Assembly: GCF_003072065.1 (NCBI RefSeq)
Contig: NZ_QCYG01000010.1
Coordinates: 1-64,000 of the forward strand
Source: Thalassorhabdomicrobium marinisediminis
Lineage (GTDB): Bacteria > Pseudomonadota > Alphaproteobacteria > Rhodobacterales > Rhodobacteraceae
Reading direction: 5' to 3'
Length of the DNA: 64,000 nt
Shown here: positions 1 to 64,000 of the stretch, one piece after another
How the letters are laid out: each line of letters opens with the position of its first letter
Numbering within the stretch: the first letter of the stretch is position 1
Program-made: the position numbers and the translations under genes
The notes under the pieces: generated by a model
Told to the model about the DNA's origin: nothing
The model's database searches: none
What the model saw: only the letters and a program-made list of their open reading frames with translations

Positions 1-194
1 TAGTGGGTTCCCATTCTTCATACTCCATGCAACTCTCTGAATTCTTACAGAATTTGCACTTCGTTTGTGAATCCACCGGGCTCCAGCGAAATGTCTCATA
101 AGGTTAGTTATGTAAAGTGCGCCGCTCGCTGCGCGTTGAAAGGCGGTCGTCGCCTGACCCGCGCCCGGTTGATAGGCGCTGAGACCGCCAGCCT
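1..194. other. Left edge, no recognisable gene
   Basis: No credible coding sequence is visible here. The base composition is lower in GC than in the neighbouring genes for roughly the first 110 bases. I see no convincing insertion-sequence end or RNA gene. The region lies downstream of the minus-strand dioxygenase gene, so it probably holds its terminator, but no strong hairpin with a T run stands out. Confidence 0.5.
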
Positions 195-758
195 TTAGAG
201 CTGCACCCAGTCGGCGGGGGGTTTGCCTTTGCCGGGGTGGACCTCGCCGCAATTGGGGCAGGTGCGCGCGTCGATGTCGGTGTCGAAAGCCTCGTAGATC
301 TTCGGCAAGGCCGAAACGATCCCTTCCGCGCCGTCGAGCGTTACCTCCGCACGGTGGACAAGAGCCTCGCAGTTGAAGCAGAACCACTCGAACCCCTCGG
401 TCATGCCGGGCTGGCGCGGGGCCTCGACCACGATACCGATGGACCCCTCCTGTGGCCGCTGCGGCGCGTGACGGACGTGGGCGGGCAGCAGGAACACCTC
501 GCCTTCGCGCACCGGCACATCATAGATTTTGCCCCCGTCCGCAATCTTGAGCATCATGTCGCCCTTCTGCTGGAAGAACCACTCTTCGACCGGATCGTCA
601 TGGAAATCACTGCGGGTGTTCGGGCCACCGACAACCATCACGATCATGTCACCTTCTTTGTGCAAAAGCTGGTTGCCCACGGGCGGACGCAGCTTGTCGG
701 CGTTCTCCTCGACCCATTTTTTGAAGTTGAACGGCTTGAGTGTCGGATGGGTGGACAT
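195..758 (-). CDS. nbaC: 3-hydroxyanthranilate 3,4-dioxygenase
   Basis: This cytoplasmic non-haem iron dioxygenase opens the ring of 3-hydroxyanthranilate to 2-amino-3-carboxymuconate semialdehyde in the kynurenine route of tryptophan breakdown. The 187-residue protein has the cupin core of the family (GGPNTRSDFHDDPVEEWFFQ carries the iron-binding His and Glu) and a C-terminal rubredoxin-like metal site made of CFNC and CPNC pairs, as in bacterial enzymes. I chose the ATG giving MSTHPTLKPF because GGGAGA lies just upstream; an upstream start would add 19 unlikely residues. Kynureninase, which makes its substrate, is encoded on the same strand at 8523-9719, but the two are separated by unrelated genes. 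Confidence 0.93.
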   Translation of the reverse strand: MSTHPTLKPFNFKKWVEENADKLRPPVGNQLLHKEGDMIVMVVGGPNTRSDFHDDPVEEWFFQQKGDMMLKIADGGKIYDVPVREGEVFLLPAHVRHAPQRPQEGSIGIVVEAPRQPGMTEGFEWFCFNCEALVHRAEVTLDGAEGIVSALPKIYEAFDTDIDARTCPNCGEVHPGKGKPPADWVQL

Positions 759-868
759 GGGACTCTCCCTCGGGATGGCGCGGCGTTGTGGGCAGCCTAA
801 AGCGATCCGGACCACCGGAATACGGATTTCCGCAAATGCCGCTATCCGGTTTCCTGATAGCCGAGGCC

Positions 869-1753
869 TCAGCGCAACATCAGCGCGGTTCCAGCAAGGG
901 CCACCGCGCCAGCCCCAATGAGGCGCGGCAACTGTGCGGGGCGCTGGCCGGTGAGCGCGGCAAGTAAGAGCGCGGCGAAAACCACCTCAAGCGTGCCAAG
1001 GGTGGCGACACTGACGACCGTGGTGGTTTGCAACGCCAGAAATTGCAGAAACTGGCCGAGGCTGAGCGCCAGCGCCGCCAGCAGATGCCATGGGCCGTGA
1101 TCGACCACGAGCGCAGTCAGGCGGCCTTTGCGGCCCCGTCGCAGGCTTGCCGTCGCGACGATCCAGACCAACCCGGCGAGCGCGCCGATGCAGGTGCCGA
1201 GCGCCGCGTCGGGCAAGGGCTCAAGGGCCGCGCTGCGCAGGGTATAGGCCAACGCGTAGGCCCCCGCCGAGCCGACGCCGAAGGCCAGCCCGATGCGGCT
1301 GAGCGTGCCCGTCCGCAGGGCGCGGGGCGGCAGGTAGATCATCACCCCCGCCAACACCAGCGCGGCCCCCGCGAGGGTCGCACCGTCCGGTAGTTCCGAG
1401 AGCATGACGAAGGCCAGCGGCAGCCCGAACACCGGCGTCAGGCGGCGCAGCAGGCTCGCGGTGACAGGGCCGGTGCGCTCAGTCGCTCGGAACATCCATG
1501 TGCGGCCCAGCACGGTCGAGAGCAGCCCCGCCGCCACGAAAAGACCAATGGCGGGGGCCGTGTCGGGGGCCAGCAGCGCGTCCAGCGGCACGCGCCCCCA
1601 AAGCGCCCAGATGCTGAAGGTCAATGCGGCGGTCACAAGGACGGAGAGGAAGACGCCATTGTCCCCCCGTGCGGTGGCCCGCCCCCGCTGGATCGCGACG
1701 CCCGCCGCCCCATAGGCCAGCGCGGCGAGCAGCGCGTAAAGCTCCCCGATCAT
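869..1753 (-). CDS. EamA/DMT-family transporter
   Basis: This 294-residue inner-membrane protein is made almost entirely of hydrophobic segments, fitting the ten-helix, two-repeat EamA layout of drug/metabolite exporters. The N-terminal segment (LYALLAALAYGAAGVAIQRG) and the second-half segment QFLALQTTTVVSVATLGTLE are typical of the family. Substrates in this family include amino acids and metabolites and cannot be assigned from sequence. It starts 10 bases after the stop of the DapA-like lyase upstream and is probably co-transcribed with it, so export or import of a related metabolite is possible (inference). Confidence 0.85.
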   Translation of the reverse strand: MIGELYALLAALAYGAAGVAIQRGRATARGDNGVFLSVLVTAALTFSIWALWGRVPLDALLAPDTAPAIGLFVAAGLLSTVLGRTWMFRATERTGPVTASLLRRLTPVFGLPLAFVMLSELPDGATLAGAALVLAGVMIYLPPRALRTGTLSRIGLAFGVGSAGAYALAYTLRSAALEPLPDAALGTCIGALAGLVWIVATASLRRGRKGRLTALVVDHGPWHLLAALALSLGQFLQFLALQTTTVVSVATLGTLEVVFAALLLAALTGQRPAQLPRLIGAGAVALAGTALMLR

Positions 1754-1763
1754 CGAGGCGTCT

Positions 1764-2717
1764 TCACAGTTTTAGCCCGCACCCCTCGAAAGCCTTTCGG
1801 ATGGCGTCTTTCTCGGCGTCGGTCAGCTCCAGCATGGGCGGGCGCACGCGGCCGCCGACCTGCCCCAGCAATTCCTGCCAGTATTTGCCGTGGGCTGTGG
1901 GCTTGCCGCCGGGCTTGCTGTCGTGGATAGCCTGCCGCACCGGATCAAGGCTGTCGCGCACCCGCCGCGCCTCTGCAAACTTACCGGCAAAGGCAAGCTC
2001 GGTGTATTCGTGCATCCGCAGGTCGTTGGCCGTCTGCAACTGGTAGGGCGGCGAGGAACACAGGTAAAGCTGCCAGCCCAGTTCTTCGATGTTGTCGAGC
2101 CAGTCCGGTTCCGCCGAGGTGGAGACGAGGATCTTGTCGCCCACCATTTCCGTCAGGCGGACATACATCTCGCGCGGGACGGAATATTTGATCGCCATGA
2201 TGTTGGGCAGCTCCGCGATGCGGGCGCAGGTCTCAGGCTCCATCAGATAGCCGCTGTCAGGGTGGCTCCACATGGCGATGCCGATGTCGAGCCGGTCGCA
2301 CAGGTGCTTGTAGTATTGGTAAAGCGCCTCGTCCCGGTCGGTCATGAAGCTGAGCATCGGCGCGTGGACAACAACGTAATCCGCGCCGCAGTCCTGCGCA
2401 TGGCGGCCCAGTTCCAGCACGGTGTCGAGGTTCTGGTCCGAGATCGACATGATCGTGCCCGCCTTGCCCGCGCATTCGTCCACGGCGATGGACATGTTAC
2501 GCTTGCGCTCGTCCAGCGACATGGACCAGAACTCACCCTGCTTGCCCGCCACGAAGAGGCCCTGGATTTTCAGATCGTCGATCCAGTGGCGGATGTTCCG
2601 GCGCAGGCCCGCTTCATCAAGGTTCAGGTCCGCGTCAAACGGGTTGAGGGCGGCGGCCCAGATGCCGCGCATGGTCTCGCGCGCGTGGGCTTTGGCGTCG
2701 TGCTTGGCGTAGTTCAT
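1764..2717 (-). CDS. DapA-family (dihydrodipicolinate synthase-like) aldolase/lyase
   Basis: This is a 317-residue TIM-barrel protein of the DHDPS/N-acetylneuraminate lyase family, which forms a Schiff base between a lysine and a keto acid. The lysine is visible in IMAIKYSV around residue 172. The N-terminal part has GLFVAGKQGEFWSMSLDER, corresponding to the G-x-x-GE region that binds the carboxylate. It is unlikely to be the housekeeping DapA because it has an N-terminal extension and a divergent C-terminus and sits in a catabolic context next to a transporter. The start at MNYAKHD was chosen for the GGAGT just upstream. It is divergent from aspartate dehydrogenase, so a common regulator, probably the LysR at 3665, is plausible. 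The substrate is unknown. Confidence 0.85.
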   Translation of the reverse strand: MNYAKHDAKAHARETMRGIWAAALNPFDADLNLDEAGLRRNIRHWIDDLKIQGLFVAGKQGEFWSMSLDERKRNMSIAVDECAGKAGTIMSISDQNLDTVLELGRHAQDCGADYVVVHAPMLSFMTDRDEALYQYYKHLCDRLDIGIAMWSHPDSGYLMEPETCARIAELPNIMAIKYSVPREMYVRLTEMVGDKILVSTSAEPDWLDNIEELGWQLYLCSSPPYQLQTANDLRMHEYTELAFAGKFAEARRVRDSLDPVRQAIHDSKPGGKPTAHGKYWQELLGQVGGRVRPPMLELTDAEKDAIRKAFEGCGLKL

Positions 2718-2870
2718 CGGGCGGACTCCGGCTTGAGGGCTGATTGCCCGCACTAGAGCGTGATGTGGCCGCGAATGCCAATCGGAGCCGCTCTAAGTGG
2801 ATATTCATATTCCCTATAGCAGAGCGTTTTGGGTTTCGCTTATATAAGGGAGGTGAACAAGGAGGCAGCC
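2718..2870. promoter_or_regulatory. Divergent control region, DapA-like lyase / aspartate dehydrogenase
   Basis: The 153 bases between the two divergent genes contain an AT-rich block around 2798-2820 (GGATATTCATATTCCCTATA) in otherwise GC-rich DNA and a strong ribosome site (AAGGAGG) before the plus-strand start at 2871. The nearby LysR gene makes this the likely LysR binding region. The exact operator is not certain from one copy. Confidence 0.4.
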
Positions 2871-3653
2871 ATGAAAATCGGGCTTATCGGGGGCGGCGCC
2901 ATTGGCCGCTATGTGGCGGAGAGGTTAACGGCGCAGGGCGACGGGCCCCATGCGCTCTTGGTGCGACCCGGGCGGCTAGACGAAGCAAGCGGCGACGGGA
3001 TCGACCGCTTTGGGAGCGTGGCGGACCTGCCGTCGGACATCGACCTGATGGTGGACTGCGCGGGGCACGGGGCGTTGATCGAACACGGTGCGGCAATTCT
3101 CGAACGGGGCATCGACCTGATCACCGTCTCGCTGGGGGCTTTGGCGGACCCGCAGCTTGAGGCGCAACTGACGCATGCGGCAGAGGCCGGCGGGGCACAA
3201 TTGCATCTGGCCAGCGGGGCCATCGGCGCGTTGGACGCCTTGCAGGCCGCACGGGTCGGCGGGCTGACCGACGTCACCTATACGGGCCGCAAACCGCCGA
3301 ACGGCTGGCGCGGCTCCCCTGCAGAGGACCACCTCGACCTTGACGCCTTAAATGAGGCGGCGACCCATTTCGAAGGCACCGCCCGACAGGCGGCCACCGA
3401 CTATCCCAAGAACGCCAACGTGGCCGCCGCCGTCGCGCTCGCGGGGATCGGCTTCGACGCTACACAGGTCCGGCTGATCGCCGATCCGCAGGTGACGGCA
3501 AACATTCACGAGGTCACCGCCAAAGGCACCTTCGGCCAGTTCACCTTCCATATCGAGGGCACCGCCCTGCCCGACAATCCGCGCAGTTCCGCCCTTGCGG
3601 CGATGAGCGTGATTGCCGCGATCCGGCGACGCCGTGCCGCGATCACCACGTAA
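2871..3653 (+). CDS. Aspartate dehydrogenase
   Basis: NAD(P)-dependent deamination of L-aspartate to iminoaspartate/oxaloacetate is the known reaction of this family (NadX-like). The 260-residue protein begins with a Rossmann motif (MKIGLIGGGAIGR) and ends with the family's conserved second-domain segments TYTGRKPPNGWRGSP and EVTAKGTFGQFTFHIEGTA. The start was set at codon MKIGLI because AAGGAGG lies 6 bases upstream. It is followed after 11 bases by a LysR regulator and then an aldehyde dehydrogenase. In the ectoine pathway an aldehyde dehydrogenase makes aspartate from aspartate semialdehyde; a similar aldehyde-to-aspartate-to-oxaloacetate chain could operate here (inference). An NAD-biosynthesis role is the alternative. 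Confidence 0.88.
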   Translation: MKIGLIGGGAIGRYVAERLTAQGDGPHALLVRPGRLDEASGDGIDRFGSVADLPSDIDLMVDCAGHGALIEHGAAILERGIDLITVSLGALADPQLEAQLTHAAEAGGAQLHLASGAIGALDALQAARVGGLTDVTYTGRKPPNGWRGSPAEDHLDLDALNEAATHFEGTARQAATDYPKNANVAAAVALAGIGFDATQVRLIADPQVTANIHEVTAKGTFGQFTFHIEGTALPDNPRSSALAAMSVIAAIRRRRAAITT

Positions 3654-3664
3654 GGCAAGCAACC

Positions 3665-4615
3665 ATGGCCTCGAACCACACCCGCATCGTCGACCGCGCG
3701 CTCACCCGCCTCAAGCTGCGACAGCTGCGTTTGCTGGTGAAGGTGGGCGATCACGGCAGCATCCAGCACGCCGCGCGGGAGCTTGGCATCTCGCAACCCG
3801 CCGCCACCAAGATGATCCAGGATCTCGAGCTTGATTTCGAGGTGCAACTGTTCGAGCGCACCAATCGCGGCGTCGTGCCCACAGTTTTCGGAGAGGCGTT
3901 GATCCGCCACGGCAAACTGATCTTCGCGCAGGTGTCCAACGCGGCGCAGGAGCTGGACGACCTGAACGAGGGCAACAGCGGGCGGGTGGTGGTCGGCACC
4001 CTGCTCGCCGCCTCCCCTGCCCTTTTGCCGCGTGCGATCAACCGGCTGGTGCAGGACCGCCCCAACGTTGCCGTGAAAATCGTCGAAGGCACGAACGAAG
4101 CCCTGATGCCGGCCCTGCGTTCGGGCGAGATCGACCTGATCGTCGGACGTCTGCCCAGCCACCGCCACCGCGCCAAGATCGAACAGGAGCAGTTCTTCGA
4201 AGAGAAGGTAATGGTCGTCGCGGGGCCGGATCATCCCTTGGCTGCGGCGCAGTCCGTATCCTTCGACCAGCTTGAACCCTTCGGCTGGATCCTGCCCCCG
4301 ATCGAGACGACGTTGCGACGGCAGACAGACCAGTTCTTTGTCAAACAGGGGCAATACCTGCCGCCCACGGTCATCGAGTCGGTGTCCTACCTTGCCAACC
4401 GGTCGTTGTTGCGGTCGAGCACGCTGCTCGGCCTGCTGCCCGCCCCCGTGGCCGCACTGGATATCGAGGCCGGATTGCTCAGTGCAATCGATTGGGATGT
4501 GCCCTTTGGCCGCCGTCCGGTCGGGGTGTCCTATCGCGGCGACGGAAGCCTGTCCCCGGCCGGAGCCGCCTTCGTGCAGGCCTTGCGGGATGAGGCGGCG
4601 GCGATGCGCCCCTAG
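3665..4615 (+). CDS. LysR-family transcriptional regulator
   Basis: This 316-residue protein has an N-terminal winged helix-turn-helix (around residues 18-77, with GSIQHAARELGISQPAATKM as the recognition part) and a periplasmic-binding-protein-like effector domain. It resembles the GbpR/PcaQ branch of LysR regulators, in which QPAATKMIQDLE is typical. It sits between aspartate dehydrogenase and the aldehyde dehydrogenase on the same strand, so it probably controls these and the divergent lyase in response to a pathway intermediate. The ribosome site is weak (AAGG), consistent with low expression. Confidence 0.88.
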   Translation: MASNHTRIVDRALTRLKLRQLRLLVKVGDHGSIQHAARELGISQPAATKMIQDLELDFEVQLFERTNRGVVPTVFGEALIRHGKLIFAQVSNAAQELDDLNEGNSGRVVVGTLLAASPALLPRAINRLVQDRPNVAVKIVEGTNEALMPALRSGEIDLIVGRLPSHRHRAKIEQEQFFEEKVMVVAGPDHPLAAAQSVSFDQLEPFGWILPPIETTLRRQTDQFFVKQGQYLPPTVIESVSYLANRSLLRSSTLLGLLPAPVAALDIEAGLLSAIDWDVPFGRRPVGVSYRGDGSLSPAGAAFVQALRDEAAAMRP

Positions 4616-4714
4616 TATCAAGGAAACGGATACCAGTATACGGCCAATTCCATTGAGGTGATGGCCGACCCTGTGGGACCGTGCCCCCGATCCCGGACAA
4701 GCACGAGGCCCCCC

Positions 4715-6151
4715 ATGAGCACCTATCCCGAACTCAAGCTCTATATCGACGGCGCATGGCGCACGACCTCAGACGATATGGCGGTGATCAACCCCGCCAC
4801 CGAAGAGGAGATCGGCCGTTTGCCCAAAGCGGCGGTCTCGGACCTGGACGACGCGCTCACCGCGGCCGAGGCCGGGTTCCGTCTGTGGCGGCGCACCGCC
4901 CCGCGCGCCCGTGCCGACCTGATGCTGAAGGCCGCCAAGCTGCTGCGCGAGCGGCAGGAAGAGATTGCCTGCTCGATCACTGCCGAACACGGCAAGCCGC
5001 TGGCGCAGGCCCGGCTTGAGGTGATCCGCGGGGCCGAGTTCATCGAATGGGACGCGGGCGAGGCCGTGCGCACCTATGGCCGCGTCATCCCGTCAGCCCA
5101 AGGCGTGCGCTACGTCGTCCACCATGAACCCGTCGGCGTGGTGCTGGGCCTGTCGCCGTGGAACTTCCCGATGAGCCAGCCCTGCCGCAAGATCGCAGGC
5201 GCGCTGGCCAGCGGCTGTTCCATCATCCTCAAGGCCGCCGAAGAAACCCCCGCCGGAGCGCAGCACATCGTGCAGGCGTTCCACGACGCGGGCCTGCCCA
5301 AAGGGGTGCTGAACCTCGTCTTCGGGGATCCCGCGCAGATCTCCAGCCACCTGATCGCGCAAGAACCTGTGCGCCTTGTCGCCTTCACCGGCTCGACCGC
5401 CGTGGGGCAGCACCTGACGACGCTCGCCTCGCAACACATGACCCGCGTGTTGATGGAGCTGGGCGGCCATGCCCCCGTGATCGTCTGCGACGATACGGAC
5501 GTCGAGGCCGCGGCGACAAGCTGCGCCATCCGCAAATATCGCAACGCCGGACAGGTCTGCACCTCGCCCACGCGGTTCTTCGTTCACGAAAGCCTTTATC
5601 AACCCTTCGTCGACACCTTTGTTCAACGCGCCAAGGCGGTCGTCGTGGGCAACGGCGCCGAGGACGGGGTCGAGATGGGCCCCCTCGCCAACGACCGTCG
5701 CGTGCCCGCGTTGCAAGCCTTGGTTGAGGATGCTCGCGCCAAGGGGGCCGACGTGCTCACCGGCGGCGCACGGCACGGCAACACCGGCTATTTCTTCCAG
5801 CCCACGGTGCTGGCCCATGTCCCCGACGAAGCCAAGGTCATGCAGGAAGAGCCCTTCGGCCCCCTTGCCGTCATCAACCCCGTCGCCTCACTGGATGAGG
5901 CGATTGCCAAGGCGAACAGCACGGAATTCGGTCTGGCTGCCTACGGTTTCACCAACCGCGCCGACTATATCGAGCGCATGTCCGACGAGGTCGAGGCGGG
6001 CAACATTTCGTTCAACACGCTCGAAGCCTCCCTGCCCGAGACTCCCTTCGGCGGTGTGAAGTCCAGCGGCTACGGACGCGAAGGCGGCACCGAAGGGCTG
6101 GAGAACTACATGAACGTCAAAAACATCTCGCACAGCATGAAGATCGTTTAA
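4715..6151 (+). CDS. NAD(P)-dependent aldehyde dehydrogenase, succinate-semialdehyde type
   Basis: This 478-residue cytosolic enzyme oxidises an aldehyde to the acid. Visible motifs are the cofactor segment SPWNFPMSQP, the general base glutamate in LMELGGHAP, and the catalytic cysteine in NAGQVCTSPTRFF. It is closest in feel to GabD-type succinate or aspartate semialdehyde dehydrogenases. The start at MSTYPELKLYIDG matches the family N-terminus; the longer reading frame would add 19 residues of no family character. Semialdehydes from ectoine, GABA or 3-hydroxyanthranilate breakdown (2-aminomuconate semialdehyde) are all candidate substrates. The aspartate dehydrogenase in the same gene group favours aspartate semialdehyde, but this is inference. 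Confidence 0.88.
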   Translation: MSTYPELKLYIDGAWRTTSDDMAVINPATEEEIGRLPKAAVSDLDDALTAAEAGFRLWRRTAPRARADLMLKAAKLLRERQEEIACSITAEHGKPLAQARLEVIRGAEFIEWDAGEAVRTYGRVIPSAQGVRYVVHHEPVGVVLGLSPWNFPMSQPCRKIAGALASGCSIILKAAEETPAGAQHIVQAFHDAGLPKGVLNLVFGDPAQISSHLIAQEPVRLVAFTGSTAVGQHLTTLASQHMTRVLMELGGHAPVIVCDDTDVEAAATSCAIRKYRNAGQVCTSPTRFFVHESLYQPFVDTFVQRAKAVVVGNGAEDGVEMGPLANDRRVPALQALVEDARAKGADVLTGGARHGNTGYFFQPTVLAHVPDEAKVMQEEPFGPLAVINPVASLDEAIAKANSTEFGLAAYGFTNRADYIERMSDEVEAGNISFNTLEASLPETPFGGVKSSGYGREGGTEGLENYMNVKNISHSMKIV

Positions 6152-6473
6152 GCGGCGCGGGTTGGGGCGACGGCAAACTTCGGCGTCGAGCCTATAGTAA
6201 CCGTGCCGACCTAGCAGCTATTCCCCGTTGCAACACCGCATGCTTTGCAGAAGACGGCCCACCGCTGCCGCTCACGCCCATCGCAGGATGCTGCGTCGCG
6301 GTTCGGCGAAGGCGTTTCGCAAGGTTTTGGCGCAACAGCGTGATCGAAATGCCGAGCCAGACTTGAGACCCGCGTGAGAAACTGAATATATTGCAACATA
6401 TGAACTCGCGATGCTCGACTATTCACTGCGAGGGACACACAAGATGTCGGATCGAGCTTTTGGGGTTTAATTC
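6152..6473. other. Intergenic region without a recognised gene
   Basis: About 320 bases separate the aldehyde dehydrogenase from a small lipoprotein gene. A 75-codon minus-strand frame exists but its product has no recognisable domain and no ribosome site, so I do not call it. The last 100 bases are more AT-rich (for example GAATATATTGCAACATATGA near 6384) and probably carry the promoter of the lipoprotein gene. Confidence 0.5.
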
Positions 6474-6881
6474 ATGAGACGATGGTTTTGGTATGCAGCC
6501 GCGGTGTTCGTTTTAGCCGTCGGAATAACGTCCTGCTCAAAAACACAAGATTATATATTCGGATGCAACAATCCGACCGGTTATTGTAGAGGAAATGTGC
6601 CCGACGCTCATGCTGTTGGGGGACCTGCATGGTTTCTATGGCGCGCCACGGCTCCAGAGCGGCTGGCTTATTTTAGTGAGAAGTGTTCAGCATTCGATCC
6701 ATCGCAGTCCGCCCAGGATGTCAGGTCATGCGCTCTTGATACAATAGAACGCGAAACCCATCATTATTGCGTCATGTATTACCTGCCTCCGATGAGGCCG
6801 AGTAATGACGCGGAGGCGGCAGATCGTCGGCGCAATTTTGAAAACTGCAAACGGAACGTCTTGTCACAACACGGACTGTGA
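6474..6881 (+). CDS. Small predicted lipoprotein, unknown function
   Basis: The 135-residue product starts MRRWFWYAAAVFVLAVGITSC. This is a positively charged N-terminus, a hydrophobic stretch and an ITSC lipobox, so it is predicted to be a membrane-anchored lipoprotein with Cys21 lipidated. The mature part has several further cysteines (FGCNN, GYCRG, KCSAF, RSCAL, HHYCVM, ENCKR), suggesting disulfide bonds in the periplasm. I recognise no family. The gene is clearly poorer in GC than its neighbours and uses different codons, which suggests recent acquisition. Confidence 0.6.
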   Translation: MRRWFWYAAAVFVLAVGITSCSKTQDYIFGCNNPTGYCRGNVPDAHAVGGPAWFLWRATAPERLAYFSEKCSAFDPSQSAQDVRSCALDTIERETHHYCVMYYLPPMRPSNDAEAADRRRNFENCKRNVLSQHGL

Positions 6882-6912
6882 ATCTCGACAATCCGGTTTT
6901 AGACAGCCCCCC

Positions 6913-8526
6913 TCACGATCTGCCCTTCGGGGCTTTCTTCGCGCGCGCCACATCCGCTTCGTTCCAGAAACCGATCCAGATGCCCTCGTCCTTTTCGACC
7001 TCGGTCAGGCGGTCGACGCGGGCGTCGGTGATGGTGGTGCGGGTGCGCAGACGTTCGGTCCAGCGCAGCAGCTCCGCGCCCAGCCGGTCGCGGGTCTCGG
7101 CATGGGCGGGATCGTCGCCAAGGTCGCGGAACTCCTGCGGGTCGGTCTCTAGATCGAACAGCATGGGGCGGAAGCCGGTGACATGGACCAGCTTCCAGCG
7201 CCCGTCAAAGACCATGACCGCGCGGCTGTCGCGGATCTCGGTGCCCAGCAGGGTCCGCGCCTCACGGAAGGCGAAATCGTATTCGGACACGGCCGTGCCA
7301 CGCGGCCAGTCTTTGGCTCCGTGCAGCAGCGGCATCAGGGAGTGTCCTTCGAGAATGTGGTCCGGCACCTCGCCGCCCGAAGCTTCGATCAAGGTCGGGA
7401 CGAGGTCGATGGCTTCCACAAGGTCGCTGTTCACCGTCCCGCGTGTGGCATCCGCTGCCGGGTCGGGATCGACCACAATCAGCGGCACGCGGACGGAAGG
7501 ATCGTGGAACAGTTCTTTCTCGCCCAGCCAGTGGTCGCCCAGATAATCCCCGTGGTCCGAGGTGAAAACGATGAGCGTATCGTCAAGCTTGCCCGCCGCT
7601 TCAAGATGGGCCATCAGCACGCCGATCTGGTCGTCGATCTGGGTGATCAGGCCCATATAGGCGGGGATGACGGCCTCGCGCACGTCATCACGGGCCATGC
7701 ATTTCGAGGTGCGATGCGCGTGATAGGCCGCGAGCAGCGGGTGCGGGTCTTGCAACTCTTCCTCACTGCGGATCGCGGGCGGCACGTCCCCTGCTCCGTA
7801 CATGTCGTGATAGGGCGCGGGCGCGATGTAGGGCCAGTGCGGCTTGATGTAGGACAGGTGCAGGCACCACGGATCGTCGCCCGCCTGATCGATGAACTCC
7901 ATCGCTCGGGTGGTGGTGTAGTTGCTTTCGGAATCCTCCAACTTCACCCGCGCAGGCCGGCCTGCGTTCTGCATCAGCCAGCCGGACAGGATCGTGCCGT
8001 CCTCGTCCTCGCCCGAGTTGGCCCAATCCTCCCACGGGTTTTCCCCGTCGTAGCCCTGTTCGTTCAGGTAGGCGTTGTAATGCGACGGCATCTTGCCGCC
8101 CGTGGGGTGGACCCCGTCGAGCCTGTCCCAGACCTCGAACCCGCATTCCGACAGCAGCGCCCCGATGTCCGAGGATGTCTCGACCCCCAGCCGCTGCATC
8201 CCTTCGATGTCGGCGGTCATATGGGTCTTGCCGCAGAGCACCGTGCGCAGGCCGTGGGGGCGAAGGTATTCGCCCAGCGTCCGTTCCCCCACCTTGAGCG
8301 GCACCATGTTCCAGCTTGAGCCGTGACTGCGCACATAGCGGCCGGTGTAAAAGCTCATCCGGCTGGGGCCACAGATCGGCGACTGCACATAGGCGCGGTC
8401 AAAGCGCACGCCACGGGTCGCCAGCGCATCAATGTGTGGCGTGCGGATCGACGGGTGGCCGGTGCAGCCCAGATAGTCGAACCGCAACTGGTCGCACATG
8501 ATGAACAGGATGTTGCGCGGGCTCAT
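6913..8526 (-). CDS. Sulfatase (alkaline phosphatase superfamily)
   Basis: This 537-residue hydrolase has the type I sulfatase signature CGPSR at residues 52-56, in which Cys52 would be converted to formylglycine, plus metal-binding residues in ILFIMCDQLR and FTSDHGDYLGDH. It lacks a signal peptide, so it acts in the cytoplasm. Choline sulfatases and phosphonate monoester hydrolases share this architecture and the exact substrate is not readable. Its ATG overlaps the stop codon of kynureninase (ATGA), so the two are translationally coupled. A maturation enzyme for the formylglycine must be encoded elsewhere, as none is seen in the window. Confidence 0.88.
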   Translation of the reverse strand: MSPRNILFIMCDQLRFDYLGCTGHPSIRTPHIDALATRGVRFDRAYVQSPICGPSRMSFYTGRYVRSHGSSWNMVPLKVGERTLGEYLRPHGLRTVLCGKTHMTADIEGMQRLGVETSSDIGALLSECGFEVWDRLDGVHPTGGKMPSHYNAYLNEQGYDGENPWEDWANSGEDEDGTILSGWLMQNAGRPARVKLEDSESNYTTTRAMEFIDQAGDDPWCLHLSYIKPHWPYIAPAPYHDMYGAGDVPPAIRSEEELQDPHPLLAAYHAHRTSKCMARDDVREAVIPAYMGLITQIDDQIGVLMAHLEAAGKLDDTLIVFTSDHGDYLGDHWLGEKELFHDPSVRVPLIVVDPDPAADATRGTVNSDLVEAIDLVPTLIEASGGEVPDHILEGHSLMPLLHGAKDWPRGTAVSEYDFAFREARTLLGTEIRDSRAVMVFDGRWKLVHVTGFRPMLFDLETDPQEFRDLGDDPAHAETRDRLGAELLRWTERLRTRTTITDARVDRLTEVEKDEGIWIGFWNEADVARAKKAPKGRS

Positions 8527-9719
8527 GTCACCAGAGAACGCTTCTGGAACTGCTCCTCTTTATAGCGTTCTTCCTTGAGGATCGTCTCGAGCGTGTCGAC
8601 GGCGGCGCGAATGTCGTCCTCGGTCGTGAACAGCGGTGTAATGCCGAAGCGCATGACGTTCGGGGCGCGGAAGTCTCCGATGACATTAGCGGCGATCAGG
8701 GCTTGCATGGCGGCATAGCCGTGCTCGAACGCGAAAGAGACGTGACTGCCACGGGCCTGCGGGTCGCGCGGGCTGACAAGGGTCAGGCCGGGGCAGCGGG
8801 CCTCAACCTCTTGGATGAACAACTCCGACAGTTCAATGGACTTCGCGTGCAGGTCGTTCATGTCGACCTTGTCCCAGATGTCGAGTGCTCCTTCCAGCAG
8901 CACGAACGAGGCAATCGACGGTGTCCCGATGCGCATCCGTTCGATCTTGTTCGGCATGGGGCGGTAGTCGGTGTCGAAGGCAAAGGGCGCTTCATGGCCA
9001 TACCAGCCGCTCAGCACGGGTTCGACCCTGTCCAGCAGACGCTCGGCCACATGGATGAAGGCCGGCGCGCCGGGGCCGCCGTTGAGGTATTTGTAGGTGC
9101 AGCCGATGGCGAAATCCGTGTCGCAGCCCGCGACGTCCACCGGCACCGCCCCGGCGGAATGCGCCAGATCCCAGACCACCACCGCGCCCACGGAATGGGC
9201 CTTGTCGATAATCGCCTTCATGTCGTGGCGGCGTCCGGTGCGGTAGTCCACCTCGGTGATCATCACCACGCCCACCTCTTCGGTGATGCCGTCCATGACA
9301 TCTTCGGGGTCCGGTGTGCGCAGCTCGTGGCCGGCGTCCTTCAGCTTCATCAGCCCCTCGACCATGTAAAGGTCCGTGGGAAAGTTGCCGTTGTCCGACA
9401 GGATCACCTTGCGGTCCGGCACCAGCGCCATGCCTGCGGCGACGGCTTGGAACACCTTGATCGACAGGGTGTCACCCACCACGGTCGTGCCCGCAGGTGC
9501 GCCGATCATGGCACCGACACGGTCGCCCAAAGTGTTGGTCTGCATGAACCAGTTCTTGGTGTTCCAGCCCTTGATCAGCTCCGTCCGCCATTCGTCATTA
9601 AGAAACCGCGTCATCGCGGGAACGCTGGCCTTCGGCATGGGCCCAAGGGAGTTGCCGTTGAGGTAGATCATCCCCTCGGGGAGGTCGAATTGGTCTCGGG
9701 TCCATGCGAAATCGGTCAT
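8523..9719 (-). CDS. kynU: Kynureninase
   Basis: This PLP enzyme cleaves kynurenine to anthranilate, or 3-hydroxykynurenine to 3-hydroxyanthranilate, plus alanine. The 398-residue protein has the family N-terminus (IYLNGNSLGPMPKA), the aspartate of WDLAHSAGAVPVD, and the PLP-lysine segment GCTYKYLNGGPGAPAF. The start at MTDFAWTRDQF was chosen because GAGGAG lies just upstream; an 86-codon upstream extension has no homology character. No tryptophan or indoleamine dioxygenase, formamidase or kynurenine monooxygenase is in the window. A weak palindrome TTGGTATGCCAA lies at 9846-9857 in the upstream region and could be an operator. Confidence 0.95.
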   Translation of the reverse strand: MTDFAWTRDQFDLPEGMIYLNGNSLGPMPKASVPAMTRFLNDEWRTELIKGWNTKNWFMQTNTLGDRVGAMIGAPAGTTVVGDTLSIKVFQAVAAGMALVPDRKVILSDNGNFPTDLYMVEGLMKLKDAGHELRTPDPEDVMDGITEEVGVVMITEVDYRTGRRHDMKAIIDKAHSVGAVVVWDLAHSAGAVPVDVAGCDTDFAIGCTYKYLNGGPGAPAFIHVAERLLDRVEPVLSGWYGHEAPFAFDTDYRPMPNKIERMRIGTPSIASFVLLEGALDIWDKVDMNDLHAKSIELSELFIQEVEARCPGLTLVSPRDPQARGSHVSFAFEHGYAAMQALIAANVIGDFRAPNVMRFGITPLFTTEDDIRAAVDTLETILKEERYKEEQFQKRSLVT

Positions 9720-9994
9720 GGTGTCTCCTCTCAAGGTGGGGCGGCCTGTCGTGCGAAAGCATGTCGCGGCAAGGCCGGGGCGGTCAGCCGGTCTTTGTCG
9801 CAGATACCGGACCGCGCTTATCCGTGCCTGTGTATTGCTGCGAAGTTGGTATGCCAATAGCCGATAGCAAAACCGCCTGAGGCCCGCGCTCCTCTGGCCC
9901 CGCAAGTTTTTGCTACATTCCGCCGCCCTCCGGAACACATGCCCGACCGCGCGGGTTTTACCTTCAACCCGAAACACGCAACCAAGGAGCCGCT

Positions 9995-10849
9995 ATGTCG
10001 ACCGAGACCTTTACCGCGATGGAGAGCCCGCAGGACCAGCCGGGGGATGAGCACAAGATGGACCCGAAACCGGACTACGCGCCGCGCTACGCCGGTTCCG
10101 ACCGGCTCAAGGGGAAGTCCGCCCTGATCACCGGCGGGGATTCCGGGATCGGGCGCGCAACGGCGGTGCTCTATGCCCGTGAAGGGGCGAATGTGGCGAT
10201 CGTCTATCGCAATGAGACCCGCGACGCCGAAGAGACGCAGAGATTGATCGAAGCGGAAGGCGGCAAAGCGCTGCTGATCGCGGGCGACGTGGGGGAGAAA
10301 TCCTTTTGCGAGGATGCCGTGCGACAGACCCTCGACCGGTTCGGCCAGTTGGACATTCTTGTGAACAACGCCGCCGAACAGCACGCCCAGCAAGAGCTTG
10401 AGGACATCGAAGAAGCGCAAATCGAGCGGACCTTCCGCACGAATATCTTCGGCACCATGTTCATGACGCAAGCCGCCCTGCCGCATTTGGAGAAAGGCGC
10501 GCGGATCATCTGCGTGACCTCGATCACCGCCTACAAGGGGCAGGATCTGCTGGTGGATTATGCTTCGACCAAGGGGGCGATCCTCGCCTTCCTGCGCGCC
10601 ATGTCCAGCAAGCTCGCCTCGCGCGGGATTCTGGTCAACGGCGTGGCGCCGGGGCCGATCTGGACGCCGTTGATCCCGGCCTCCTTCCCCAAGGACGCAG
10701 TCGAGGATTTCGGCAAGAACGCGCCCTTGGGCCGCCCCGGACAGCCAAACGAAGTGGCCCCGGCCCTGCTGTTCCTCGCCTCCGAGGATTCGTCTTACAT
10801 GACGGGGCAGGTCCTGCATCCGAACGGTGGCACGCTGATCGGCGGCTAG
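9995..10849 (+). CDS. SDR-family oxidoreductase (YhdG/GSP39-like)
   Basis: This 284-residue short-chain dehydrogenase has the dinucleotide-binding glycine motif TGGDSGIGR near residue 48, the NNAAEQH segment, and the catalytic Tyr-x-x-x-Lys in DYASTKGA. The proline- and charge-rich N-terminal extension before the Rossmann fold is typical of the group that includes Bacillus general stress protein 39, often annotated as glucose/ribitol dehydrogenase-like. AAGGAG precedes the ATG. It is divergent from kynureninase with 275 bases between them. The substrate is unknown; a stress role is suggested only by family resemblance. Confidence 0.87.
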   Translation: MSTETFTAMESPQDQPGDEHKMDPKPDYAPRYAGSDRLKGKSALITGGDSGIGRATAVLYAREGANVAIVYRNETRDAEETQRLIEAEGGKALLIAGDVGEKSFCEDAVRQTLDRFGQLDILVNNAAEQHAQQELEDIEEAQIERTFRTNIFGTMFMTQAALPHLEKGARIICVTSITAYKGQDLLVDYASTKGAILAFLRAMSSKLASRGILVNGVAPGPIWTPLIPASFPKDAVEDFGKNAPLGRPGQPNEVAPALLFLASEDSSYMTGQVLHPNGGTLIGG

Positions 10850-10874
10850 GTCGGCCCCGGCCCCTTAACATCGG

Positions 10875-10901
10875 CCATTTGTCATAGCGCTTGACAAATG
10901 G
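10875..10901. promoter_or_regulatory. 10-bp perfect inverted repeat overlapping a TTGACA
   Basis: CCATTTGTCA and TGACAAATGG are perfect inverted copies separated by 7 bases. The right arm contains TTGACA (10891-10896), a consensus -35 hexamer for the secreted-protein gene downstream. No T run follows, so an operator is more likely than a terminator for the preceding SDR gene, though the latter cannot be excluded. Confidence 0.45.
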
Positions 10902-11000
10902 TCACCCCCTGCCCGATTTTGTCGCCAGATGGCCGCTGCGCGGGTCCTGCGTTTCTACGCAAACGCGCGGCGCCACGGCACATGAACGGGAGCATTCACC

Positions 11001-11996
11001 ATGAAAACCACCCTCACCGCCGGCCTTCTGGCCGGTGTCGTCGCGTCCTTCGCCGCACAAACCTCCGCGCAGGACATGTCGGCGCAGCAGGCTATTGAGG
11101 CATTGAACCTCGGCGCCTTGGCCGAGCTTTACGAGAGCGGCGCTGCAGGTCCGGACACCTCGCCCGCGGAAGCCCTTTTGATCGACATGGGTGCGCTCAC
11201 GTCCGAGGATCTGGGCGACAGCGAGGCCGCTTCCGCCAAGCTCGACCGCTTTGTTGCGGACCTTCAGGACCGGTCGGAAAGCTACATCGGCAACGTCTCG
11301 GACCGCAACATCGTCGAGCGCGTCCTCAAGGCCTGGGACGAGGCGACGGTGATCGAGGATGAAGCGGTTCTGGGTCTGCTCAACGGGCTGGTCGATCAGG
11401 GGTTCATGACCGGTTACAATGTGCTCGATACCGCAGACTTGTCGAACTTCGACCCCGAACTGATGCTGCGCTACGGTCACAGCAGCATCGACCACGCGGT
11501 GCAGCTTCTGTACCTGATGAAGCGCGAAGGCTTCGACCCCAAGGTGCAATTCACGCCGAAATCCTCGGCCTTCGTGTTCCTGCCGGAATGGGGCGAGCCG
11601 CCGGCCAGCGTCGTGACCTTCGACAGCGGTACGATGGTTAACGTGATGGTGGAATACAACCTCGACTTCGAGTTCTCGTCGGTCGAGCGCAAACAGGCCT
11701 TCATGGACCTGATCAACGATTACGCCAAGCGCGATGACGAGGATGAGGCCGGGTTGATCATCGACGCCTGGTGGCAGCCGTTCTACCGGTCCTACGTGCC
11801 GATGGACCGGTATGAGCCGCTGAGCGAGAACCGGGTGCAGATCGGCGGCTATCAGGCCGATATCGTGACCCTGCCCGCCGACGCCGCCCCCATGGTCGAG
11901 AAGATCGCCACCGTCGACGGGGTGGGTGAGGTTTCCACGACCGAGATCTGGGTGAACCCCGCCTTCTATCGCTACATGGTCGGCGACTTCAAATAA
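11001..11996 (+). CDS. Secreted protein of unknown function
   Basis: The 331-residue product has a clear Sec signal peptide (MKTTLTAGLLAGVVASFAAQTSAQD, cleavage after SAQ or TSA), so it is periplasmic or secreted. The mature part is acidic and mostly helical by composition, with an internal region FDSGTMVNVMVEYNLDFEF suggestive of beta strands. I recognise no family. It is preceded by an inverted repeat with a -35-like TTGACA and ends in front of a strong hairpin shared with the convergent molybdoenzyme gene. It appears to be transcribed on its own. Confidence 0.75.
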   Translation: MKTTLTAGLLAGVVASFAAQTSAQDMSAQQAIEALNLGALAELYESGAAGPDTSPAEALLIDMGALTSEDLGDSEAASAKLDRFVADLQDRSESYIGNVSDRNIVERVLKAWDEATVIEDEAVLGLLNGLVDQGFMTGYNVLDTADLSNFDPELMLRYGHSSIDHAVQLLYLMKREGFDPKVQFTPKSSAFVFLPEWGEPPASVVTFDSGTMVNVMVEYNLDFEFSSVERKQAFMDLINDYAKRDDEDEAGLIIDAWWQPFYRSYVPMDRYEPLSENRVQIGGYQADIVTLPADAAPMVEKIATVDGVGEVSTTEIWVNPAFYRYMVGDFK

Positions 11997-12014
11997 GCCC
12001 CGAACCAACCCATG

Positions 12015-12042
12015 GCGCGCTCCGGTCGGGACCGGGGCGCGC
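12015..12042. terminator. Hairpin between convergent genes
   Basis: GCGCGCTCCGGTC and GACCGGGGCGCGC pair over 13 positions (one G-T pair) with a 2-base spacer. The hairpin lies exactly between the stop of the secreted-protein gene and the stop of the minus-strand molybdoenzyme gene, so it can serve as a bidirectional terminator. It lacks a T run on either side. Confidence 0.55.
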
Positions 12043-14309
12043 TACATCTGTGCGGGGCGCAGCTTGACGAGACATGTGTGCGCGATGGGCCCTTGCGCGA
12101 GTTTCGAGGTGCCGCGATCCTCGGTCAGCACGTTGGGATTGCCGTTCAGGCACAATCCCTCGACCTGACGGGACGGGTTGAACCACGCCCCCGTCGCCAT
12201 CTGCGCCACCCCCGGCCGCACCGCATCATCCAGCACCACCCGCGCAAGACAGGCACCACGGCTGTTGAACACCTCGACCGCCGCCCCATCGGACAAGCCC
12301 CGCGCGGCTGCATCCTTCGGGTTGAGGCGCAGCCGTTCCAGCCCGCCGGGCCGGTCGCCCTGGCTGACGAGGCCGTGGTCCAGTTGCGAATGCAGCTTGG
12401 TGCGCGGCTGGTTCGAAATCAGGTGCAGCGCGTCCGTGTCACCGTTGCCAAGCCACTCGAACGGCTCAAGCCAGGTGACGTGGCCCGGGCAATCGTCATA
12501 GCCGAAACTGTCGATCTCGGCGCTCCAGAGTTCGATCTTGCCACTCTTGGTGGGGATCGGATGGGCCTGCGGATCGGCGCGGAACGCCTCGAACATCACA
12601 TTGGGTTTGTCCGGGACGGGCACCTTGTGCCAACCGCGCGCGCGCAACGTGTCATAGTCGGGCAGCTCCACGCCCGCAGCGCGGGCACGGTTGCGGCTTT
12701 CGCCGTAAAGGTGGCGCTGCCAGCCGTCTTGGTCGCGCCCCTCGCTAAAGGCCGCGCCCAGCCCCATGCGTGTGGCCAGCCCGTGGAAAATCTCATAGTC
12801 GTTTCGGGTCAAGGGCGGCGGCGCGGACACCTGTTCCATGGCGATGATGTAAGGATCCCGCCCGCTCATGCTGATGTCGGAGCGTTCCAGCGGGTTGGTG
12901 CAGGGCAGCACGATGTCCGCGTGTTGCGCCGTGGCCGTCCAGCACCAATCGTTAACGACAACGGTGTCCGGGCGGCGCCACGCCGCGCGCAGCCGGTTGA
13001 GGTCTTGATGGTGGTGGAACGGGTTGCCCCCCGCCCACCAGATCAGGCGGGTGTCGGGGTAGGTCAGCTTCTGCCCGTTGTAGTCGAACGCTCCGCCGGG
13101 GTTTTCCAGCATGTCCGTGATCCGCGCGACGGGGATGAAGCGCTGCACCGGATTGGCCCCCTGGGGCATCGCCGCATAGGGCAGGCTGTGGTTCTCCAAC
13201 CCCAGCGAGTTCACCGCCGAATAGCCCAGACCGAAGCCCCCACCGGGCAGCCCGATCTGGCCCAGCATCGACGCCAGCGTGATCGCGGCCCAAAAGGGCT
13301 GTTCCCCGTGATCCTGCCGCGTGAGGGACCAACTGGCCGAGATCATGGTCCGTTTGCGGTGCATCTTGCGCGCAAGTTCAAGGATCACCTGCGGATCAAT
13401 GTCGCAAATTCCGGCGGCCCATTGGGCAGTCTTGGGCGTGCCGTCCTGCGCGCCGGTCAAATAGGCGGCGAAGCGGTCGAAACCCACTGTGCAGCGGTCG
13501 AGAAAGGCCTGATCGTGCAGCCCCTCGGTCAGCAACGTGTGGCACAGACCCAGGATCATCGCCACGTCGGTCGAGGGGCGCGGGGCGATCCACTGTGCGT
13601 CTAGGGCGGCGACGGAATCGTCGCGAAGCGGTGAAACAGTGACGAATTCCACCCCGTTTCGCCGCGCGTCCAGCATGGCTTCGCGCTGCCGGTGCCGGCC
13701 CGTGCCGCCTTGGGAAATCTGCCCGTTGCGCAGGGGCAGTCCGCCGAAGGCGACGAACACTTCACTGTTGTCGACGATGCTCTGCCAATCCGTGGTGTCC
13801 GCCGCCGCAACCCAGAACCCGCCGATCACATGTTCGCAAATCACCTCTCCCGCAGCGAGGCTGTAGGTATTCACCGACGTCGTATGCCCGCCAATCAAGT
13901 TCAGGAATCGCCGCAGATGGCCCTGCGCGTGGTGGAACCGGCCGGCGCTGGCCCACCCGTAGGACCCGCCGTAAATGGCCTCATTCCCGTAGGTCTGCGT
14001 CACGCGGGTCAGCTCGTCCGTCAGAAGGGATTCGACCCTGCCCCAGCTGACTTCGACGAAATCATCCGCCCCGCGCCGGTCGCGGTTGCGGCCTTCGGGA
14101 TCCTCCAGCCAGCCCTTGCGCACCATCGGCGCGGTGATCCGCGTGGGTCCGTCGAGCACGCCGAAATAGCCCTGCGCGATGTTCGACGGATCGACGTCCT
14201 CTTCAAAAGGATGCAGCGCCTGCAGGGTCGTGCCGTCTGTCTCGGCGCGGTAGGTGCCCCAATGCATCGCGGTCAGGGGCATGTGACTGCGGTCGGGTCG
14301 GTCAGTCAT
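12042..14309 (-). CDS. Molybdopterin oxidoreductase, BisC/TorA/DMSO-reductase type
   Basis: This 755-residue protein belongs to the serine-ligated molybdopterin enzymes that reduce S-oxides or N-oxides (biotin sulfoxide reductase, TMAO and DMSO reductase). It has the family segments GGSYGWASAGRFHHAQ (containing the presumed Mo-ligand serine), LRRFLNLIGGHTTSVNTYS, WWAGGNPFHHHQDLNRL and HLISNQPRTKLHSQLDHG. There is no twin-arginine signal and no N-terminal Fe-S cysteines, so it should be cytoplasmic, like BisC. Its start overlaps the stop of the SorC regulator by 8 bases, which places it last in the nucleoside-importer operon. An S-oxide of the imported compound, for example methylthioadenosine sulfoxide, is an attractive but unproven substrate. 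Confidence 0.85.
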   Translation of the reverse strand: MTDRPDRSHMPLTAMHWGTYRAETDGTTLQALHPFEEDVDPSNIAQGYFGVLDGPTRITAPMVRKGWLEDPEGRNRDRRGADDFVEVSWGRVESLLTDELTRVTQTYGNEAIYGGSYGWASAGRFHHAQGHLRRFLNLIGGHTTSVNTYSLAAGEVICEHVIGGFWVAAADTTDWQSIVDNSEVFVAFGGLPLRNGQISQGGTGRHRQREAMLDARRNGVEFVTVSPLRDDSVAALDAQWIAPRPSTDVAMILGLCHTLLTEGLHDQAFLDRCTVGFDRFAAYLTGAQDGTPKTAQWAAGICDIDPQVILELARKMHRKRTMISASWSLTRQDHGEQPFWAAITLASMLGQIGLPGGGFGLGYSAVNSLGLENHSLPYAAMPQGANPVQRFIPVARITDMLENPGGAFDYNGQKLTYPDTRLIWWAGGNPFHHHQDLNRLRAAWRRPDTVVVNDWCWTATAQHADIVLPCTNPLERSDISMSGRDPYIIAMEQVSAPPPLTRNDYEIFHGLATRMGLGAAFSEGRDQDGWQRHLYGESRNRARAAGVELPDYDTLRARGWHKVPVPDKPNVMFEAFRADPQAHPIPTKSGKIELWSAEIDSFGYDDCPGHVTWLEPFEWLGNGDTDALHLISNQPRTKLHSQLDHGLVSQGDRPGGLERLRLNPKDAAARGLSDGAAVEVFNSRGACLARVVLDDAVRPGVAQMATGAWFNPSRQVEGLCLNGNPNVLTEDRGTSKLAQGPIAHTCLVKLRPAQM

Positions 14310-15258
14310 CGGTCAGAAGTCCCGTGGCAATGTCACAGCAGGTTACCAAATGGGTCGTGAAGCCGCCCCGGATCGCCGCGCGGGTGGCGGCCGTTTTGTC
14401 CGCGCCCGAGGTCGCAAGAAGCCCAAGCTCTTTGCCGCGCATCTCCGCGACGGTCGTGCCCATGATCCGGTCGTCAATCTCGCCGGGGATCGGCTGGCCC
14501 TCGGCGTCGATGAAACGCCCGCAAATCACCGCTGCGGCCCCCCTGGCGCGGTAACGCTCCAACGTCTCAAGCCCGACCACACCGCTGCGCAAAACGTGAC
14601 TGTCTTGGCCAACAGAGCCTGCGGCGAACAGCACCTTGTTGCAAGTGCGGATCGCGTCGAGCTGGGCGGCGATCACCGGCTCTTGCCGCAGCAGCGCCGC
14701 AAGTTCCGGACTGTCCAGCAACAGCGGCGCGTGCAGGTTGATGCAGTTGGCGGAGAACTTCATCGCCAGATTGGCCGAACAGGTCTCGGCCGCGAATCCA
14801 AGCGGCGTCGCGCGTGAGCCCACAAGCTGCACGATGTCGAGGTCGGGCATGGCGATCTCTTCCACCTCGGTCGAGATGTGGAACACCGTCTCGCCCCAGG
14901 ACACGCCGAGCCGGTCTCCGGGCCCAAGCAGGTCCGGCAACAGCTCGGCCGCCGCCCGCGCGACCCGCAACAGGGTCGCCTGCGGATCGTCCGGCAGGCC
15001 CGGCACCACGAGCACATCCGCCAGCCCGTATTTCTGCTTTACCTCTTCGGCCAGCTTGCGTTCGCGGAACACCTCCGGCTGCAGCGACACGCGCACATAG
15101 CCCTTGGCCCGTGCCTGTGCCAGGTAGTTGACCACCGTGCTGCGCGACAGGCCCAACCGTTCGGCAATCGCCGCCTGGCTCATGTCGTCGTGAAAATAAC
15201 ACCAGGCCGCCTCGATAATCTGCTGTTCGGTGCGGGATTTCAGGCCGTTACCGGGCAA
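14302..15258 (-). CDS. SorC-family (DeoR-like) sugar-phosphate-responsive regulator
   Basis: This 318-residue protein has an N-terminal helix-turn-helix (MSQAAIAERLGLSRSTVVNY, around residues 26-45) followed by the SorC sugar-binding domain (GDRLGVSWGETVF, DIVQLVGSRA, VLFAAGSVGQDS). Members of this family bind phosphorylated sugars such as deoxyribose-5-phosphate. It overlaps the permease gene upstream by 11 bases and the molybdoenzyme gene downstream by 8, so it is embedded in the importer operon. It probably controls this operon and the divergent nucleoside catabolic operon by sensing a pentose-phosphate intermediate (inference). Confidence 0.88.
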   Translation of the reverse strand: MPGNGLKSRTEQQIIEAAWCYFHDDMSQAAIAERLGLSRSTVVNYLAQARAKGYVRVSLQPEVFRERKLAEEVKQKYGLADVLVVPGLPDDPQATLLRVARAAAELLPDLLGPGDRLGVSWGETVFHISTEVEEIAMPDLDIVQLVGSRATPLGFAAETCSANLAMKFSANCINLHAPLLLDSPELAALLRQEPVIAAQLDAIRTCNKVLFAAGSVGQDSHVLRSGVVGLETLERYRARGAAAVICGRFIDAEGQPIPGEIDDRIMGTTVAEMRGKELGLLATSGADKTAATRAAIRGGFTTHLVTCCDIATGLLTDD

Positions 15259-16144
15259 GGCGCGCCCTCCGGTTGCGGAACACCAGCATCAGCACGACGA
15301 TCGCCAGCACGTAGGGCACGCTTTCCGTCAGTTGCTGGGGCAGGCCCAGCCCCTGCATCCGGAAGCCGAAGGCATCGACCAGCCCGAACAGGAGCGCCGT
15401 CGGCAACACCCAAAGCAGCCGCGCGTTGCACATCATCACGATCACCAACGCGATCCAGCCGCGCCCGGCGCTCATCCCGTCGGTGTAGAGTGTGACGTTC
15501 GAAATCGAAAGCTGCGCGCCACCCATGGCGCAAAGCGTGCCGCAGGTGATCAACGCTGACGTCTTGAGCGCCTCGGGCGAGACGCCCACCGTCCGCATCG
15601 CCGCATCGTTCTGCCCCGCCGCGCGCAGACGCAGCCCGTATTTGTGGTTTTTCAGGAACCAATGCACCACGAAGACCATGATCACCGCGAACCAGACCAG
15701 GATCGACTGCCCCGAGAGAAAGTCCCCCAGCAGTGGAATATCGGCCACCGGGCCAAGATCGATGCGCGGCAGTTGCACAATGCGGGGATCGTCAAACTGG
15801 CCCGACACGCCGAAAATCTGCCCCAGCAGGAACGCCGTCAGCCCGATGGCCAGCACGTTGAACCCGATGCTGACGATAATATGGTCGCCGCCGCGCGTGA
15901 CGCCGAAATAGGCAAAGACCAGCCCCGACAGCGCCCCGGCCACCATGGCGACCCCCAACCCCGCAAGCGCGTTGCCGGTGTAATAGGTGCCGACCACGGC
16001 GAAGAAGGCACCGATCAGCATCATGCCTTCGAGCGCGATGTTGAACACGTTGACCCGTTCGCACAGCGCGCTGCCGATGGCGGCCAGAAGCACCGGCGTG
16101 AACAGCCGCGGGATCGAGTCCATCAATGCGCTGTCGAAAAACAT
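15248..16144 (-). CDS. Nucleoside/BMP-type ABC permease 2
   Basis: This 298-residue inner-membrane permease has the family signature near its start (ERVNVFNIALEGMMLIGAF) and about eight to ten hydrophobic segments. It resembles YufQ/NupQ of the nucleoside importers built around a BMP-family binding protein. It abuts the first permease gene (16145) with no gap and overlaps the SorC gene. Together with the neighbouring ATPase and binding protein it should form a complete importer. Confidence 0.9.
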   Translation of the reverse strand: MFFDSALMDSIPRLFTPVLLAAIGSALCERVNVFNIALEGMMLIGAFFAVVGTYYTGNALAGLGVAMVAGALSGLVFAYFGVTRGGDHIIVSIGFNVLAIGLTAFLLGQIFGVSGQFDDPRIVQLPRIDLGPVADIPLLGDFLSGQSILVWFAVIMVFVVHWFLKNHKYGLRLRAAGQNDAAMRTVGVSPEALKTSALITCGTLCAMGGAQLSISNVTLYTDGMSAGRGWIALVIVMMCNARLLWVLPTALLFGLVDAFGFRMQGLGLPQQLTESVPYVLAIVVLMLVFRNRRARLAR

Positions 16145-17167
16145 CTAGCGGCCCTTTCCGTCACGACCCGAGAGCATCTTGCCCGCCACACCCGAGAGAT
16201 ACAGCACGATGATCGCCTGAATGATCTGCCCCACCTCACGCGGGATGCCGACGCTGCGTTCCATGCCGATGGCCCCGGTGGCCAGGGCAGCGAAGAAAAA
16301 GGCGGTGATCGGCGTGACCCAGGGAATGATCGCGGCCATGAGCACGGCGGCAATCCCCGTCCAGGCGTAAAGCGGCGCGGTGAGCATGCCGTCGATAAAG
16401 CGCTGGTTCATGCCGAAGACAGCGACGAAGCCTGTCATCCCCGCAATGGCACCGCTGATCATCAAGGTGCGGTAATAGAGCCTGCGCGTGGGAAAGCCCG
16501 AGGCCCGCGCGAAGCCCACGCTGTAGCCCTGCATCCGCACCCGGTAGCCGAAGACGCTGGTGCGTTCGAGGACGATCACGACAAGCGCGGTGATACCGAT
16601 CAGCACGATCCCGTAGTCAAGGATGGTGCCGGTGAACCGCGGCAGGCCCGCTTCGCGCAGAATGCGGAAAGATTGCGTCGCCCCGCTGTTCACGTCGCGG
16701 AACGGGTGCGAGACGAAGTAGGACGCAAGATAGACCGCCGGATAATTCAGCAAGAGCGAGCCAATGAGCAAAGGCACATTGGTCGCCCGTTCGATCAACC
16801 CCGCCAGCATGGCCCAAAGGGCCGCGACCACCATGGCCCCCAGCAGCGCCGAGACGGTGACGACCAGTGGCGGCGCGGGCAGATAGACCCCGATCATCGC
16901 CGCGGTCAGCCCGCCCAGCACCAACTGGCCCTCGGCGCCGATGTTGAGCAATCCGGCGCGGAACGACACCAGCACCGACATGGCTACTCCAAGCAGGATC
17001 GCGAAGCGGCTGAGCGTGGAGTAAAGGTTGAAATTGTTGCGCCCGCCGAAGGCTCCGTTGAGGAAGGCCAACACGGCTTCGCGCGTGGGGGCAAAGGCCA
17101 GCAGAAGCACCAGCCCGAGGGCGACCACCCCGATGGGCAGGGCCACCTTGCGCAGGGTTCGGGTCAT
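16145..17167 (-). CDS. Nucleoside/BMP-type ABC permease 1
   Basis: This 340-residue integral membrane protein resembles YufP/NupP. It has an N-terminal hydrophobic helix and the conserved FRAGLLNIGAEGQLVLGGLT segment that marks the RbsC/BMP-type permeases. Its ATG overlaps the stop of the ATPase gene (17164-17167), indicating translational coupling. It pairs with the second permease to make the translocation pore. Confidence 0.9.
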   Translation of the reverse strand: MTRTLRKVALPIGVVALGLVLLLAFAPTREAVLAFLNGAFGGRNNFNLYSTLSRFAILLGVAMSVLVSFRAGLLNIGAEGQLVLGGLTAAMIGVYLPAPPLVVTVSALLGAMVVAALWAMLAGLIERATNVPLLIGSLLLNYPAVYLASYFVSHPFRDVNSGATQSFRILREAGLPRFTGTILDYGIVLIGITALVVIVLERTSVFGYRVRMQGYSVGFARASGFPTRRLYYRTLMISGAIAGMTGFVAVFGMNQRFIDGMLTAPLYAWTGIAAVLMAAIIPWVTPITAFFFAALATGAIGMERSVGIPREVGQIIQAIIVLYLSGVAGKMLSGRDGKGR

Positions 17168-18732
17168 GCCGGCACCCCTTCCCGTCCGCCGGTCATCGCG
17201 GCCCCCACGGCGATGGCGTCCAGCCCGTCGCGCGGGAAGATGGCGTTCAAGGCCCCGTCGCAGAGCACGCCAACGCGGTCGGACAGGGCGAACAACTCCT
17301 CAAGGTCGCTGCTCACGAGAACCACAGCGCAGCCGGTCGCCGCTAATTCGAGGATCTGCTTGTGGATGAAGGTAATCGCGCCTACGTCGACGCCCCAGCA
17401 GGGGTTCTCCACCACCAGAAGCTGCGGGCGGGCCGACAACTCACGCGCGACGACGATCTTCTGCTGGTTCCCACCCGAGAGCTTCGCCACCGTCTGCCGG
17501 TCCGAGGGGGTGCGGATGTCGAAGCGGTCGATCAGGTCGCGGCTGAACTTGCGGATGCGGGATTTCGTCAGGAAGCCGCGGGTGGAAAAGGCGCTTTTGC
17601 CCTCGCGTCCGGCGATCAGGTTTTCCGCAACGGAGCCCGCCTGCGCCAGCCCCATCGCCATGCGGTCCTCAGCCATGTAGCCCAGCCCCAGCGCGCGGCG
17701 CGCGGCCACGTCGAGCGGCAGGATGTCACGGCCCGCGAAACGCACCGCGCCCTGTGCGCCTTCCAGCCCGACGAGCGCGTTGACCAGCTCTTTCTGGCCA
17801 TTGCCGGACACGCCGGCGATGCCGAACACCTCGCCCGCGTGGACCTCGAAGTTTACGTCGCGCAGGGCGGGCTTGCCCTGTTGCCGCTGCACGGTAAGGT
17901 TGGCGACCGAAAGCACCACATCGGCCCCCGCGGCGCTGTGTTTCTCAACCACCTCAATCCTATCGCCCACCATAAGCTCGGCCAGTTCTGCCGTGTTGGT
18001 CTCTGCCGTGGCCCGTTCGGCCACCAGCTTGCCCCGCCGCATGACCAGAATCCGGTCGGCGTTGTCCATCACCTCATCCAGCTTGTGGGTGATCAGCACG
18101 ATCGACGTGCCCTGCGCCTGCAACCGCGCCAGCATCCGGTACAGCGCGATGCTTTCCTGCGGCGTGAGCACCGCCGTCGGCTCATCCAGAATGACGACCG
18201 AAGCACCGCGATAGAGCAGTTTGACGATCTCGACCTGTTGACGCGCATCGACGGGCAGATCGGCCACCTTGCGATCCAGATCGAGGGCGAAATCGAAGTC
18301 GCGCAGGATCTCTGTCGCCCGAGCGCGGTGGGTGGCAAGGGGGATGCGCCCACCGCGGCCGGTGTCCTCTTGTCCGACGATGATGTTTTCCAGCACCGTC
18401 AGATCAGGGTAGAGCATGAAATGCTGGTGCACCATGCCCAGCCCCGCCGCAATCGCGTCGCGCGCCGACCGCATCGCCTGTGGCCGCCCCGCGATTTCCA
18501 CCGTCCCCGCGTCCGGATCGAGCAGCCCGAACAGGATGCCCATGGTGGTGGATTTGCCGGCGCCGTTCTCTCCGATCAGGGCGAGGAATTCGCCTTTGCG
18601 CACTTCGAACGACACGTCTTGCAAGGCCTGCGTCGCTCCGAAGGCCTTGCTGATGCCCGACAGGCGGCAGACCGCAGGCGTTGACGTTTCATTCTGCTTC
18701 ACACGCGCCCCCACGGTCGGCCTGCCTTCCAT
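17164..18732 (-). CDS. Nucleoside/BMP-type ABC ATPase with two nucleotide-binding domains
   Basis: This 522-residue protein resembles YufO/NupO and the sugar ATPases RbsA/MglA. The first domain has an intact Walker A (GENGAGKST), an ABC-signature region (VDARQQVEIVKLLYRG) and Walker B (VVILDEPTAVL). The second domain has a degenerate P-loop (GVSGNGQKE) but a good signature (KLSGGNQQKIVVAREL), the pattern usual for this family. It follows the binding-protein gene after a hairpin of 7 base pairs and overlaps the permease gene. Confidence 0.92.
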   Translation of the reverse strand: MEGRPTVGARVKQNETSTPAVCRLSGISKAFGATQALQDVSFEVRKGEFLALIGENGAGKSTTMGILFGLLDPDAGTVEIAGRPQAMRSARDAIAAGLGMVHQHFMLYPDLTVLENIIVGQEDTGRGGRIPLATHRARATEILRDFDFALDLDRKVADLPVDARQQVEIVKLLYRGASVVILDEPTAVLTPQESIALYRMLARLQAQGTSIVLITHKLDEVMDNADRILVMRRGKLVAERATAETNTAELAELMVGDRIEVVEKHSAAGADVVLSVANLTVQRQQGKPALRDVNFEVHAGEVFGIAGVSGNGQKELVNALVGLEGAQGAVRFAGRDILPLDVAARRALGLGYMAEDRMAMGLAQAGSVAENLIAGREGKSAFSTRGFLTKSRIRKFSRDLIDRFDIRTPSDRQTVAKLSGGNQQKIVVARELSARPQLLVVENPCWGVDVGAITFIHKQILELAATGCAVVLVSSDLEELFALSDRVGVLCDGALNAIFPRDGLDAIAVGAAMTGGREGVPA

Positions 18733-18754
18733 TTACCGCCACGCCTGCAGCGGC

Positions 18755-18772
18755 CTGAACCCTTCGGTTCAG
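18755..18772. terminator. Intra-operon hairpin after the binding-protein gene
   Basis: CTGAACC-CTTC-GGTTCAG is a perfect 7-bp hairpin that overlaps the stop codon of the binding-protein gene and precedes the ATPase gene. Such hairpins often attenuate transcription or protect the upstream mRNA so that the binding protein is made in excess. No T run is present on the minus strand. Confidence 0.5.
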
Positions 18773-19797
18773 TTCGCCATCAGCGGATCGTTGACCTCAA
18801 GCGTGCCGTCGATGATCTCTTGGGCGATGGCCTGCACCTGTGCGGCCACCTCGGGATCCTCTGCGATCATGCAGCCACTTTCGGCCATCACGGCAGGATC
18901 GCTCAGCGCCACCGCGCCCATGCCACCCTCGGCCAGCCCGTAAGAGGCAAAGTGCGCCTCAGCCCCGCCCTGAATGGCTTCGATGGACTGCAGGATCGCT
19001 TCGTCCACCTGCTTGAGGGCGACGTCATACATCTGCCCCGGTGCCGCGTCGCACTGGATCGTGTCCACGGCCATGGTAATGAAGCCCTGTTCGCTCGCCG
19101 CTTCGAACACCCCGTAGGAGCCGCCCGCAGCCGCGCCGTAGATCACGTCGGCCCCGGCCGCACTCAGCGCCAGCGCCTGTTCCTTCGCGCGCACCGGATC
19201 GGAGAAGGCGTTCTGCCCGCCGACCCAGCGGGTCTCCACGGTCACATCGGGGTTCACGTGCTTCGCGCCATCGGCAAAACCGCCGGTGAAGCGGTGCATG
19301 AAGGGAATGTCGATCGGGCCGACCACGCCGACGGTGCCCGTCTCGGTCTTGAGGCCGGCGATTGCGCCCATCAGGAACGACGATTCATGCTCGCGGAAGA
19401 CAGCGCAATGCACGTTGGCGGGGCGCTCCTCGGACGGGCAAGCATCGACCAGAAGAAAGTCTGTATCCGGCGCGGTGGGGGCGACTTCCATCACGCCATC
19501 CACGGCCGAGAAGCTGATGCCGATAATGATATCCGCGCCGACGCTGGCGGCGGCATAAAGGTTTTCGAGCATCGCTTGCGGAGCTTCGCTTTCATAGGTC
19601 TCGACGCTCGCGCCGATCTGCTCACCCGCGGCTTCCGCGCCGGCCCGTCCGAGAACGAGGAACGGGTTGTTCCCGATGGGGTTCGGCGTGATGTAGATGA
19701 TCGAGGTGTCCTGCGCCGTGGCCGCCGCTCCCGAAAGCGCAAGCGTCAACCCCGTTGCCAAGGCCGTCGTCAGGTATTTTGCCGTGAAATGTGCCAT
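18769..19797 (-). CDS. BMP-family nucleoside-binding protein
   Basis: This 342-residue periplasmic solute receptor has a Sec signal peptide ending in GAAATAQD (cleavage AxA) and no lipobox, unlike the lipoprotein BmpA/PnrA of Gram-positives and spirochaetes. The mature part has the BMP features GADIIIGISFSAVDGVMEVA, TGTVGVVGPIDIPFMHRFTGGF and ADVIYGAAAGGSYGVFEAA. Known members bind purine nucleosides. It is the first gene of the importer operon and is divergent from purine nucleoside phosphorylase, which supports a nucleoside substrate. Confidence 0.9.
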   Translation of the reverse strand: MAHFTAKYLTTALATGLTLALSGAAATAQDTSIIYITPNPIGNNPFLVLGRAGAEAAGEQIGASVETYESEAPQAMLENLYAAASVGADIIIGISFSAVDGVMEVAPTAPDTDFLLVDACPSEERPANVHCAVFREHESSFLMGAIAGLKTETGTVGVVGPIDIPFMHRFTGGFADGAKHVNPDVTVETRWVGGQNAFSDPVRAKEQALALSAAGADVIYGAAAGGSYGVFEAASEQGFITMAVDTIQCDAAPGQMYDVALKQVDEAILQSIEAIQGGAEAHFASYGLAEGGMGAVALSDPAVMAESGCMIAEDPEVAAQVQAIAQEIIDGTLEVNDPLMAN

Positions 19798-20026
19798 CTG
19801 GTCTGGCTCCCTGTTGTGTCAGCTCCAAGCCGCCCCTGCGGCCCTGTTCACCCGCCTTGTAAGCCGCATCGGCGGCACACGACAAGCACGGAATGAACCC
19901 TCCATACCGCAGGCTCCGCGATTTTTGCACAAATGTCAACGCGCCTGTTTTTTGTGTTTTTTCTTTCCTTTCCGGAATTGACGGTGCTAAGGATTGGCCG
20001 GTCAAACCGGACAGGGGGAACGAGTC
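19798..20026. promoter_or_regulatory. Divergent control region of the nucleoside import and catabolism operons
   Basis: The 229 bases between the two operons contain an AT-rich block (19921-19972). This includes TTTTTGCACAAATGTCAACG, in which TGTCAA reads as TTGACA on the minus strand, and a T-rich stretch TGTTTTTTGTGTTTTTTC. This is the likely promoter area for both directions and the likely SorC operator. AGGGGGA is the ribosome site for the plus-strand gene. A single exact operator cannot be fixed by eye. Confidence 0.45.
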
Positions 20027-20869
20027 ATGCTTAAGGCGCAAGTGTTGGAAGCGGTCGAGGCGATCCGAAAGCGAAGCGACGTGGTGCCCGAACTGGCGCT
20101 GGTTCTGGGGTCCGGCCTGGGGCCGCTGGCGGACCATATCGACGGCGTGACGATCCCCTATTCCGAGATTCCCCATTTTCCCGTCTCGACCGTGCAGGGT
20201 CACGACGGGGTTCTGATCGTCGGCACCCTGTTCGGCCGCACCTGCGTGGCGATGCGGGGTCGGGTGCATATGTATGAAGGTTATTCCGCGCAAGAGGTCA
20301 CCTTTCCGATGCGGGTCATGGCGGCCCTGGGCGCGACGACCACGGTGATCACCAATGCCGCCGGTGGCATGGGCGATGGCATGGTGGTGGGCGACATCGT
20401 CGCCATCGAGGACCATCTGTCGCTGGCTGTGGCCGCCGGGTTCGACCCCTTGCGCGGCCCCAATGAACCCGCCTTCGGTGAGCGGTTCGTGTCAATGAAC
20501 AAGGCCTATGACCCCGAGCTGATCGCGCTGGTGCAATCTCTGTCGCCGATGGTGTCGCGGGGGGTCTATGGCCATGCCATCGGCCCCAGTTTCGAGCCCC
20601 CGGCGCTGATCCGGTTCCTCAAGCAGGCGGGCGTCGATCTGGTGGGCATGTCCACCGTGCCCGAAGTGATCGTCGCGCGGCACATGGGGCTGAAGGTTCT
20701 GGCGCTTTCGGCCGTGACCAATATCGCCGTCAGCTCCGTCAACGACGCCCATGTCACCAACGAGGATGAGGTCTGGGAAGCGGTCAAACTGGTGCAGCCC
20801 AAGCTGCTCACGTTGATGGAGGCGCTGATCCCCGTCCTGCCCCGCGCCGACAGCGGGTCCGCAGCATGA
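20027..20869 (+). CDS. Purine nucleoside phosphorylase, trimeric type
   Basis: The enzyme splits a purine nucleoside with phosphate into base and (5-substituted) ribose-1-phosphate. The 280-residue protein has the phosphate/ribose site segments VLGSGLGPLAD, MRGRVHMYEGY and TNAAGGMGDGM, the GPSFE and TN residues associated with 6-oxopurines, and GMSTVPEVIVARHMGLKVL. I chose the ATG at 20027 with AGGGGGA upstream over a TTG 33 bases earlier. By eye the position of the 5'-OH-binding His of mammalian PNP (in NHEEV) is Glu here (NEDEV), so the 5' group recognised may not be hydroxyl. The ATGA overlap with the deaminase gene indicates coupling. Confidence 0.9.
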   Translation: MLKAQVLEAVEAIRKRSDVVPELALVLGSGLGPLADHIDGVTIPYSEIPHFPVSTVQGHDGVLIVGTLFGRTCVAMRGRVHMYEGYSAQEVTFPMRVMAALGATTTVITNAAGGMGDGMVVGDIVAIEDHLSLAVAAGFDPLRGPNEPAFGERFVSMNKAYDPELIALVQSLSPMVSRGVYGHAIGPSFEPPALIRFLKQAGVDLVGMSTVPEVIVARHMGLKVLALSAVTNIAVSSVNDAHVTNEDEVWEAVKLVQPKLLTLMEALIPVLPRADSGSAA

Positions 20870-22182
20870 ACGTGCAGGTCGATACCTTAATCCACAACGG
20901 CACCGTCCTGACCATGGATGCCGAACGCACGGTGCATGACGGAGGTTTCGTCGCGCTCACCGATGGCAAGATCAGCCATGTGGGTCCCGCGTCCGGCGCC
21001 GCAGAGCTGGCCGCGACGACTCGCATCGACGCGCAGGGCGGGCTGATCCTGCCCGGCTTCATCAACACCCATTGCCACGCGGCGATGGCGCTGTTTCGCG
21101 GGCTGGCGGACAACGTCAATCTGGACGGGTTCCTCAACACTGTCTGGGCCGCCGAAGCCGCCCACATCACGCCCGAAACCGTCGAACAGGGCGCGGCGCT
21201 GGCTATGGCGGAAATGGCCCTGGGCGGGGTGACCCATGTGCTGGATATGTATTGGTATCCGGACGCCACCATCACCGCCGCGCGGACCGTGGGCCTTGGC
21301 ATCACCTCGGGCCCGCCGATGTTGAACGTCGAGGGCGTGGACGGGCTGTCGTGGGACGACCGGATCGCTTTCACGCGCAATTTTCTGGCCCGCTATACCG
21401 AGGTTGACGGGGTGCAGCCGATGCTGGTGCCCCACGGGTGCTATACGCTCGATGCCGACAAGCTGGCACAGATCGCCCAGCTTGCGCAGTCGGAGGGCGT
21501 CGGCGTTCATATCCACGCGGCCGAAGCCGATTGGGAAATGGACCTTGTGCAAAAGGCCTATGGCACGACCCCGATCCGCGCGTTGCAGCAGGCCGGTCTG
21601 TTGGAGCAACCGCTGTTGCTCGCCCACGCGGTGCATCTGGACGACGCCGAGATCGACATGCTTGCCGCCGCGAACGTCGCCGTGGCCCATTGTCCGCTGT
21701 CCAATGCCAAGCTCGCCTCAGGCACGGCGCGGATCGGCGATCTTGCGGCTAAGGGCGTAACCCTCTCGCTGGGCACGGACGGGCCGGCCAGCGGCAACGA
21801 CCTTGATATGTTCGCCACCATGCGCCTTACCGCGCTGCTGCACAATCTGCGCACCGGCACCTCGGACACGCTGCACGCCCGCGACATCGTCGCCATGGCG
21901 ACCTGCGGCGGGGCGGCCGCGCTGGGTCTGGCGGACCGGACCGGCACGCTTGAGGTGGGCAAACAGGGCGACGTGACCGTGATCGCCACCGATGCACCGC
22001 ACAACGTGCCCACTTACGACCCCTATTCGACGCTGGTGTTCAGCGCCGGCCGCAGCGACGTGCGCCACGTCTTCGCGCGCGGCCGGGCGATCGTCAGCGA
22101 CCGCGCGCTGACCACGCCGGTCGCGCCGCTGATCGACGATGTGAAACGGCTGGCCACAGCCATCAGAAGTGAGACGACGTAA
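20866..22182 (+). CDS. MTA/SAH deaminase-type amidohydrolase
   Basis: This 438-residue metal-dependent hydrolase belongs to the MtaD/TrzN group, known for deaminating 5'-methylthioadenosine, S-adenosylhomocysteine and adenosine. The metal site is visible as THCH (His69, His71), HIHAAEADWEMD, LAHAVHLDD and LGTDGPASGNDLDM. Its gene overlaps the phosphorylase stop (ATGA) and its own stop overlaps the MtnA start (TAATG). Deamination before phosphorolysis fits the 6-oxopurine motifs of the upstream phosphorylase: adenine nucleoside to inosine-type nucleoside to hypoxanthine plus sugar-1-phosphate. Substrate choice among MTA, SAH, 5'-deoxyadenosine and adenosine is not decidable by motif. Confidence 0.88.
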   Translation: MNVQVDTLIHNGTVLTMDAERTVHDGGFVALTDGKISHVGPASGAAELAATTRIDAQGGLILPGFINTHCHAAMALFRGLADNVNLDGFLNTVWAAEAAHITPETVEQGAALAMAEMALGGVTHVLDMYWYPDATITAARTVGLGITSGPPMLNVEGVDGLSWDDRIAFTRNFLARYTEVDGVQPMLVPHGCYTLDADKLAQIAQLAQSEGVGVHIHAAEADWEMDLVQKAYGTTPIRALQQAGLLEQPLLLAHAVHLDDAEIDMLAAANVAVAHCPLSNAKLASGTARIGDLAAKGVTLSLGTDGPASGNDLDMFATMRLTALLHNLRTGTSDTLHARDIVAMATCGGAAALGLADRTGTLEVGKQGDVTVIATDAPHNVPTYDPYSTLVFSAGRSDVRHVFARGRAIVSDRALTTPVAPLIDDVKRLATAIRSETT

Positions 22183-23249
22183 TGGCATTTCGTGCAATTG
22201 AATGGCTGGATGACAGCGACACCCTGCAGCTGATCGACCAGAAGGTCCTGCCGCAGCAGGTGCGCTATCTTGAGCTGAACACCACCGCCGAGATTGCGCG
22301 CGCGATCCATGACATGACGGTGCGCGGTGCGCCCGCCATCGGGGTCGCCGCCGCGTTCGGCATCTTGCAAGCGGCCCGCAGCTTTGCCGACGCGCCCGCA
22401 GAGGAGATGCAGAGCGCCCTGCAACAGGCCGACGCGGTGCTGCGGGCCTCGCGCCCGACGGCGGTCAACCTGTTCTGGGCGCTGGACCGGATGAAGGCCG
22501 TCTGGGCCGATGCTACAGATCCCGCCAACCTGCCCGCGGCCCTACACCGCGAAGCACTGGCCATCGAGGAAGACGACATCGCCGTGAACCGCGCGATTTC
22601 CGCCGAGGCGCTGAAGATCCTGCCGCAGAAGGTGACGTTCTTCCACCACTGCAACACCGGATCGCTTGCCACCGTCGATCTGGGCACCGCGCTTGGCATC
22701 ATCCGCAGCGCCCATGAGGCGGGGCACGAGGTGTTCGCCTACCTTGATGAGACCCGCCCCCGCCTGCAGGGAGCGAAGTTGTCGTCGTTCGAACTGCTGG
22801 AATTCGGCGTGCCCCATGCCATCGTCGTGGACGGCGCGTCAGCCCATATCATGCGCACACAGGACGTGGACATCGCCGTGGTCGGCTGTGACCGCGTCGC
22901 GGCGAACGGCGATGTGGCCAACAAGATCGGCACCTATAACCTCGCCCTCGCGGCCGCCGACAACGACGTGCCTTTCTATGTCGCCGCCCCCATGTCCACC
23001 ATCGATTTCGCGACCCCCGACGGCGACGCCATCGAGATCGAGGAGCGCGACAGCGCCGAAGTGACCGAGATCAACGGCCACGCCATCGCGCCGCCCGACG
23101 CGCCCGCGTTCAATCCGGCCTTCGATGTGACACCGAACCGCCTGATCGCGGGGATCATCACCGAATACGGCATCGCCCGCCCGCCCTTTACCGACAGTCT
23201 GGCCGCGATGCGAACCGCACAGCAAAATGCCCTCAAGGAGGACGTATGA
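22182..23249 (+). CDS. mtnA: 5-methylthioribose-1-phosphate isomerase (aldose-1-phosphate isomerase)
   Basis: MtnA converts 5-methylthioribose-1-phosphate to the corresponding ribulose-1-phosphate; the family is related to eIF2B and to archaeal ribose-1,5-bisphosphate isomerase. The 355-residue protein has MTVRGAPAIGVAAAFG, the catalytic cysteine in HHCNTGSLAT (Cys157) and the catalytic aspartate in VGCDRVAANGDVANKIGTY (Asp237). Start and stop overlap both neighbours by 1-4 bases. In the usual methionine salvage pathway mtnB and further genes follow; here a transketolase and a RuBisCO-like protein do, so the ketose product is channelled differently. Confidence 0.93.
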   Translation: MAFRAIEWLDDSDTLQLIDQKVLPQQVRYLELNTTAEIARAIHDMTVRGAPAIGVAAAFGILQAARSFADAPAEEMQSALQQADAVLRASRPTAVNLFWALDRMKAVWADATDPANLPAALHREALAIEEDDIAVNRAISAEALKILPQKVTFFHHCNTGSLATVDLGTALGIIRSAHEAGHEVFAYLDETRPRLQGAKLSSFELLEFGVPHAIVVDGASAHIMRTQDVDIAVVGCDRVAANGDVANKIGTYNLALAAADNDVPFYVAAPMSTIDFATPDGDAIEIEERDSAEVTEINGHAIAPPDAPAFNPAFDVTPNRLIAGIITEYGIARPPFTDSLAAMRTAQQNALKEDV

Positions 23250-24172
23250 GAAACGAAAAAACCACCGAAGACATCGCACTGGGCATCCGCCGCCGCGTCT
23301 TCGAACATGCCATGCGCAACAACGGCGGGTATCTGTCTCAGGCCTGCTCGGCCGCCGAGCAGCTCGCCTGGCTCTATAACGAAGAGCTGAACCTTGGCGC
23401 GCCGACCTTGCCGATGATCCCGAAACCCTTTGAGGGGGTGCCCCATGCGGACAACCCCGATTACCACACTGGCGCGGGTTACAACGGCCCGTTCGAGCCC
23501 GAGTTCGACCGGCTGTTCATCGCGCCCGCGCATTACGCGCTCGTCGCCTATGCCACGCTGGTGGAAACCGGACGCATGGCCGCCGAAGGGCTCGAGATGT
23601 TCAATCAGGACGGCTCAAGCGTCGAGATGATCGGCGCGGAGCATTCGCCGGGGATGGAGGTTCACAACGGCACACTTGGCATCGGTCTTTCGACCGCCGC
23701 CGGTCTGGCCTGGGGGCGCAAGCGGCGCGGCGAAACGGGCCGGGTTTGGGTCTATATGTCCGACGGCGAGGTGCAGGAGGGCCAGACCTGGGAAGCCATT
23801 CAGGCCTGCGCGCATCACCGGATCGACAACGTCAAGGCGATCATGGATGTGAACAACCAGCAATGTGACGGCGCCATGGACAGCGTCATGGAAGTGCGCG
23901 ACATCAAGGCCAAGATCGAAGCCTTTGGCGGCGTCGCCGTCGAGTGCGACGCCCACAATCTTGACGAGATGCGCGAAGCGGCCAAAACCCCGCACGAGGG
24001 CAAGCCGCTGATCATTCTGGCGCAGTCCAACCCGTTCCACGCGATGCCGATCCTGGAAGAGCGGTTCCCCCGCCTCCACTACGTGCGCTTCAAATCCGAA
24101 GAGGAACGCGCCCGCATGAATGCCTCAATCGCCGAGTCGCTGGGTGTCGAACCCATCGACTACGCCCACTAA
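23246..24172 (+). CDS. Transketolase, N-terminal (TPP-binding) subunit
   Basis: This 308-residue protein covers the TPP pyrophosphate-binding domain of transketolase. Motifs are HSPGMEVHNGTLGIGLSTAAG and the TPP/Mg motif SDGEVQEGQTWEA...DVNNQQCDG (residues 172-209). The first glycine of the usual GDG is serine, which is uncommon. It overlaps mtnA by 4 bases. Split transketolases occur in archaea and in specialised bacterial pathways, often with altered substrates. In this operon it would work with the C-terminal subunit on the ketose phosphate made by MtnA and the RuBisCO-like protein. Confidence 0.9.
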   Translation: MRNEKTTEDIALGIRRRVFEHAMRNNGGYLSQACSAAEQLAWLYNEELNLGAPTLPMIPKPFEGVPHADNPDYHTGAGYNGPFEPEFDRLFIAPAHYALVAYATLVETGRMAAEGLEMFNQDGSSVEMIGAEHSPGMEVHNGTLGIGLSTAAGLAWGRKRRGETGRVWVYMSDGEVQEGQTWEAIQACAHHRIDNVKAIMDVNNQQCDGAMDSVMEVRDIKAKIEAFGGVAVECDAHNLDEMREAAKTPHEGKPLIILAQSNPFHAMPILEERFPRLHYVRFKSEEERARMNASIAESLGVEPIDYAH

Positions 24173-24187
24173 GCCGGAGTTGTCCCA

Positions 24188-25192
24188 ATGGTAGAAATGG
24201 TAAACCGCCCCTATGAGGCGGCCTTCGAAAAACACGCCTTGGCCAATCCGGACGTCTTGTGCATCTCGGCCGACCTCACCTCGTCGTGCGAGATCGACAA
24301 GTTCCGCGACAACCACCCCGACCAATTCCTGTCGATGGGCATGGCCGAGCAGAACATGATGAGCTTTTGCGGCGGCCTTGGCCTCGCCGGTTACCGCCCC
24401 TTCGTGCACACCTTTGGCGTGTTCACCTACCGGCGGCCCTATGACCAGCTCATGGCGTCGATCGCCTATCCCCGGCGCAAGGTGCGGATCATGGGTTTTC
24501 TGCCCGGTATCACCACCCCCGGAGGCATGACCCATCAGGCCATCGAAGACATCAGCGTCATGCGGTCGATGCCGAACATGACGATCCTCGAGACCGGCGA
24601 CGCGACCGAGGTCGAAAGCATCTGCGAAGCCGCAGACAGCATCGACGGTCCGGTCTATTGCCGCGTGCTGCGCGGCTCGGTCCCGCGTCTGTTCGACACG
24701 CCGATTGTCGTGGGCCAGATGCGGGAGATCTCGCTGGGCGAGGACGTGTTGATCGTCACCGCGGGCATCACAACCGAAGAGGCGCTGCGCGCGACGGCGG
24801 CGTTGGAAAAGGCCGGTGTGTCGGTGCGGCACCTGCACCTCAACACCATCAAACCGTTCAACGATCAGGCGCTTCTGGACCATATCAATTCGGTCAGGGG
24901 CGGTGTGATCACCCTGGAAAACCACGTCACCGAAGGTGGAATAGGGTCGCTTGTGGCCGAAGTCATGGCCGACAACGGCGTTGGCAAGAAGTTGCGGCGG
25001 CTGGGCCTGAAAGACACCTACGCCCACGGCGGCAGCCGCGCCTATCTGATGCGCTATTACGGGCTGGACGCGCTGGCGCTGACGCAAGGGGTTGAAGAGC
25101 TTCTGGGCCAGCCGCTCAACATCACCGAAGACGATCTGGCGCAGGCGCGGGTCGAGGCGGTTCATTCGCTCGCCAAGGCCGAAGGCCTCTGA
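24188..25192 (+). CDS. Transketolase, C-terminal (pyrimidine-binding) subunit
   Basis: This 334-residue protein carries the PYR domain and the C-terminal domain of transketolase. It contains the catalytic glutamate segment LSMGMAEQNMMSFCGGLGLAG, the aromatic YRPFVHTFGVFTYRRPYDQL and the ALENHVTEGG-like ITLENHVTEGGIGSLVAEVM. It follows the N-terminal subunit after 15 bases and ends in a TGATG overlap with the RuBisCO-like gene. The two subunits together match the length of a normal transketolase but lack the extra insertions of housekeeping TktA. Confidence 0.9.
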   Translation: MVEMVNRPYEAAFEKHALANPDVLCISADLTSSCEIDKFRDNHPDQFLSMGMAEQNMMSFCGGLGLAGYRPFVHTFGVFTYRRPYDQLMASIAYPRRKVRIMGFLPGITTPGGMTHQAIEDISVMRSMPNMTILETGDATEVESICEAADSIDGPVYCRVLRGSVPRLFDTPIVVGQMREISLGEDVLIVTAGITTEEALRATAALEKAGVSVRHLHLNTIKPFNDQALLDHINSVRGGVITLENHVTEGGIGSLVAEVMADNGVGKKLRRLGLKDTYAHGGSRAYLMRYYGLDALALTQGVEELLGQPLNITEDDLAQARVEAVHSLAKAEGL

Positions 25193-26319
25193 TGGAGCGT
25201 TTCACCGTCACCTATCGCATCGTGGCCGACGACGACCACGATGCCGCCGCCCGTGCCGATGCCATCGCGCTTGAGGATACCGTCGAAATCCCCCGCGACG
25301 TGGTGCCCAAGGGCTACGTCGAGGACGTGATCCTTGGCCGGGTCGAGGATGTCACGCCCACGGGCGACGCCGTCTGGTCCGCGCGGATCGCCTATCACAT
25401 CGACAGCGTCGGCCACGATCTGGCGCAGCTGCTCAACGTGATCCTGGGCAACGCCTCGATCTTGCGCGGCGTTAAAGCGGTGGACCTGACGCCCGACGCC
25501 GCCCTGCGCGCGCGCTTTCCCGGCGCGCGGTTCGGCGCGGCGGGCGTGCGTGCGCTCACCGGACGCAGCACTGGCGGCTTTGTCTGCCCGGTGATCAAGC
25601 CGCAGGGCACCTCCTCGGACAGTCTTGCCCAATTGTGCTACCTGACCGCCGTGGCCGGGGCCGATATCGTGAAAGAGGATCACGGCCTTGCCGGGCAGGA
25701 CGCCGCGCCCTTCCGGGAGCGCGTCACCGCCTGCGCCGCCGCCGTGGCCCGCGCCAACGCCGAACGGCAAGAGAAGGGCGACCAGACGCAGGCGCTGTAT
25801 TTCCCAAACATCAGCGGCCCCGCCCACAAAATCCACGATAACGCCCGTTACGCCCGCGATGCCGGTGCCGATGGGCTGCTGATCATCCCCGGGCTTTACG
25901 GCTTCGACGCGATGAACCAGCTTGCGCAGGACGATGAACTGGACCTACCAATCATGGCGCACCCCAGCCATCTGGGGCCCTATGTGCTGTCGCCGGATCA
26001 CGGCTACGGCCACGGGATGCTGTTCGGGCAACTCATGCGTCTTGCGGGGGCCGATATCTCGGTCTTTCCCAACCATGGCGGGCGCTTCGGCTTCTCGGTT
26101 GAGGAATGCGACGCCATCGTCGCCGATTGCCGGGACCCATCAGGGGTCGGCCCCGCAATCCTGCCCAGCCCCGGCGGCGGCATGTCGGTCGAGCGCTTGC
26201 CCGACATGCAACGACAATACGGCGCGGATTGCGTCTATCTTCTGGGTGGCAGCCTGTTGCGGGCGGGGGATGGCATCGGTGATGTGATCCGGGACATGCG
26301 CCGCGCCTTGACCCCGTAG
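25192..26319 (+). CDS. RuBisCO-like protein (form IV)
   Basis: This 375-residue protein is a RuBisCO homologue. It keeps KPQG (Lys136, equivalent to Lys175) and GADIVKEDH, where Lys161 matches the carbamylated Lys201 and Asp163 matches Asp203, but His164 replaces Glu204. The loop 6 region reads PNHGGRFGF and has no lysine equivalent to Lys334, so carbon fixation is not expected. The phosphate-site glycines appear as SPGGGMS. Known form IV proteins enolise or isomerise methylthio-ketose phosphates, or act on oxo-isoapionate-4-phosphate. Following mtnA and transketolase in one operon, isomerisation of the MtnA product to a ketose-5-phosphate is the simplest guess. Confidence 0.9.
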   Translation: MERFTVTYRIVADDDHDAAARADAIALEDTVEIPRDVVPKGYVEDVILGRVEDVTPTGDAVWSARIAYHIDSVGHDLAQLLNVILGNASILRGVKAVDLTPDAALRARFPGARFGAAGVRALTGRSTGGFVCPVIKPQGTSSDSLAQLCYLTAVAGADIVKEDHGLAGQDAAPFRERVTACAAAVARANAERQEKGDQTQALYFPNISGPAHKIHDNARYARDAGADGLLIIPGLYGFDAMNQLAQDDELDLPIMAHPSHLGPYVLSPDHGYGHGMLFGQLMRLAGADISVFPNHGGRFGFSVEECDAIVADCRDPSGVGPAILPSPGGGMSVERLPDMQRQYGADCVYLLGGSLLRAGDGIGDVIRDMRRALTP

Positions 26320-26355
26320 GGCAATCGCAAACGTGGGTGAAAGAATTATTGCATA

Positions 26356-26374
26356 TATCTAAAAATTTTAGATA
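26356..26374. promoter_or_regulatory. 19-bp palindromic operator upstream of the XRE-cupin regulator
   Basis: TATCTAAAA-A-TTTTAGATA is a perfect palindrome around one central base, in an AT-rich island upstream of the regulator gene. A TTGCAT at 26349-26354 could be its -35 element, placing the palindrome within the promoter spacer. A second short palindrome TCTTGCAAGA follows at 26381-26390. This is most likely the autoregulatory site of the XRE-cupin protein, controlling the peptide-transporter operon (inference). Confidence 0.65.
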
Positions 26375-26405
26375 GTCTGATCTTGCAAGAAGATCGGAGC
26401 CGCCC

Positions 26406-27011
26406 ATGACCGAAACCGCCCACCCCGACCCGACCGGACAACAGCCGCCTGTCGGGGCCCTGTTGCGGGCGGCGCGGCGCAGTCAGAACCTGACCTTGCA
26501 AGAGCTTAGCACCCGCTCCGGCCTCTCGGTCGGCTACCTGAGCCAGATCGAGCGCGACATCGCGACCCCGTCGCTGGGTTCGCTCAACCGGTTGGCGGCG
26601 GCGCTCTCGCTGGATCTGGGGCACTTCATTCCGCTGCCCAATGCCCGTGGCCTTGTCACCCGCAAACAGGATCGCGAAACGATCTGGGTGCGCGAGGGCG
26701 GCATGACCTATGAACGGCTGCACGGCGAATTCGTGGGCGCGGCCTTCTCCGCGTTCCTTATCACCATGCCCGCCGGGTTCGTGACGGAAACCGACATTCA
26801 CACGGGTGAGGAGTTCGTCGAGGTGCGCAGCGGCCGGGTGATCTTTACCATCGGTGAACGCGACTACGATCTGCAGGCTGGCGACACGCTGCATTTCAAC
26901 TCCGACCAGCGCCATCAGGCCCGCAACCCCGAAGGCGATCCGGCGGTGCTTTTCTGGCTTGGCAACGGTCCGACCTTCCAGATGACCCCGCAATCGGGCA
27001 CCTCGGCGTGA
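26406..27011 (+). CDS. XRE-family regulator with cupin sensor domain
   Basis: This 201-residue repressor/activator has an N-terminal lambda-Cro type helix-turn-helix (TLQELSTRSGLSVGYLSQIERDIATPS, around residues 30-56) and a C-terminal cupin (HTGEEFVEVRSGRVIFTIGE and DTLHFNSDQRHQARN). PuuR-like members sense amines or amino acids. The stop overlaps the GTG start of the first permease gene, so it is the first gene of the peptide-importer operon, and a palindromic operator lies 32 bases upstream of its start. The cupin here is a sensor, not the methylthioxylulose-phosphate enzyme known in Rhodospirillum. Confidence 0.9.
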   Translation: MTETAHPDPTGQQPPVGALLRAARRSQNLTLQELSTRSGLSVGYLSQIERDIATPSLGSLNRLAAALSLDLGHFIPLPNARGLVTRKQDRETIWVREGGMTYERLHGEFVGAAFSAFLITMPAGFVTETDIHTGEEFVEVRSGRVIFTIGERDYDLQAGDTLHFNSDQRHQARNPEGDPAVLFWLGNGPTFQMTPQSGTSA

Positions 27012-27955
27012 CCGGGGCCAGCCGACTTCCCCTGATGTGGCTGGCGCAGCGCATCGGCATGATGCTTCTGACGCTGCTGGCGATCATCACCCTGACCTTT
27101 GCGCTGATGCACGCGGTGCCCGGCGGGCCCTTCGTGTCGGAGAAAATGCTCGCCCCCGAGATTGAAGCCGCGCTGAACGCCAAGTTCGGATTGGATCAGC
27201 CGATCTGGCGGCAATACCTCAATTATCTGGGCGGCGTGCTGACCTTCGATCTGGGACCGTCGTTCAAATACCCCGGCGTCAGCGTCAACAGCATGATCGC
27301 CGACGGACTTGCCGTGACCGCGCAGACCGGGCTTCTGGCGATGATCTGCGTGGTGGCCGTGGGTGTGCCCGCGGGGATCGTAGCGGCCCTCAACCGTGGG
27401 CGCTGGCCGGACACGCTGGCGATGTTCCTTGCCAGTCTGGGCATTGCCGTGCCCTCTTACGTTATCGCCACGGTGGCGCTTTACATCTTCGCGCTGCGGC
27501 TTGGTTGGACCCCGGCCTTCGGGCTGGACGACTGGCGCGGCTACATCCTGCCGGTTGTGGCGCTGTCGGGCTTCTGGATGTCCTTCGTCGCGCGCCTCAC
27601 ACGGTCCAACCTGCTTGAGACGATGTCGCAGGACTACATCATGACCGCCCGCGCCAAGGGTCTGCCCGCGCGCACGGTGATGCTGCGCCACGGGCTGCGC
27701 AATTCGCTGATTCCGGTGGTCACCGTGCTGGGGCCCGTGGTGGCCAACCTGCTGACCGGAAGCTTCGTGATCGAACAGATCTTCGCCTTGCCGGGGATCG
27801 GCCGGCATTTTGTGCAGTCGATCACCAACCGCGATTATACCGCGATCATGGGGATCACGATTTTCTATGCGGTCTTCCTGATGCTGATGATCCTGATCGT
27901 CGATCTGCTTTACCTCTGGCTTGACCCGCGCATTTCATACGGAGACCGCAAATGA
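27008..27955 (+). CDS. Oligopeptide ABC permease, OppB/DppB type
   Basis: This 315-residue inner-membrane permease has six hydrophobic segments and the EAA loop typical of the family (DYIMTARAKGLPARTVMLRHGLRNSLIP). The GTG start overlaps the regulator stop (GTGA); an ATG nine codons downstream is an alternative. It is the first structural gene of a five-gene importer (27008-32693). Confidence 0.92.
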   Translation: MTGASRLPLMWLAQRIGMMLLTLLAIITLTFALMHAVPGGPFVSEKMLAPEIEAALNAKFGLDQPIWRQYLNYLGGVLTFDLGPSFKYPGVSVNSMIADGLAVTAQTGLLAMICVVAVGVPAGIVAALNRGRWPDTLAMFLASLGIAVPSYVIATVALYIFALRLGWTPAFGLDDWRGYILPVVALSGFWMSFVARLTRSNLLETMSQDYIMTARAKGLPARTVMLRHGLRNSLIPVVTVLGPVVANLLTGSFVIEQIFALPGIGRHFVQSITNRDYTAIMGITIFYAVFLMLMILIVDLLYLWLDPRISYGDRK

Positions 27956-29124
27956 CCCGACCGGCCATTGCGCCTGATATGTGGCTGCCCCTTGATCCGC
28001 AGACCGGGCGCCCGGGCGATCCGGTGGTGGGCAGCGCCAGCCTTGGCTTCTGGGCCGGAGTGCGGTCGCGGCTCTGGCGGCACCGTCCGGCGATGGCGGG
28101 GCTGGGGTTCATCATCCTCCTTATCGTGGCGGCGGTGTTCGGGCCGATGCTGTCACCCTACAGCTACTTTCAGCAGAACCTTGAGCTGTCGAACCTGCCG
28201 CCCGTCTATCGCCCCTATACGGTGGCCGAGGGCGTGCAGGTTCACGTCAACACCAGCAACCTAAGCCTTTACGAGGTCGGCGACGGGGGCGGGCTGACCG
28301 GCCTGCTGCGGCCGGACGGGCGCGACATGATCAACCGTCAGACCACGTGGGAAATTGCGGGCAAGACCGTGGTGCTGGACTACGGTCAGCGGCCCGCCGT
28401 GCTGACCATTGACGGCGAGGTCGCGCAAGCCGGCGGGCGCAAGCTCAACCGGCGCAACCCCTTCGGCACCGACCAGTTGGGCCGCGACGTGCTTGTGCGG
28501 CAGCTTTACGGCGCGCGAATCTCGCTGCTGGTGGCCGCCGCCGCCGTGCTGGCGAATTTCGTGATCGGCGTGGTCTATGGCGGGGTTTCCGGCCTGCTGG
28601 GCGGGCGCGTGGATGCAGTAATGATGCGCATCGTCGAGATCGTCGCGACGATCCCGCTCACGCTTTATGTGATCTTGATGATGGTGGTGCTGCAATCGGG
28701 GCTCCTCTCGGTCGTGCTGGCGATCGGCACCGTCTATTGGGTGGACATGGCGCGGGTGGTGCGGGGGCAGATCCTGACGCTGAAAAGTCAGGACTACGTC
28801 GCCGCCGCGCGCACCATGGGGGCCTCGACCTCGCGCATCCTGTTCAAACACCTGCTGCCCAACGCCTTTGGCCCGATCCTTGTGACGCTGACCATGCTGA
28901 TCCCCTCGGCTATCTTTATCGAAAGCTTCATGAGCTTCATCGGCCTTGGCGTGACACCGCCACAGGCAAGCTGGGGGACGCTGACCTCGGAAGCGGTGGA
29001 GACCTTGCGCGCCTATCCGCACCAATTGTTCTTTCCCGCCGTGGCGATCAGCCTGACCATGCTGGCGTTCAACTTCCTCGGCGATGGTCTGCGCGATGCG
29101 CTGGACCCGAGGTTGTCGTCATGA
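27952..29124 (+). CDS. Oligopeptide ABC permease, OppC type
   Basis: At 390 residues this permease is longer than most DppC proteins because of an inserted periplasmic domain after the first helix (around residues 75-165, from YSYFQQNLELSNLPP to GRKLNRRNPFGTDQLG). The EAA motif reads DYVAAARTMGASTSRILFKHLLPN. The same insertion is known in enterobacterial OppC. It overlaps both neighbours through ATGA junctions. Confidence 0.92.
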   Translation: MTRPAIAPDMWLPLDPQTGRPGDPVVGSASLGFWAGVRSRLWRHRPAMAGLGFIILLIVAAVFGPMLSPYSYFQQNLELSNLPPVYRPYTVAEGVQVHVNTSNLSLYEVGDGGGLTGLLRPDGRDMINRQTTWEIAGKTVVLDYGQRPAVLTIDGEVAQAGGRKLNRRNPFGTDQLGRDVLVRQLYGARISLLVAAAAVLANFVIGVVYGGVSGLLGGRVDAVMMRIVEIVATIPLTLYVILMMVVLQSGLLSVVLAIGTVYWVDMARVVRGQILTLKSQDYVAAARTMGASTSRILFKHLLPNAFGPILVTLTMLIPSAIFIESFMSFIGLGVTPPQASWGTLTSEAVETLRAYPHQLFFPAVAISLTMLAFNFLGDGLRDALDPRLSS

Positions 29125-30137
29125 CCGCGCCTCTGCTGTCCTTGCGCGATCTGCGTACCGAATACCGCACCGACCGGGGCGTGGTGCAGGCCGTGCGCGG
29201 CGTCGAACTGACCCTCCACCGGGGGGAGATTCTCGGGCTGGTCGGGGAGAGCGGGTCGGGCAAGTCCGTCACCTGCATGAGCCTTCTGAAACTGCTCAAA
29301 CGCGGGGGGCACATCACCTCGGGCACGGCGGACTTCGACGGCGTCGACCTGCTGAGCCTGTCGGACCGGGCGCTGACCCGGGTGCGCGGTGACCGCATCG
29401 GCGTGATCTTCCAAGACCCGATGTCGGCGCTTAACCCCACGATGACCGTGGGCCGCCAGATCGTCGAGGTGCTGATGCAGCACCGCCGGATCGGCAAGAA
29501 CGCCGCCCGCGCCCGCGCGGTCGAGTTGTTCAAACTGGTGCGTATCCCCTCGCCCGAGACCCGCATCGACAATTATCCCCATGAATTCTCCGGCGGAATG
29601 CGGCAACGGGTGATGATCGCGATTGCGCTGGCCTGTGAGCCGGACATCCTGATCGCGGACGAGCCGACGACCGCGCTGGATGTGACGATCCAGCGGCAGA
29701 TTCTGGCGCTGCTGAAAGAGCTGCGCGACCGGCTGGGCATGGCGATTATCCTTGTGACCCATGACCTTGGGGTGATCGCCGAGACTGCCGACCGGGTCAT
29801 GGTGCTTTATGGCGGTCAAGTGATGGAGGAAGCCCCGGTCGCGGACCTGTTCGCGGCCCCGCAGCATCCCTACACCCGCGGGCTACTGGCGGCGATCCCC
29901 GATCCGCGCCTTGCGGGGCGGCCGCTGTCGCCGGTGCGCGGCAGCCCGCCGGACATGCGCAGCCCGCCGCCCGGTTGCCCCTTCGCGCCCCGCTGCCCCC
30001 GCGCCATGCGGATCTGCGCCACGCCGCCGCCGATGTATGACGGCACGGAGTCCGCCCGCCTGCGTCCGACGCAACGCAGCCGCTGCTGGCTGGCCGATAC
30101 CAATGCCCCTGCCCCGACCCCGGAGCCCGCAGAATGA
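29121..30137 (+). CDS. Oligopeptide ABC ATPase, OppD type
   Basis: This 338-residue ATPase has Walker A (GESGSGKSV), the signature ([15 protein letters not shown]) and Walker B ([13 protein letters not shown]). The C-terminal extension [14 protein letters not shown] belongs to the cysteine cluster seen in peptide-transporter ATPases, which can hold an iron-sulfur centre. The start was placed at [11 protein letters not shown], overlapping the OppC stop, rather than at a far upstream codon within OppC. Confidence 0.93.
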
Positions 30138-31126
30138 CCCGCCCCCTGCTCGAACTTCACGACCTGGAGATGCACTTTCCGACGCGGCACGGCGTGCTGA
30201 AAGCGTTGGACGGGGTCAGCCTGACGATCCAGCGGGGCGAGACCTTGGGCCTTGTGGGGGAAAGCGGCTGCGGGAAATCCACCCTCGCCCGGGCACTGAT
30301 CCGGCTCTATCGCCCGACGGGTGGCCGCGTGGTGCTGGACGGGACCGACATCACGACGCTGGGGGACAAGGCGCTGAAACCCCACCGCAGGCGGGTGCAG
30401 ATGATTTTTCAAGACCCTGTGGCGGCTCTGAACGGGCGGATGACCGTGGGGGAGTTGATTGCCGAACCGCTTGAGGTGATGGGCATCGGCACTGCCAAAT
30501 CCCGCCGTGCGCGGGTGGCCGCGTTGCTCGATCAGGTGGGGCTGGGGGCCGAGGCCGCCGACCGCTACCCCCATGCCTTTTCCGGCGGTCAGCGGCAGCG
30601 CGTGGGCATCGCCCGCGCCATCGCGCTCGAACCCGATCTGGTCGTCTGTGATGAGCCGATCTCGGCGCTGGACGTCTCTATTCAGGCGCAAATCGTCAAT
30701 ATGCTCTCGGAGCTCAAGCGCGACACCGGGTTGGCCTATCTGTTCATCACCCACGATCTGTCGATGCTGCGCCATATCGCCGACCGCATCGGCGTGATGT
30801 ATCTGGGCAAACTGGTCGAGATCGCCCCGTCCGAAGCGCTGCACACCGCGCCGCGCCATCCCTATACGCAGCTTTTGTGGTCGGCCATTCCAGTCCCCGA
30901 TCCGGAGGCCCGTCGCGACGATGCGTTCGAGACGGGCGAGGTGCCCAGCCCGCTGGACCTGCCATCCGGTTGCCGGTTCCGCACCCGCTGCCCCCGCGCG
31001 ACCGCGCTTTGCGCTGAAGTAGAGCCTGATCTGACGCTGCACGACGACGGCCACGCCGTCGCCTGTCATCACCCGCTGCCCGCTGGCAGCACATCTCATA
31101 CTCAGGAGGAGAGAGAGAATGCGTAA
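30134..31126 (+). CDS. Oligopeptide ABC ATPase, OppF type
   Basis: This 330-residue partner ATPase has Walker A (GESGCGKST), signature (FSGGQRQRVGIARAI) and Walker B (LVVCDEPISALDV), plus the C-terminal cysteine cluster CRFRTRCPRATALC. It overlaps OppD by an ATGA junction and the binding-protein gene by 8 bases. Confidence 0.93.
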   Translation: MTRPLLELHDLEMHFPTRHGVLKALDGVSLTIQRGETLGLVGESGCGKSTLARALIRLYRPTGGRVVLDGTDITTLGDKALKPHRRRVQMIFQDPVAALNGRMTVGELIAEPLEVMGIGTAKSRRARVAALLDQVGLGAEAADRYPHAFSGGQRQRVGIARAIALEPDLVVCDEPISALDVSIQAQIVNMLSELKRDTGLAYLFITHDLSMLRHIADRIGVMYLGKLVEIAPSEALHTAPRHPYTQLLWSAIPVPDPEARRDDAFETGEVPSPLDLPSGCRFRTRCPRATALCAEVEPDLTLHDDGHAVACHHPLPAGSTSHTQEERENA

Positions 31127-32693
31127 ACTGTTCATGTCCACCGCCTTTGCCGCGCTTGTCGCGGGGCCAGTGCTGGCCGCAGGCGATCTGACCTATGTGG
31201 TCAACAACGAATCCGCGACCTACGATCCCGGGCTGACGTCCGAGACCTTCGCCGCGCCGATCATCGGCAACACCTTCGAAGGCCTCGTGCGCTTCACCGA
31301 AGAGGGTGAGATCGAAGGCGCCATGGCTGAAAGCTGGGAAGTCTCCGAAGACGGGCTGACCTATACCTTCAAGCTGCGCGACGCCAAATGGTCCGACGGA
31401 AAGCCCGTCACCGCGCAGGATTTCGTCTATGCCTGGATGCGTGTGCTTGATCCCGCTGCAGGTGCCAAGAACCCGTCGATGTTCTATCTGATCGACGGGG
31501 CCGAGGCGCATTACGCCGCCGGTGGAGAGGGCGACGTGGCGATTTCCGCGCCCGACGACAAGACGCTGACCTTCACGCTGACCAACCGCATTCCCTACAT
31601 GATGCAGCTTCTGACCTACACCAACTGGTTCCCGGTGCGTGAGGATGTAGTCGAGGCCGACCCCGAAGGCTGGACCCGCAACCCCGAAACCTTCATCGGC
31701 AATGGCCCGTTCAAGGTGACCGAGTTCAACTTCGGGGAATCCGTCGTCTTCGCCAAGAACGATGCGTACTATGGGGCCGAGGACGTGTCGCTCGACACCC
31801 TGACCTTCCGGTTGATCCCCGATCAGGCGACCGCGCTCACCGCGATGGAATCCGGTCAGGTGGACGGGATCGAAGCCGTGCCCGCGCCGGAAATCCCCCG
31901 TCTGATGGCGGAAAGCGACGCCTTTATGATCGTGCCGGCGTTGGGGACGACCTATGCGTTCTTCAACCCTGCACAGGCACCGCTGGATGACGTGCGCGTG
32001 CGCAAGGCGCTGTCCATGGCGATCGACCGGCAGGACATCGTGGACTTCGTTCTGCAATCCGCCGATCAACCCGCCATCGGCCTTGTGCCCTATGGCATGA
32101 CCCTGAACGGTGAGGATTTCCGCGACGGTGTCGATACCTACGGGCTAGACGCGGACGCCCAGCCCGAGGCTGCTGCGGCCCTGCTGGCCGAGGCCGGCTA
32201 TCCGAACGGCGAAGGCTTCCCCGAAACCGTGTTCGTCACCTACACCTCGCCGCCCATCGAAAAGCTGCTCGAAGCGATTCAACAGATGTGGAAGGAAAAC
32301 CTGAACATCGACGTCTCCATTCAGGCGACCGAGTGGCAGGTCTATTATCCCGAAGTGCAAAAGGTCGAATACCAGATCGCGCAGATGGGCTGGGGCGCGG
32401 ATTATCCGCACCCGATGACCTTCCTTGACGTCTTCCTGCCCGACAGCCCCAACAATCTGGCGGCTTGGCAGAGCGAGGACTTCGCCGCAGCGGTTGATGC
32501 GGCCAAGGCCACCGCGGACGAAGCCGAGAGCCTTGCCGCTATGCGCGAAGCCGAGGCCGTGTTGATGAACGACCACGTCATCCTGCCGATGTATCACCGC
32601 TACAACTACATGATGATGTCGCCGGATGTCGAAGGGTTCTGGCGGTCATCGCTCAACGTGCCCTACTTCCGCGATGTGACAATCACGGAATAA
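31119..32693 (+). CDS. Oligopeptide-binding protein, OppA family
   Basis: This 524-residue periplasmic receptor has a short Sec signal peptide (MRKLFMSTAFAALVAGPVLAAG) and the family features EGLVRFTEEGEIEGAMAESW, WSDGKPVTAQDFVYAWMRVL and GNGPFKVTEFNFGESVVF. It closely follows the OppA rather than the DppA pattern. A strong AGGAGG lies 8 bases before the ATG, inside the end of the OppF gene. The gene is last in the operon and is followed by a UUCG-loop hairpin terminator. Confidence 0.92.
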   Translation: MRKLFMSTAFAALVAGPVLAAGDLTYVVNNESATYDPGLTSETFAAPIIGNTFEGLVRFTEEGEIEGAMAESWEVSEDGLTYTFKLRDAKWSDGKPVTAQDFVYAWMRVLDPAAGAKNPSMFYLIDGAEAHYAAGGEGDVAISAPDDKTLTFTLTNRIPYMMQLLTYTNWFPVREDVVEADPEGWTRNPETFIGNGPFKVTEFNFGESVVFAKNDAYYGAEDVSLDTLTFRLIPDQATALTAMESGQVDGIEAVPAPEIPRLMAESDAFMIVPALGTTYAFFNPAQAPLDDVRVRKALSMAIDRQDIVDFVLQSADQPAIGLVPYGMTLNGEDFRDGVDTYGLDADAQPEAAAALLAEAGYPNGEGFPETVFVTYTSPPIEKLLEAIQQMWKENLNIDVSIQATEWQVYYPEVQKVEYQIAQMGWGADYPHPMTFLDVFLPDSPNNLAAWQSEDFAAAVDAAKATADEAESLAAMREAEAVLMNDHVILPMYHRYNYMMMSPDVEGFWRSSLNVPYFRDVTITE

Positions 32694-32702
32694 CACGACG
32701 GT

Positions 32703-32726
32703 CAGCGGGCGCTTCGGTGCCCGCTG
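32703..32726 (+). terminator. Stable UUCG hairpin after the peptide-transporter operon
   Basis: CAGCGGGC and GCCCGCTG flank a GCTTCGGT loop, giving an extended stem closed by a C-UUCG-G tetraloop, followed by GCCTTTG. The position just after the OppA stop and before the convergent TPR gene fits a terminator, possibly used from both sides. Confidence 0.65.
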
Positions 32727-32735
32727 GCCTTTGCC

Positions 32736-33944
32736 CTAGGGGAATCCGGCCCCCGCAAGCCCCTCAAGGAACCGCGAGAAGCCGGGCCATTCCCGAAGCG
32801 GATTGACCTCGGCCGCCAGCGCCACGCTTTCCTTCGGATCGATCTTCAGAACCTGCGCCGCGCAGGCGCGGGCCTTTTCGGTTTCACCCAGACGGAACAG
32901 CGCCGACGCCTTGATGCGCAGCGCGTTCTTCATGTCCGGGTTGACCGCCAACGCCACCTCGGACAATTCCACCGCCGCCGCGTCCTGCCCGCCATGGATC
33001 GCCGCCAGCGCGCCGGCAAACCCGTGGGTCACCCGCATCGGGTCCAGCGGGCTGATCGCCAAAGCCCGGCGGGCATAGGCAAGCCCCGTTTCGAAATTCA
33101 GATCATAGGTCATGAACAGGCTGCCCCAGCCGAGGATGTGACTGCCATGGGGTTGCAAGGCGGCGGCGCGGGCGACCAGGTCGGCCGTCAAGGGGTAGTC
33201 ACGAAAGATCATGCCCTGCGCAAAGGCCGTGGTCCAAAGGATCGCCGGGTCCTGCGGATCACCTTTCCACGCTCGCGCGCAGGCCTCCTCAATTGCCGGA
33301 GCCACGGTGTCGCGCCCCATGATCCAGCCGCTGCGATAGGCGCGCGTCAGCAGAAACGCCTTGTAGCCATTGGCCGCCGGGTGGTCGGGATCGGTCGAGA
33401 GGACCTCGTCCACCAGAGCAAGCGCCGCCTCATTGCCCGTGCGGTCAAAACTCCAGATCGCGTGGCGCGCCTGACAGAGTTTGGCAAAGATGGTCGGGTC
33501 TTCGGCGGCGCGCGCGGGCGGAAAGATCCAATCCGGCCGGGGCGGCTGCGCCTCGGTCAGCATTCCGGCAATCCTTTGGGCCGCCCCGTCGGCCAGCACT
33601 TGCAGGGTTGCGCCCTCAACCGTGACGGTCTGCGCCTCTGCGGTGGTGAGGTCGTTCAGCGTCAGAGTCAATTCTGACGAGTTTTCGGGAGTAAACCTGC
33701 CGCGCAGCGCATGGCTGACCCCCATCTCGGTCAACGCCTCGGGCGAGCTGTCGAAGGCAGGCTGAAAGGTCGTGTGATGGGACAGCGCCCGCGCCTGCGC
33801 CAGACGCACCACCTCGTTCAACACGTCTTCTGCCAGCGCCGGACCACGCCAGTCGGGTGCGTCGGTCGCAAACGGGAGCGCGCAGAGCACGGGGCGTGCG
33901 GTTTTCACGATCCGGCTTTGCGCCTTGGCCGATGTTTCCTGCAT
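32736..33944 (-). CDS. TPR-type protein resembling the C-terminal part of adenylate-cyclase-like regulators
   Basis: The 402-residue product begins with a segment like the alpha/beta domain found after the cyclase or CadC-like domain of alphaproteobacterial regulators (RPVLCALPFATDAPDWRGPA, then LAEDVLNEVVRLAQARALSH). It continues with helical repeats (for example YARRALAISPLDPMRVTHGF and VELSEVALAVNPDMKNALRI). The DNA-binding or cyclase domain that normally precedes is missing. The start at MQETSAKA has GGAGG upstream. It lies 82 bases downstream of the LysR gene on the same strand and may be co-transcribed. Function unknown. Confidence 0.7.
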   Translation of the reverse strand: MQETSAKAQSRIVKTARPVLCALPFATDAPDWRGPALAEDVLNEVVRLAQARALSHHTTFQPAFDSSPEALTEMGVSHALRGRFTPENSSELTLTLNDLTTAEAQTVTVEGATLQVLADGAAQRIAGMLTEAQPPRPDWIFPPARAAEDPTIFAKLCQARHAIWSFDRTGNEAALALVDEVLSTDPDHPAANGYKAFLLTRAYRSGWIMGRDTVAPAIEEACARAWKGDPQDPAILWTTAFAQGMIFRDYPLTADLVARAAALQPHGSHILGWGSLFMTYDLNFETGLAYARRALAISPLDPMRVTHGFAGALAAIHGGQDAAAVELSEVALAVNPDMKNALRIKASALFRLGETEKARACAAQVLKIDPKESVALAAEVNPLREWPGFSRFLEGLAGAGFP

Positions 33945-34026
33945 GCTCCGGTGCCTCCTGCGGTGGGTTGCGAAAAGGCTAGGCCAGCGGGACACCGCAA
34001 AAAAGTGAGAAATACGCGAAGGTCGT

Positions 34027-34944
34027 CTAAGTTTTAGACCGATCATCGCGGCAGACCCGCAGCAGCCAGCGCACCACCGCCTGAACCGCGCCCTCTTCCG
34101 CGCGCTCCGGCGTGACCCGCAACACATAGACCCAGTCGTGGTCGATGATCCGGTCGGAACAGGGCAGAAGCGCGCCGCTTTCTAGATGCTGCGCTACCAA
34201 AGCGCAGCGCACAAAACCCACGCCAAGCCCCTGCAGCACCGCCGATTGCAGCAGGGCCGAGCCTTCCAGCAGCAGATGCGCGGCGTCGCCCACCAGAGTG
34301 GTCTGCGCGTCGGGGCGATGCGCACTTATCCATGCGGGCCACATGCGCAAATCCTCATCGTGGATATGCGGCCCCGCCTCGAGCAGTTCGGCCGGGGACA
34401 AGCCAGACGATTGGACCAGTCGTGGCGAACAGGCGGGGATCGCGTCACCGGGAAACAGAATCTCGTCACTGGCCAGAACCGCAGCCCGGCGCAGGAACAG
34501 AACCTGCACGTCGGGTTTTGCCATGGTCGGCCGATCGGCGAAGGCCATCGAAATATGTAGGCGCACCTCGGGATGGGCGCGAGCAAAATCGGGCTGGTTC
34601 GGCAGAATCAGCTCGGTCGCCAGAAGTGGCAAGGTCGCCACGGTCACGGGATCGACCCGGCGCAGGGGCAGCCGGTCGACTTCATGGCGCACCTCGTCAA
34701 ACGCGCGGTGCGCGGTCATGGCAAGGCTGCGTCCCGCATCGGTCAGCACTGTGCTGCGCCCGCCGCGCTTGAACAGCGGCGTGTCGGACCAATCCTCAAG
34801 CACCTTCACCTGATGGCTGACCGCGGAATGGGACACCCGCAGCTGTTGCGCGGCCCCAGTGACCGACCCGGCCAGATAGATCGCCTCAAGCGTGCGCAGG
34901 GACTTCAGGGGCGGCAATCTTCGGACGGGGGGCGTGCTGGTCAT
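34027..34944 (-). CDS. LysR-family regulator, GcvA-like
   Basis: This 305-residue protein has the GcvA-type N-terminus (PPLKSLRTLEAIYLAGSVTG) with helix-turn-helix AQQLRVSHSAVSHQVKVLED, then a LysR effector domain. It is divergent from the nitrilase-family gene at 35046 with a 101-base spacer containing an AT-rich stretch (TTTCTACTTTTCTTTTGC). Control of the divergent amidase and peptide-transporter genes is likely but not shown. Confidence 0.87.
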   Translation of the reverse strand: MTSTPPVRRLPPLKSLRTLEAIYLAGSVTGAAQQLRVSHSAVSHQVKVLEDWSDTPLFKRGGRSTVLTDAGRSLAMTAHRAFDEVRHEVDRLPLRRVDPVTVATLPLLATELILPNQPDFARAHPEVRLHISMAFADRPTMAKPDVQVLFLRRAAVLASDEILFPGDAIPACSPRLVQSSGLSPAELLEAGPHIHDEDLRMWPAWISAHRPDAQTTLVGDAAHLLLEGSALLQSAVLQGLGVGFVRCALVAQHLESGALLPCSDRIIDHDWVYVLRVTPERAEEGAVQAVVRWLLRVCRDDRSKT

Positions 34945-35045
34945 GTTAGCTATTTAGACGATAACCGCAAAGTTTCTACTTTTCTTTTGCGTGTGCCCCG
35001 TCATGGTATCCACAAGGGAGCCCACCACACCGCAAGGATGTCCAG

Positions 35046-35888
35046 ATGACCCAGACATTGCGCCTCAGCATTGCCCAGATGACTTCGACCAACCGGCACG
35101 AGGGCAATATCGCCTGGATGGAGGAGGCCGCCGCGCAGGCGGCAGAGGACGGCGCGCAGATGCTGGCCCTGCCCGAGGCGTCGGGGCTGGTGAACAAGGA
35201 CCGCGACGATGCCCTGCGGCTTGTGGTCGATCACGACGCCGACCCTTTCATCGCCGCCTGCCGTGAGGCTGCCGCGAAGCACGGGCTGTGGGTTCAGACC
35301 GGATCGACGCCGGTGAAGGGGCCCGATGGCGTGGATGGTCCGCGGTTCCTCAACCACGGGGACATGATCGACCCCGATGGCCGGATCGTTGCCGGATATG
35401 ACAAGATCCACCTGTTTGACATTCATCTTGACGGCAAACCACCCACTGGGGAATCCCGCCGCTACGGTCCGGGCCGTCGCGCGGTTCTGGCTGACACGCC
35501 GTGGGGGCCGGCGGGGCTGGCGATCTGCTACGACCTGCGGTTTCCGCAGCTCTTCCGCGATTACGGCCAGCGCGGCGCGACTTTGCTTTTCGTGCCCTCT
35601 GCCTTTACCGTTCCCACAGGCCGCGCCCATTGGGAGGTGCTCTTGCGCGCGCGAGCCATTGAAAACGGCGCGTTCGTCATCGCGGCGGCGCAGGTCGGCA
35701 AGCACGACGACGGGCGGGTGACCTACGGCCATTCGATGGTCGTCAATCCGTGGGGCGAGGTGCTGGTCGACATGGGGTCCGACGGACCCGGATTGCGCAC
35801 CGTCGATCTGAACCTCGACGAAGTTGCCGCCGCCCGCCGCCAGATCCCGTCCTTGCAGAACGGGCGCGACTACAGCTTCGACGACTGA
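35046..35888 (+). CDS. Nitrilase-superfamily amidohydrolase
   Basis: This 280-residue C-N hydrolase has the Glu-Lys-Cys triad of the superfamily: Glu in LALPEASG, Lys in GYDKIHLFDI and Cys in LAICYDLRFPQLF. The FDIHLDG context is that of the Nit/omega-amidase branch, which hydrolyses amides such as 2-oxoglutaramate or deaminated glutathione. It is the first plus-strand gene next to a peptide ABC operon that begins 35 bases later, so it could process an imported amide (inference). Confidence 0.88.
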   Translation: MTQTLRLSIAQMTSTNRHEGNIAWMEEAAAQAAEDGAQMLALPEASGLVNKDRDDALRLVVDHDADPFIAACREAAAKHGLWVQTGSTPVKGPDGVDGPRFLNHGDMIDPDGRIVAGYDKIHLFDIHLDGKPPTGESRRYGPGRRAVLADTPWGPAGLAICYDLRFPQLFRDYGQRGATLLFVPSAFTVPTGRAHWEVLLRARAIENGAFVIAAAQVGKHDDGRVTYGHSMVVNPWGEVLVDMGSDGPGLRTVDLNLDEVAAARRQIPSLQNGRDYSFDD

Positions 35889-35922
35889 GCCTGCCATACG
35901 ATTTACCGAAGGGAGACCGAGA

Positions 35923-37488
35923 ATGTTCCACAAAAACGTCCTATCCGCGGCCTTTGCACTGGCGCTTGCCGTGCCCTTGGCTGCGCAGGCCCAAGACCGG
36001 CCCGACATCACCCTTGCCGTCGACAACCTGTGGGAGACGATGGACCCCGTGATCGGCATTTCCACCTCGGGCGCGCGGGTGCATTACAACGTGTTCGACA
36101 CGCTGATTTCGCGCAACCGCTGGGAAGACCCCGACGGCGCGACGCTGGTGCCGCAACTGGCGACAAGCTGGGAACGCAAGACGCCGTATATCTGGGAACT
36201 GACCCTGCGCGAGGGCGTGCCGTTCCACGACGGGCACATCATGGACGCCGAGGACGTGGCCTTTTCCATGTCCGCCGAGCGGCTTTGGGGGCCGGAACCC
36301 CTTGCCCCGCGCGGCACCCGCTATGCCGCCAATATCGTGCGTGTCGAGGCGACCGGCCCGCTGACCGTGGAAGTCGAGCTCGACATCGCCGACCCGACCT
36401 TCCCCAACCGGCTGGCAACGCCTTTGGGGTTCGTCTTGCCGAAACATTACTACGAAGAAGTGGGCACCGACGCCTTCGGCCAGATGCCCATGGGCACCGG
36501 CCCCTACCGCGTCACCAGCTTCGACCCTTCGGTTGAGCTGACCGCTGAGGCCTTTGACGACTATTGGAACGGCCCTGTTCCGGCGGAATCGCTGACCTTC
36601 CGCATCGTGCCGGAGTTCTCGACCCGGTTCGCGGGTCTCGTCTCGGGTGAGTTCGACATCATCGTGTCGATCCCCGCCGACCAGATCGAACAGGTGGAAA
36701 ACGCCGACGGGGTGCATGTTCTGTCGAAGGGGATCGAGAATTATCCCATGTTCGCTTTTAACATGCTCGAAGACGACGAAACCCTCCCTGACAACCCGTT
36801 GACCGACCCCAACCTGCGCAAGGCGATGGTCTCTGCCATCGACCGCGATGCTATTGTCGAGGCGCTCTGGGGCGATGCGACTTTTGTGCCCACGCCGTTC
36901 AACTTCCCCGAATACGGCGATTACTTCGATCCGGAGCGGGAACGCGCCTACCCCTATGACCCCGAACGCGCGGCCGAGCTTCTCGAAGCCTCGGACTACG
37001 ACGGGGAGGAACTGGAATGGCACATCACCCGCGGTTTCTATCCGAACTATGAAATCGCCGCCGAATTCATGGTGGAACAGTGGCGCGATGTCGGGATCAA
37101 CGTGAAGATCACCCTCGTCGACAACTTCAGCTTGGCCTATGAGCGTCCGTTCCATCTGCTCAACATGTCCATGTCGTCGGATTTCTCGGGCGATCCGTGG
37201 CGGCCGCTCTGGCTCGACTGGGGCCCAACCTCGAGCCGCGTGAACGCCAGCCACCGGACCTATGTGCCCACGGACAAGTTCCTTGAGCTGGGCGAAGCCT
37301 TCGTGCAGGCGCAGGATTTCGAGACGCGCTATGCGGCCTATCTCGATCTTGTCGCCGAGTGGGAGGACATCACCCCCGGCATGTATCTGTGGCGCAACGT
37401 GGTCAGCTACGGGGTGCGCGATGATCTCGACTGGGATCCGGGCAACTCGGCCGTCACCATCTTCGACAAGCGTTACCTGAAGAACTGA
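35923..37488 (+). CDS. Peptide/amide ABC transporter binding protein (family 5)
   Basis: This 521-residue periplasmic receptor starts with a Sec signal (MFHKNVLSAAFALALAVPLA, cleavage near AQAQD) and has the SBP family 5 features LATSWERKTPYIWELTLREG and GTGPYRVTSFDPSVEL. The start was set at MFHKN because GAAGGGAGA precedes it; earlier in-frame codons lie within the upstream gene. It is the first gene of a four-gene transporter (35923-40824). The substrate is not known; the upstream amidase suggests an amide or peptide. Confidence 0.9.
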   Translation: MFHKNVLSAAFALALAVPLAAQAQDRPDITLAVDNLWETMDPVIGISTSGARVHYNVFDTLISRNRWEDPDGATLVPQLATSWERKTPYIWELTLREGVPFHDGHIMDAEDVAFSMSAERLWGPEPLAPRGTRYAANIVRVEATGPLTVEVELDIADPTFPNRLATPLGFVLPKHYYEEVGTDAFGQMPMGTGPYRVTSFDPSVELTAEAFDDYWNGPVPAESLTFRIVPEFSTRFAGLVSGEFDIIVSIPADQIEQVENADGVHVLSKGIENYPMFAFNMLEDDETLPDNPLTDPNLRKAMVSAIDRDAIVEALWGDATFVPTPFNFPEYGDYFDPERERAYPYDPERAAELLEASDYDGEELEWHITRGFYPNYEIAAEFMVEQWRDVGINVKITLVDNFSLAYERPFHLLNMSMSSDFSGDPWRPLWLDWGPTSSRVNASHRTYVPTDKFLELGEAFVQAQDFETRYAAYLDLVAEWEDITPGMYLWRNVVSYGVRDDLDWDPGNSAVTIFDKRYLKN

Positions 37489-37493
37489 CGTTC

Positions 37494-39092
37494 ATGACCG
37501 TATTGACGATCAACGGGCTCTCGGTTGCCTTGCCTTCGGGTGGCGACCGGGCCTTGGCGGTTGAGGGGGTCAGCCTGTCCGTCGCCAAGGGCGAGACGCT
37601 GTGCCTCGTGGGGGAGAGCGGATCGGGCAAATCCGTGATCGCGCAGGCGGTCATGGGGATGCTGCCGCCGCAACTGCCCATCACGGCGGGGAGCATCGCC
37701 TTTGACGGTGCCCCCCTGCCCGCGCAACGCAGCGATGCGTTCTTGCGGTTGCGGTCGGTGCGGATGGCGATGATCTTTCAGGACGCCAGCGCCAGCCTTG
37801 ATCCGCTGCGGCGCGTGGGCGACCAGCTTGAGGAAATTGCCGAAGTGCACGGGATCGATCGGGCCGCGCGCAAACGCAAGGTCGCCGAGATCCTGCAGGC
37901 GGTGCGTCTGCCCGATCCGGCGAAACTCGCGCGGGCCTATCCACATCAGCTCTCCGGCGGGCAGGCGCAGCGGGTAGTGATCGCCGCTGCGCTGCTGCTC
38001 GATCCCGAACTGCTGATCGCGGACGAGCCGACGACCGCGCTGGATGTGACCACACAGGCGGAAATTCTGGCGCTGATCGACGATTTGCGGCGTGAGCGTG
38101 GAACGGCGGTGCTGTTCATCACCCATGATTTTGGCGTGGTCAGCGACATCGCCGACCGCGTCGTCGTGCTCCGGCAGGGCGAGATCGTCGAAACCGGTGC
38201 GGCCAAGACGTTGCTGGCCGATCCGCAACACCCCTACACCCGCACCCTTCTCGCCGCGGCCACGGCCCGCGGTGCGCCGCGAGACACCGAACGCTCGGAC
38301 GTGGTGATGGCGGCACAGAATATCCACCTGACCTACGGTCTTGGCGGTCTGTTCAACCGCCGCGAGGTTGAAGCCGTCAAGGATGTCTCCTTGACCCTGC
38401 ACCGCGGACGCACGACAGCGGTGGTCGGGGAAAGCGGCTCGGGCAAATCCTCACTCGCGCGGTGCCTGCTGCGGCTGGAGGAGGTCACGAGCGGCACGAT
38501 CACCTTTGAAGGGCGTGACATCACCCACCTGCACGGGGCCGAGATGCAGGCTCTGCGCAAACGGATTCAGGTGGTGTTGCAAGACCCCTTCGGGGCATTG
38601 AACCCCCGCCGCACCATCGGGTCTGCCATCGCCGAAGGGCCGATCATCCACGGCGCGTCCAAGGCCGAGGCCCGCGCCAAGGCGGAAGAGCTGCTCGACC
38701 TTGTCGGGCTGACACCGCAGGCTTTTGACCGGCACCCGCACGAGTTTTCCGGCGGCCAGCGACAGCGCATCTGCATCGCCCGCGCGCTGGCTCTTGATCC
38801 CGACGTGTTGATTGCCGACGAATCCGTCAGCGCGCTGGACGTCTCTATTCAGGCGCAAATCCTTGATCTGTTCCGCGAATTGCAGGCGCGATTGGGGTTC
38901 ACCATGTTGTTCATCACCCACGACCTGCGGGTCGCCGCCGCCATTGCCGACGATCTGCTGGTGATGCAGAACGGCCGCGCGGTCGAACAGGGCGACGCGG
39001 CCGAGATTTTCGCCAATCCGCAACAGCCCTATACCCAAGCCCTTCTGGCCGCGGCCCCGGGCAAGGACCTGCCCGAGGTGTCAGCGGCATGA
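37494..39092 (+). CDS. Peptide ABC ATPase, fused DppD-DppF type
   Basis: This 532-residue protein carries two complete ATPase domains. The first has [25 protein letters not shown] and [13 protein letters not shown]; the second has [24 protein letters not shown] and VLIADESVSALDV (Asp-Glu-Ser instead of Asp-Glu-Pro in Walker B). Fusion of the two subunits is common in family 5 transporters such as GsiA. It starts 5 bases after the binding-protein gene and overlaps the permease gene by 4 bases. Confidence 0.93.
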   Translation: MTVLTINGLSVALPSGGDRALAVEGVSLSVAKGETLCLVGESGSGKSVIAQAVMGMLPPQLPITAGSIAFDGAPLPAQRSDAFLRLRSVRMAMIFQDASASLDPLRRVGDQLEEIAEVHGIDRAARKRKVAEILQAVRLPDPAKLARAYPHQLSGGQAQRVVIAAALLLDPELLIADEPTTALDVTTQAEILALIDDLRRERGTAVLFITHDFGVVSDIADRVVVLRQGEIVETGAAKTLLADPQHPYTRTLLAAATARGAPRDTERSDVVMAAQNIHLTYGLGGLFNRREVEAVKDVSLTLHRGRTTAVVGESGSGKSSLARCLLRLEEVTSGTITFEGRDITHLHGAEMQALRKRIQVVLQDPFGALNPRRTIGSAIAEGPIIHGASKAEARAKAEELLDLVGLTPQAFDRHPHEFSGGQRQRICIARALALDPDVLIADESVSALDVSIQAQILDLFRELQARLGFTMLFITHDLRVAAAIADDLLVMQNGRAVEQGDAAEIFANPQQPYTQALLAAAPGKDLPEVSAA

Positions 39093-40006
39093 TCGGCTAC
39101 ATCGGCTCTCGCTTGCTGCGGGCGGTGGTCACGCTGTTGATCACCATCACGCTGGTCTTCGTCTTCATCCGGTTTTCCGGAGACCCCGCCGCAGCCCTCG
39201 CCCCGCCCGACGCGCCGCAAGAGGTGATCGACCAATACCGCCGCGCCCTCGGCCTCGATCAACCGCTGTGGAAACAATACACCGCCTATCTGGGCCAGCT
39301 GTTGCAGGGCGAGTTCGGCTATTCGATCCACACCGGCCTGTCCTCGGCGCAGGTTTTCATGGGGCGGCTGCCCTCGACCCTGCTGCTGGGCGGCTCGGCT
39401 TTGGCGATTGCCCTGCTTCTGGGCTTGCCGCTGGGGGCGATTGGGGCATTGAACCGGGGCAAGCCCATCGACCGTTTTGCCATGGGCTTCAGCGTTTTCG
39501 CCTTTGCCCTGCCCAATTTCCTGTTCGGGTTGATCATCATCCTCGTGGGCGCGCTGGTCTTTCAGACCTACGTCGGCGCCAGTCCGGACAGTTTCGTCGA
39601 TGTGTTCTTCCCGGCCCTGACCCTTGGGCTTGCGTCCATGGGGGCGTTTGCGCGGTTCGCGCGCTCCTCACTCCTTGAGACCATCAACGCGCCTTTCATG
39701 GTTGCGGCCGAAGCGCGGGGCATCGGCGGGCGGCGAAGGCTGCTGCGCCATGCGCTGCCCAATGCGGCGATCCCCTTGGTGACGCTTATCGGGTTGAGCC
39801 TTGGCGGGTTGATCGCGGGCTCGGTGGTGACCGAACAGGTCTTCGGCTGGCCCGGTGTCGGGCAGCTTCTGGTGCGCTCGGTCGCCACGCGCGATATTGC
39901 CATGGTGCAATTCATCGTGCTGGCGGTGGCGGTGACGATGATCACCGCCAACCTGATCGTCGATCTGCTTTACCTGCTCATCGATCCGAGGATCCGGTCG
40001 AAATGA
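39089..40006 (+). CDS. Peptide ABC permease, DppB type
   Basis: This 305-residue permease has six predicted helices, the N-terminal segment FIRFSGDPAAALAPPDAPQE and the EAA loop VAAEARGIGGRRRLLRHALP, followed by the conserved VVTEQVFGWPGVGQLLVRSV. It overlaps both neighbours by 4 bases. Confidence 0.92.
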   Translation: MIGYIGSRLLRAVVTLLITITLVFVFIRFSGDPAAALAPPDAPQEVIDQYRRALGLDQPLWKQYTAYLGQLLQGEFGYSIHTGLSSAQVFMGRLPSTLLLGGSALAIALLLGLPLGAIGALNRGKPIDRFAMGFSVFAFALPNFLFGLIIILVGALVFQTYVGASPDSFVDVFFPALTLGLASMGAFARFARSSLLETINAPFMVAAEARGIGGRRRLLRHALPNAAIPLVTLIGLSLGGLIAGSVVTEQVFGWPGVGQLLVRSVATRDIAMVQFIVLAVAVTMITANLIVDLLYLLIDPRIRSK

Positions 40007-40824
40007 AGAACAAGGTCCCCTTCGTCGTCAAATGCGCCATGGTTTTCGTGGTGCTCTTCGTGCTGTTCGCGCTCTTCGGGCAATGGCTCAGCCCCTATGA
40101 GTTCCGCGAGACGTCGCTGCTGAACCGCCTCAAACCGCCGGGAACCGAAGGCTACATCCTGGGCACCGATGCGCGGGGGCGCGATGTGCTGGTGCGGCTG
40201 GCCGTTGGCGCGCAGATCACGTTGATCGTGGCGCTGGTGGGCACCATCATCGGCGCGGTTCTGGGCTCGCTTCTGGGGATCCTCGCCGCCGCGCGACGGG
40301 GCTGGACCGAGAACGTGATCGTCGCCGCCATCGACGTGCAGGCGAGCTTGCCGATCATCATCGTCGCGCTGTTCGTGCTGGCGATGTTCGACAATTCCTT
40401 CACGCTGTTTTTGCTGCTGATCGGCCTGACCGGGTGGGAGGTTTATGCCCGCCTGATGCGCGGTGCGGTCCTGTCGGCCAAGGAACACGGCTATGTCACC
40501 GCCGTGCGCGCGCTGGGGGCCTCGCCCTGGCGGATCTATCTGGGGCATATCCTGCCCAACGTGATCTCGGTCGCGCTGGTGCAGTTCACCGTCAACCTGC
40601 CGCTGACCATCCTGCTTGAGACCGCGCTGTCCTTCTTGGGGCTCGGCGTGCAATCGCCGCTGACGTCGCTGGGGCAGATCATGTCCGAGGGGCGCGACCG
40701 GCTGTTGACGGCGTGGTGGCTCACACTGTTCCCCGGCGCGATCATCTTTCTGCTGGCGTTGTCGGTCAGCCTGATCGGGGACTGGCTTCGCGACCGCTTA
40801 GACCCTACATTGAAGGCGAGATAG
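40003..40824 (+). CDS. Peptide ABC permease, DppC type
   Basis: This 273-residue permease has the DppC layout: one N-terminal helix, the GTDARGRDVLVRLAVGAQIT segment, then five helices with the EAA loop GYVTAVRALGASPWRIYLGH. It lacks the periplasmic insertion seen in the OppC of the first operon, so the two systems are not recent duplicates. It is the last transporter gene; an MFS gene follows after 26 bases. Confidence 0.92.
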   Translation: MKNKVPFVVKCAMVFVVLFVLFALFGQWLSPYEFRETSLLNRLKPPGTEGYILGTDARGRDVLVRLAVGAQITLIVALVGTIIGAVLGSLLGILAAARRGWTENVIVAAIDVQASLPIIIVALFVLAMFDNSFTLFLLLIGLTGWEVYARLMRGAVLSAKEHGYVTAVRALGASPWRIYLGHILPNVISVALVQFTVNLPLTILLETALSFLGLGVQSPLTSLGQIMSEGRDRLLTAWWLTLFPGAIIFLLALSVSLIGDWLRDRLDPTLKAR

Positions 40825-40850
40825 GCGCAGCCTAACACGAAAGTCAAAAC

Positions 40851-42524
40851 GTGCCGAACCAACCTTCAACCTTGGCGGTGTTTCAGAACCAGACGTTCCG
40901 GTCCTTGTGGATCGCAGCGCTCGCGTCGAACTTCGGCGGGCTGGTGCAGGCAGTGGGGGCGGCGTGGTTGATGACCTCGCTCACCGCGTCGGACAGCATG
41001 GTGGCGCTGGTGCAGGGGTCGGTCGCGCTGCCCATCATGGTGTTCTCGCTCTTGGCGGGCATCTTCGCGGATAATTTCGACCGCCGCCGCGTGATGCTTC
41101 TGGCGCAGGCGTTCATGTTCGCGGTGTCGGTTCTGCTGACGCTGCTGGCGTTCAATGGATTGCTCACGCCGTGGACGCTGCTCACCTTCACCTTCCTGAT
41201 CGGCTGCGGCACCGCGCTGCACAACCCGTCATGGCAGGCGACCATGGGCGACATCGTCAGCCGCGAGGAATTGCCAACGGCGGTGTCACTCAACTCCATG
41301 GGGTTCAACCTGATGCGCAGCGTCGGTCCGGCCATCGGCGGGGCCATCGTGGCGCTGGCAGGGGCGGCGGCGGCCTTTGCGGTGAACGCGTTGAGCTACG
41401 TGGCGATCATTCTGGCGCTGGCGCGGTGGAAATCGCCCCGACGGGACACCCATCTCCCGCGCGAGCCCATGGGAAGCGCCTTTTCCGCCGGGCTGCGCTA
41501 TGTCTCCATGTCGCCCAACCTTCTGGTGGTGATCCTGCGCGGCGCGTGGTTCGGACTGGCCGGGATCGCGCTCTTGTCGCTGCTGCCCATCGTGGTGCGC
41601 GAAACGCTACAGGGGACGGCCTTTGTCTATGGCCTGATGCTGGGGTGCTTCGGCGCGGGGGCGGTGGTCGGGGCGCTCACCAACAGCCGCCTGCGCGCGC
41701 GCTACAAGAACGAAAGCATCGCGCGCGGCGCGTTTCTGGGCTTTGCGACCAGCCTGATGATCATCGCCGTCAGCACGACGCCCGTGGCCAGCGGGCTGGG
41801 CATCGCCGTGGCCGGGGCCTGCTGGGTGCTGGCGCTGTCGATGTTCAACACCACGATTCAGCTGTCGACGCCGCGCTGGGTCGTGGGGCGGGCCATCGCG
41901 CTGTATCAGACCGGCACCTTTGGCGGGATGACGTTGGGAAGCTGGCTTTGGGGGACTATCACACACAATTACGATTCCGCTCATGCGCTGGTCGGCGCAG
42001 CGGCGGTTCTGGTGGCCGGTGCGCTGGTGGGGCTGCGCCTGCCCCTGCCGGAATTCGCGGGCCTCAACCTTGATCCGCTGAACCGGTTCACCGAACCCTC
42101 GCTTCCCTTCGATCTGAGCTACCGCAGCGGCCCGGTGATGATCATCGTCGACTACGACATCGCGAAAGAGGATGTGCCCGTCTTTCTCAAGGCGATGAAT
42201 GCGCGGCGCAGGATGCGCATTCGCGACGGGGCGAAACAATGGACGCTGCTGCGCGATTTGCACAATCCCGAAAGCTGGAGCGAGAGTTACCACGTGCCCA
42301 CATGGGGCGAATACGTCCGCCACAACGAACGTCGCACGCAGGCGGATGCCGCGCTCAGCGACCAGTTGCGCGGGCTGCACCGGGGGCCGGGTGGGCCGGT
42401 GGTGCACCGGATGATCGAAAGCCACACGGTGCCGCTGCGCGATACGCTGCCGCTCAAACCCGACATCGCCGCCGATCCGCCAGTGCGCAAAGACGCGAGT
42501 GCTACGCCGGAGTCCGCTGGCTAG
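40851..42524 (+). CDS. MFS transporter with C-terminal cytoplasmic domain (EntS-like MFS_3)
   Basis: This 557-residue protein has about 410 residues of 12-helix major facilitator sequence (N-terminal FQNQTFRSLWIAALASNFGG; loop AGIFADNFDRRRVMLLAQ). A soluble tail of about 140 residues follows (YRSGPVMIIVDYDIAKEDVP, ARRRMRIRDGAKQWTLLRDL, PTWGEYVRHNERRTQADAAL) that resembles an antibiotic-biosynthesis-monooxygenase-like ferredoxin fold. The family includes enterobactin exporters. The GTG start lies 26 bases after the permease stop, so it could share the transporter transcript. Substrate unknown. Confidence 0.85.
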   Translation: MPNQPSTLAVFQNQTFRSLWIAALASNFGGLVQAVGAAWLMTSLTASDSMVALVQGSVALPIMVFSLLAGIFADNFDRRRVMLLAQAFMFAVSVLLTLLAFNGLLTPWTLLTFTFLIGCGTALHNPSWQATMGDIVSREELPTAVSLNSMGFNLMRSVGPAIGGAIVALAGAAAAFAVNALSYVAIILALARWKSPRRDTHLPREPMGSAFSAGLRYVSMSPNLLVVILRGAWFGLAGIALLSLLPIVVRETLQGTAFVYGLMLGCFGAGAVVGALTNSRLRARYKNESIARGAFLGFATSLMIIAVSTTPVASGLGIAVAGACWVLALSMFNTTIQLSTPRWVVGRAIALYQTGTFGGMTLGSWLWGTITHNYDSAHALVGAAAVLVAGALVGLRLPLPEFAGLNLDPLNRFTEPSLPFDLSYRSGPVMIIVDYDIAKEDVPVFLKAMNARRRMRIRDGAKQWTLLRDLHNPESWSESYHVPTWGEYVRHNERRTQADAALSDQLRGLHRGPGGPVVHRMIESHTVPLRDTLPLKPDIAADPPVRKDASATPESAG

Positions 42525-42536
42525 GGCCCACAGGCT

Positions 42537-43343
42537 CTATCCCAGCAGCAAAAGCTCGAAGGTGACGCAAACGCGGTTGCGGCCGGGGGTCGGCGGCCCC
42601 GCCACCGGAGGCCCGTCGAAACCGACAGCGATGGCCGCCGCGCCGGCGTCACCGGTCAATACGACCTCGCTGGCGATGTCGTCGATGGTGGCACCCGGCC
42701 CCAGATCCGCACCAACCAGACTGCCCAGCCCCCGGACCCGGGGCGCGGCGCTGCCGATCCGGGCGGCGCAATCGGCGAGTGCATCTTCAAGCAAGACATT
42801 CGGGCGCACCGAGGTGAGCAGCGCATTTGGCTGCTCGACCGGCTGCGTTGCCACGGGTCGGAACAGGGTAAAGCCCGTCTCGGTGTCTGGCGCACTCTCA
42901 TAACGGGCACCCTCCAACAGCCAGAGGTCCACCGGCTGATCGAAGGCAAGTTCGCTTTGCTCGGCCAGCAGATGCCCGGCATGGGCGACACCCTGTGCGT
43001 CGGTCCAGAGCCCGTGAACATGGGCGAAGGCTTCGCCGTCACGCAGCCCAAGATGCGCGCCCGCATAGTCGATCATTGCATCTTGCAGCACCGTCGTGGC
43101 GCTATACCACGCCACATGTTTGCCATCCGGGGACGGCGCAGGGCGAACGAAAGCCAGCCGCCGCAGCCTCAGGTCTCGAAGGTCGAACCACGCGCCCGCC
43201 TCACCCGCAACCTCGGCCATCGCCTGCAAGAGCGGTCGCCCCGCCCGCAACGTCACCCGCCGCTTATCCGCGCGGCAGGGAACCGCCGCGATCCGCGGGG
43301 CGGTTGCCGGTCCGGGGTGGCGCAGCACGTGTGGCTCAGACAT
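42537..43343 (-). CDS. PPC (DUF296) domain protein
   Basis: This 268-residue protein contains the plants-and-prokaryotes-conserved domain with its AFAHVHGLWTDAQGVAHAGH metal-site motif in the first half (around residues 105-125), followed by a weaker second copy in the C-terminal half that lacks the histidines. The role of bacterial PPC proteins is poorly known. The start at MSEPHVL overlaps the acyl-CoA ligase stop by 8 bases, making it the last gene of the ligase/thiolase operon. A regulatory or small-molecule-binding role is possible. Confidence 0.7.
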   Translation of the reverse strand: MSEPHVLRHPGPATAPRIAAVPCRADKRRVTLRAGRPLLQAMAEVAGEAGAWFDLRDLRLRRLAFVRPAPSPDGKHVAWYSATTVLQDAMIDYAGAHLGLRDGEAFAHVHGLWTDAQGVAHAGHLLAEQSELAFDQPVDLWLLEGARYESAPDTETGFTLFRPVATQPVEQPNALLTSVRPNVLLEDALADCAARIGSAAPRVRGLGSLVGADLGPGATIDDIASEVVLTGDAGAAAIAVGFDGPPVAGPPTPGRNRVCVTFELLLLG

Positions 43344-44907
43344 CGGCGATCTCACCCCGCGCGGCGAGTTCGGCGCGGATCAACTTCTTGGTGATCTTGC
43401 CATAGCCGGACTTGGGCAAAGCGTCCCAGAACAGCACCCGCTTGGGAAGTTTGTAGCGCGGCACTTTGGCGCCCAGCCATTCGAGCAAGGCAGCAGCCTC
43501 GGGGGCGCTGTCACGGGGAACGCAGACGGCGACGCCAACCTCACCCCAGTCGCGGTCAGGCACGCCCAGCACGGCACATTCAGCGATTTGCGGATGAGTC
43601 AGGATCTTCTCTTCCAGCTCGCGCGGATAGATGTTGGACCCGCCCGAGATATACATGTCTGACGCGCGGTCGGTCAGATAGAGGAACCCTTCGGCGTCCA
43701 TATGGCCCAGATCGCCGGTCAGGAACCAGCCGTTGCGGAACGCCTTGGCGTTGGCTTCGGGGTTGTCGTGATATCCGGCGAAGACCGCAGGCCCGATCAC
43801 CGCGACCTCACCGGTCTCGCCCACGGGCACCTCGTTTCCTTCCGCGTCCTGCACCTGCACCTGCATGCCCGTGCGCGCAACACCACAGGTGCCGATGCGC
43901 ATCGCACTGTCGTCAGCCGAATGCTGTGCGGGCGGCAAAACTGTGATGTTGCCTGTCACCTCACCCAGTCCGAAATATTGCACCAGCACCGGCCCCAAAA
44001 CCTCAAGCGCGCGGACTTGATCGGCGCGATACATGGGCGCGCCCGCATAAACCACATAGCGCAGGCTGGAATGGTCGTATTCGTGAACGGAGGGGTGCTC
44101 GACCAGCATCTTGACGATGGTCGGCACGGTAAAGGCATTTGTCACGCGCCAGTCCTGAACCAGACGCCAGACCTCGTCCGGATCGAAGCGCGTGCCGCCG
44201 GGCAGGATCGTCTTGGCCCCCCGCGCGACCTGCGCCAGCTGATGCACGCCCGCGCCGTGGGACAGGGGGGCGACGACGATCGAGGCGTCGTCCGGCCCGG
44301 TGCCCGGCATCAGGTCGCACAGGTGGTTGGTCACCACGAAAGCCAGTTGTCCATGGGTCAGCACCGCCGCCTTGGGCTTGCCCGTCGTGCCGGAGGTGAA
44401 AAAGAACCACGCGGGGTCATCGCGCTCTACCTCGGCGGGTGTGACAGAAGCCTCGGCGTGGGCGGCGACAAGCGCGTCGTAATCGTCCGCCGAGGGTTCG
44501 CCGCCGATGGTGACGGCAAAATCGACCCCGTCGCAAGCCTCGATATGAGCGGCGAATTCGGCCCCCGCCAGCAGACCCTTCGCCCCCGAGGATTGCGCGA
44601 GCCAGGCCACATCTTCGGGCGTTTGGCGGAAGTTGGCGGGCACCCAGACGCAACCGAGCTTCCAGCAGGCGAAGGCGGCTTCAAACATCTGGTTGCAATT
44701 GGTCGATTGCACCAGCAGGCGGTCGCCCTTGGTCATGCCGTAGCGGTCGCGCAGGGCGGCGGCAAAGGCGGTGGCGCGGGCTTCAAGCTCAGCCCAGTTC
44801 CATGTTTTTTGCCCCCAGACCAGCCCGATGGCGTCGGGATGGCGGCGCGCGCTCTCAGACAGGAAATGCGCAAGGTTCATCACGCGGGTCGAGACCGGAA
44901 AGCTCAT
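43336..44907 (-). CDS. AMP-forming acyl-CoA ligase
   Basis: This 523-residue enzyme activates a carboxylic acid to its CoA thioester. It has the P-loop FFFTSGTTGKPKAAVLTH, the adenylate motif YFGLGEVTG, the GWFLTGDLGHMDAEGFLYLTD hinge region in part, and the C-terminal lysine in LPKSGYGKITKKLI. The acid substrate cannot be read; fatty, aromatic and amino-acid-derived acids are all possible. It overlaps the thiolase gene by an ATGA junction. Confidence 0.9.
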   Translation of the reverse strand: MSFPVSTRVMNLAHFLSESARRHPDAIGLVWGQKTWNWAELEARATAFAAALRDRYGMTKGDRLLVQSTNCNQMFEAAFACWKLGCVWVPANFRQTPEDVAWLAQSSGAKGLLAGAEFAAHIEACDGVDFAVTIGGEPSADDYDALVAAHAEASVTPAEVERDDPAWFFFTSGTTGKPKAAVLTHGQLAFVVTNHLCDLMPGTGPDDASIVVAPLSHGAGVHQLAQVARGAKTILPGGTRFDPDEVWRLVQDWRVTNAFTVPTIVKMLVEHPSVHEYDHSSLRYVVYAGAPMYRADQVRALEVLGPVLVQYFGLGEVTGNITVLPPAQHSADDSAMRIGTCGVARTGMQVQVQDAEGNEVPVGETGEVAVIGPAVFAGYHDNPEANAKAFRNGWFLTGDLGHMDAEGFLYLTDRASDMYISGGSNIYPRELEEKILTHPQIAECAVLGVPDRDWGEVGVAVCVPRDSAPEAAALLEWLGAKVPRYKLPKRVLFWDALPKSGYGKITKKLIRAELAARGEIADV

Positions 44908-46073
44908 GCCACGCGCTCCAGAATCGAGGCGTAAGAGGCCACGGCCGCGCCGCCCATGTTGAACACTCCGGCAAGTTCCGCATCCCGCACCTGCATGGCC
45001 TGCGCCTCACCCATCAGTTGCATCGCGGCCATGACGTGCATGGACACGCCAGTGGCGCCGATGGGATGGCCCTTGGATTTCAACCCGCCCGAGGGGTTCA
45101 CCGGCAAGCGGCCGTCCTTCAGCGTCCAGCCGTCGCGGATCGCCTGCGCCCCCTGCCCCGGCGCGGTCAGGCCCATGGCCTCATACTCCAGCAGCTCGGC
45201 GATGGTGAAACAATCGTGGGTCTCAACAAGGCTCAGATCTTCGACGGTGACACCGGCGGCGGCATAGGCCTGATCCCACGCGCGTTTAGCGCCTTCGAAG
45301 CGAGTGATGTCGCGGCGCGACAGGGCCAGAGGTTCGTTGGTGTGGCTGCGCGCGCGGAACCGGATCGCGCGGTTCAGATCGGCCGCCACCTCGGGCGCGG
45401 CCAGAACCAAGGCCGCCGCCCCGTCGGAGACAAGCGAGCAATCAGTGCGCCGCAAGGGCCCCGCGACCAGTGGGTTCTTATCCGACACGGAGTTGCAGAA
45501 GGCCACGTCGAAATCGCGCTGCATGTGGGCCAGCGGGTTGTGAACCCCGTTCTGGTGGTTCTTGGCCGCGATCATGGCCAATGCCTCAGACTGGTCGCCG
45601 TGACGTTGAAAATAGGTGGCGGCGATCTGCCCGAAGAGGCCCGCAAAGCCTCCGCCCACGTCCGCCTCTTCGCGGCGGTAGGACGCGCCCAGCAGGATGT
45701 CCCCGACCTCGACCCCCGGCGTGGCCGTCATCTTCTCGGCCCCCACGACAAGCGCGATCCGGCCGCGACCGCTGGCGATGAAGTCCATCGCGCCGTGCAG
45801 GGCAGCGGTGCCAGTGGCGCAGGCGTTCTCAAATCGGGTGGCAGGCACACGGGACAGCGCCTCATTGCCCATGCCCACCAGCGCGCCCTGAAAATCCTGA
45901 TCGGAGAAGCCGTTGTTGAACACGCCAACGAAGAGCCCGTCCACATCCTCGGGCCCTAGACCTGCGTGATCCAGCGCGGGACCGGTCACCTGTGCCATGA
46001 GCGCTTCGGTGTCCGGAGCGTCGCTGCGGCCGAAGGGGGTGTGGGCCCAGCCCACGATATGCGGATCGGTCAT
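44904..46073 (-). CDS. Thiolase-family acetyl-CoA acetyltransferase (SCP-x type)
   Basis: This 389-residue protein has the SCP-x/type II thiolase arrangement: nucleophilic cysteine in ENACATGTAALHG (around residue 85), the histidine in NPSGGLKSKGHPIGATG, and a C-terminal AGVFNMGGAAVASYASIL. It would cleave a beta-ketoacyl-CoA made from the acid activated by the neighbouring ligase. No dehydrogenase or hydratase of beta-oxidation is in the operon, so those steps must be supplied elsewhere. It overlaps the ligase and IclR genes by ATGA junctions. Confidence 0.9.
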   Translation of the reverse strand: MTDPHIVGWAHTPFGRSDAPDTEALMAQVTGPALDHAGLGPEDVDGLFVGVFNNGFSDQDFQGALVGMGNEALSRVPATRFENACATGTAALHGAMDFIASGRGRIALVVGAEKMTATPGVEVGDILLGASYRREEADVGGGFAGLFGQIAATYFQRHGDQSEALAMIAAKNHQNGVHNPLAHMQRDFDVAFCNSVSDKNPLVAGPLRRTDCSLVSDGAAALVLAAPEVAADLNRAIRFRARSHTNEPLALSRRDITRFEGAKRAWDQAYAAAGVTVEDLSLVETHDCFTIAELLEYEAMGLTAPGQGAQAIRDGWTLKDGRLPVNPSGGLKSKGHPIGATGVSMHVMAAMQLMGEAQAMQVRDAELAGVFNMGGAAVASYASILERVA

Positions 46074-46927
46074 GTCTTGTTCTCCTTTCGGGCGGCATGG
46101 GGCATCTGGCGCGCCAACCGCTGTTCAATTTCTTGCACCTCATGGTGCAGCAGGGCCGCCAGTTCACCGTCGCGCGGCGGCTGCATCCGGCTTTCGATGG
46201 CGGCGATGGACAAAGCACCGATCACCGAACCGTCCGGACGGCGCAGGGGCACGCCGATGCCCCAGCTTCCGGTGACGATCCGCCCGGGGTTGAGCGCGAA
46301 TCCCCGGCGGCGGGTGGCCTCTACATCCGCCTGCAACTGCGCGGCATCATACCCCGGATAGCTTCCCTGCAACCGGTCCGCGTTGTCTGCCACCACCTCG
46401 GCAACCTCGGCATCGGTCAGCGCGGCGAGAATCGCCAGCGATCCGGCGCCGATGCCCAGCGGATGCTGCGCCCCGGTTTCCAGCGCGTGGGTGCGGATCG
46501 GAAAGGCCCCGTCTTCCCGCAGGAGGCACACCGCCGTGGGGCCGCGCCGCATCGTCACGAATGCCGTGTCGCCACTGTCCCGCGCCAGCCGCCGCACCGC
46601 GTCTGCCGCGATCTCCAACAAGCCGTGGCGCGGTGTCGCCTGCGTGCCCAGAACATAGCTTTCTTCGCCCAGATGATACAGCCGCGTTACCGGGTCCTGC
46701 TCAACCAGACCGCGGCGCATCAGGGCCAGCATCAGCCGCCGCACCGTGGGCTTGCCCAATCCGGATGCGGACATGAGCGCGGACAAGGACACGCCCTCTC
46801 CGCCCCCCTGCCCCGCCGCGCGGCCGGTGATCTGCAACAGCGCCAGCGCCCGGTCCACGGCCTGACTACCCCGAACCGGAAGCGCATCCGCGTCGTCCAC
46901 AATGTGGACCGATTGACGATCACTCAC
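46070..46927 (-). CDS. IclR-family transcriptional regulator
   Basis: This 285-residue protein has an N-terminal winged helix-turn-helix (VSLSALMSASGLGKPTVRRL) and an IclR effector domain (LGIGAGSLAILAALTDAEVA and SWGIGVPLRRPDGSVIGALS). It is the first gene of the thiolase/ligase operon and is divergent from the TRAP transporter. A 15-bp palindrome lies within its first codons and a related one lies upstream of dctP, which suggests it represses both directions and itself. Confidence 0.9.
   Translation of the reverse strand: MSDRQSVHIVDDADALPVRGSQAVDRALALLQITGRAAGQGGGEGVSLSALMSASGLGKPTVRRLMLALMRRGLVEQDPVTRLYHLGEESYVLGTQATPRHGLLEIAADAVRRLARDSGDTAFVTMRRGPTAVCLLREDGAFPIRTHALETGAQHPLGIGAGSLAILAALTDAEVAEVVADNADRLQGSYPGYDAAQLQADVEATRRRGFALNPGRIVTGSWGIGVPLRRPDGSVIGALSIAAIESRMQPPRDGELAALLHHEVQEIEQRLARQMPHAARKENKT
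46895..46909. promoter_or_regulatory. Candidate IclR operator, copy 1
   Basis: GTCCACA-A-TGTGGAC is a perfect 15-bp palindrome inside the first codons of the IclR gene. Its core CCACA-n-TGTGG recurs 119 bases away upstream of the divergent dctP gene. Two copies of the same odd-length palindrome flanking a divergent regulator make an operator likely. Confidence 0.55.
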
Positions 46928-47012
46928 CGCAGCCTCCCCTGCTTTTCACCTCAAGACCTGCGCATTCCGCCACCTCAATGCAAGAAATATCTTGTCGCGG
47001 TCGCCGTTCTCT

Positions 47013-47031
47013 GTTCCACATTGTGGCGAAC
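47013..47031. promoter_or_regulatory. Candidate IclR operator, copy 2
   Basis: GTTCCACATTGTGGCGAAC contains the core CCACA-T-TGTGG (47016-47026) flanked by matching GTTC/GAAC ends. It lies immediately before the AAAGGAGG ribosome site of dctP, where bound protein would block transcription. Confidence 0.55.
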
Positions 47032-47046
47032 AAAGGAGGACGTCTT

Positions 47047-48048
47047 ATGAAAATGATCGCAAAGGCCGCTCTGGCCGCCATGTTGGCCACCACCGCGCTG
47101 TCCGGTGCCCATGCGGAAACCCTGCGCCTGTCGCACAACACCGGGGACACCACCACTTGGCATCAGGGGGCCGAGAAATTCGGGGAATTGCTGTCCGAGA
47201 AGACCGACGGCGCCTACGACGTCCGCGTCTTTCCCAACGCGCAGCTCGCCGGTGGCGACCAGATGCGGCAGGCGGAAATGGTCGGGCGCGGTGCGCTTGA
47301 CGTGGTGGTCACCTCTGCGATCAACGTGACCCCGCTGGTGCCCGAGATGGCCGTCTTCTCGCTGCCCTATCTCTATGCGGATTACGCGCAGGTCGATGCG
47401 ACGACCCAGGGTGAGCCTGCAAAACTGCTTGAGGATATCCTGCGCGACAAGGGGATCGAAGTCCTCGCTTGGGGCGAGAACGGCTTCCGCGAAGTGACCA
47501 ACAACGTGCGCCCCATCACCTCGCCCGAGGACATGAAGGGTCTGAACATGCGCGTGGCCGGTCCGATGTATATCGACGTGATGAACGCCTTGGGCGCCAA
47601 CCCCCAACAGATGCAATGGGGCGAGACGATGACTGCCTTGCAACAGGGCGTTGTTGACGGGCAGGAAAACCCCATCGGTGCGGTGATCATCCCGCAGCAG
47701 GTCTTCGAGGTGCAGAAATACCTGACCACCTGGCACTATTCCTATGACCCGATCTTCCTGGGCGTCTCGTCCGACCTCTGGGCCGATCTGGATGAGGAAA
47801 CACAACAGCAGATGCGCGACGCCGCCGTCGAAGCGATGGAGTACCAGCGCGAAATCACCCGCGAAGGCACGGCCGAGGGCGTGGCCTTCTTGCGTGAAAA
47901 GGGCATGGAGGTCTATGAGCCTTCGCAGGAGGAGCTTGCCGCCTTCCGCGAGGCCACGAAGCCCGCGTTCGACACCTGGGCCGCCGAAGTGGGCACCGAG
48001 ATCGTCGGCGCCTTTCAAGAGGCCATTGCCGAAGTGCAGGCAGACTGA
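47047..48048 (+). CDS. TRAP transporter solute-binding protein, DctP family
   Basis: This 333-residue periplasmic receptor has a Sec signal peptide (MKMIAKAALAAMLATTALSG, cleavage after AHA) and the DctP features LAGGDQMRQAEMVGRGALDV, the arginine segment LNMRVAGPMY and the GVVDGQENP motif. TRAP receptors of this type bind carboxylates, and the ligase in the divergent operon would activate such an acid. The start at MKMIAKA was chosen for AAAGGAGG upstream. A hairpin follows the gene before the small membrane subunit. Confidence 0.92.
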   Translation: MKMIAKAALAAMLATTALSGAHAETLRLSHNTGDTTTWHQGAEKFGELLSEKTDGAYDVRVFPNAQLAGGDQMRQAEMVGRGALDVVVTSAINVTPLVPEMAVFSLPYLYADYAQVDATTQGEPAKLLEDILRDKGIEVLAWGENGFREVTNNVRPITSPEDMKGLNMRVAGPMYIDVMNALGANPQQMQWGETMTALQQGVVDGQENPIGAVIIPQQVFEVQKYLTTWHYSYDPIFLGVSSDLWADLDEETQQQMRDAAVEAMEYQREITREGTAEGVAFLREKGMEVYEPSQEELAAFREATKPAFDTWAAEVGTEIVGAFQEAIAEVQAD

Positions 48049-48072
48049 TCGGGCGCAACATTGAAACGGTGC

Positions 48073-48091
48073 GGCCCCGGAAGACGGGGCC
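48073..48091 (+). terminator. Intra-operon hairpin between dctP and dctQ
   Basis: GGCCCCG and CGGGGCC pair perfectly around GAAGA. Located between the binding-protein gene and the membrane subunits, it may lower expression of the downstream genes or stabilise the dctP message. No T run follows, so transcription probably continues. Confidence 0.5.
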
Positions 48092-48117
48092 GGGCCGATC
48101 CGGGGAGGATCGCCACC

Positions 48118-48609
48118 ATGCGCTTTGTCTTGCGCGAGTTTGAAAAGATCGTTTGCGCCGTGCTGTTCCTTGGCATGACGCTGATCGGCTTCGCCAATGT
48201 CGTGGTGCGCTATGCCACCCATTATTCCTTCGCCGTGTCGGAAGAGATCCTGACCAACGGGTTTCTGCTGTTGACCGTTTTCGGCGCAGCAGTGGCCGCG
48301 CGGCGCGGGGATCATCTGGCGGTCACACTGGTGCAAGACGCCCTGCCCCGTCGCGCCGCGCAGGCGGTCTTCATCCTTTCGGTGATCCTGTCGGTGATCC
48401 TGCTTGCGGCTTCGGCGTGGTTTTCATGGGCTACCCTGATGAACCAGATCAGCAGCGGCATGCGCAGCTACGCGCTGGGGATTCCTGCGTGGTATTATCA
48501 GGTCGGCCTGCCCTTCGGCTTCGGCCTTATCATCCTTCGGTATCTGCAACACGCAGCCGAAATTTGGCGCGCCCCGCGTCAGGAACCACAGGCGACCCCC
48601 AGTGTTTGA
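48118..48609 (+). CDS. TRAP transporter small membrane subunit, DctQ family
   Basis: This 163-residue membrane protein has four hydrophobic segments and the DctQ-typical ANVVVRYATHYSFAVSEEIL and ARRGDHLAVTLVQDALPRR. The start was placed at MRFVLREFEK with GGGGAGG upstream. It overlaps dctM by 8 bases. Confidence 0.88.
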   Translation: MRFVLREFEKIVCAVLFLGMTLIGFANVVVRYATHYSFAVSEEILTNGFLLLTVFGAAVAARRGDHLAVTLVQDALPRRAAQAVFILSVILSVILLAASAWFSWATLMNQISSGMRSYALGIPAWYYQVGLPFGFGLIILRYLQHAAEIWRAPRQEPQATPSV

Positions 48610-49918
48610 TATCCTTGGCATGAGCGCCGGCACCCAGATGATTGTCGGCTTCTTTCTGTTGATCGCCCTGCGGGTGCCCGTGGCCTTCGCGCTTGGCCTG
48701 TCGGCGATGTATGCCATGTGGCAGATCGGGTTCGGCTTTGAGCTAGCGGGCGATCTGATCGCCACCGGCATCGCGAAATATGCGCTTCTGGCGATTCCGT
48801 TCTTCATTCTTGCCGGCACGCTCATGGGGACGTTGGGGATCGCCGAGCGCATGATCCGCTTCTTCCGCATCCTGATCGGCAATCTGCCCGGCGGCATGGG
48901 GGTGGTCGGCACTGTGGTCTGCCTGTTCTGGGGCGCGGTTTCGGGTTCGGGGCCAGCGTCGGTCGCCGCAATCGGGCCGATGATCATCAAGGGCATGCAC
49001 GAAGACGGCTATCCGCGCGCGGCGGCGGCGGCGCTGGTCTGCACGGGGGCGGCCTTTTCCATCGTCATCCCCCCCTCTATCGGGTTGGTGATCTACGGGG
49101 TCATCGCCCAGACCTCGATTTCAACCCTCTTCATCGCGGCGATCATTCCGGGGCTGTTCATGGGGCTGATGATGCTCGTCGTCCTGCCGTTTCTGAAACC
49201 GCGCGGGCGGGACAACCTCGACCGCCTGTCCCCCGCCCCCGAGACCGCCGGCTACTGGCGCGCGCTGGGGCGCAGCTTTCGCGAGTCCTTTTGGGGGCTG
49301 CTGACGCCCGTGGTGATCCTTGGCGGGATATATTCGGGGATTTTCACGCCCACCGAAGCCGCGCTGGTGGCGACCGTCTATGCGATCCTCGTGGGGGCTT
49401 TTGCTTATCGCACGCTCACCCTGCGGGCGCTTTATGACGCGCTTTCGGACGCGGCCTCCTCGTCGGCGGTGGTGATGCTGGTGGTGGCCTATGCGAGCCT
49501 GTTCGGCTGGGTCGTCACGGTTGAGGACCTGGTCGGGCAGTATTCGGGCCAGCTTCTGGGCCTGTCCGAGAGCAGCGCGGTGATCTTGATGGTGATCATG
49601 CTGATCCTGTTGGTCGCCGGCATGTTCATGGACCCGGTGACGGTGATGTTCATCTCCTTGCCGATCTTCCTGCCGGTGGTGCGCGAATTGGGCTGGGATC
49701 CGGTCTGGTTCGGCGTTCTGGTGATGATCAACCTTGCCATCGGACTGATTACGCCGCCGGTGGGGATCAATCTTTACGTGGCGGCGAACATCACCCGCAT
49801 GCCGTTGGAGCGGATCGCCCGGGGAGCCGTGCCGTTTCTGGTCATCAGCGTGATTGGTCTTGCCATCGTGGCGGCGATCCCCGCACTGTCGTTGGTGCTG
49901 CCCGAGCTGTTGCGCTAG
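48602..49918 (+). CDS. TRAP transporter large membrane subunit, DctM family
   Basis: This 438-residue, roughly 12-helix permease has the family motifs GAVSGSGPASVAAIGPMIIKG and INLAIGLITPPVGINLYVAA. The GTG start overlaps the dctQ stop by 8 bases. Together with DctP and DctQ it forms a secondary, ion-gradient-driven importer. Its 3' end overlaps the stop of the convergent BKACE gene by 4 bases. Confidence 0.92.
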   Translation: MFDILGMSAGTQMIVGFFLLIALRVPVAFALGLSAMYAMWQIGFGFELAGDLIATGIAKYALLAIPFFILAGTLMGTLGIAERMIRFFRILIGNLPGGMGVVGTVVCLFWGAVSGSGPASVAAIGPMIIKGMHEDGYPRAAAAALVCTGAAFSIVIPPSIGLVIYGVIAQTSISTLFIAAIIPGLFMGLMMLVVLPFLKPRGRDNLDRLSPAPETAGYWRALGRSFRESFWGLLTPVVILGGIYSGIFTPTEAALVATVYAILVGAFAYRTLTLRALYDALSDAASSSAVVMLVVAYASLFGWVVTVEDLVGQYSGQLLGLSESSAVILMVIMLILLVAGMFMDPVTVMFISLPIFLPVVRELGWDPVWFGVLVMINLAIGLITPPVGINLYVAANITRMPLERIARGAVPFLVISVIGLAIVAAIPALSLVLPELLR

Positions 49919-50688
49919 CCCTGCACGTCAGTCTTGGGGCGCAACGCGGCGATCTCCGCCACGCGGGCGGCGTTGTCGGGGGCCAGCGTGCCGGCGGCGG
50001 AATGCAAGTTGTTCTCGAACCCCACCCGCGCCTTGCCGCCGAGATCGAAAGCCCGTCGCAAACAAGCGGTTTCGGTCTGACCAAAGGCGCAGGCCGCCCA
50101 ATCGGCCCCCGGCGCGACAGTTTGCAACTGCGCCACCAGCGGAACGAGCGTCTCGGGGTCGGAATACTGGCCCGTGGTGTAGCGCCCCAGCACGATCAGC
50201 GCTTGCAGCGGCCCGTCGGGAATGCGCCCGGCCGTTCGCTCATCCGCCAAAAGGGCGATGTCGTCCGCGCCGTAAAGAATGTGCTGCACGGCGATCCCGG
50301 CCTCACGCGCCCAATGGTAGAAATCGGGCACAGGACCGTCGGCCAACATCTCGCGGATCGAGACGGATACGGCGGAGGGGACCACGTCGCGCACCAGTTG
50401 GCGCTGTTCGTGCGGGGTGTAGCGGCCCACGGCCTCGGTCGTGATCTGGACCTGCATGTCGGGGCAGCTGCGCGTCATCTCGGCCAGCAGCTCGCGGTAG
50501 AGCCCCGCGTCCAGTACATGCGCGCCAGAGGCATCGCGGACATGGGCGTGCAGCCCCCCTGCCCCCGCCTCCCAACAGGCTTGGGCGGTGGCAACCGTGT
50601 CTTCAACCGTCATCGGCAGTTGCGGATGATCGGCCTTGGTGCGGCGCGCGCCGTTGGGCGCGACCATGATGCGAGGCAGAGCGGTCAT
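49915..50688 (-). CDS. Beta-keto acid cleavage enzyme (BKACE, DUF849)
   Basis: BKACE enzymes condense a beta-keto acid with acetyl-CoA, giving acetoacetate and a new CoA ester. The 257-residue protein has the zinc-site HAHVRD motif near residue 48 and the family segments MVAPNGARRTKADHP, VQITTEAVGRYTPHEQR and KARVGFENNLHSAAG. It is shorter than the usual 270-310 residues. It overlaps the aminotransferase gene upstream by 4 bases. The classic role is in lysine fermentation (3-keto-5-aminohexanoate) or carnitine breakdown; the aminotransferase suggests an amino acid-derived keto acid here (inference). Confidence 0.87.
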   Translation of the reverse strand: MTALPRIMVAPNGARRTKADHPQLPMTVEDTVATAQACWEAGAGGLHAHVRDASGAHVLDAGLYRELLAEMTRSCPDMQVQITTEAVGRYTPHEQRQLVRDVVPSAVSVSIREMLADGPVPDFYHWAREAGIAVQHILYGADDIALLADERTAGRIPDGPLQALIVLGRYTTGQYSDPETLVPLVAQLQTVAPGADWAACAFGQTETACLRRAFDLGGKARVGFENNLHSAAGTLAPDNAARVAEIAALRPKTDVQG

Positions 50689-52010
50689 TGCGTCAACGCC
50701 GTATCGAGGGCGCGACCCAGTTTCTCGACCACTTCATCGAGTTGATCCTCACTTATGATGAAGGGCGGCGCGAGAAGCACGTGATCGCCGTGCTGCCCGT
50801 CGATGGTCCCGCCCATGGGATAGCACATCAACCCGGCCTCCATCCCGGCGGCCTTGATCTTCTTGTTGATCGCGCGCGCGGAATTGAAAGGCGCTTTGCT
50901 GTCGCGGTCGGCCACAATCTCGAGCCCGCGGAACAGCCCCCGTCCGCGAATGTCTCCGACATGGGCATGATCGGAGAAAGCTGTCTCTAACCGGGCAGAC
51001 AGAGCCTCACCCAGCTGTTGCACGCGCGGGATGAGCCCGCCTTCGGTCAATTGCGTCACCACCGCCAGCGCCGCCGCCGTGGCCATGGGGTGGCCCAGAT
51101 AGGTGTGGCCGTGCTGGAAAAAGCCGCTGCCGTCGGCGATGGTGTCGAAGATTTCAGAGGTGCAGAGCATCGCGCCGATGGGCTGATAGCCCGCACCAAG
51201 CCCTTTGGCGATGGTCACGATATCCGGCGCGATCCCGTCCTGCTCACAGGCGAACAGCGATCCCGTGCGCCCCATGCCGCACATCACCTCATCGAGGATC
51301 AGAAGAATGCCGTTGGCGTCGCAAATCTCCCGGATCCGTTTGAAATACCCCGCGACCGGGGGCACCGCGCCGAGAGTTGCGCCGACGACCGGCTCGGCGA
51401 TGAAAGCCATGACGCTCTCCGCCCCGAGACGGTCAATCTCGGCCTGCAACTCGTCAGCGACGCGCTGGCCGTAGGCCTCGGCGGTCTCGCCAGGCTCCTG
51501 CCCGCGATAGGCGTAGCAGGGCGCGATGTGGCTGGCTTCGATCAGCAGCGGATCGAACTGCTTGCGCCGCCAGGCGTTGCCGCCTGCCGCCAGCGCCCCC
51601 AGCGTGTTGCCGTGATAGCTTTGCCGCCGCGCGATGATCCGGTGGCGCTGCCCCTCCCCCTTCTCAAGGAAATACTGCCGCGCCAGCTTGATCGCCGCCT
51701 CGATGGCTTCCGACCCGCTTGAGACAATATAGGCGTGATTGATAGCCCCGGGCGCGTGACGCACCAGCAGCGCGGCGAGCGCCTCCGTCGGTTCAGACGT
51801 AAAGAATCCGGTGTGCGCATAGGCGATCTGGTCAAGCTGGGCATGCATCGCCGCGCGGACCTTTTCGTTGGAATGCCCCAGACAGGACACTGCCGCCCCG
51901 CCACAGGCATCCAGATAGCGTTTGCCCGTATCATCAATGATATAGCACCCGTCGCCGCGAATGGCGGTTGGCAGGTTAGCGCGCGATGCGCGATGGAAAA
52001 CAGACGACAT
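50685..52010 (-). CDS. Class III aminotransferase
   Basis: This 441-residue PLP enzyme has AYIVSSGSEAIEAAIKLARQ, the aspartate in ILLILDEVMCGMGRTG, and the PLP lysine in TIAKGLGAGYQPIGA. It fits the omega-amino-acid:pyruvate transaminase group. The start at MSSVFHRASRANLP was chosen over an upstream codon within the AT-rich control region. It heads an operon with the BKACE enzyme and is divergent from the amino-acid ABC importer, so it should transaminate the imported amine or amino acid. Confidence 0.92.
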   Translation of the reverse strand: MSSVFHRASRANLPTAIRGDGCYIIDDTGKRYLDACGGAAVSCLGHSNEKVRAAMHAQLDQIAYAHTGFFTSEPTEALAALLVRHAPGAINHAYIVSSGSEAIEAAIKLARQYFLEKGEGQRHRIIARRQSYHGNTLGALAAGGNAWRRKQFDPLLIEASHIAPCYAYRGQEPGETAEAYGQRVADELQAEIDRLGAESVMAFIAEPVVGATLGAVPPVAGYFKRIREICDANGILLILDEVMCGMGRTGSLFACEQDGIAPDIVTIAKGLGAGYQPIGAMLCTSEIFDTIADGSGFFQHGHTYLGHPMATAAALAVVTQLTEGGLIPRVQQLGEALSARLETAFSDHAHVGDIRGRGLFRGLEIVADRDSKAPFNSARAINKKIKAAGMEAGLMCYPMGGTIDGQHGDHVLLAPPFIISEDQLDEVVEKLGRALDTALTQ

Positions 52011-52045
52011 TTTCAGGTTCCCGGTTCTAGGCGGTTGGAAATCAT

Positions 52046-52082
52046 ATTTGCATTTTGCCTTTACTTGCAAATAAATTTGCAT
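52046..52082. promoter_or_regulatory. Triple ATTTGCA repeat in the divergent control region
   Basis: ATTTGCAT occurs at 52046-52053 and 52075-52082, and TTGCAAAT in inverted orientation at 52065-52072. The last two form TGCAAAT-AA-ATTTGCA, a 16-bp palindrome. They lie in an AT-rich spacer between the aminotransferase and the amino-acid-binding protein, and are the likely binding site of a regulator, perhaps the RpiR protein encoded at the far end of the operon. Confidence 0.6.
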
Positions 52083-52129
52083 ATTCATGCGGACAGGACA
52101 AGAGGTCCGTTCAACCCAAGGGAGGACAT

Positions 52130-52867
52130 ATGAATACCTTTAGCAAACTGATTGCCGCAGCAGCGCTTGCCGTCGCCGGAACAGGCGCCGTCGCTGAAGA
52201 CCTGATCGTCGCCACGGACACCGCTTTCGTGCCGTTCGAGTTCAAGCAGGACGGGGAATACGTCGGCTTTGACATCGACATGTGGGATGCCATCGCGCAG
52301 GATCTCGGCGTCACCTATGAGCTGCGCCCGATGGACTTCGGCGGCATCATCCCCGCGTTGCAGACCGGACAGGTTGACGTGGCGCTCGCTGGAATCACCA
52401 TCAAGCCCGAGCGTGAGGAAGTGATCGATTTCTCCGACGGCTATTATGACAGCGGCTTCCTGCTCATGGTGCCCAGCGACAGCGACATCACCGGCGAGGC
52501 CGACCTGGCCGGCAAATCCATCGCGCTGAAAACCGGAACCTCGGCTGCGGATTACGCGAACGAGAACTTCGGCGAGAGTGACATCCGCCTCTTCCCCAAC
52601 ATCGACAACGCCTATCTCGAACTGCGCACCGGCCGCGTGGATGCGGCGATGCACGACACGCCCAACGTGCTCTACTACATCGCCAACGCCGGCAACGGTG
52701 ACGTCAAGGCAGTGGGTGAGCAGATGCTGGCCCACGAATACGGCATCGCCTTCCCCAAAGGCAGCGAATGGGTCGAGCGTGTGAACGAAGCGCTCGCCGC
52801 CATGCGCGAAGACGGTCGTTATGACGAGATCTACGCCAAGTGGTTCGGCGAAGCGCCCTCGAACTGA
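52130..52867 (+). CDS. Polar amino-acid ABC binding protein (family 3)
   Basis: This 245-residue periplasmic receptor has a Sec signal peptide ([20 protein letters not shown], cleavage AVA-ED) and the GlnH-type segments [20 protein letters not shown] and [20 protein letters not shown]. The start was fixed at MNTFSKL with AAGGGAGGA upstream. The next gene follows after a strong hairpin. The ligand is probably an amino acid or a related amine. Confidence 0.92.
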
Positions 52868-52880
52868 TCACAACCAGCCC

Positions 52881-52904
52881 GCCCGCGCCGCACCCGGCGC
52901 GGGC
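52881..52904 (+). terminator. Perfect 10-bp hairpin after the binding-protein gene
   Basis: GCCCGCGCCG-CACC-CGGCGCGGGC forms a very stable stem between the binding-protein gene and the permease gene, followed by CACTTTGAAAA. Partial termination or mRNA protection would give excess binding protein over the membrane subunits. Confidence 0.6.
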
Positions 52905-52924
52905 CACTTTGAAAAGGGGACGCC

Positions 52925-53581
52925 ATGCAGGTCGACTGGTCCATCATGATCGACTTTATCCCGCAGCTTCTTGCGGGGGCCAAGGTCACAATCTACATCA
53001 CCGTTCTGGGGTTGATCGGTGGCATCATCCTGGGTGTCATTGCCGGTCTCATGCGCGCCTATGGCGGCAAGATCCTGAACGCCATCGCCTTTACCTATAT
53101 CGAACTGATCCGCGGCACTCCGATTGTTGTGCAGGTCATGTTCCTGTATTTCGCCCTGCCCGTGCTTGCCGATATCCGGATTGACCCGATGTCGGCGGCG
53201 GTGCTGGCCATTGTCGTCAACGCGGGCGCCTATATCGCCGAGATCGTGCGCGGGGCCTTCCTGTCGATCCACAAGGGGCTCACCGAAGCCGGCCTTGCCA
53301 TCGGGATGCCCCATTGGCAGGTTCTGCTCTATATCGTCGGACCGCTGGCGTTCCGCCGGCTCATCCCGCCGCTTGGCAACCAGTTCATCGTCAGCCTCAA
53401 GGACACATCGCTTTTCATCGTGATCGGTGTCGGGGAGCTGACGCGCACCGGACAGGAAATCATGGCCGCCAACTTCCGCGCCGTCGAAATCTGGACCGCC
53501 GTTGCGATCTGTTACCTGATCATGACCGGCACCATGACCATCGCCCTGCGCGCCATCGAGAAAAGGATGCGGATCCTATGA
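52925..53581 (+). CDS. Amino-acid ABC permease, GlnP/HisM type
   Basis: This 218-residue permease has the family N-terminus ([20 protein letters not shown]) and the EAA loop [20 protein letters not shown], with [19 protein letters not shown] in between. A single permease is present, so it should form a homodimer. Its stop overlaps the ATPase start (ATGA). Confidence 0.92.
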
Positions 53582-54306
53582 GCTTCATCGAATTCAAGAA
53601 CACCTCCAAATCCTTTGGTCCCCTGCAGGTTCTGACCGAAGTGGACCTGAGCATCGAACAGGGCGAGGTTGTCGTGCTGATCGGGCCGTCCGGGTCGGGC
53701 AAGTCCACGCTCCTGCGCTGCATCAACGGGCTTGAGATGATCACCGGCGGCGACCTGATCGTGGACGGGCTGTCGGTCACGGCGGGCAAGAAGACCTTGC
53801 GCGAAATCCGTAAGGAAGCCGGCATGGTGTTCCAGCAGTTCAACCTGTTCCCGCAAATGACCGCGCTACAGAACGTGGCCCTTGGCCCCCGCAAGGTGCG
53901 CGGCCTGTCCCGCACCGAGGCCGAGACCCAAGCGCAAGAACTGCTCGACAAGGTGGGCCTGTCGGACAAGGGCGGCCACTACCCCAGCGAGTTGTCGGGC
54001 GGACAGCAACAACGGGTCGCCATTGCCCGCGCCCTCGCCGTGAAGCCGAAAGTGATGCTGTTTGACGAGCCGACGTCGGCGCTGGACCCTGAGCTGAAGC
54101 AAGAGGTTCTCAACGTCATGTTGCAGCTCGCCAAAGAAGGAATGACGATGGTCGTCGTCACCCACGAGATGAGCTTTGCCAAACAGGTCGGCACCCGTCT
54201 GATCTTCATGGAACACGGCAAGATCGCCGTGGACGACGATCCGCGCCGGGTGATCGACACGCCGCCGAATCCGCGCATGAAGGACTTCCTCAGCCATGTC
54301 GAATAA
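53578..54306 (+). CDS. Amino-acid ABC ATPase, GlnQ type
   Basis: This 242-residue ATPase has Walker A (GPSGSGKST), Q-loop ([18 protein letters not shown]), signature ([15 protein letters not shown]) and Walker B ([15 protein letters not shown]). The start at MSFIEFKN overlaps the permease stop. The gene's last 11 bases overlap the C45-family gene. Confidence 0.94.
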
Positions 54307-55318
54307 ATCCAATCCGCTGGGCTGGCTGACGGTCTCAGGCACCCCTTATGAGGTCGGGCACGCCATGGGCGTGCAGGGCCGCGACGCGGTGCATAGGCAG
54401 CTTTTGCCTTCGGACATCTGGGCCGAGATCACCGGCCCCACCCACGCGCAGACCGTCGCGCGACTGATCGACGACACGCAGGCGAAGTTTCCCGCGATCC
54501 ACGAGGAACTGCGCGGGCTGGCCGAGGGGCTGGGCCTGCCGTTCCGCGATGTCTTCGCGTGGAACTGTCGTGGCGATTTGCTCGCCTCTGTTCCCGACGG
54601 CTGCACCACGATCCTCACCCCCGGTGATGCCATCCAGATCAGCCACAACGAGGATGGCCTGCCCTTCTTTCGCGGGCATTGCTTCATTCTCGAAGCGACT
54701 CCTGAGGGCTCGACCCCGTTCCATGCCTTTTGCTACCCCGGCTCGGTCGCGGGGCATACCTTTGGCTGGAACAGTGCCGGTCTGGCGCAGGCGGTGAACA
54801 ACCTGCGGCTGACCGGGGTGACACCGCAGATCCCGCGAATGGTGCTGGGCCGTGCGGTTCTCGCAGCCGCGTCGTTGCAAGCGGCGATGGATGTGCTGAC
54901 CGACGATCCCCGAAGCGGCGGGTTCCACATGGGGCTTGCGCAAGTGGGTGAGCCGGACCTGCTAAGCGTCGAATACGGTGGCGGGCGGTCCTCGGTCCGC
55001 ACGATCACGACCCGCAGCGGCCACGCAAACCACGCGCTGCATCTGGAATGCGGCGGGCAGATCACCACCCAATCGTCCGGAGATCGCCAGATCACCGTGG
55101 ACCGCCTCGTGACGCAGCCCGAGCAGACCGATCTGGACATTCTGCGCGACACATCGGGCCCCGGCCTGCCGATCCGTCGCGATGCCCCCGACGATCCCGA
55201 TGACGAGAATACCCTTGCCACCGGCGTGCTGCGCGTTGCACCAACAGGGATCGAATGGAGAATCTATGCCGAAGGAGACGGACCGGCGACCTTTGAAGGC
55301 GCGCAACAGCCCGCCTGA
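54296..55318 (+). CDS. C45-family N-terminal-nucleophile acyltransferase/peptidase
   Basis: This 340-residue protein belongs to the family of penicillin acyl-CoA:6-APA acyltransferase and related amidohydrolases. These are self-processed to expose a cysteine nucleophile, here in DGCTTILTPGDAIQ (Cys102). HNEDGLPFFRGHC and the GHTFGWNSAGLAQAVNNL segment are typical. No signal peptide is present, so it acts in the cytoplasm. Its overlap with the ABC ATPase gene suggests that it hydrolyses an amide of the imported amino acid or amine. Known relatives hydrolyse beta-alanyl or acyl amides; the substrate here is open. Confidence 0.85.
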   Translation: MSNKSNPLGWLTVSGTPYEVGHAMGVQGRDAVHRQLLPSDIWAEITGPTHAQTVARLIDDTQAKFPAIHEELRGLAEGLGLPFRDVFAWNCRGDLLASVPDGCTTILTPGDAIQISHNEDGLPFFRGHCFILEATPEGSTPFHAFCYPGSVAGHTFGWNSAGLAQAVNNLRLTGVTPQIPRMVLGRAVLAAASLQAAMDVLTDDPRSGGFHMGLAQVGEPDLLSVEYGGGRSSVRTITTRSGHANHALHLECGGQITTQSSGDRQITVDRLVTQPEQTDLDILRDTSGPGLPIRRDAPDDPDDENTLATGVLRVAPTGIEWRIYAEGDGPATFEGAQQPA

Positions 55319-56207
55319 GGCACCTCCGGCCACGATCGAAGACCTGCGCGCCCTGCTGATCGATATCACGCAAGGCGCGCAGCCGCGCCTTGGCCCCAAG
55401 GCCCGCGCCGCCTTTGGCCGCATTCTGGACGTGCAGAACAGCACCGACCTGTTGTCAATCACGACCCTGTCCGAGCGGATCGACACCAATCCGTCCACCA
55501 TCACGCGTCTGGCCAAAGCGCTTGGCTATTCCGGTTTTGGCGACTTCCAGAAGGCGCTTTTGTCGACCCGTCTGCGCCAGCGCGGATCGTTCTACCTCAA
55601 TCAGGCGCAATCTGTCATTTCCAGCGCGGACCAACCGGTGGCGCAGCGGGCGGCGAGCCTGTGTCGCGAAAATCAGGCAAATATCGACCAGTTTATCGAC
55701 AGCTTCGACGCAACGGCCTTCGAGACCGCAGTGCGCCTGATCTCCGAGGCCCCGCGTGTGACGATCTACGGCATCCGGCAGTTCCACTCGCTCGCGGCGT
55801 TTCTGACCTATGGGCTGCGCCTGATCCGCTCGGACGTGACCCTGCTGAATGGCAACGGGCTTGGCGTCGCCGAGGAGATCGGGGCCATGTCCGCAGGGGA
55901 TTTGTGTATCGTCGCAAGTGTGGCCCCCTATTCGACCCAAGTGGCCGATGCGGCACGTATTGCCCACGAACAGGGTCTAAACGTCATCGCCCTGACCGAT
56001 CTTGCCAGCTCCCCCCTTGTGTCCCATGCAGCGGCGTCGATCTTCGTGCCCCATCAAAGCAGCTTCATCTCGAACTCGATCACCAGTTACTTCGCCGCTG
56101 CGGAATGTATCATCAACGCAGTCGCGGCGGCGAACTCGGAACAGACCGAGAAGGCGCTGATCACGCGGCAGGACCTGTTCAAACGCTTGTCGATCGAAAG
56201 CCGCTAA
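55266..56207 (+). CDS. RpiR/MurR-family regulator
   Basis: This 313-residue protein has an N-terminal RpiR helix-turn-helix (SERIDTNPSTITRLAKALGY) and a SIS domain (RVTIYGIRQFHSLAAFLTYG and DLCIVASVAPYSTQVADAAR). SIS domains usually bind phosphosugars but in several operons sense other metabolites. The ATG lies within the last 53 bases of the C45 gene, with TGGAGA upstream; a later internal start would remove only the disordered, proline-rich N-terminus. It likely controls the ABC/aminotransferase divergon. Confidence 0.87.
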   Translation: MPKETDRRPLKARNSPPEAPPATIEDLRALLIDITQGAQPRLGPKARAAFGRILDVQNSTDLLSITTLSERIDTNPSTITRLAKALGYSGFGDFQKALLSTRLRQRGSFYLNQAQSVISSADQPVAQRAASLCRENQANIDQFIDSFDATAFETAVRLISEAPRVTIYGIRQFHSLAAFLTYGLRLIRSDVTLLNGNGLGVAEEIGAMSAGDLCIVASVAPYSTQVADAARIAHEQGLNVIALTDLASSPLVSHAAASIFVPHQSSFISNSITSYFAAAECIINAVAAANSEQTEKALITRQDLFKRLSIESR

Positions 56208-56217
56208 GGCCGGAGGG

Positions 56218-56880
56218 TCACAGCTCGAAAATATCGCGCAGGTTCTTCACCGGCTGCTGCTCGGAGGTGAGGTTCAGGTCCGCCCGCAGGTGTTCGATAT
56301 GCTCGCTCACCAACCGCAGCACCTCATCCTCATTCCCGCCCATCAGCGCCTCGACGATGGCGTCGTGTTCATCCGGGCCGCAGTTGAAATATCCGGTATC
56401 GCGATAGACCGCAGTGATCAGCGAACTGCGCGAGATCAGATCCCGCAGGATGCTCTGCAACACGCTCGACCCGGTCAGTTCCGCCAGTTTGAGGTGAAAC
56501 AGACCCGAAAGCCGGATCACATCCGCCAGATGGCCGTCTGCAATCGCTTCGCGTTCGCGTCTCACAATATCGCGCAGATCGTCAGCGGCTTGCGGGGTCA
56601 GCTGTCCGGTCAGCTGTGCCGCGACGCGGGTTTCGACCGTGCTTCGCAGATAGAAAACGTCGCGGGCTTCCTGCACGCCGGGCGCGGCCACCTGCGCCCC
56701 TTTGTTGGGTATGATATCGACCAGCCCTTCCCGCGACAATTGCAACAGGACCGAGCGGATGCGTGCGCGCCCGACCTCGAAACTCTCGGCCAGTTCTTCC
56801 TCTTTCAACCGGGCCCCGGGTGCCAGACGCCCCTGCGCGATGGCCAACCAGATCCGTTCTGCGATTTCAGATGAGTCCAT
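56218..56880 (-). CDS. GntR-family regulator with FCD domain
   Basis: This 220-residue FadR-type regulator has a winged helix-turn-helix (LKEEELAESFEVGRARIRSV) and an all-helical FCD ligand domain whose metal-binding residues appear in RLSGLFHLKLAELTG and SEHIEHLRADL. The start at MDSSEIAERIW is the only sensible Met; the longer frame runs into the divergent gene. It is divergent from the frameshifted flavin reductase and next to a decayed catabolic cluster, so its regulon here may be largely lost. Confidence 0.87.
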   Translation of the reverse strand: MDSSEIAERIWLAIAQGRLAPGARLKEEELAESFEVGRARIRSVLLQLSREGLVDIIPNKGAQVAAPGVQEARDVFYLRSTVETRVAAQLTGQLTPQAADDLRDIVRREREAIADGHLADVIRLSGLFHLKLAELTGSSVLQSILRDLISRSSLITAVYRDTGYFNCGPDEHDAIVEALMGGNEDEVLRLVSEHIEHLRADLNLTSEQQPVKNLRDIFEL

Positions 56881-56935
56881 TGCATTCTCCAATTCCAATG
56901 TGACCAAGTAGGGCCAACAATACTGCTGACAAGAA

Positions 56936-56943
56936 TGTCGACA
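56936..56943. promoter_or_regulatory. Possible GntR half-site palindrome
   Basis: TGTCGACA lies in the 111-base divergent spacer near TACTGCTGACAAGAATGTCG. Short TGTCnACA-like palindromes are common for FCD-type regulators, but this one is short and unique, so the call is weak. Confidence 0.3.
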
Positions 56944-56991
56944 GTCCTGCGCTAAATTGCCATAGAACCAGAAATTGAACAGAAGCGCGCC

Positions 56992-57637
56992 ATGAAATTC
57001 GACTTTACCACCGAAACACCCGAGGTCCGCTACCGCCTTTTGTCGAACTTTGTCGGCCCCCGCCCCATCGCCCTTGTCTCTACCACTGGGAAAAACGGAC
57101 CCAATGCGGCCCCAATGAGCTTTTTCAACGTGTTCTCCCACGATCCTGCGATCCTGATCCTCGGGATCCAGAAACGTCTCGACGGGCGCGACAAGGACAC
57201 CGTGGCAAATATCCAAAGCACTGGCAGCTTCGTGGTCAACATGGTCGATATGGCCATCGCCGAGGGCATGCTGATCTGCGGCCTGCCCTTCGAGCCGGGC
57301 GTCGACGAGATTGCCACCGCTGGCTTGACCAAACGGCCCGGCGTTCACGTGCCGGTGCCCTCGATCGCCGAAAGCCCCTGCGTGATGGAATGCATCACTC
57401 AAGAGGTGATTGACTACGGGCGGCGCGATCATTCTGGACAAGGTCGTGCACATGGACGTCCGCGACGATTGCCTTGATCCCGAAGGGCGCTACGTCGACC
57501 CAGCCGCCTATCAACCGATCGCCCGCCTGCATGCGGACAACTACATCGTGCCGGACGCCCAGTTCGAACTGAAGGCCCCTGCCCTCGACACCATCACGCC
57601 CGTGCCGGCGGACACGCGCGCGGATGCCGAGGGGTAG
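56992..57637 (+). pseudogene. Flavin reductase-like FMN-binding protein, frameshifted
   Basis: The first 145 codons encode a flavin reductase/DIM6-type split-barrel protein (SNFVGPRPIALVSTTGKNGP, PMSFFNVFSHDPAILILGI, NMVDMAIAEGMLICG). The frame then shifts near 57411-57425, where the homologous continuation (IILDKVVHMDVRDDCLDPEG and RYVDPAAYQPIARLHADNYI) moves to another frame and ends at 57637. The sum, about 215 residues, is the normal family length. One added or lost base explains it, so it is either a recent pseudogene or a sequencing error. The protein would normally reduce flavin or bind FMN. Confidence 0.8.
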
Positions 57638-57643
57638 GTAGGT

Positions 57644-58024
57644 TCAGACCGCCGGAACAGTCTCGGTTTCGCCCGCAGGGGCGCCATTCTCATCTTCCAC
57701 CCGATGACACGCCGTGCGCGGCTGTCCCGGGTCCTGAAAAATCATCTGCGCCGCATAGCGGCGGCCGTCGGACGCAGTCCCGAACGCGGGCGTGCCGTCC
57801 GTCGGTGTGACCAACCCGGTGACCAGGCGCGCGACGGTGGGTTTGCCGCAGCCGGATTCCCCGACCCGCGACAGGCATCCCCCGTCGGGCACATCGAAAT
57901 CCAGGGTGTCAACGGCTCGCAGCTTGCGCTTCGGGGCCCCTTCCAGAACCCGGTTCAGCCAGGGCGGTGACACATCGAAAATCCGGGTCAGACCCCGGAC
58001 ACTCAAGGCAGGCGGACGGCTCAT
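57644..58024 (-). pseudogene. Truncated OppF/DppF-type ABC ATPase
   Basis: The 126-residue reading frame matches only the N-terminal third of a peptide-transporter ATPase. The P-loop reads GESGCGKPT with proline in place of the essential serine/threonine, and the signature and Walker B regions are missing. It cannot be a functional ATPase. It is the last member of a decayed minus-strand operon. Confidence 0.85.
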
Positions 58025-58036
58025 AGCGTGACCCCT

Positions 58037-58393
58037 TTATCGTGAAGATGACAGGCGGCAAGCGCCGTTTTTGGCAGGAACGAGTGCGGGAACCTCGACG
58101 CGGCAGCGGGGGCCAGCATGGGCGCAGCACGGGTTGAACGCGCAACCTTGCGGGATCGCCGACAGCCGCGGCAAAAGCACCTTGCCGCCCGCGATCTCTC
58201 CTGGGGGCTCCAACAGTTGCTGCACGGCCAGCCCGGTCATCGACTTGTCCGCGCCGCTTTCTCCGGCAACCCCGAGGATCTCTCCGGCGGCGATGGAAAA
58301 GCTCACCTTGTCCAGCGCGCGCAACGTCCCGTGGCGGCCAGGAAATTGCACGACGAGGCCTTCGACCTGAAGAACGGCTTCAGTCTGGCTCAT
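58037..58393 (-). pseudogene. OppD/DppD-type ABC ATPase with internal deletion
   Basis: The 118-residue frame begins like DppD (LVVQFPGRHGTLRALDKVSF) and has a damaged P-loop (GESGADKSM, Asp for Gly). It then jumps directly to the C-terminal cysteine region (IPQGCAFNPCCAHAGPRC). About 200 central residues, including signature and Walker B, are deleted. Confidence 0.85.
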
Positions 58394-58451
58394 CGGTGCG
58401 TTCCTCCAGTGGGAAAGACGGCGGGAAAACTTCGGACTGCGGGGGATGGTT

Positions 58452-59097
58452 CTAGCTGCGACCGGGGTATTGCGCCTTCATAGTGTCGAGATCCTGAAAG
58501 CCGCGGTCTTCGTCGAAATAGGGCACCGGCTTGCCCAGTTCATCCAGCACCATCCCACCTGCGCGATAGGTGGGCGACAGGAAAACCCGCAGGCCCATTT
58601 CTCCAACGGCATCCGCAGCGGCATCGAATTCCGCGACGGTCTCACCCCATTCGCGTTAGAACAGGCTCACAATCGGGGCGCCCGAAGTGATCCCGGACAT
58701 GAGCAATTGCCCGAAGGCATAGCGCTTCTGAAAGGCGAGGTCCTCGGGGGAATACATCTCACGCGCGCATTCGGCGTAGGCCCGTGGCCAAACGCGACCC
58801 TGGCCCAGCCGGGGCTGTGATCGATGCCCAAAATGGTCGTGTCCAGATCGCTGAGCGCATCGAAGCCCACAAACGCGGGGGAGATCAGCGCAGACCCGAA
58901 ATTGACCACCCAGGCCTCGATGCCCGTGGATTTGCCCGCGTGCAGCACACGGCCGTTTTCAATCAGCACTTCGCCGTCGCGGCACAACCGGTGGCCGTTA
59001 CCGTTATGCAGCAGCACCCATCCGCCCGGAGCGCAAGCTTGCCTTTTTCGGCAGTGCCCAGTGTCAATGATGAGAGGTCAGAAATGTAACGGCTCAT
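58452..59097 (-). pseudogene. Amidohydrolase-family pseudogene
   Basis: From the ATG at 59097 the protein reads MSRYISDLSSLTLGTAEKGK, then shifts frame near 59030 into WVLLHNGNGHRLCRDGEVLI and PAFVGFDALSDLDTTILGID. After another disturbance near 58780 and a gap near 58660 it continues as EWGETVAEFDAAADAVGEMG and PVPYFDEDRGFQDLDT before a stop at 58452. The pieces match an N-terminal part of a TRZ/ATZ-like amidohydrolase; the catalytic C-terminal half is missing. Several frameshifts show long-standing decay. Confidence 0.75.
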
Positions 59098-59248
59098 GAC
59101 ATCACCTCATTGTCTTGCGTAAAGACCCCGTCGCGGACAACGACCCGGCCGGATTTCAGGGTCATGCGGCGCGGTGCTGTCGCGGCGGCCGCATGGGCGG
59201 GCGTCATGGGCTCGATCGAACACAGATCCGCCAGGGACCCGATTGACA
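59094..59248 (-). pseudogene. C-terminal remnant of a second amidohydrolase
   Basis: The minus-strand frame encodes LSIGSLADLCSIEPMTPAHA and RRMTLKSGRVVVRDGVFTQD, which matches the end of cyclic amidohydrolases (GxxADL followed by a final strand pair). The rest of the gene is missing and the remnant is fused to the broken permease gene upstream. Its stop overlaps the start of the next amidohydrolase remnant. Confidence 0.6.
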
Positions 59249-59249
59249 G

Positions 59250-59455
59250 GTATGCTCGTAGAGCGGCGCGGCAAAGGCGGCCACGACGATCAGCACCAGC
59301 ACCGCGAACGAGAATAAGGCCGGAGGTTTGTGCGTGAATGACCACCAAAGGTCGCTGTCGCGGAACCGGCGCAGGCGCGATGGGCCCTCCCCGTCCGAGG
59401 GCACCATCTGGTTGGCATGACTGACAAAGGGTGTTTCAGGAAGATCAGAGGGCAT
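59250..59455 (-). pseudogene. N-terminal remnant of a DppC-type permease
   Basis: The frame starting at 59455 reads MPSDLPETPF, then RFRDSDLWWSFTHKPPALFS and a single hydrophobic helix FAVLVLIVVAAFAAPLYEHT. This is the first 60-70 residues of a DppC permease, after which the gene is cut and joined to an amidohydrolase fragment. Confidence 0.8.
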
Positions 59456-59640
59456 CGTGCGTGCTTCAGTCGGGGATTAGTCATCGCGTAAACGATATCG
59501 ACCGAGGTGTTGAGGATGACGAAAATGGCGCTGATGATGGCGAGATAGGCAGCCATCGCAGGGAATTCGAGGTAGGTCACCGTCTGGATGCCCGGCCATT
59601 GGAACACTGTCTCAGCGATCAGCACAAAACATACACAAAA
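59456..59640 (-). pseudogene. C-terminal remnant of a DppB-type permease
   Basis: The frame contains LIAETVFQWPGIQTVTYLEF and ISAIFVILNTSVDIVYAMTN, followed by PRLKHAR, the end of DppB permeases. The N-terminal 200-plus residues are absent, replaced upstream by unrelated AT-rich DNA. It is the first member of the decayed operon. Confidence 0.8.
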
Positions 59641-59682
59641 CATATTTGTAAACAATAATGTTGACACGAACTGATCTGTGAC

Positions 59683-60209
59683 ATGCCTATCCACTCGTAA
59701 AGCCTGAACAGCACTGCATCAGTGATGAAAAAGATCGCAGATGCTGCGCGGGCCGTCGCCGGGCCAGAGACCGAGATTGTCGCCGCCACTGTGACAACCG
59801 CGCCTGCGTCTATCGAGAGCCGCAGCGACGAATCGTCGCGCTCTAAGTGCCGAGGGCTGTCAACGTCATTTCTGAGAACCTCCTGCAGTATGGCTTGGAC
59901 CGAAAATGCCAAAGCGTTCGCTCGGCTCAGATTCCTGTACTCGCCTTAGAAACTGCAGGTGCATCGGCCACAGAACGCATTCGGGCCGAGATCCGTCGTG
60001 CGATGGAGGTTGACGGCGCTGAGGCAACCGTTTTGGGTTGCGCCGGAATGGCCAACCTCGCGATGAATCTCAGTCGCGAATTCCAGATCCCTGTAATCGA
60101 TGGCGTTGCCGTCGCAGTGAAACAGGCAGAGGCGTTGGTGGCCTGTGGAAGAGCGGAACGTTCGCGCCGTTGCAGCATGCCGCCCTGCCCGCTTAGACCA
60201 CCGCATTAG
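59683..60209 (+). pseudogene. Asp/Glu (hydantoin) racemase pseudogene
   Basis: An ATG at 59683 reads MPIHS, then a stop, then SLNSTASVMKKIADAARAVA and IVAATVTTAPASIESRSDES. This aligns with the N-terminus of hydantoin racemases (NPNST in intact members). About 80 residues are then missing and the C-terminal part resumes in another frame: LALETAGASATERIRAEIRR, GAEATVLGCAGMANLAMNLS (with the catalytic cysteine in LGCAGM) and PVIDGVAVAVKQAEALVACG. A premature stop, a deletion and a frameshift make it non-functional. Confidence 0.8.
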
Positions 60210-60231
60210 AGCGAGCCACTCTGTAGTCCCC

Positions 60232-60255
60232 GATTGTCCACCGCGGTGGACAATC
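60232..60255. repeat. 24-bp perfect palindrome, partition-like site copy 1
   Basis: The 24-bp perfect palindrome is centred on CACCGCGGTG, with the core TGTCCACCGCGGTGGACA extended by GAT/ATC on each side. The same 18-bp core recurs 40 bases to the right, immediately downstream of repC. In repABC plasmids, such palindromes next to the module are the parS sites bound by RepB (known for the family; inferred here). Confidence 0.7.
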
Positions 60256-60274
60256 CTTTCATCAGGCCGCGCGC

Positions 60275-60292
60275 TGTCCACCGCGGTGGACA
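60275..60292. repeat. 18-bp perfect palindrome, partition-like site copy 2
   Basis: TGTCCACCGCGGTGGACA is identical to the core of the first copy. It directly abuts the repC stop codon. The centre-to-centre distance of the two copies is 40 bases, close to four helical turns, which would place bound proteins on the same DNA face. Confidence 0.7.
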
Positions 60293-61339
60293 TCACGAGA
60301 CACGAGCCTGCATCGACATACGTTTCAGCAAGGTTGACGGCACAAACTGGGTCCGCTTGCACCCCAGCGTGATACTGTGGAAATAGGCCATGAAATCCTT
60401 GATGCGGTTACCAAGTTGCAAGACGATAAAAATGGCCGCTGACGCTTTCTGTGCACCAACGCTCCGTTTTGCTTGCTCGAAAACCTGCGGAGGAATCCCC
60501 ATCATCGGCGCAAGCGTCCGGGCGTGACCTTCAATGTCCGCCCAGGTCGTCAGCCGCTTACAAGAGAAGGACATCGCCTGATCGCAAACCGCGGTCAGCA
60601 TCTCGGGTTGGATGTTTTCATCGACTGAAGGGCTGTCTAAATCTTTTTTTTCTTTTATAGATATAGAATGGTGCCGGACAGTTTGACCGTCATTGGCGGG
60701 CAATTGCGCTGGTTCGGGACTGCGATCCGTGGCGAGGATCTCCAGACACAATGCCTCTGCTTCGCTCAAAATGGCGCGGTAATCAGTAAGACTGAGCTTG
60801 CGGCGCAGCGTTTTGCGGGTTTGAGCGACGAATGCAAGATCTGGATCTTGATCTTCAAGTTGCGAAAGTTTGGTGAGGATTTGCTTGCGCAGGAAAATCT
60901 TGTCACGCCGTGCGTTCTCGAACTCCTGCGCAATTGCCATCAACTCGCCCGCCCGCTGCAAGAGAGGGGCCAAGGATAGGCCATAGCTCACGCAGGCGCC
61001 GCCTGAAGAGCGCACACGGTAGCGTTTGCGGTTCGAGCTGTCCTGCCGGTGGATGAAACCCAGTTCGACAAAGCGACTGATGTGCCGCCGCAGCGTCCGC
61101 TCATCAATCCCACCGACACGCTGACAGATCGAGTCATTGGACGCAAAGACCGTCTCACCATGGCCGGGCTTCAGGAAGCTGAGCATGGCCTGCAGGGTTT
61201 GCAAGTGCCCCGGGCGGAGGCCAAAAGCGCTGCGGGCATCCCGCAATGCACGGAAAATCGCCCAGATCTCGGTTTGCGAATTGGCGCCGGGAACGCTTGG
61301 CGCTCCGGCGGCTTCGATGGATAGTTTGGTAAATGCCAT
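60293..61339 (-). CDS. repC: Replication initiator RepC
   Basis: RepC is the initiator of repABC plasmids and usually contains its own origin. The protein (348 residues from MAFTKLSIEA) has the RepC core ALRDARSAFGLRPGHLQTLQ, the winged-helix region NDSICQRVGGIDERTLRRHI followed by RFVELGFIHRQDSSNRKRY, and a C-terminal conserved block SAAIFIVLQLGNRIKDFMAY. It is shorter than many RepC proteins (about 400). A run of A/T around 60640-60668 inside the gene could be the AT-rich origin element. Start choice is uncertain because no clear ribosome site precedes this ATG. Two parS-like palindromes follow it. Confidence 0.92.
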   Translation of the reverse strand: MAFTKLSIEAAGAPSVPGANSQTEIWAIFRALRDARSAFGLRPGHLQTLQAMLSFLKPGHGETVFASNDSICQRVGGIDERTLRRHISRFVELGFIHRQDSSNRKRYRVRSSGGACVSYGLSLAPLLQRAGELMAIAQEFENARRDKIFLRKQILTKLSQLEDQDPDLAFVAQTRKTLRRKLSLTDYRAILSEAEALCLEILATDRSPEPAQLPANDGQTVRHHSISIKEKKDLDSPSVDENIQPEMLTAVCDQAMSFSCKRLTTWADIEGHARTLAPMMGIPPQVFEQAKRSVGAQKASAAIFIVLQLGNRIKDFMAYFHSITLGCKRTQFVPSTLLKRMSMQARVS

Positions 61340-61577
61340 AACTGCATCACGATGACCGTTCGGCCCACAGCTTTCCCGGTCTTTGACGCGGATAAACGCG
61401 AAAAAGGGCAACAAAAGTCCGTCCACCGAATCGGTGGCACTTGACCGTCATATAGGAGGTTGCTACATCATGAGTGCTAATCAGATGATGAGGGCTCTCC
61501 AGGGGAAACTTTGGGGGGCTCTTTTCTTTCTGGTCCTCGCTTTTCTCCTCTGCTCGGGTTTCACGTTTTGACGCGGG
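61340..61577 (+). ncRNA. repB-repC intergenic region, probable counter-transcript RNA locus
   Basis: In repABC plasmids the repB-repC spacer encodes a small antisense RNA that lowers repC expression; it is transcribed opposite to the rep genes, here the plus strand. A possible plus-strand promoter is TTGACC (61441-61446) and TACATC (61464-61469) with a 17-base spacer. An inverted repeat CCACCG-AAT-CGGTGG lies at 61423-61437. The exact RNA ends are not visible, and no clean terminator was found. Confidence 0.4.
61470..61571 (+). CDS. Possible 33-residue membrane peptide
   Basis: An ATG preceded by AGGAGG (10 bases upstream) opens a 33-residue frame, MSANQMMRALQGKLWG followed by a hydrophobic helix ALFFLVLAFLLCSGFTF. 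The composition resembles a single-helix toxin or leader peptide. It lies antisense to the repC leader where a counter-transcript is expected, so the ribosome site may be coincidental. No similar peptide is known to me at this position. Confidence 0.3.
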   Translation: MSANQMMRALQGKLWGALFFLVLAFLLCSGFTF

Positions 61578-62546
61578 TCAGGATCCTGCGTCGTTCTCCT
61601 TGCGCCACTGCTCGAAGATCTGCTGAAGCGAGGCTTCGGCATGCTCTTCAAGCCATCGGGCGAAGTCCGGGTTGTCAATGCGCGCCACCTTGATGGCGAG
61701 CGCTTTGTCGTCGACGGTGAGCGTTCCGAGCGTGCCGCCTTCAGGGGCCGTCACCACAGAAGTGCGACGGGCTAGGGTGGGGGCCTTCGTCGCCCGCACC
61801 TGCCGCGTGCAAGCCGAGTAGACCGCCTGAAACCTGTCCGGACTGGGCGTGCCGTCGGGCAGGGCGCCGATCACCTCGCGCGCGGTGCCGACAAGATCAA
61901 CCTTCTTACCCAAAGCGGCGAGATCGGCCCATTGCCGCCGACCGATCCCGTGCGCAGGACCGATCAGGGATACGAGGTCGGCCGGCAACTGGTCCAGCAC
62001 CACGCGATGGTTGGACACGCCCTGCCGCGTCAGGCCAAGGGCGTCCTGAATGACCTTAGGGCGATAGCCTGCGGACTGCATCTCATTTATAAACAACGAT
62101 TTTTCGATGAAGGAGGGGTCCAGACGCAGGTTGTTTTCCTGACCCTGCGCAATCAAAGAGGCATCGTCGTCCAGCGTCCGGACGATGGCCTTGATCGTGC
62201 CGCCGATCTTGCGGATCGCGGCCAAGCGGCGGCGCCCGTAAACGATGTTGTAGCGGTCCGCCTTCTCCGAGGGCCGCACCATGATCGGCACCTGCTGCCC
62301 ATGTTCGCGAATGCTCTCCGCAAGCTCATCGATGCTGCTGTCATCCAGCGCCAGACGGTCGCGCAAACCATCCATGTCGATCTGATCGGGGTCGATGTCG
62401 CGGATCGAATTGGCGGTGATTTCCCGCAGGGAATCCCGCAGCCCGCCCACGGAGCCAGGCAGTTTCGCAGCGCGTGGCAGGGCAGGGGAGGGGGCCGTGC
62501 TGCCCGTCTCGTCCTTGGGGGGCTGGTTGAAGATATTCCGGGCCAT
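61578..62546 (-). CDS. repB: Partition protein RepB (ParB family)
   Basis: This 322-residue DNA-binding protein has the ParB N-terminal segment (IDELAESIREHGQQVPIMVR and YNIVYGRRRLAAIRKIGG) and the central helix-turn-helix (VIQDALGLTRQGVSNHRVVL). It would bind the parS sites and RepA for plasmid segregation. The start at MARNIFNQPPKD overlaps the repA stop (TGATG), so the two are translationally coupled. Confidence 0.94.
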   Translation of the reverse strand: MARNIFNQPPKDETGSTAPSPALPRAAKLPGSVGGLRDSLREITANSIRDIDPDQIDMDGLRDRLALDDSSIDELAESIREHGQQVPIMVRPSEKADRYNIVYGRRRLAAIRKIGGTIKAIVRTLDDDASLIAQGQENNLRLDPSFIEKSLFINEMQSAGYRPKVIQDALGLTRQGVSNHRVVLDQLPADLVSLIGPAHGIGRRQWADLAALGKKVDLVGTAREVIGALPDGTPSPDRFQAVYSACTRQVRATKAPTLARRTSVVTAPEGGTLGTLTVDDKALAIKVARIDNPDFARWLEEHAEASLQQIFEQWRKENDAGS

Positions 62547-63787
62547 CAGCGTCGCCCCCATGACATTTGAATGGTCTGTTCCAACTCGTCCGCCACCCCG
62601 TTCACGCTGGTAAGGGCGCGGTCGATCGTCTTGCGGATAAATTGACCCGGATCGACCTCGTAGACCGTCTGTTGGGTCATGCCCGCATCGGAGATCGCGG
62701 TGGATTTCAGCATCGGCTCGGTCATCACCTGCCCGGCAAGGATCGAACGCAGATAGCCCGCCATTTGGGTTTGTGGCCCGTCCGAGGGCTCGTATCGGGT
62801 GATCAGGAACTTCACGAAATCCCAAGTGACCCGCCGGCCGATGGCGTCTTCGACGGCCTTCACCGTTTCCGAGGCAAGCTTGAGAAATTGGCTCATCGAG
62901 GCGATGTCGAGCATGCCGGGCACCACGGTGACCAACAGCCCCGTGGAGGCCGCGAGCGCCGTCAAGGTCAGGAACCCAAGCTGCGGCGGGCAGTCGATCA
63001 GAACGATGTCGTAATCTCCCTCGACCTCTTCCAAGGCCAGCGCCAGCCGTTCCGCAAAAATCGGCTGCACGCGGCGGGCGAGGGCATTGGCCGTCTCGGT
63101 TTCGTATTCCGAAAGCATCAGCCCTGCCGGCACCATGTCCAGCTTGTGGAAATAGGTCTTCTGGATCACTTCGGACAGGGGCAGCTGATCGTCATATTTC
63201 AGCGCGTCATAGATCGTGCCGCCTTCGGCGAACTCGAGCTCGGGCCGAAAGCCGAAGAACGTCGTCAGACTGGCTTGCGGATCGAGGTCGAGCACCAGAA
63301 CGCGGTAGCCGCGCAGAGCATAGCGCTGCGCCAGATGGATCGTCGCCGTGGTCTTGGACGAGCCGCCCTTGAAGTTGACCACCGAAATGACCTGCAAGCG
63401 GTCACCCTCGCGTCGACCGGGTCGGTAGCTCTCGGCGTTCTTTCCGGTCCGTTCCAGAATATCGCGAAGGTTATCAACCTCTTGCGCGGTATAAAACCGA
63501 TGGCCGCGATTGTCCGTATGCACTTCGGGAAAGCTTCCGTCCTTGTGCCGGTTGCGCAGGTTTGACGGGCTCACCCGCAGCAGGCCCGCGACCTCGGTCG
63601 AACTGAAACGCCGAAGGAATTTCCGCTCTTCGGGTTCAAACGCGATCTTCATCTGCCGATCCAGAGATCCTGCAAGATTGTCCGCGAAAGCCCCGATATC
63701 AGAAGAGCCTATGCCCTGTGCGAATCCACCGTTAGGTTCATCCATGTCTGCCGCCTGCGTTTGGCCTTTGCGAAGGCTCTTTGTCAT
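62546..63787 (-). CDS. repA: Partition ATPase RepA (ParA family)
   Basis: This 413-residue ATPase has an N-terminal MerR-like DNA-binding region (RRFSSTEVAGLLRVSPSNLR), the deviant Walker A VVNFKGGSSKTTATIHLAQR, the Walker A' VLVLDLDPQASLTTFFG and the Walker B region YDIVLIDCPPQLGFLT. In repABC plasmids RepA both drives partition and represses the operon. Its start codon lies within an inverted repeat (63785-63831), suggesting autoregulation or translational control. Confidence 0.95.
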   Translation of the reverse strand: MTKSLRKGQTQAADMDEPNGGFAQGIGSSDIGAFADNLAGSLDRQMKIAFEPEERKFLRRFSSTEVAGLLRVSPSNLRNRHKDGSFPEVHTDNRGHRFYTAQEVDNLRDILERTGKNAESYRPGRREGDRLQVISVVNFKGGSSKTTATIHLAQRYALRGYRVLVLDLDPQASLTTFFGFRPELEFAEGGTIYDALKYDDQLPLSEVIQKTYFHKLDMVPAGLMLSEYETETANALARRVQPIFAERLALALEEVEGDYDIVLIDCPPQLGFLTLTALAASTGLLVTVVPGMLDIASMSQFLKLASETVKAVEDAIGRRVTWDFVKFLITRYEPSDGPQTQMAGYLRSILAGQVMTEPMLKSTAISDAGMTQQTVYEVDPGQFIRKTIDRALTSVNGVADELEQTIQMSWGRR

Positions 63788-63831
63788 TCTGACGGCAAGC
63801 AGCGTATCTGACGCATTTTGCCGTCAGAATG
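63785..63831. promoter_or_regulatory. 14-bp inverted repeat covering the repA start codon
   Basis: CATTCTGACGGCAA (63785-63798) and TTGCCGTCAGAATG (63818-63831) are perfect inverted copies separated by 19 bases; the first arm contains the repA start codon. TCTGACG occurs once more in the spacer. It could be a RepA operator, a further partition site, or an RNA hairpin that hides the start codon. Confidence 0.6.
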
Positions 63832-63885
63832 GAAATGCCATGTTCCGTTGGGTCCGGCAAGACAAATCTAAATGTTGTGGGAAAG

Positions 63886-63894
63886 TTATCCACA
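63886..63894 (+). promoter_or_regulatory. DnaA box
   Basis: TTATCCACA is a perfect consensus DnaA-binding box, about 100 bases upstream of repA. A weaker inverted match TGTGGGAAA lies at 63876-63884. It may link plasmid replication or repABC expression to the host DnaA protein. Confidence 0.5.
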
Positions 63895-64000
63895 GTCGCT
63901 AGGGAGCCTCTGGTTGCGAATAGCGCCTAACCTGTTGAATTGACGCCTAATTTCAAACCCGGCGGGCAGACAACCTTAAGGCCTCGGGCCGACTATGGTT
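63895..64000. other. Right edge, upstream region of repA
   Basis: No gene is visible. The sequence belongs to the upstream region of the repABC operon and may include its promoter; I see no further strong repeat. Confidence 0.4.

Follow-up and report, generated by a model that had tools for sequence, protein, structure and literature searches.

A RuBisCO-like protein and a split transketolase in a probable methylthioadenosine salvage locus of Thalassorhabdomicrobium marinisediminis

Gene content of the locus

The window analyzed here is a stretch of 64,000 nucleotides from Thalassorhabdomicrobium marinisediminis (contig NZ_QCYG01000010.1), in which genes were assigned by Pfam and NCBIfam profile searches. 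On the minus strand, a BisC-family molybdopterin S/N-oxide reductase (12042..14309) reaches 892 bits with the subfamily model TIGR00509, under the cut-off of 1017.55, and is probably cytoplasmic; its first 40 residues contain neither an RR pair nor a hydrophobic leader. The first-pass annotation had this gene within its span but left it out of its text. The reductase gene overlaps by 8 bases that of a SorC/DeoR-type regulator with a sugar-phosphate-binding domain (14302..15258; Sugar-bind PF04198, 179.1 bits). On the same strand follow ABC permease 2 (15248..16144), ABC permease 1 (16145..17167), the importer ATPase (17164..18732; ABC_tran, two stretches, 148.9 bits) and a BMP/PnrA-type solute-binding protein (18769..19797; Bmp PF02608, 135.2 bits), the ligand of which, judging by its family, is probably a nucleoside. 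The permeases were assigned from position and hydropathy (6 and 9 hydrophobic segments for permeases 2 and 1, respectively), and both have homologues in locus L011, 86% identical and in the same place for permease 2 and 84% identical for permease 1. One further comparison of the permeases gave a weak match only.

The plus strand starts with a purine-nucleoside phosphorylase (PNP) of the 6-oxopurine type (20028..20869), for which our reading of the sequence makes the start at 20028 more likely than the one at 19994. It is followed by a deaminase of the methylthioadenosine (MTA)/SAH type (20866..22182; Amidohydro_1, 204 bits), the methylthioribose-1-phosphate isomerase MtnA (22182..23249), a split transketolase (TK) consisting of the ThDP-binding N half (TKN, 23246..24172; Transketolase_N, 55.9 bits) and the pyrimidine plus C half (TKC, 24188..25192; Transket_pyr, 86.9 bits; Transketolase_C, 71.9 bits), and a RuBisCO-like protein (RLP, 25192..26319; RuBisCO_large). 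The identities and placement of the families named in the first-pass annotation were thus reproduced. Its tight overlaps at nearly every junction hold on the plus strand (-4, -1, -4, +15 and -1 bases, in order), but not between TKN and TKC.

MtnA is well above the TIGR00512 cut-off (414.9 versus 279 bits; structure 1t9k, E 1.7e-94). The deaminase has PRK09045 as best model (357.5 bits, under the cut-off of 540), and its best solved structure is the MTA/SAH deaminase 4f0r (E 2.3e-79). The PNP exceeds the cut-off of NF006054 (300.1 versus 218 bits) and matches the methylthioinosine phosphorylase model weakly (49.8 bits versus a cut-off of 223), so that its best score lies with the inosine/guanosine class, which counts against a methylthio substrate. 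It keeps the Asn243-equivalent. The His257 to Glu change in the 5'-pocket was considered as proof of a methylthio substrate and discarded as undiagnostic, since Glu is also aligned in the other PNP of the genome.

For the RLP, the best NCBIfam model is PRK09549 (194.1 bits, under the cut-off of 409) and the best structure is 3qfw (E 6.4e-60), which we take to be R. palustris RLP1; YkrW structures score lower. In a 76-row tree built of rows other than YkrW or Photo sequences, it groups with RLPs adjoining an R. rubrum-type methylsulfurylase cupin; these RLPs are labeled DeepYkr on account of that Rru_A2000-type cupin. Short copies of refetched loci (L001-L003, L099 and L066-L082 except L073) were left out of this tree, and L022 was treated as TK-type owing to a TKC remnant. 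The tree does not establish a single clade of TK-type RLPs, which counts against our preferred reading. Nevertheless, 52 positions are at least 97% conserved and identical between 60 TK-type and 14 cupin-type RLPs, with 4 positions conserved but different. The pattern KPxG, K-x-D-H-G, HP and GGRF is kept, whereas in the YkrW row H is replaced by E and GGRF by YGSV. The oxo-isoapionate clade, named in the first-pass annotation as a placement that would speak against its pathway, finds no backing in this grouping or in the OiaX model (NF042437), with which the window RLP scores 61.6 bits against a cut-off of 700. In R. rubrum and R. palustris, RLPs of the DeepYkr kind produce 1-methylthioxylulose-5-P (PMC5893883), and the window RLP is predicted to be a 5-methylthioribulose-1-P 1,3-isomerase of this kind.

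The best structural matches of the TK halves are the 6yak N chain (TKN, E 6.9e-31) and 6yaj (TKC, E 1.7e-53). The alignments omit L001-L003, L066, L067 and L099 as copies of other rows and, for TKC, also L103, L109 and L111-L113. In E. coli TK numbering, the His66-equivalent is kept in 56/56 distinct TKN rows, and the equivalents of catalytic Glu411, His473 and Arg520 in 57/59 (2 gaps), 58/59 and 58/59 (1 gap each) distinct TKC rows. Four residues that presumably read substrate hydroxyls or phosphate are replaced: the His100-equivalent is Ile in 56/56 and the His26-equivalent Tyr in 55/56 distinct TKN rows, while the His461-equivalent is Leu and the Asp469-equivalent Gly in 58/58 lettered TKC rows. 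The His461 column was set by alignment to the C. hydrogenoformans chain; in this column, the TK of the genome itself is shifted. Among the lost His residues is the one that contacts the C1 hydroxyl of the donor. An insert of ~27 residues ending in YNGP has been gained, with YNGP present in 56/56 rows. In another TK, PMC7696235 links H102, the counterpart of this His100, to hydroxylated donors, and changes of H102 (H102G/L/T) and of H474 opened aliphatic ketoacid donors; the variant with printed kinetics there is the double H102L/H474S, unlike which the window TK keeps the second His (the H474 counterpart). More distant TKs, encoded near FGGY kinase, SDR or sulfatase genes, share the Ile/Tyr signature, and Ile is likewise present in the unrelated split TK of L013; the signature is therefore not specific to methylthio donors.

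Recurrence of the gene set

The same set recurs in tens of genomes, so its arrangement in the window is not due to chance. Searching for it, as the first-pass annotation had proposed, recovered TKN, TKC and RLP in near-constant adjacency: TKC adjoins the RLP in 55 and TKN in 52 of the 56 RLP loci. Of the four loci lacking TKN, three lie on cut contigs; in the remaining one, L022, a TKC remnant of 54 residues still abuts the RLP. The estimated TKC-RLP junction is -4 or -1 bases in 46/58. MtnA is present in 46/56 RLP loci and relatives of methylthioribose (MTR) kinase in 39/56 (that of L010 has 465 bits with TIGR01767, cut-off 275), with PNP, deaminase and MtnA together in 5/56; the 10/56 with no MtnA in the examined stretch include L061, which has a housekeeping context. 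Thus, two activation routes, MTR kinase on the one hand and PNP plus deaminase on the other, feed one MtnA/RLP/TK module. MtnK-MtnA-TKN-TKC-RLP form one run in Pararhizobium, Mariluticola and Agrobacterium, and in Ponticoccus the order is PNP-amidohydrolase-MtnA-Mo reductase-TKN-TKC-RLP. MtnA and TKN are joined in one ORF in L084, a single metagenome-assembled contig in which this fusion could be an indel error. Relatives of SorC (at least 38% identity, 56 loci) best match the window's regulator in 26 loci and that of L010 in 14, and homologues of the S-oxide reductase lie beside the TK in L018 (cut), L019, L161-L163, L166, L167 and L172-L174.

Among related RLPs without TK, 13 of 14 have a cupin beside them and the 14th is at a contig edge; the cupin of L091 matches Rru_A2000 with E 5.8e-58. 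Conversely, no Rru_A2000-type cupin was found in the 59 TK-type loci or in the 64-kb window, so that across the loci searched there is TK or cupin, never both. The cupin-domain gene at 26406-27011, considered as a desulfurase, is an HTH-cupin regulator that Rru_A2000-type queries miss. The absences of the cupin desulfurase and of mtnD claimed in the first-pass annotation are therefore upheld: the acireductone dioxygenase family (ARD, PF03079) has no match in the genome, while the same search was positive in 5 of 14 control genomes.

The coupling of TK and RLP is not strict. Starting from the TK side, 7/31 TK-subfamily loci have no RLP (in one of them, L139/L163, only 177 bases of contig follow TKC); no RLP match was found in any of the 7 genomes and no MtnA match in the wider stretches of these loci. 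Hence, the idea that TK and RLP are inseparable was dropped, and the TK is not tied to the RLP alone. Of the separation from mtnA that the first-pass annotation had listed against itself, this part is thus seen, for a minority of the TK loci.

Proposed pathway and competing explanations

We consider it likely that the locus is an MTA salvage/catabolic operon in which MtnA, the RLP and the split TK act in series. The early steps are proposed from the protein families and the TK step from genomic context and residues. The importer would bring in the nucleoside and, should this arrive as a sulfoxide, the S-oxide reductase may restore the thioether. MTA would be converted to 5'-methylthioinosine by the deaminase, which the PNP would split into hypoxanthine and methylthioribose-1-P, and MtnA would yield 5-methylthioribulose-1-P; methylthioribose could feed this intermediate instead of MTA. 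The RLP would then shift the carbonyl (1,3-isomerization) to give 1-methylthio-D-xylulose-5-P, and the split TK, in the place of the relatives' cupin methylsulfurylase, would cut its C2-C3 bond, leaving glyceraldehyde-3-P and a ThDP-bound CH3S-CH2-C unit. Phosphoketolase eliminates water and sulfoacetaldehyde acetyltransferase eliminates sulfite. On such chemical grounds, the unit may, at somewhat less than even chances, lose methanethiol from the ThDP enamine to form acetyl-ThDP (giving acetate or acetyl-P); release as 2-(methylthio)acetaldehyde is conceivable with less confidence, and transfer to an acceptor seems unlikely. A wider proposal, which we hold as rather speculative, is that the TK breaks both C-C and C-S bonds of 1-methylthioxylulose-5-P to glyceraldehyde-3-P, methanethiol and acetyl-phosphate or acetate, and that it also serves a second pathway without RLP, in which a Zn-dehydrogenase, an XylB-like kinase, an AraD-like epimerase and the S-oxide reductase lead from a sulfur-bearing pentitol or pentose to the same 1-thio-substituted xylulose-5-P. 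The order MtnA, RLP 1,3-isomerase, TK had already been put forward from the sequence; adjacency, the company of MtnA/MtnK, the replacement of the cupin and the TK pocket residues favor it, while TKs without RLP weaken it.

The substrate had been given as an adenine nucleoside. Conversion of adenosine or inosine to ribose-1-P, by MtnA to ribulose-1-P and by the RLP to xylulose-5-P, which the TK would pass to the pentose phosphate pathway with phosphopentomutase bypassed, agrees with the class of the PNP and with L084, where the PNP accompanies a NupC-type nucleoside transporter and the deaminase has no match in the examined stretch. This reading was demoted from its leading position and is now considered improbable, a 5-methylthio compound being favored because the module is usually accompanied by relatives of MTR kinase, a dedicated TK seems needless beside the housekeeping TK that the genome encodes (together with DXS), and an S-oxide reductase adjoins the TK; the loss of the His for the C1 hydroxyl also opposes it. 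Equally improbable, in our view, is 5'-deoxyadenosine or 5-deoxyribose as the substrate, with 1-deoxyxylulose-5-P (DXP) formed by the RLP and cleaved by the TK to glyceraldehyde-3-P and a two-carbon unit. A C1 methyl could fit into a pocket that lacks the contact to the C1 hydroxyl, and PMC10986504 names MtnK, MtnA and Ald2 as also acting on 5-deoxy compounds; however, the recurring S-oxide reductase has no evident role for a deoxy sugar, and cleaving DXP would presumably drain isoprenoid synthesis.

The RLP and the TK might also not act in series, an aldolase breaking methylthioribulose-1-P and the TK giving or taking two carbons on another intermediate; one study's unusual 5-deoxyadenosine salvage reportedly involves a TK. 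Aldolases occur in 37 loci (aldolase/SDR in 29/59 scanned, FucA-type in 8/56), and one nearby could cleave methylthioribulose-1-P with neither RLP nor TK, which speaks against our preferred reading. A bifunctional aldolase/SDR, the sole member of the class II aldolase family in the genome, lies outside the window locus and adjoins MtnA and MtnK at a second, methylthioribose-importing locus (L124). This locus and the RLP-free TK loci weaken the exclusivity of the MtnA-RLP-TK route. Still, we regard the separate roles as quite unlikely given the close TKC-RLP junctions, the mutual exclusion of TK and cupin across the loci searched, and the nucleoside-type loci (window, L011, L019, L020, L024 and L025), in the examined stretches of which no aldolase of either type was found.

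If the MtnA-RLP-TK series is correct, it would explain why many Rhodobacterales, and some Rhizobiales, have methylthioribulose-isomerase-type RLPs with no cupin beside them. Related clades would then follow one RLP reaction with either of two enzymes. Methylthioribulose-1-P would have another fate in the oxygen-independent salvage of methionine by-products, and a function would be suggested for a split-TK subfamily labeled "transketolase C-terminal domain-containing protein" or "DXP synthase N-terminal domain-containing". If, in addition, methanethiol is freed, the TK would be a methylthio analogue of phosphoketolase and a new enzymatic source of methanethiol in Rhodobacterales and Rhizobiales, with an extra route into the sulfur cycle.

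Comparison with known systems

Full-text searches of open-access PMC returned no described RLP-TK or MtnK-TK pathway. The archaeal nucleotide pathway linking an MtnA relative to RuBisCO, cited earlier as a parallel, is only an analogy. The universal methionine salvage pathway uses MtnB, MtnC or MtnW+X, and MtnD, whereas the window genome has no ARD match. Deamination of MTA in Pseudomonas aeruginosa proceeds through MTA deaminase and methylthioinosine phosphorylase; the window likewise has a deaminase with a 6-oxopurine phosphorylase, although the latter scores as PNP.

The DHAP shunt (MtnP or MtnN+MtnK, MtnA, Ald2) begins with the same steps and would also break the same bond, C3-C4 of the original ribose. 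An aldolase is often near in MTR-type loci and is present at the second locus of the genome, with none at the window locus. The shunt yields DHAP and a free aldehyde, whereas the products of the TK would be glyceraldehyde-3-P and a two-carbon unit of the acyl-anion type. The split TK of Carboxydothermus hydrogenoformans (6yaj/6yak) is likewise encoded by two genes and is the best structural match for both halves; compared with it, the window TK keeps the catalytic Glu and the ThDP-site His, has lost the equivalents of His26, His100, His461 and Asp469, and has gained the YNGP-ending insert. In the MTA-isoprenoid shunt of Rhodospirillum rubrum and Rhodopseudomonas palustris, MtnA is also followed by a DeepYkr-type RLP, the product of which (1-methylthioxylulose-5-P; PMC5893883) is the one predicted for the window RLP. 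That shunt starts with MtnP, and the TK-type loci with deaminase and PNP or with importer and MtnK; where the shunt has the cupin methylsulfurylase, the window locus has the split TK, and therefore no DXP is expected from it.

Gene content and recurrence of the RLP-transketolase module

On the forward strand of the window, a purine-nucleoside phosphorylase (PNP, 20028-20869) and MtnA (22182-23249) exceed their curated cut-offs. The MTA/SAH-type deaminase (20866-22182), the N and C halves of a split transketolase (TKN, 23246-24172; TKC, 24188-25192) and the RuBisCO-like protein (RLP, 25192-26319) score well below those of their best equivalog models, as would be expected of outlying family members. 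The divergent group (12042-19797) comprises a BMP importer, a SorC regulator and a BisC-family S/N-oxide reductase. At 26406-32693, an HTH-cupin regulator precedes an Opp-type ABC importer that includes a family 5 binding protein; this stretch appears to be an operon of its own. A 101-base tRNA-Ile called by ARAGORN (40934-41034) lies within a 557-residue open reading frame (40851-42524) and is probably a false positive.

The RLP was used as a query over species-representative genomes, yielding 56 loci, mostly from Rhodobacterales according to the record titles, in which gene presence was scored at an identity of at least 38%. TKC adjoins the RLP in 55 of these and TKN is present in 52; three of the four absences are cut contigs (L036, L046, L051), and in the fourth (L022) the last 54 residues of TKC remain immediately before the RLP. 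Judged from where the alignments end, TKC and the RLP gene meet at an estimated -4 or -1 bases in 46 of 58 loci. MtnA, in two subtypes (41 and 5), was found in 46/56 of the stretches examined, an Rbs-type ABC sugar importer in 41/56, and methylthioribose (MTR) kinase, identified through the kinase of locus L010, in 39/56. Given these frequencies of MtnA and the kinase, the module has two entries, one by deaminase, PNP and MtnA acting on a nucleoside, the other by Rbs-type import, MtnK and MtnA. The gathering of PNP, deaminase, MtnA, split transketolase and RLP that the first-pass annotation had described does occur in other genomes: the nucleoside set is present in 5/56 loci, in addition to the window, and a plasmid of Ponticoccus alexandrii carries an importer, PNP, amidohydrolase, mtnA, a molybdenum oxidoreductase, TKN, TKC and RLP in one compact run. 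A compact mtnK-mtnA-TKN-TKC-RLP run is found on annotated plasmids of Pararhizobium, Mariluticola and Agrobacterium.

Joined frames were seen in two loci, each from one metagenome or draft contig: a 656-residue open frame spans MtnA and TKN in L084 (7149-9119), which belongs to a different family from the window (TKC identity 60%), and a single frame holds both transketolase halves in L061. A NupC-type nucleoside transporter, a PNP and a TonB receptor lie near the L084 frame. A gene of the RbsD/FucU mutarotase family, whose cluster is represented in 8 loci, is located between the sugar-binding protein and the transketolase/RLP genes (L017:7534-7977; L100:7494-7946). The contig of L019 (JAFKDC010000004.1) is labelled Enemella evansiae (Actinomycetota), a label that looks wrong; an equally long contig carrying the same gene set belongs to genome G020, which is assigned to the family of the window.

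RLP relationships and alternative routes for MTA

When 385 genomes from the class were searched (E 1e-50 or better), a related RLP was recovered in 16 further genomes, with a transketolase alongside in 2 and without one in 14. A tree of 76 RLPs unites the latter 14 in a single clade with full support, beside the transketolase-type rows, which may not be one clade, L083 and L084 standing apart from the others. A cupin adjoins the RLP in 13 of the 14, the remaining locus (L088) ending at a contig end, and the L091 cupin has its best structure match (E 5.8e-58) in R. rubrum Rru_A2000, the methylthioxylulose-5-P methylsulfurylase. No such cupin was found in the window or in the 59 transketolase-type loci searched, several of which are short stretches. 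The families present, their order, their recurrence and the mutual exclusivity of this gene set and the cupin in the loci searched are read directly from sequence. The RLPs of the two locus types share 52 positions conserved at 97% or more, with only 4 such positions differing; the K-x-D-H-G and GGRF motifs are among those shared, and the YkrW row lacks both. From methylthioribulose-1-P, the R. rubrum and R. palustris enzymes of this kind produce 1-methylthioxylulose-5-P and its ribulose epimer at 3:1 (PMC5893883). The simplest reading would be that the window-type RLP performs this same reaction, with a different downstream enzyme.

A second locus of the window's genome (L124:10233-18358, contig C19) carries MtnA (72% to the L010 type), MtnK and an Rbs-type ABC importer beside a bifunctional aldolase/SDR, and no transketolase or RLP match was obtained in that stretch. 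Because of this aldolase/SDR, and since its relatives occur in 29 of 59 loci scanned, a route resembling the DHAP shunt may operate alongside the RLP-transketolase one; R. palustris likewise has both an RLP1 and an Ald2 route (PMC5893883). The window locus is the most probable MTA route of this genome, given that acireductone dioxygenase has no match there and that MTA phosphorylase/nucleosidase is the best model for none of its five PNP-superfamily genes, the window's included.

Transketolase loci lacking the RLP

From the transketolase side, the close subfamily (at least 540 bits) was detected in 32 of 394 genomes of the family that were searched. Among 31 loci inspected, 29 from the family sample and 2 from a phylum search, the RLP adjoins the transketolase in 24 and is absent from 7, and the 7 genomes concerned have no RLP match. 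A BisC-family reductase lies beside the transketolase in five of the seven, together with a Zn-dehydrogenase in L161, L162 and L166, and with SorC, an AraD-like epimerase/aldolase, a Zn-dehydrogenase and a XylB-like kinase in L163 and L167; plasmids of Marinovum algicola and Paracoccus seriniphilus have the latter set as well. Of the RLP loci, only 2/56 (L018, L019) were seen to carry this reductase, in addition to the window and Ponticoccus; its presence points to a thioether able to arrive as a sulfoxide. A XylB-type kinase would yield a pentulose phosphorylated at position 5, and the predicted RLP product is a compound of that type too. The RLP-free loci weaken the link between transketolase and RLP, yet, through the kinase product and the S-oxide reductase, they fit a transketolase for 1-thio-substituted xylulose-5-P. 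Those with the reductase (L161-L163, L166, L167, L172, L173) would encode a sugar pathway whose substrate is possibly a sulfur-bearing pentitol; some of them have a taurine/NMT1-type importer or a sulfatase nearby.

On a Vibrio nigripulchritudo plasmid (L175:7054-11673), TKN-TKC adjoins a divergent RLP (33% identity, without K-x-D-H-G) and an FGGY kinase. L175 also carries an SDR and a carbohydrate ABC importer, and neither mtnA nor mtnK was found in this stretch. It points to another RLP-transketolase pathway: the association between RLPs and transketolases of this sort is not confined to methylthio compounds. In the wider split-transketolase clan, the signature GGYLSQ/GSYLSQ and MIG-[GA]-E-x-SPG is common to L157, L158 and L159, with an FGGY kinase, an SDR plus aldehyde dehydrogenase, and a sulfatase as respective neighbours; a more distant Variovorax pair adjoins amidase and penicillin-acylase genes.

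Transketolase pocket and predicted fate of the methylthio group

The component families of the locus are already known; in the open-access literature searched, no description of an RLP with a transketolase in methylthio-sugar metabolism was found. Elsewhere in the genome are a normal transketolase (791.6 bits, over the cut-off) and a DXS, which matches a solved DXS at E 1.5e-228. For both halves of the window's enzyme, the best structural match is the split transketolase of C. hydrogenoformans, and the ThDP-holding and catalytic residues are conserved in the alignment of distinct rows. At positions 100 and 26 (E. coli numbering), histidine is replaced by Ile in 56/56 and by Tyr in 55/56 distinct TKN rows. 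In TKC, all 58 rows with a letter at the column have Gly where the GEDG motif has Asp. These pocket residues would be compatible with a donor bearing CH3S rather than OH at C1; they are no proof of it, because more distant transketolases with other neighbour genes share them and a different split transketolase in L013 also has Ile at position 100. In a thermostable transketolase, changes at the position-100 His (to G, L or T) and at His474 gave access to aliphatic ketoacid donors, the printed kinetics being those of the H102L/H474S double variant (PMC7696235); in contrast to that variant, the window-type enzyme retains the second histidine.

Judged by family, the locus would take up a nucleoside, deaminate and phosphorolyse it, and pass the sugar phosphate through the MtnA and RLP steps; gene context and residues suggest that the RLP product may then be consumed by the transketolase. 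For the CH3S group, chemistry favours elimination of methanethiol from the ThDP enamine, since a thiolate in the beta position leaves readily, and we give this fate slightly less than an even chance against all others together. Precedents for such an elimination are phosphoketolase and sulfoacetaldehyde acetyltransferase.
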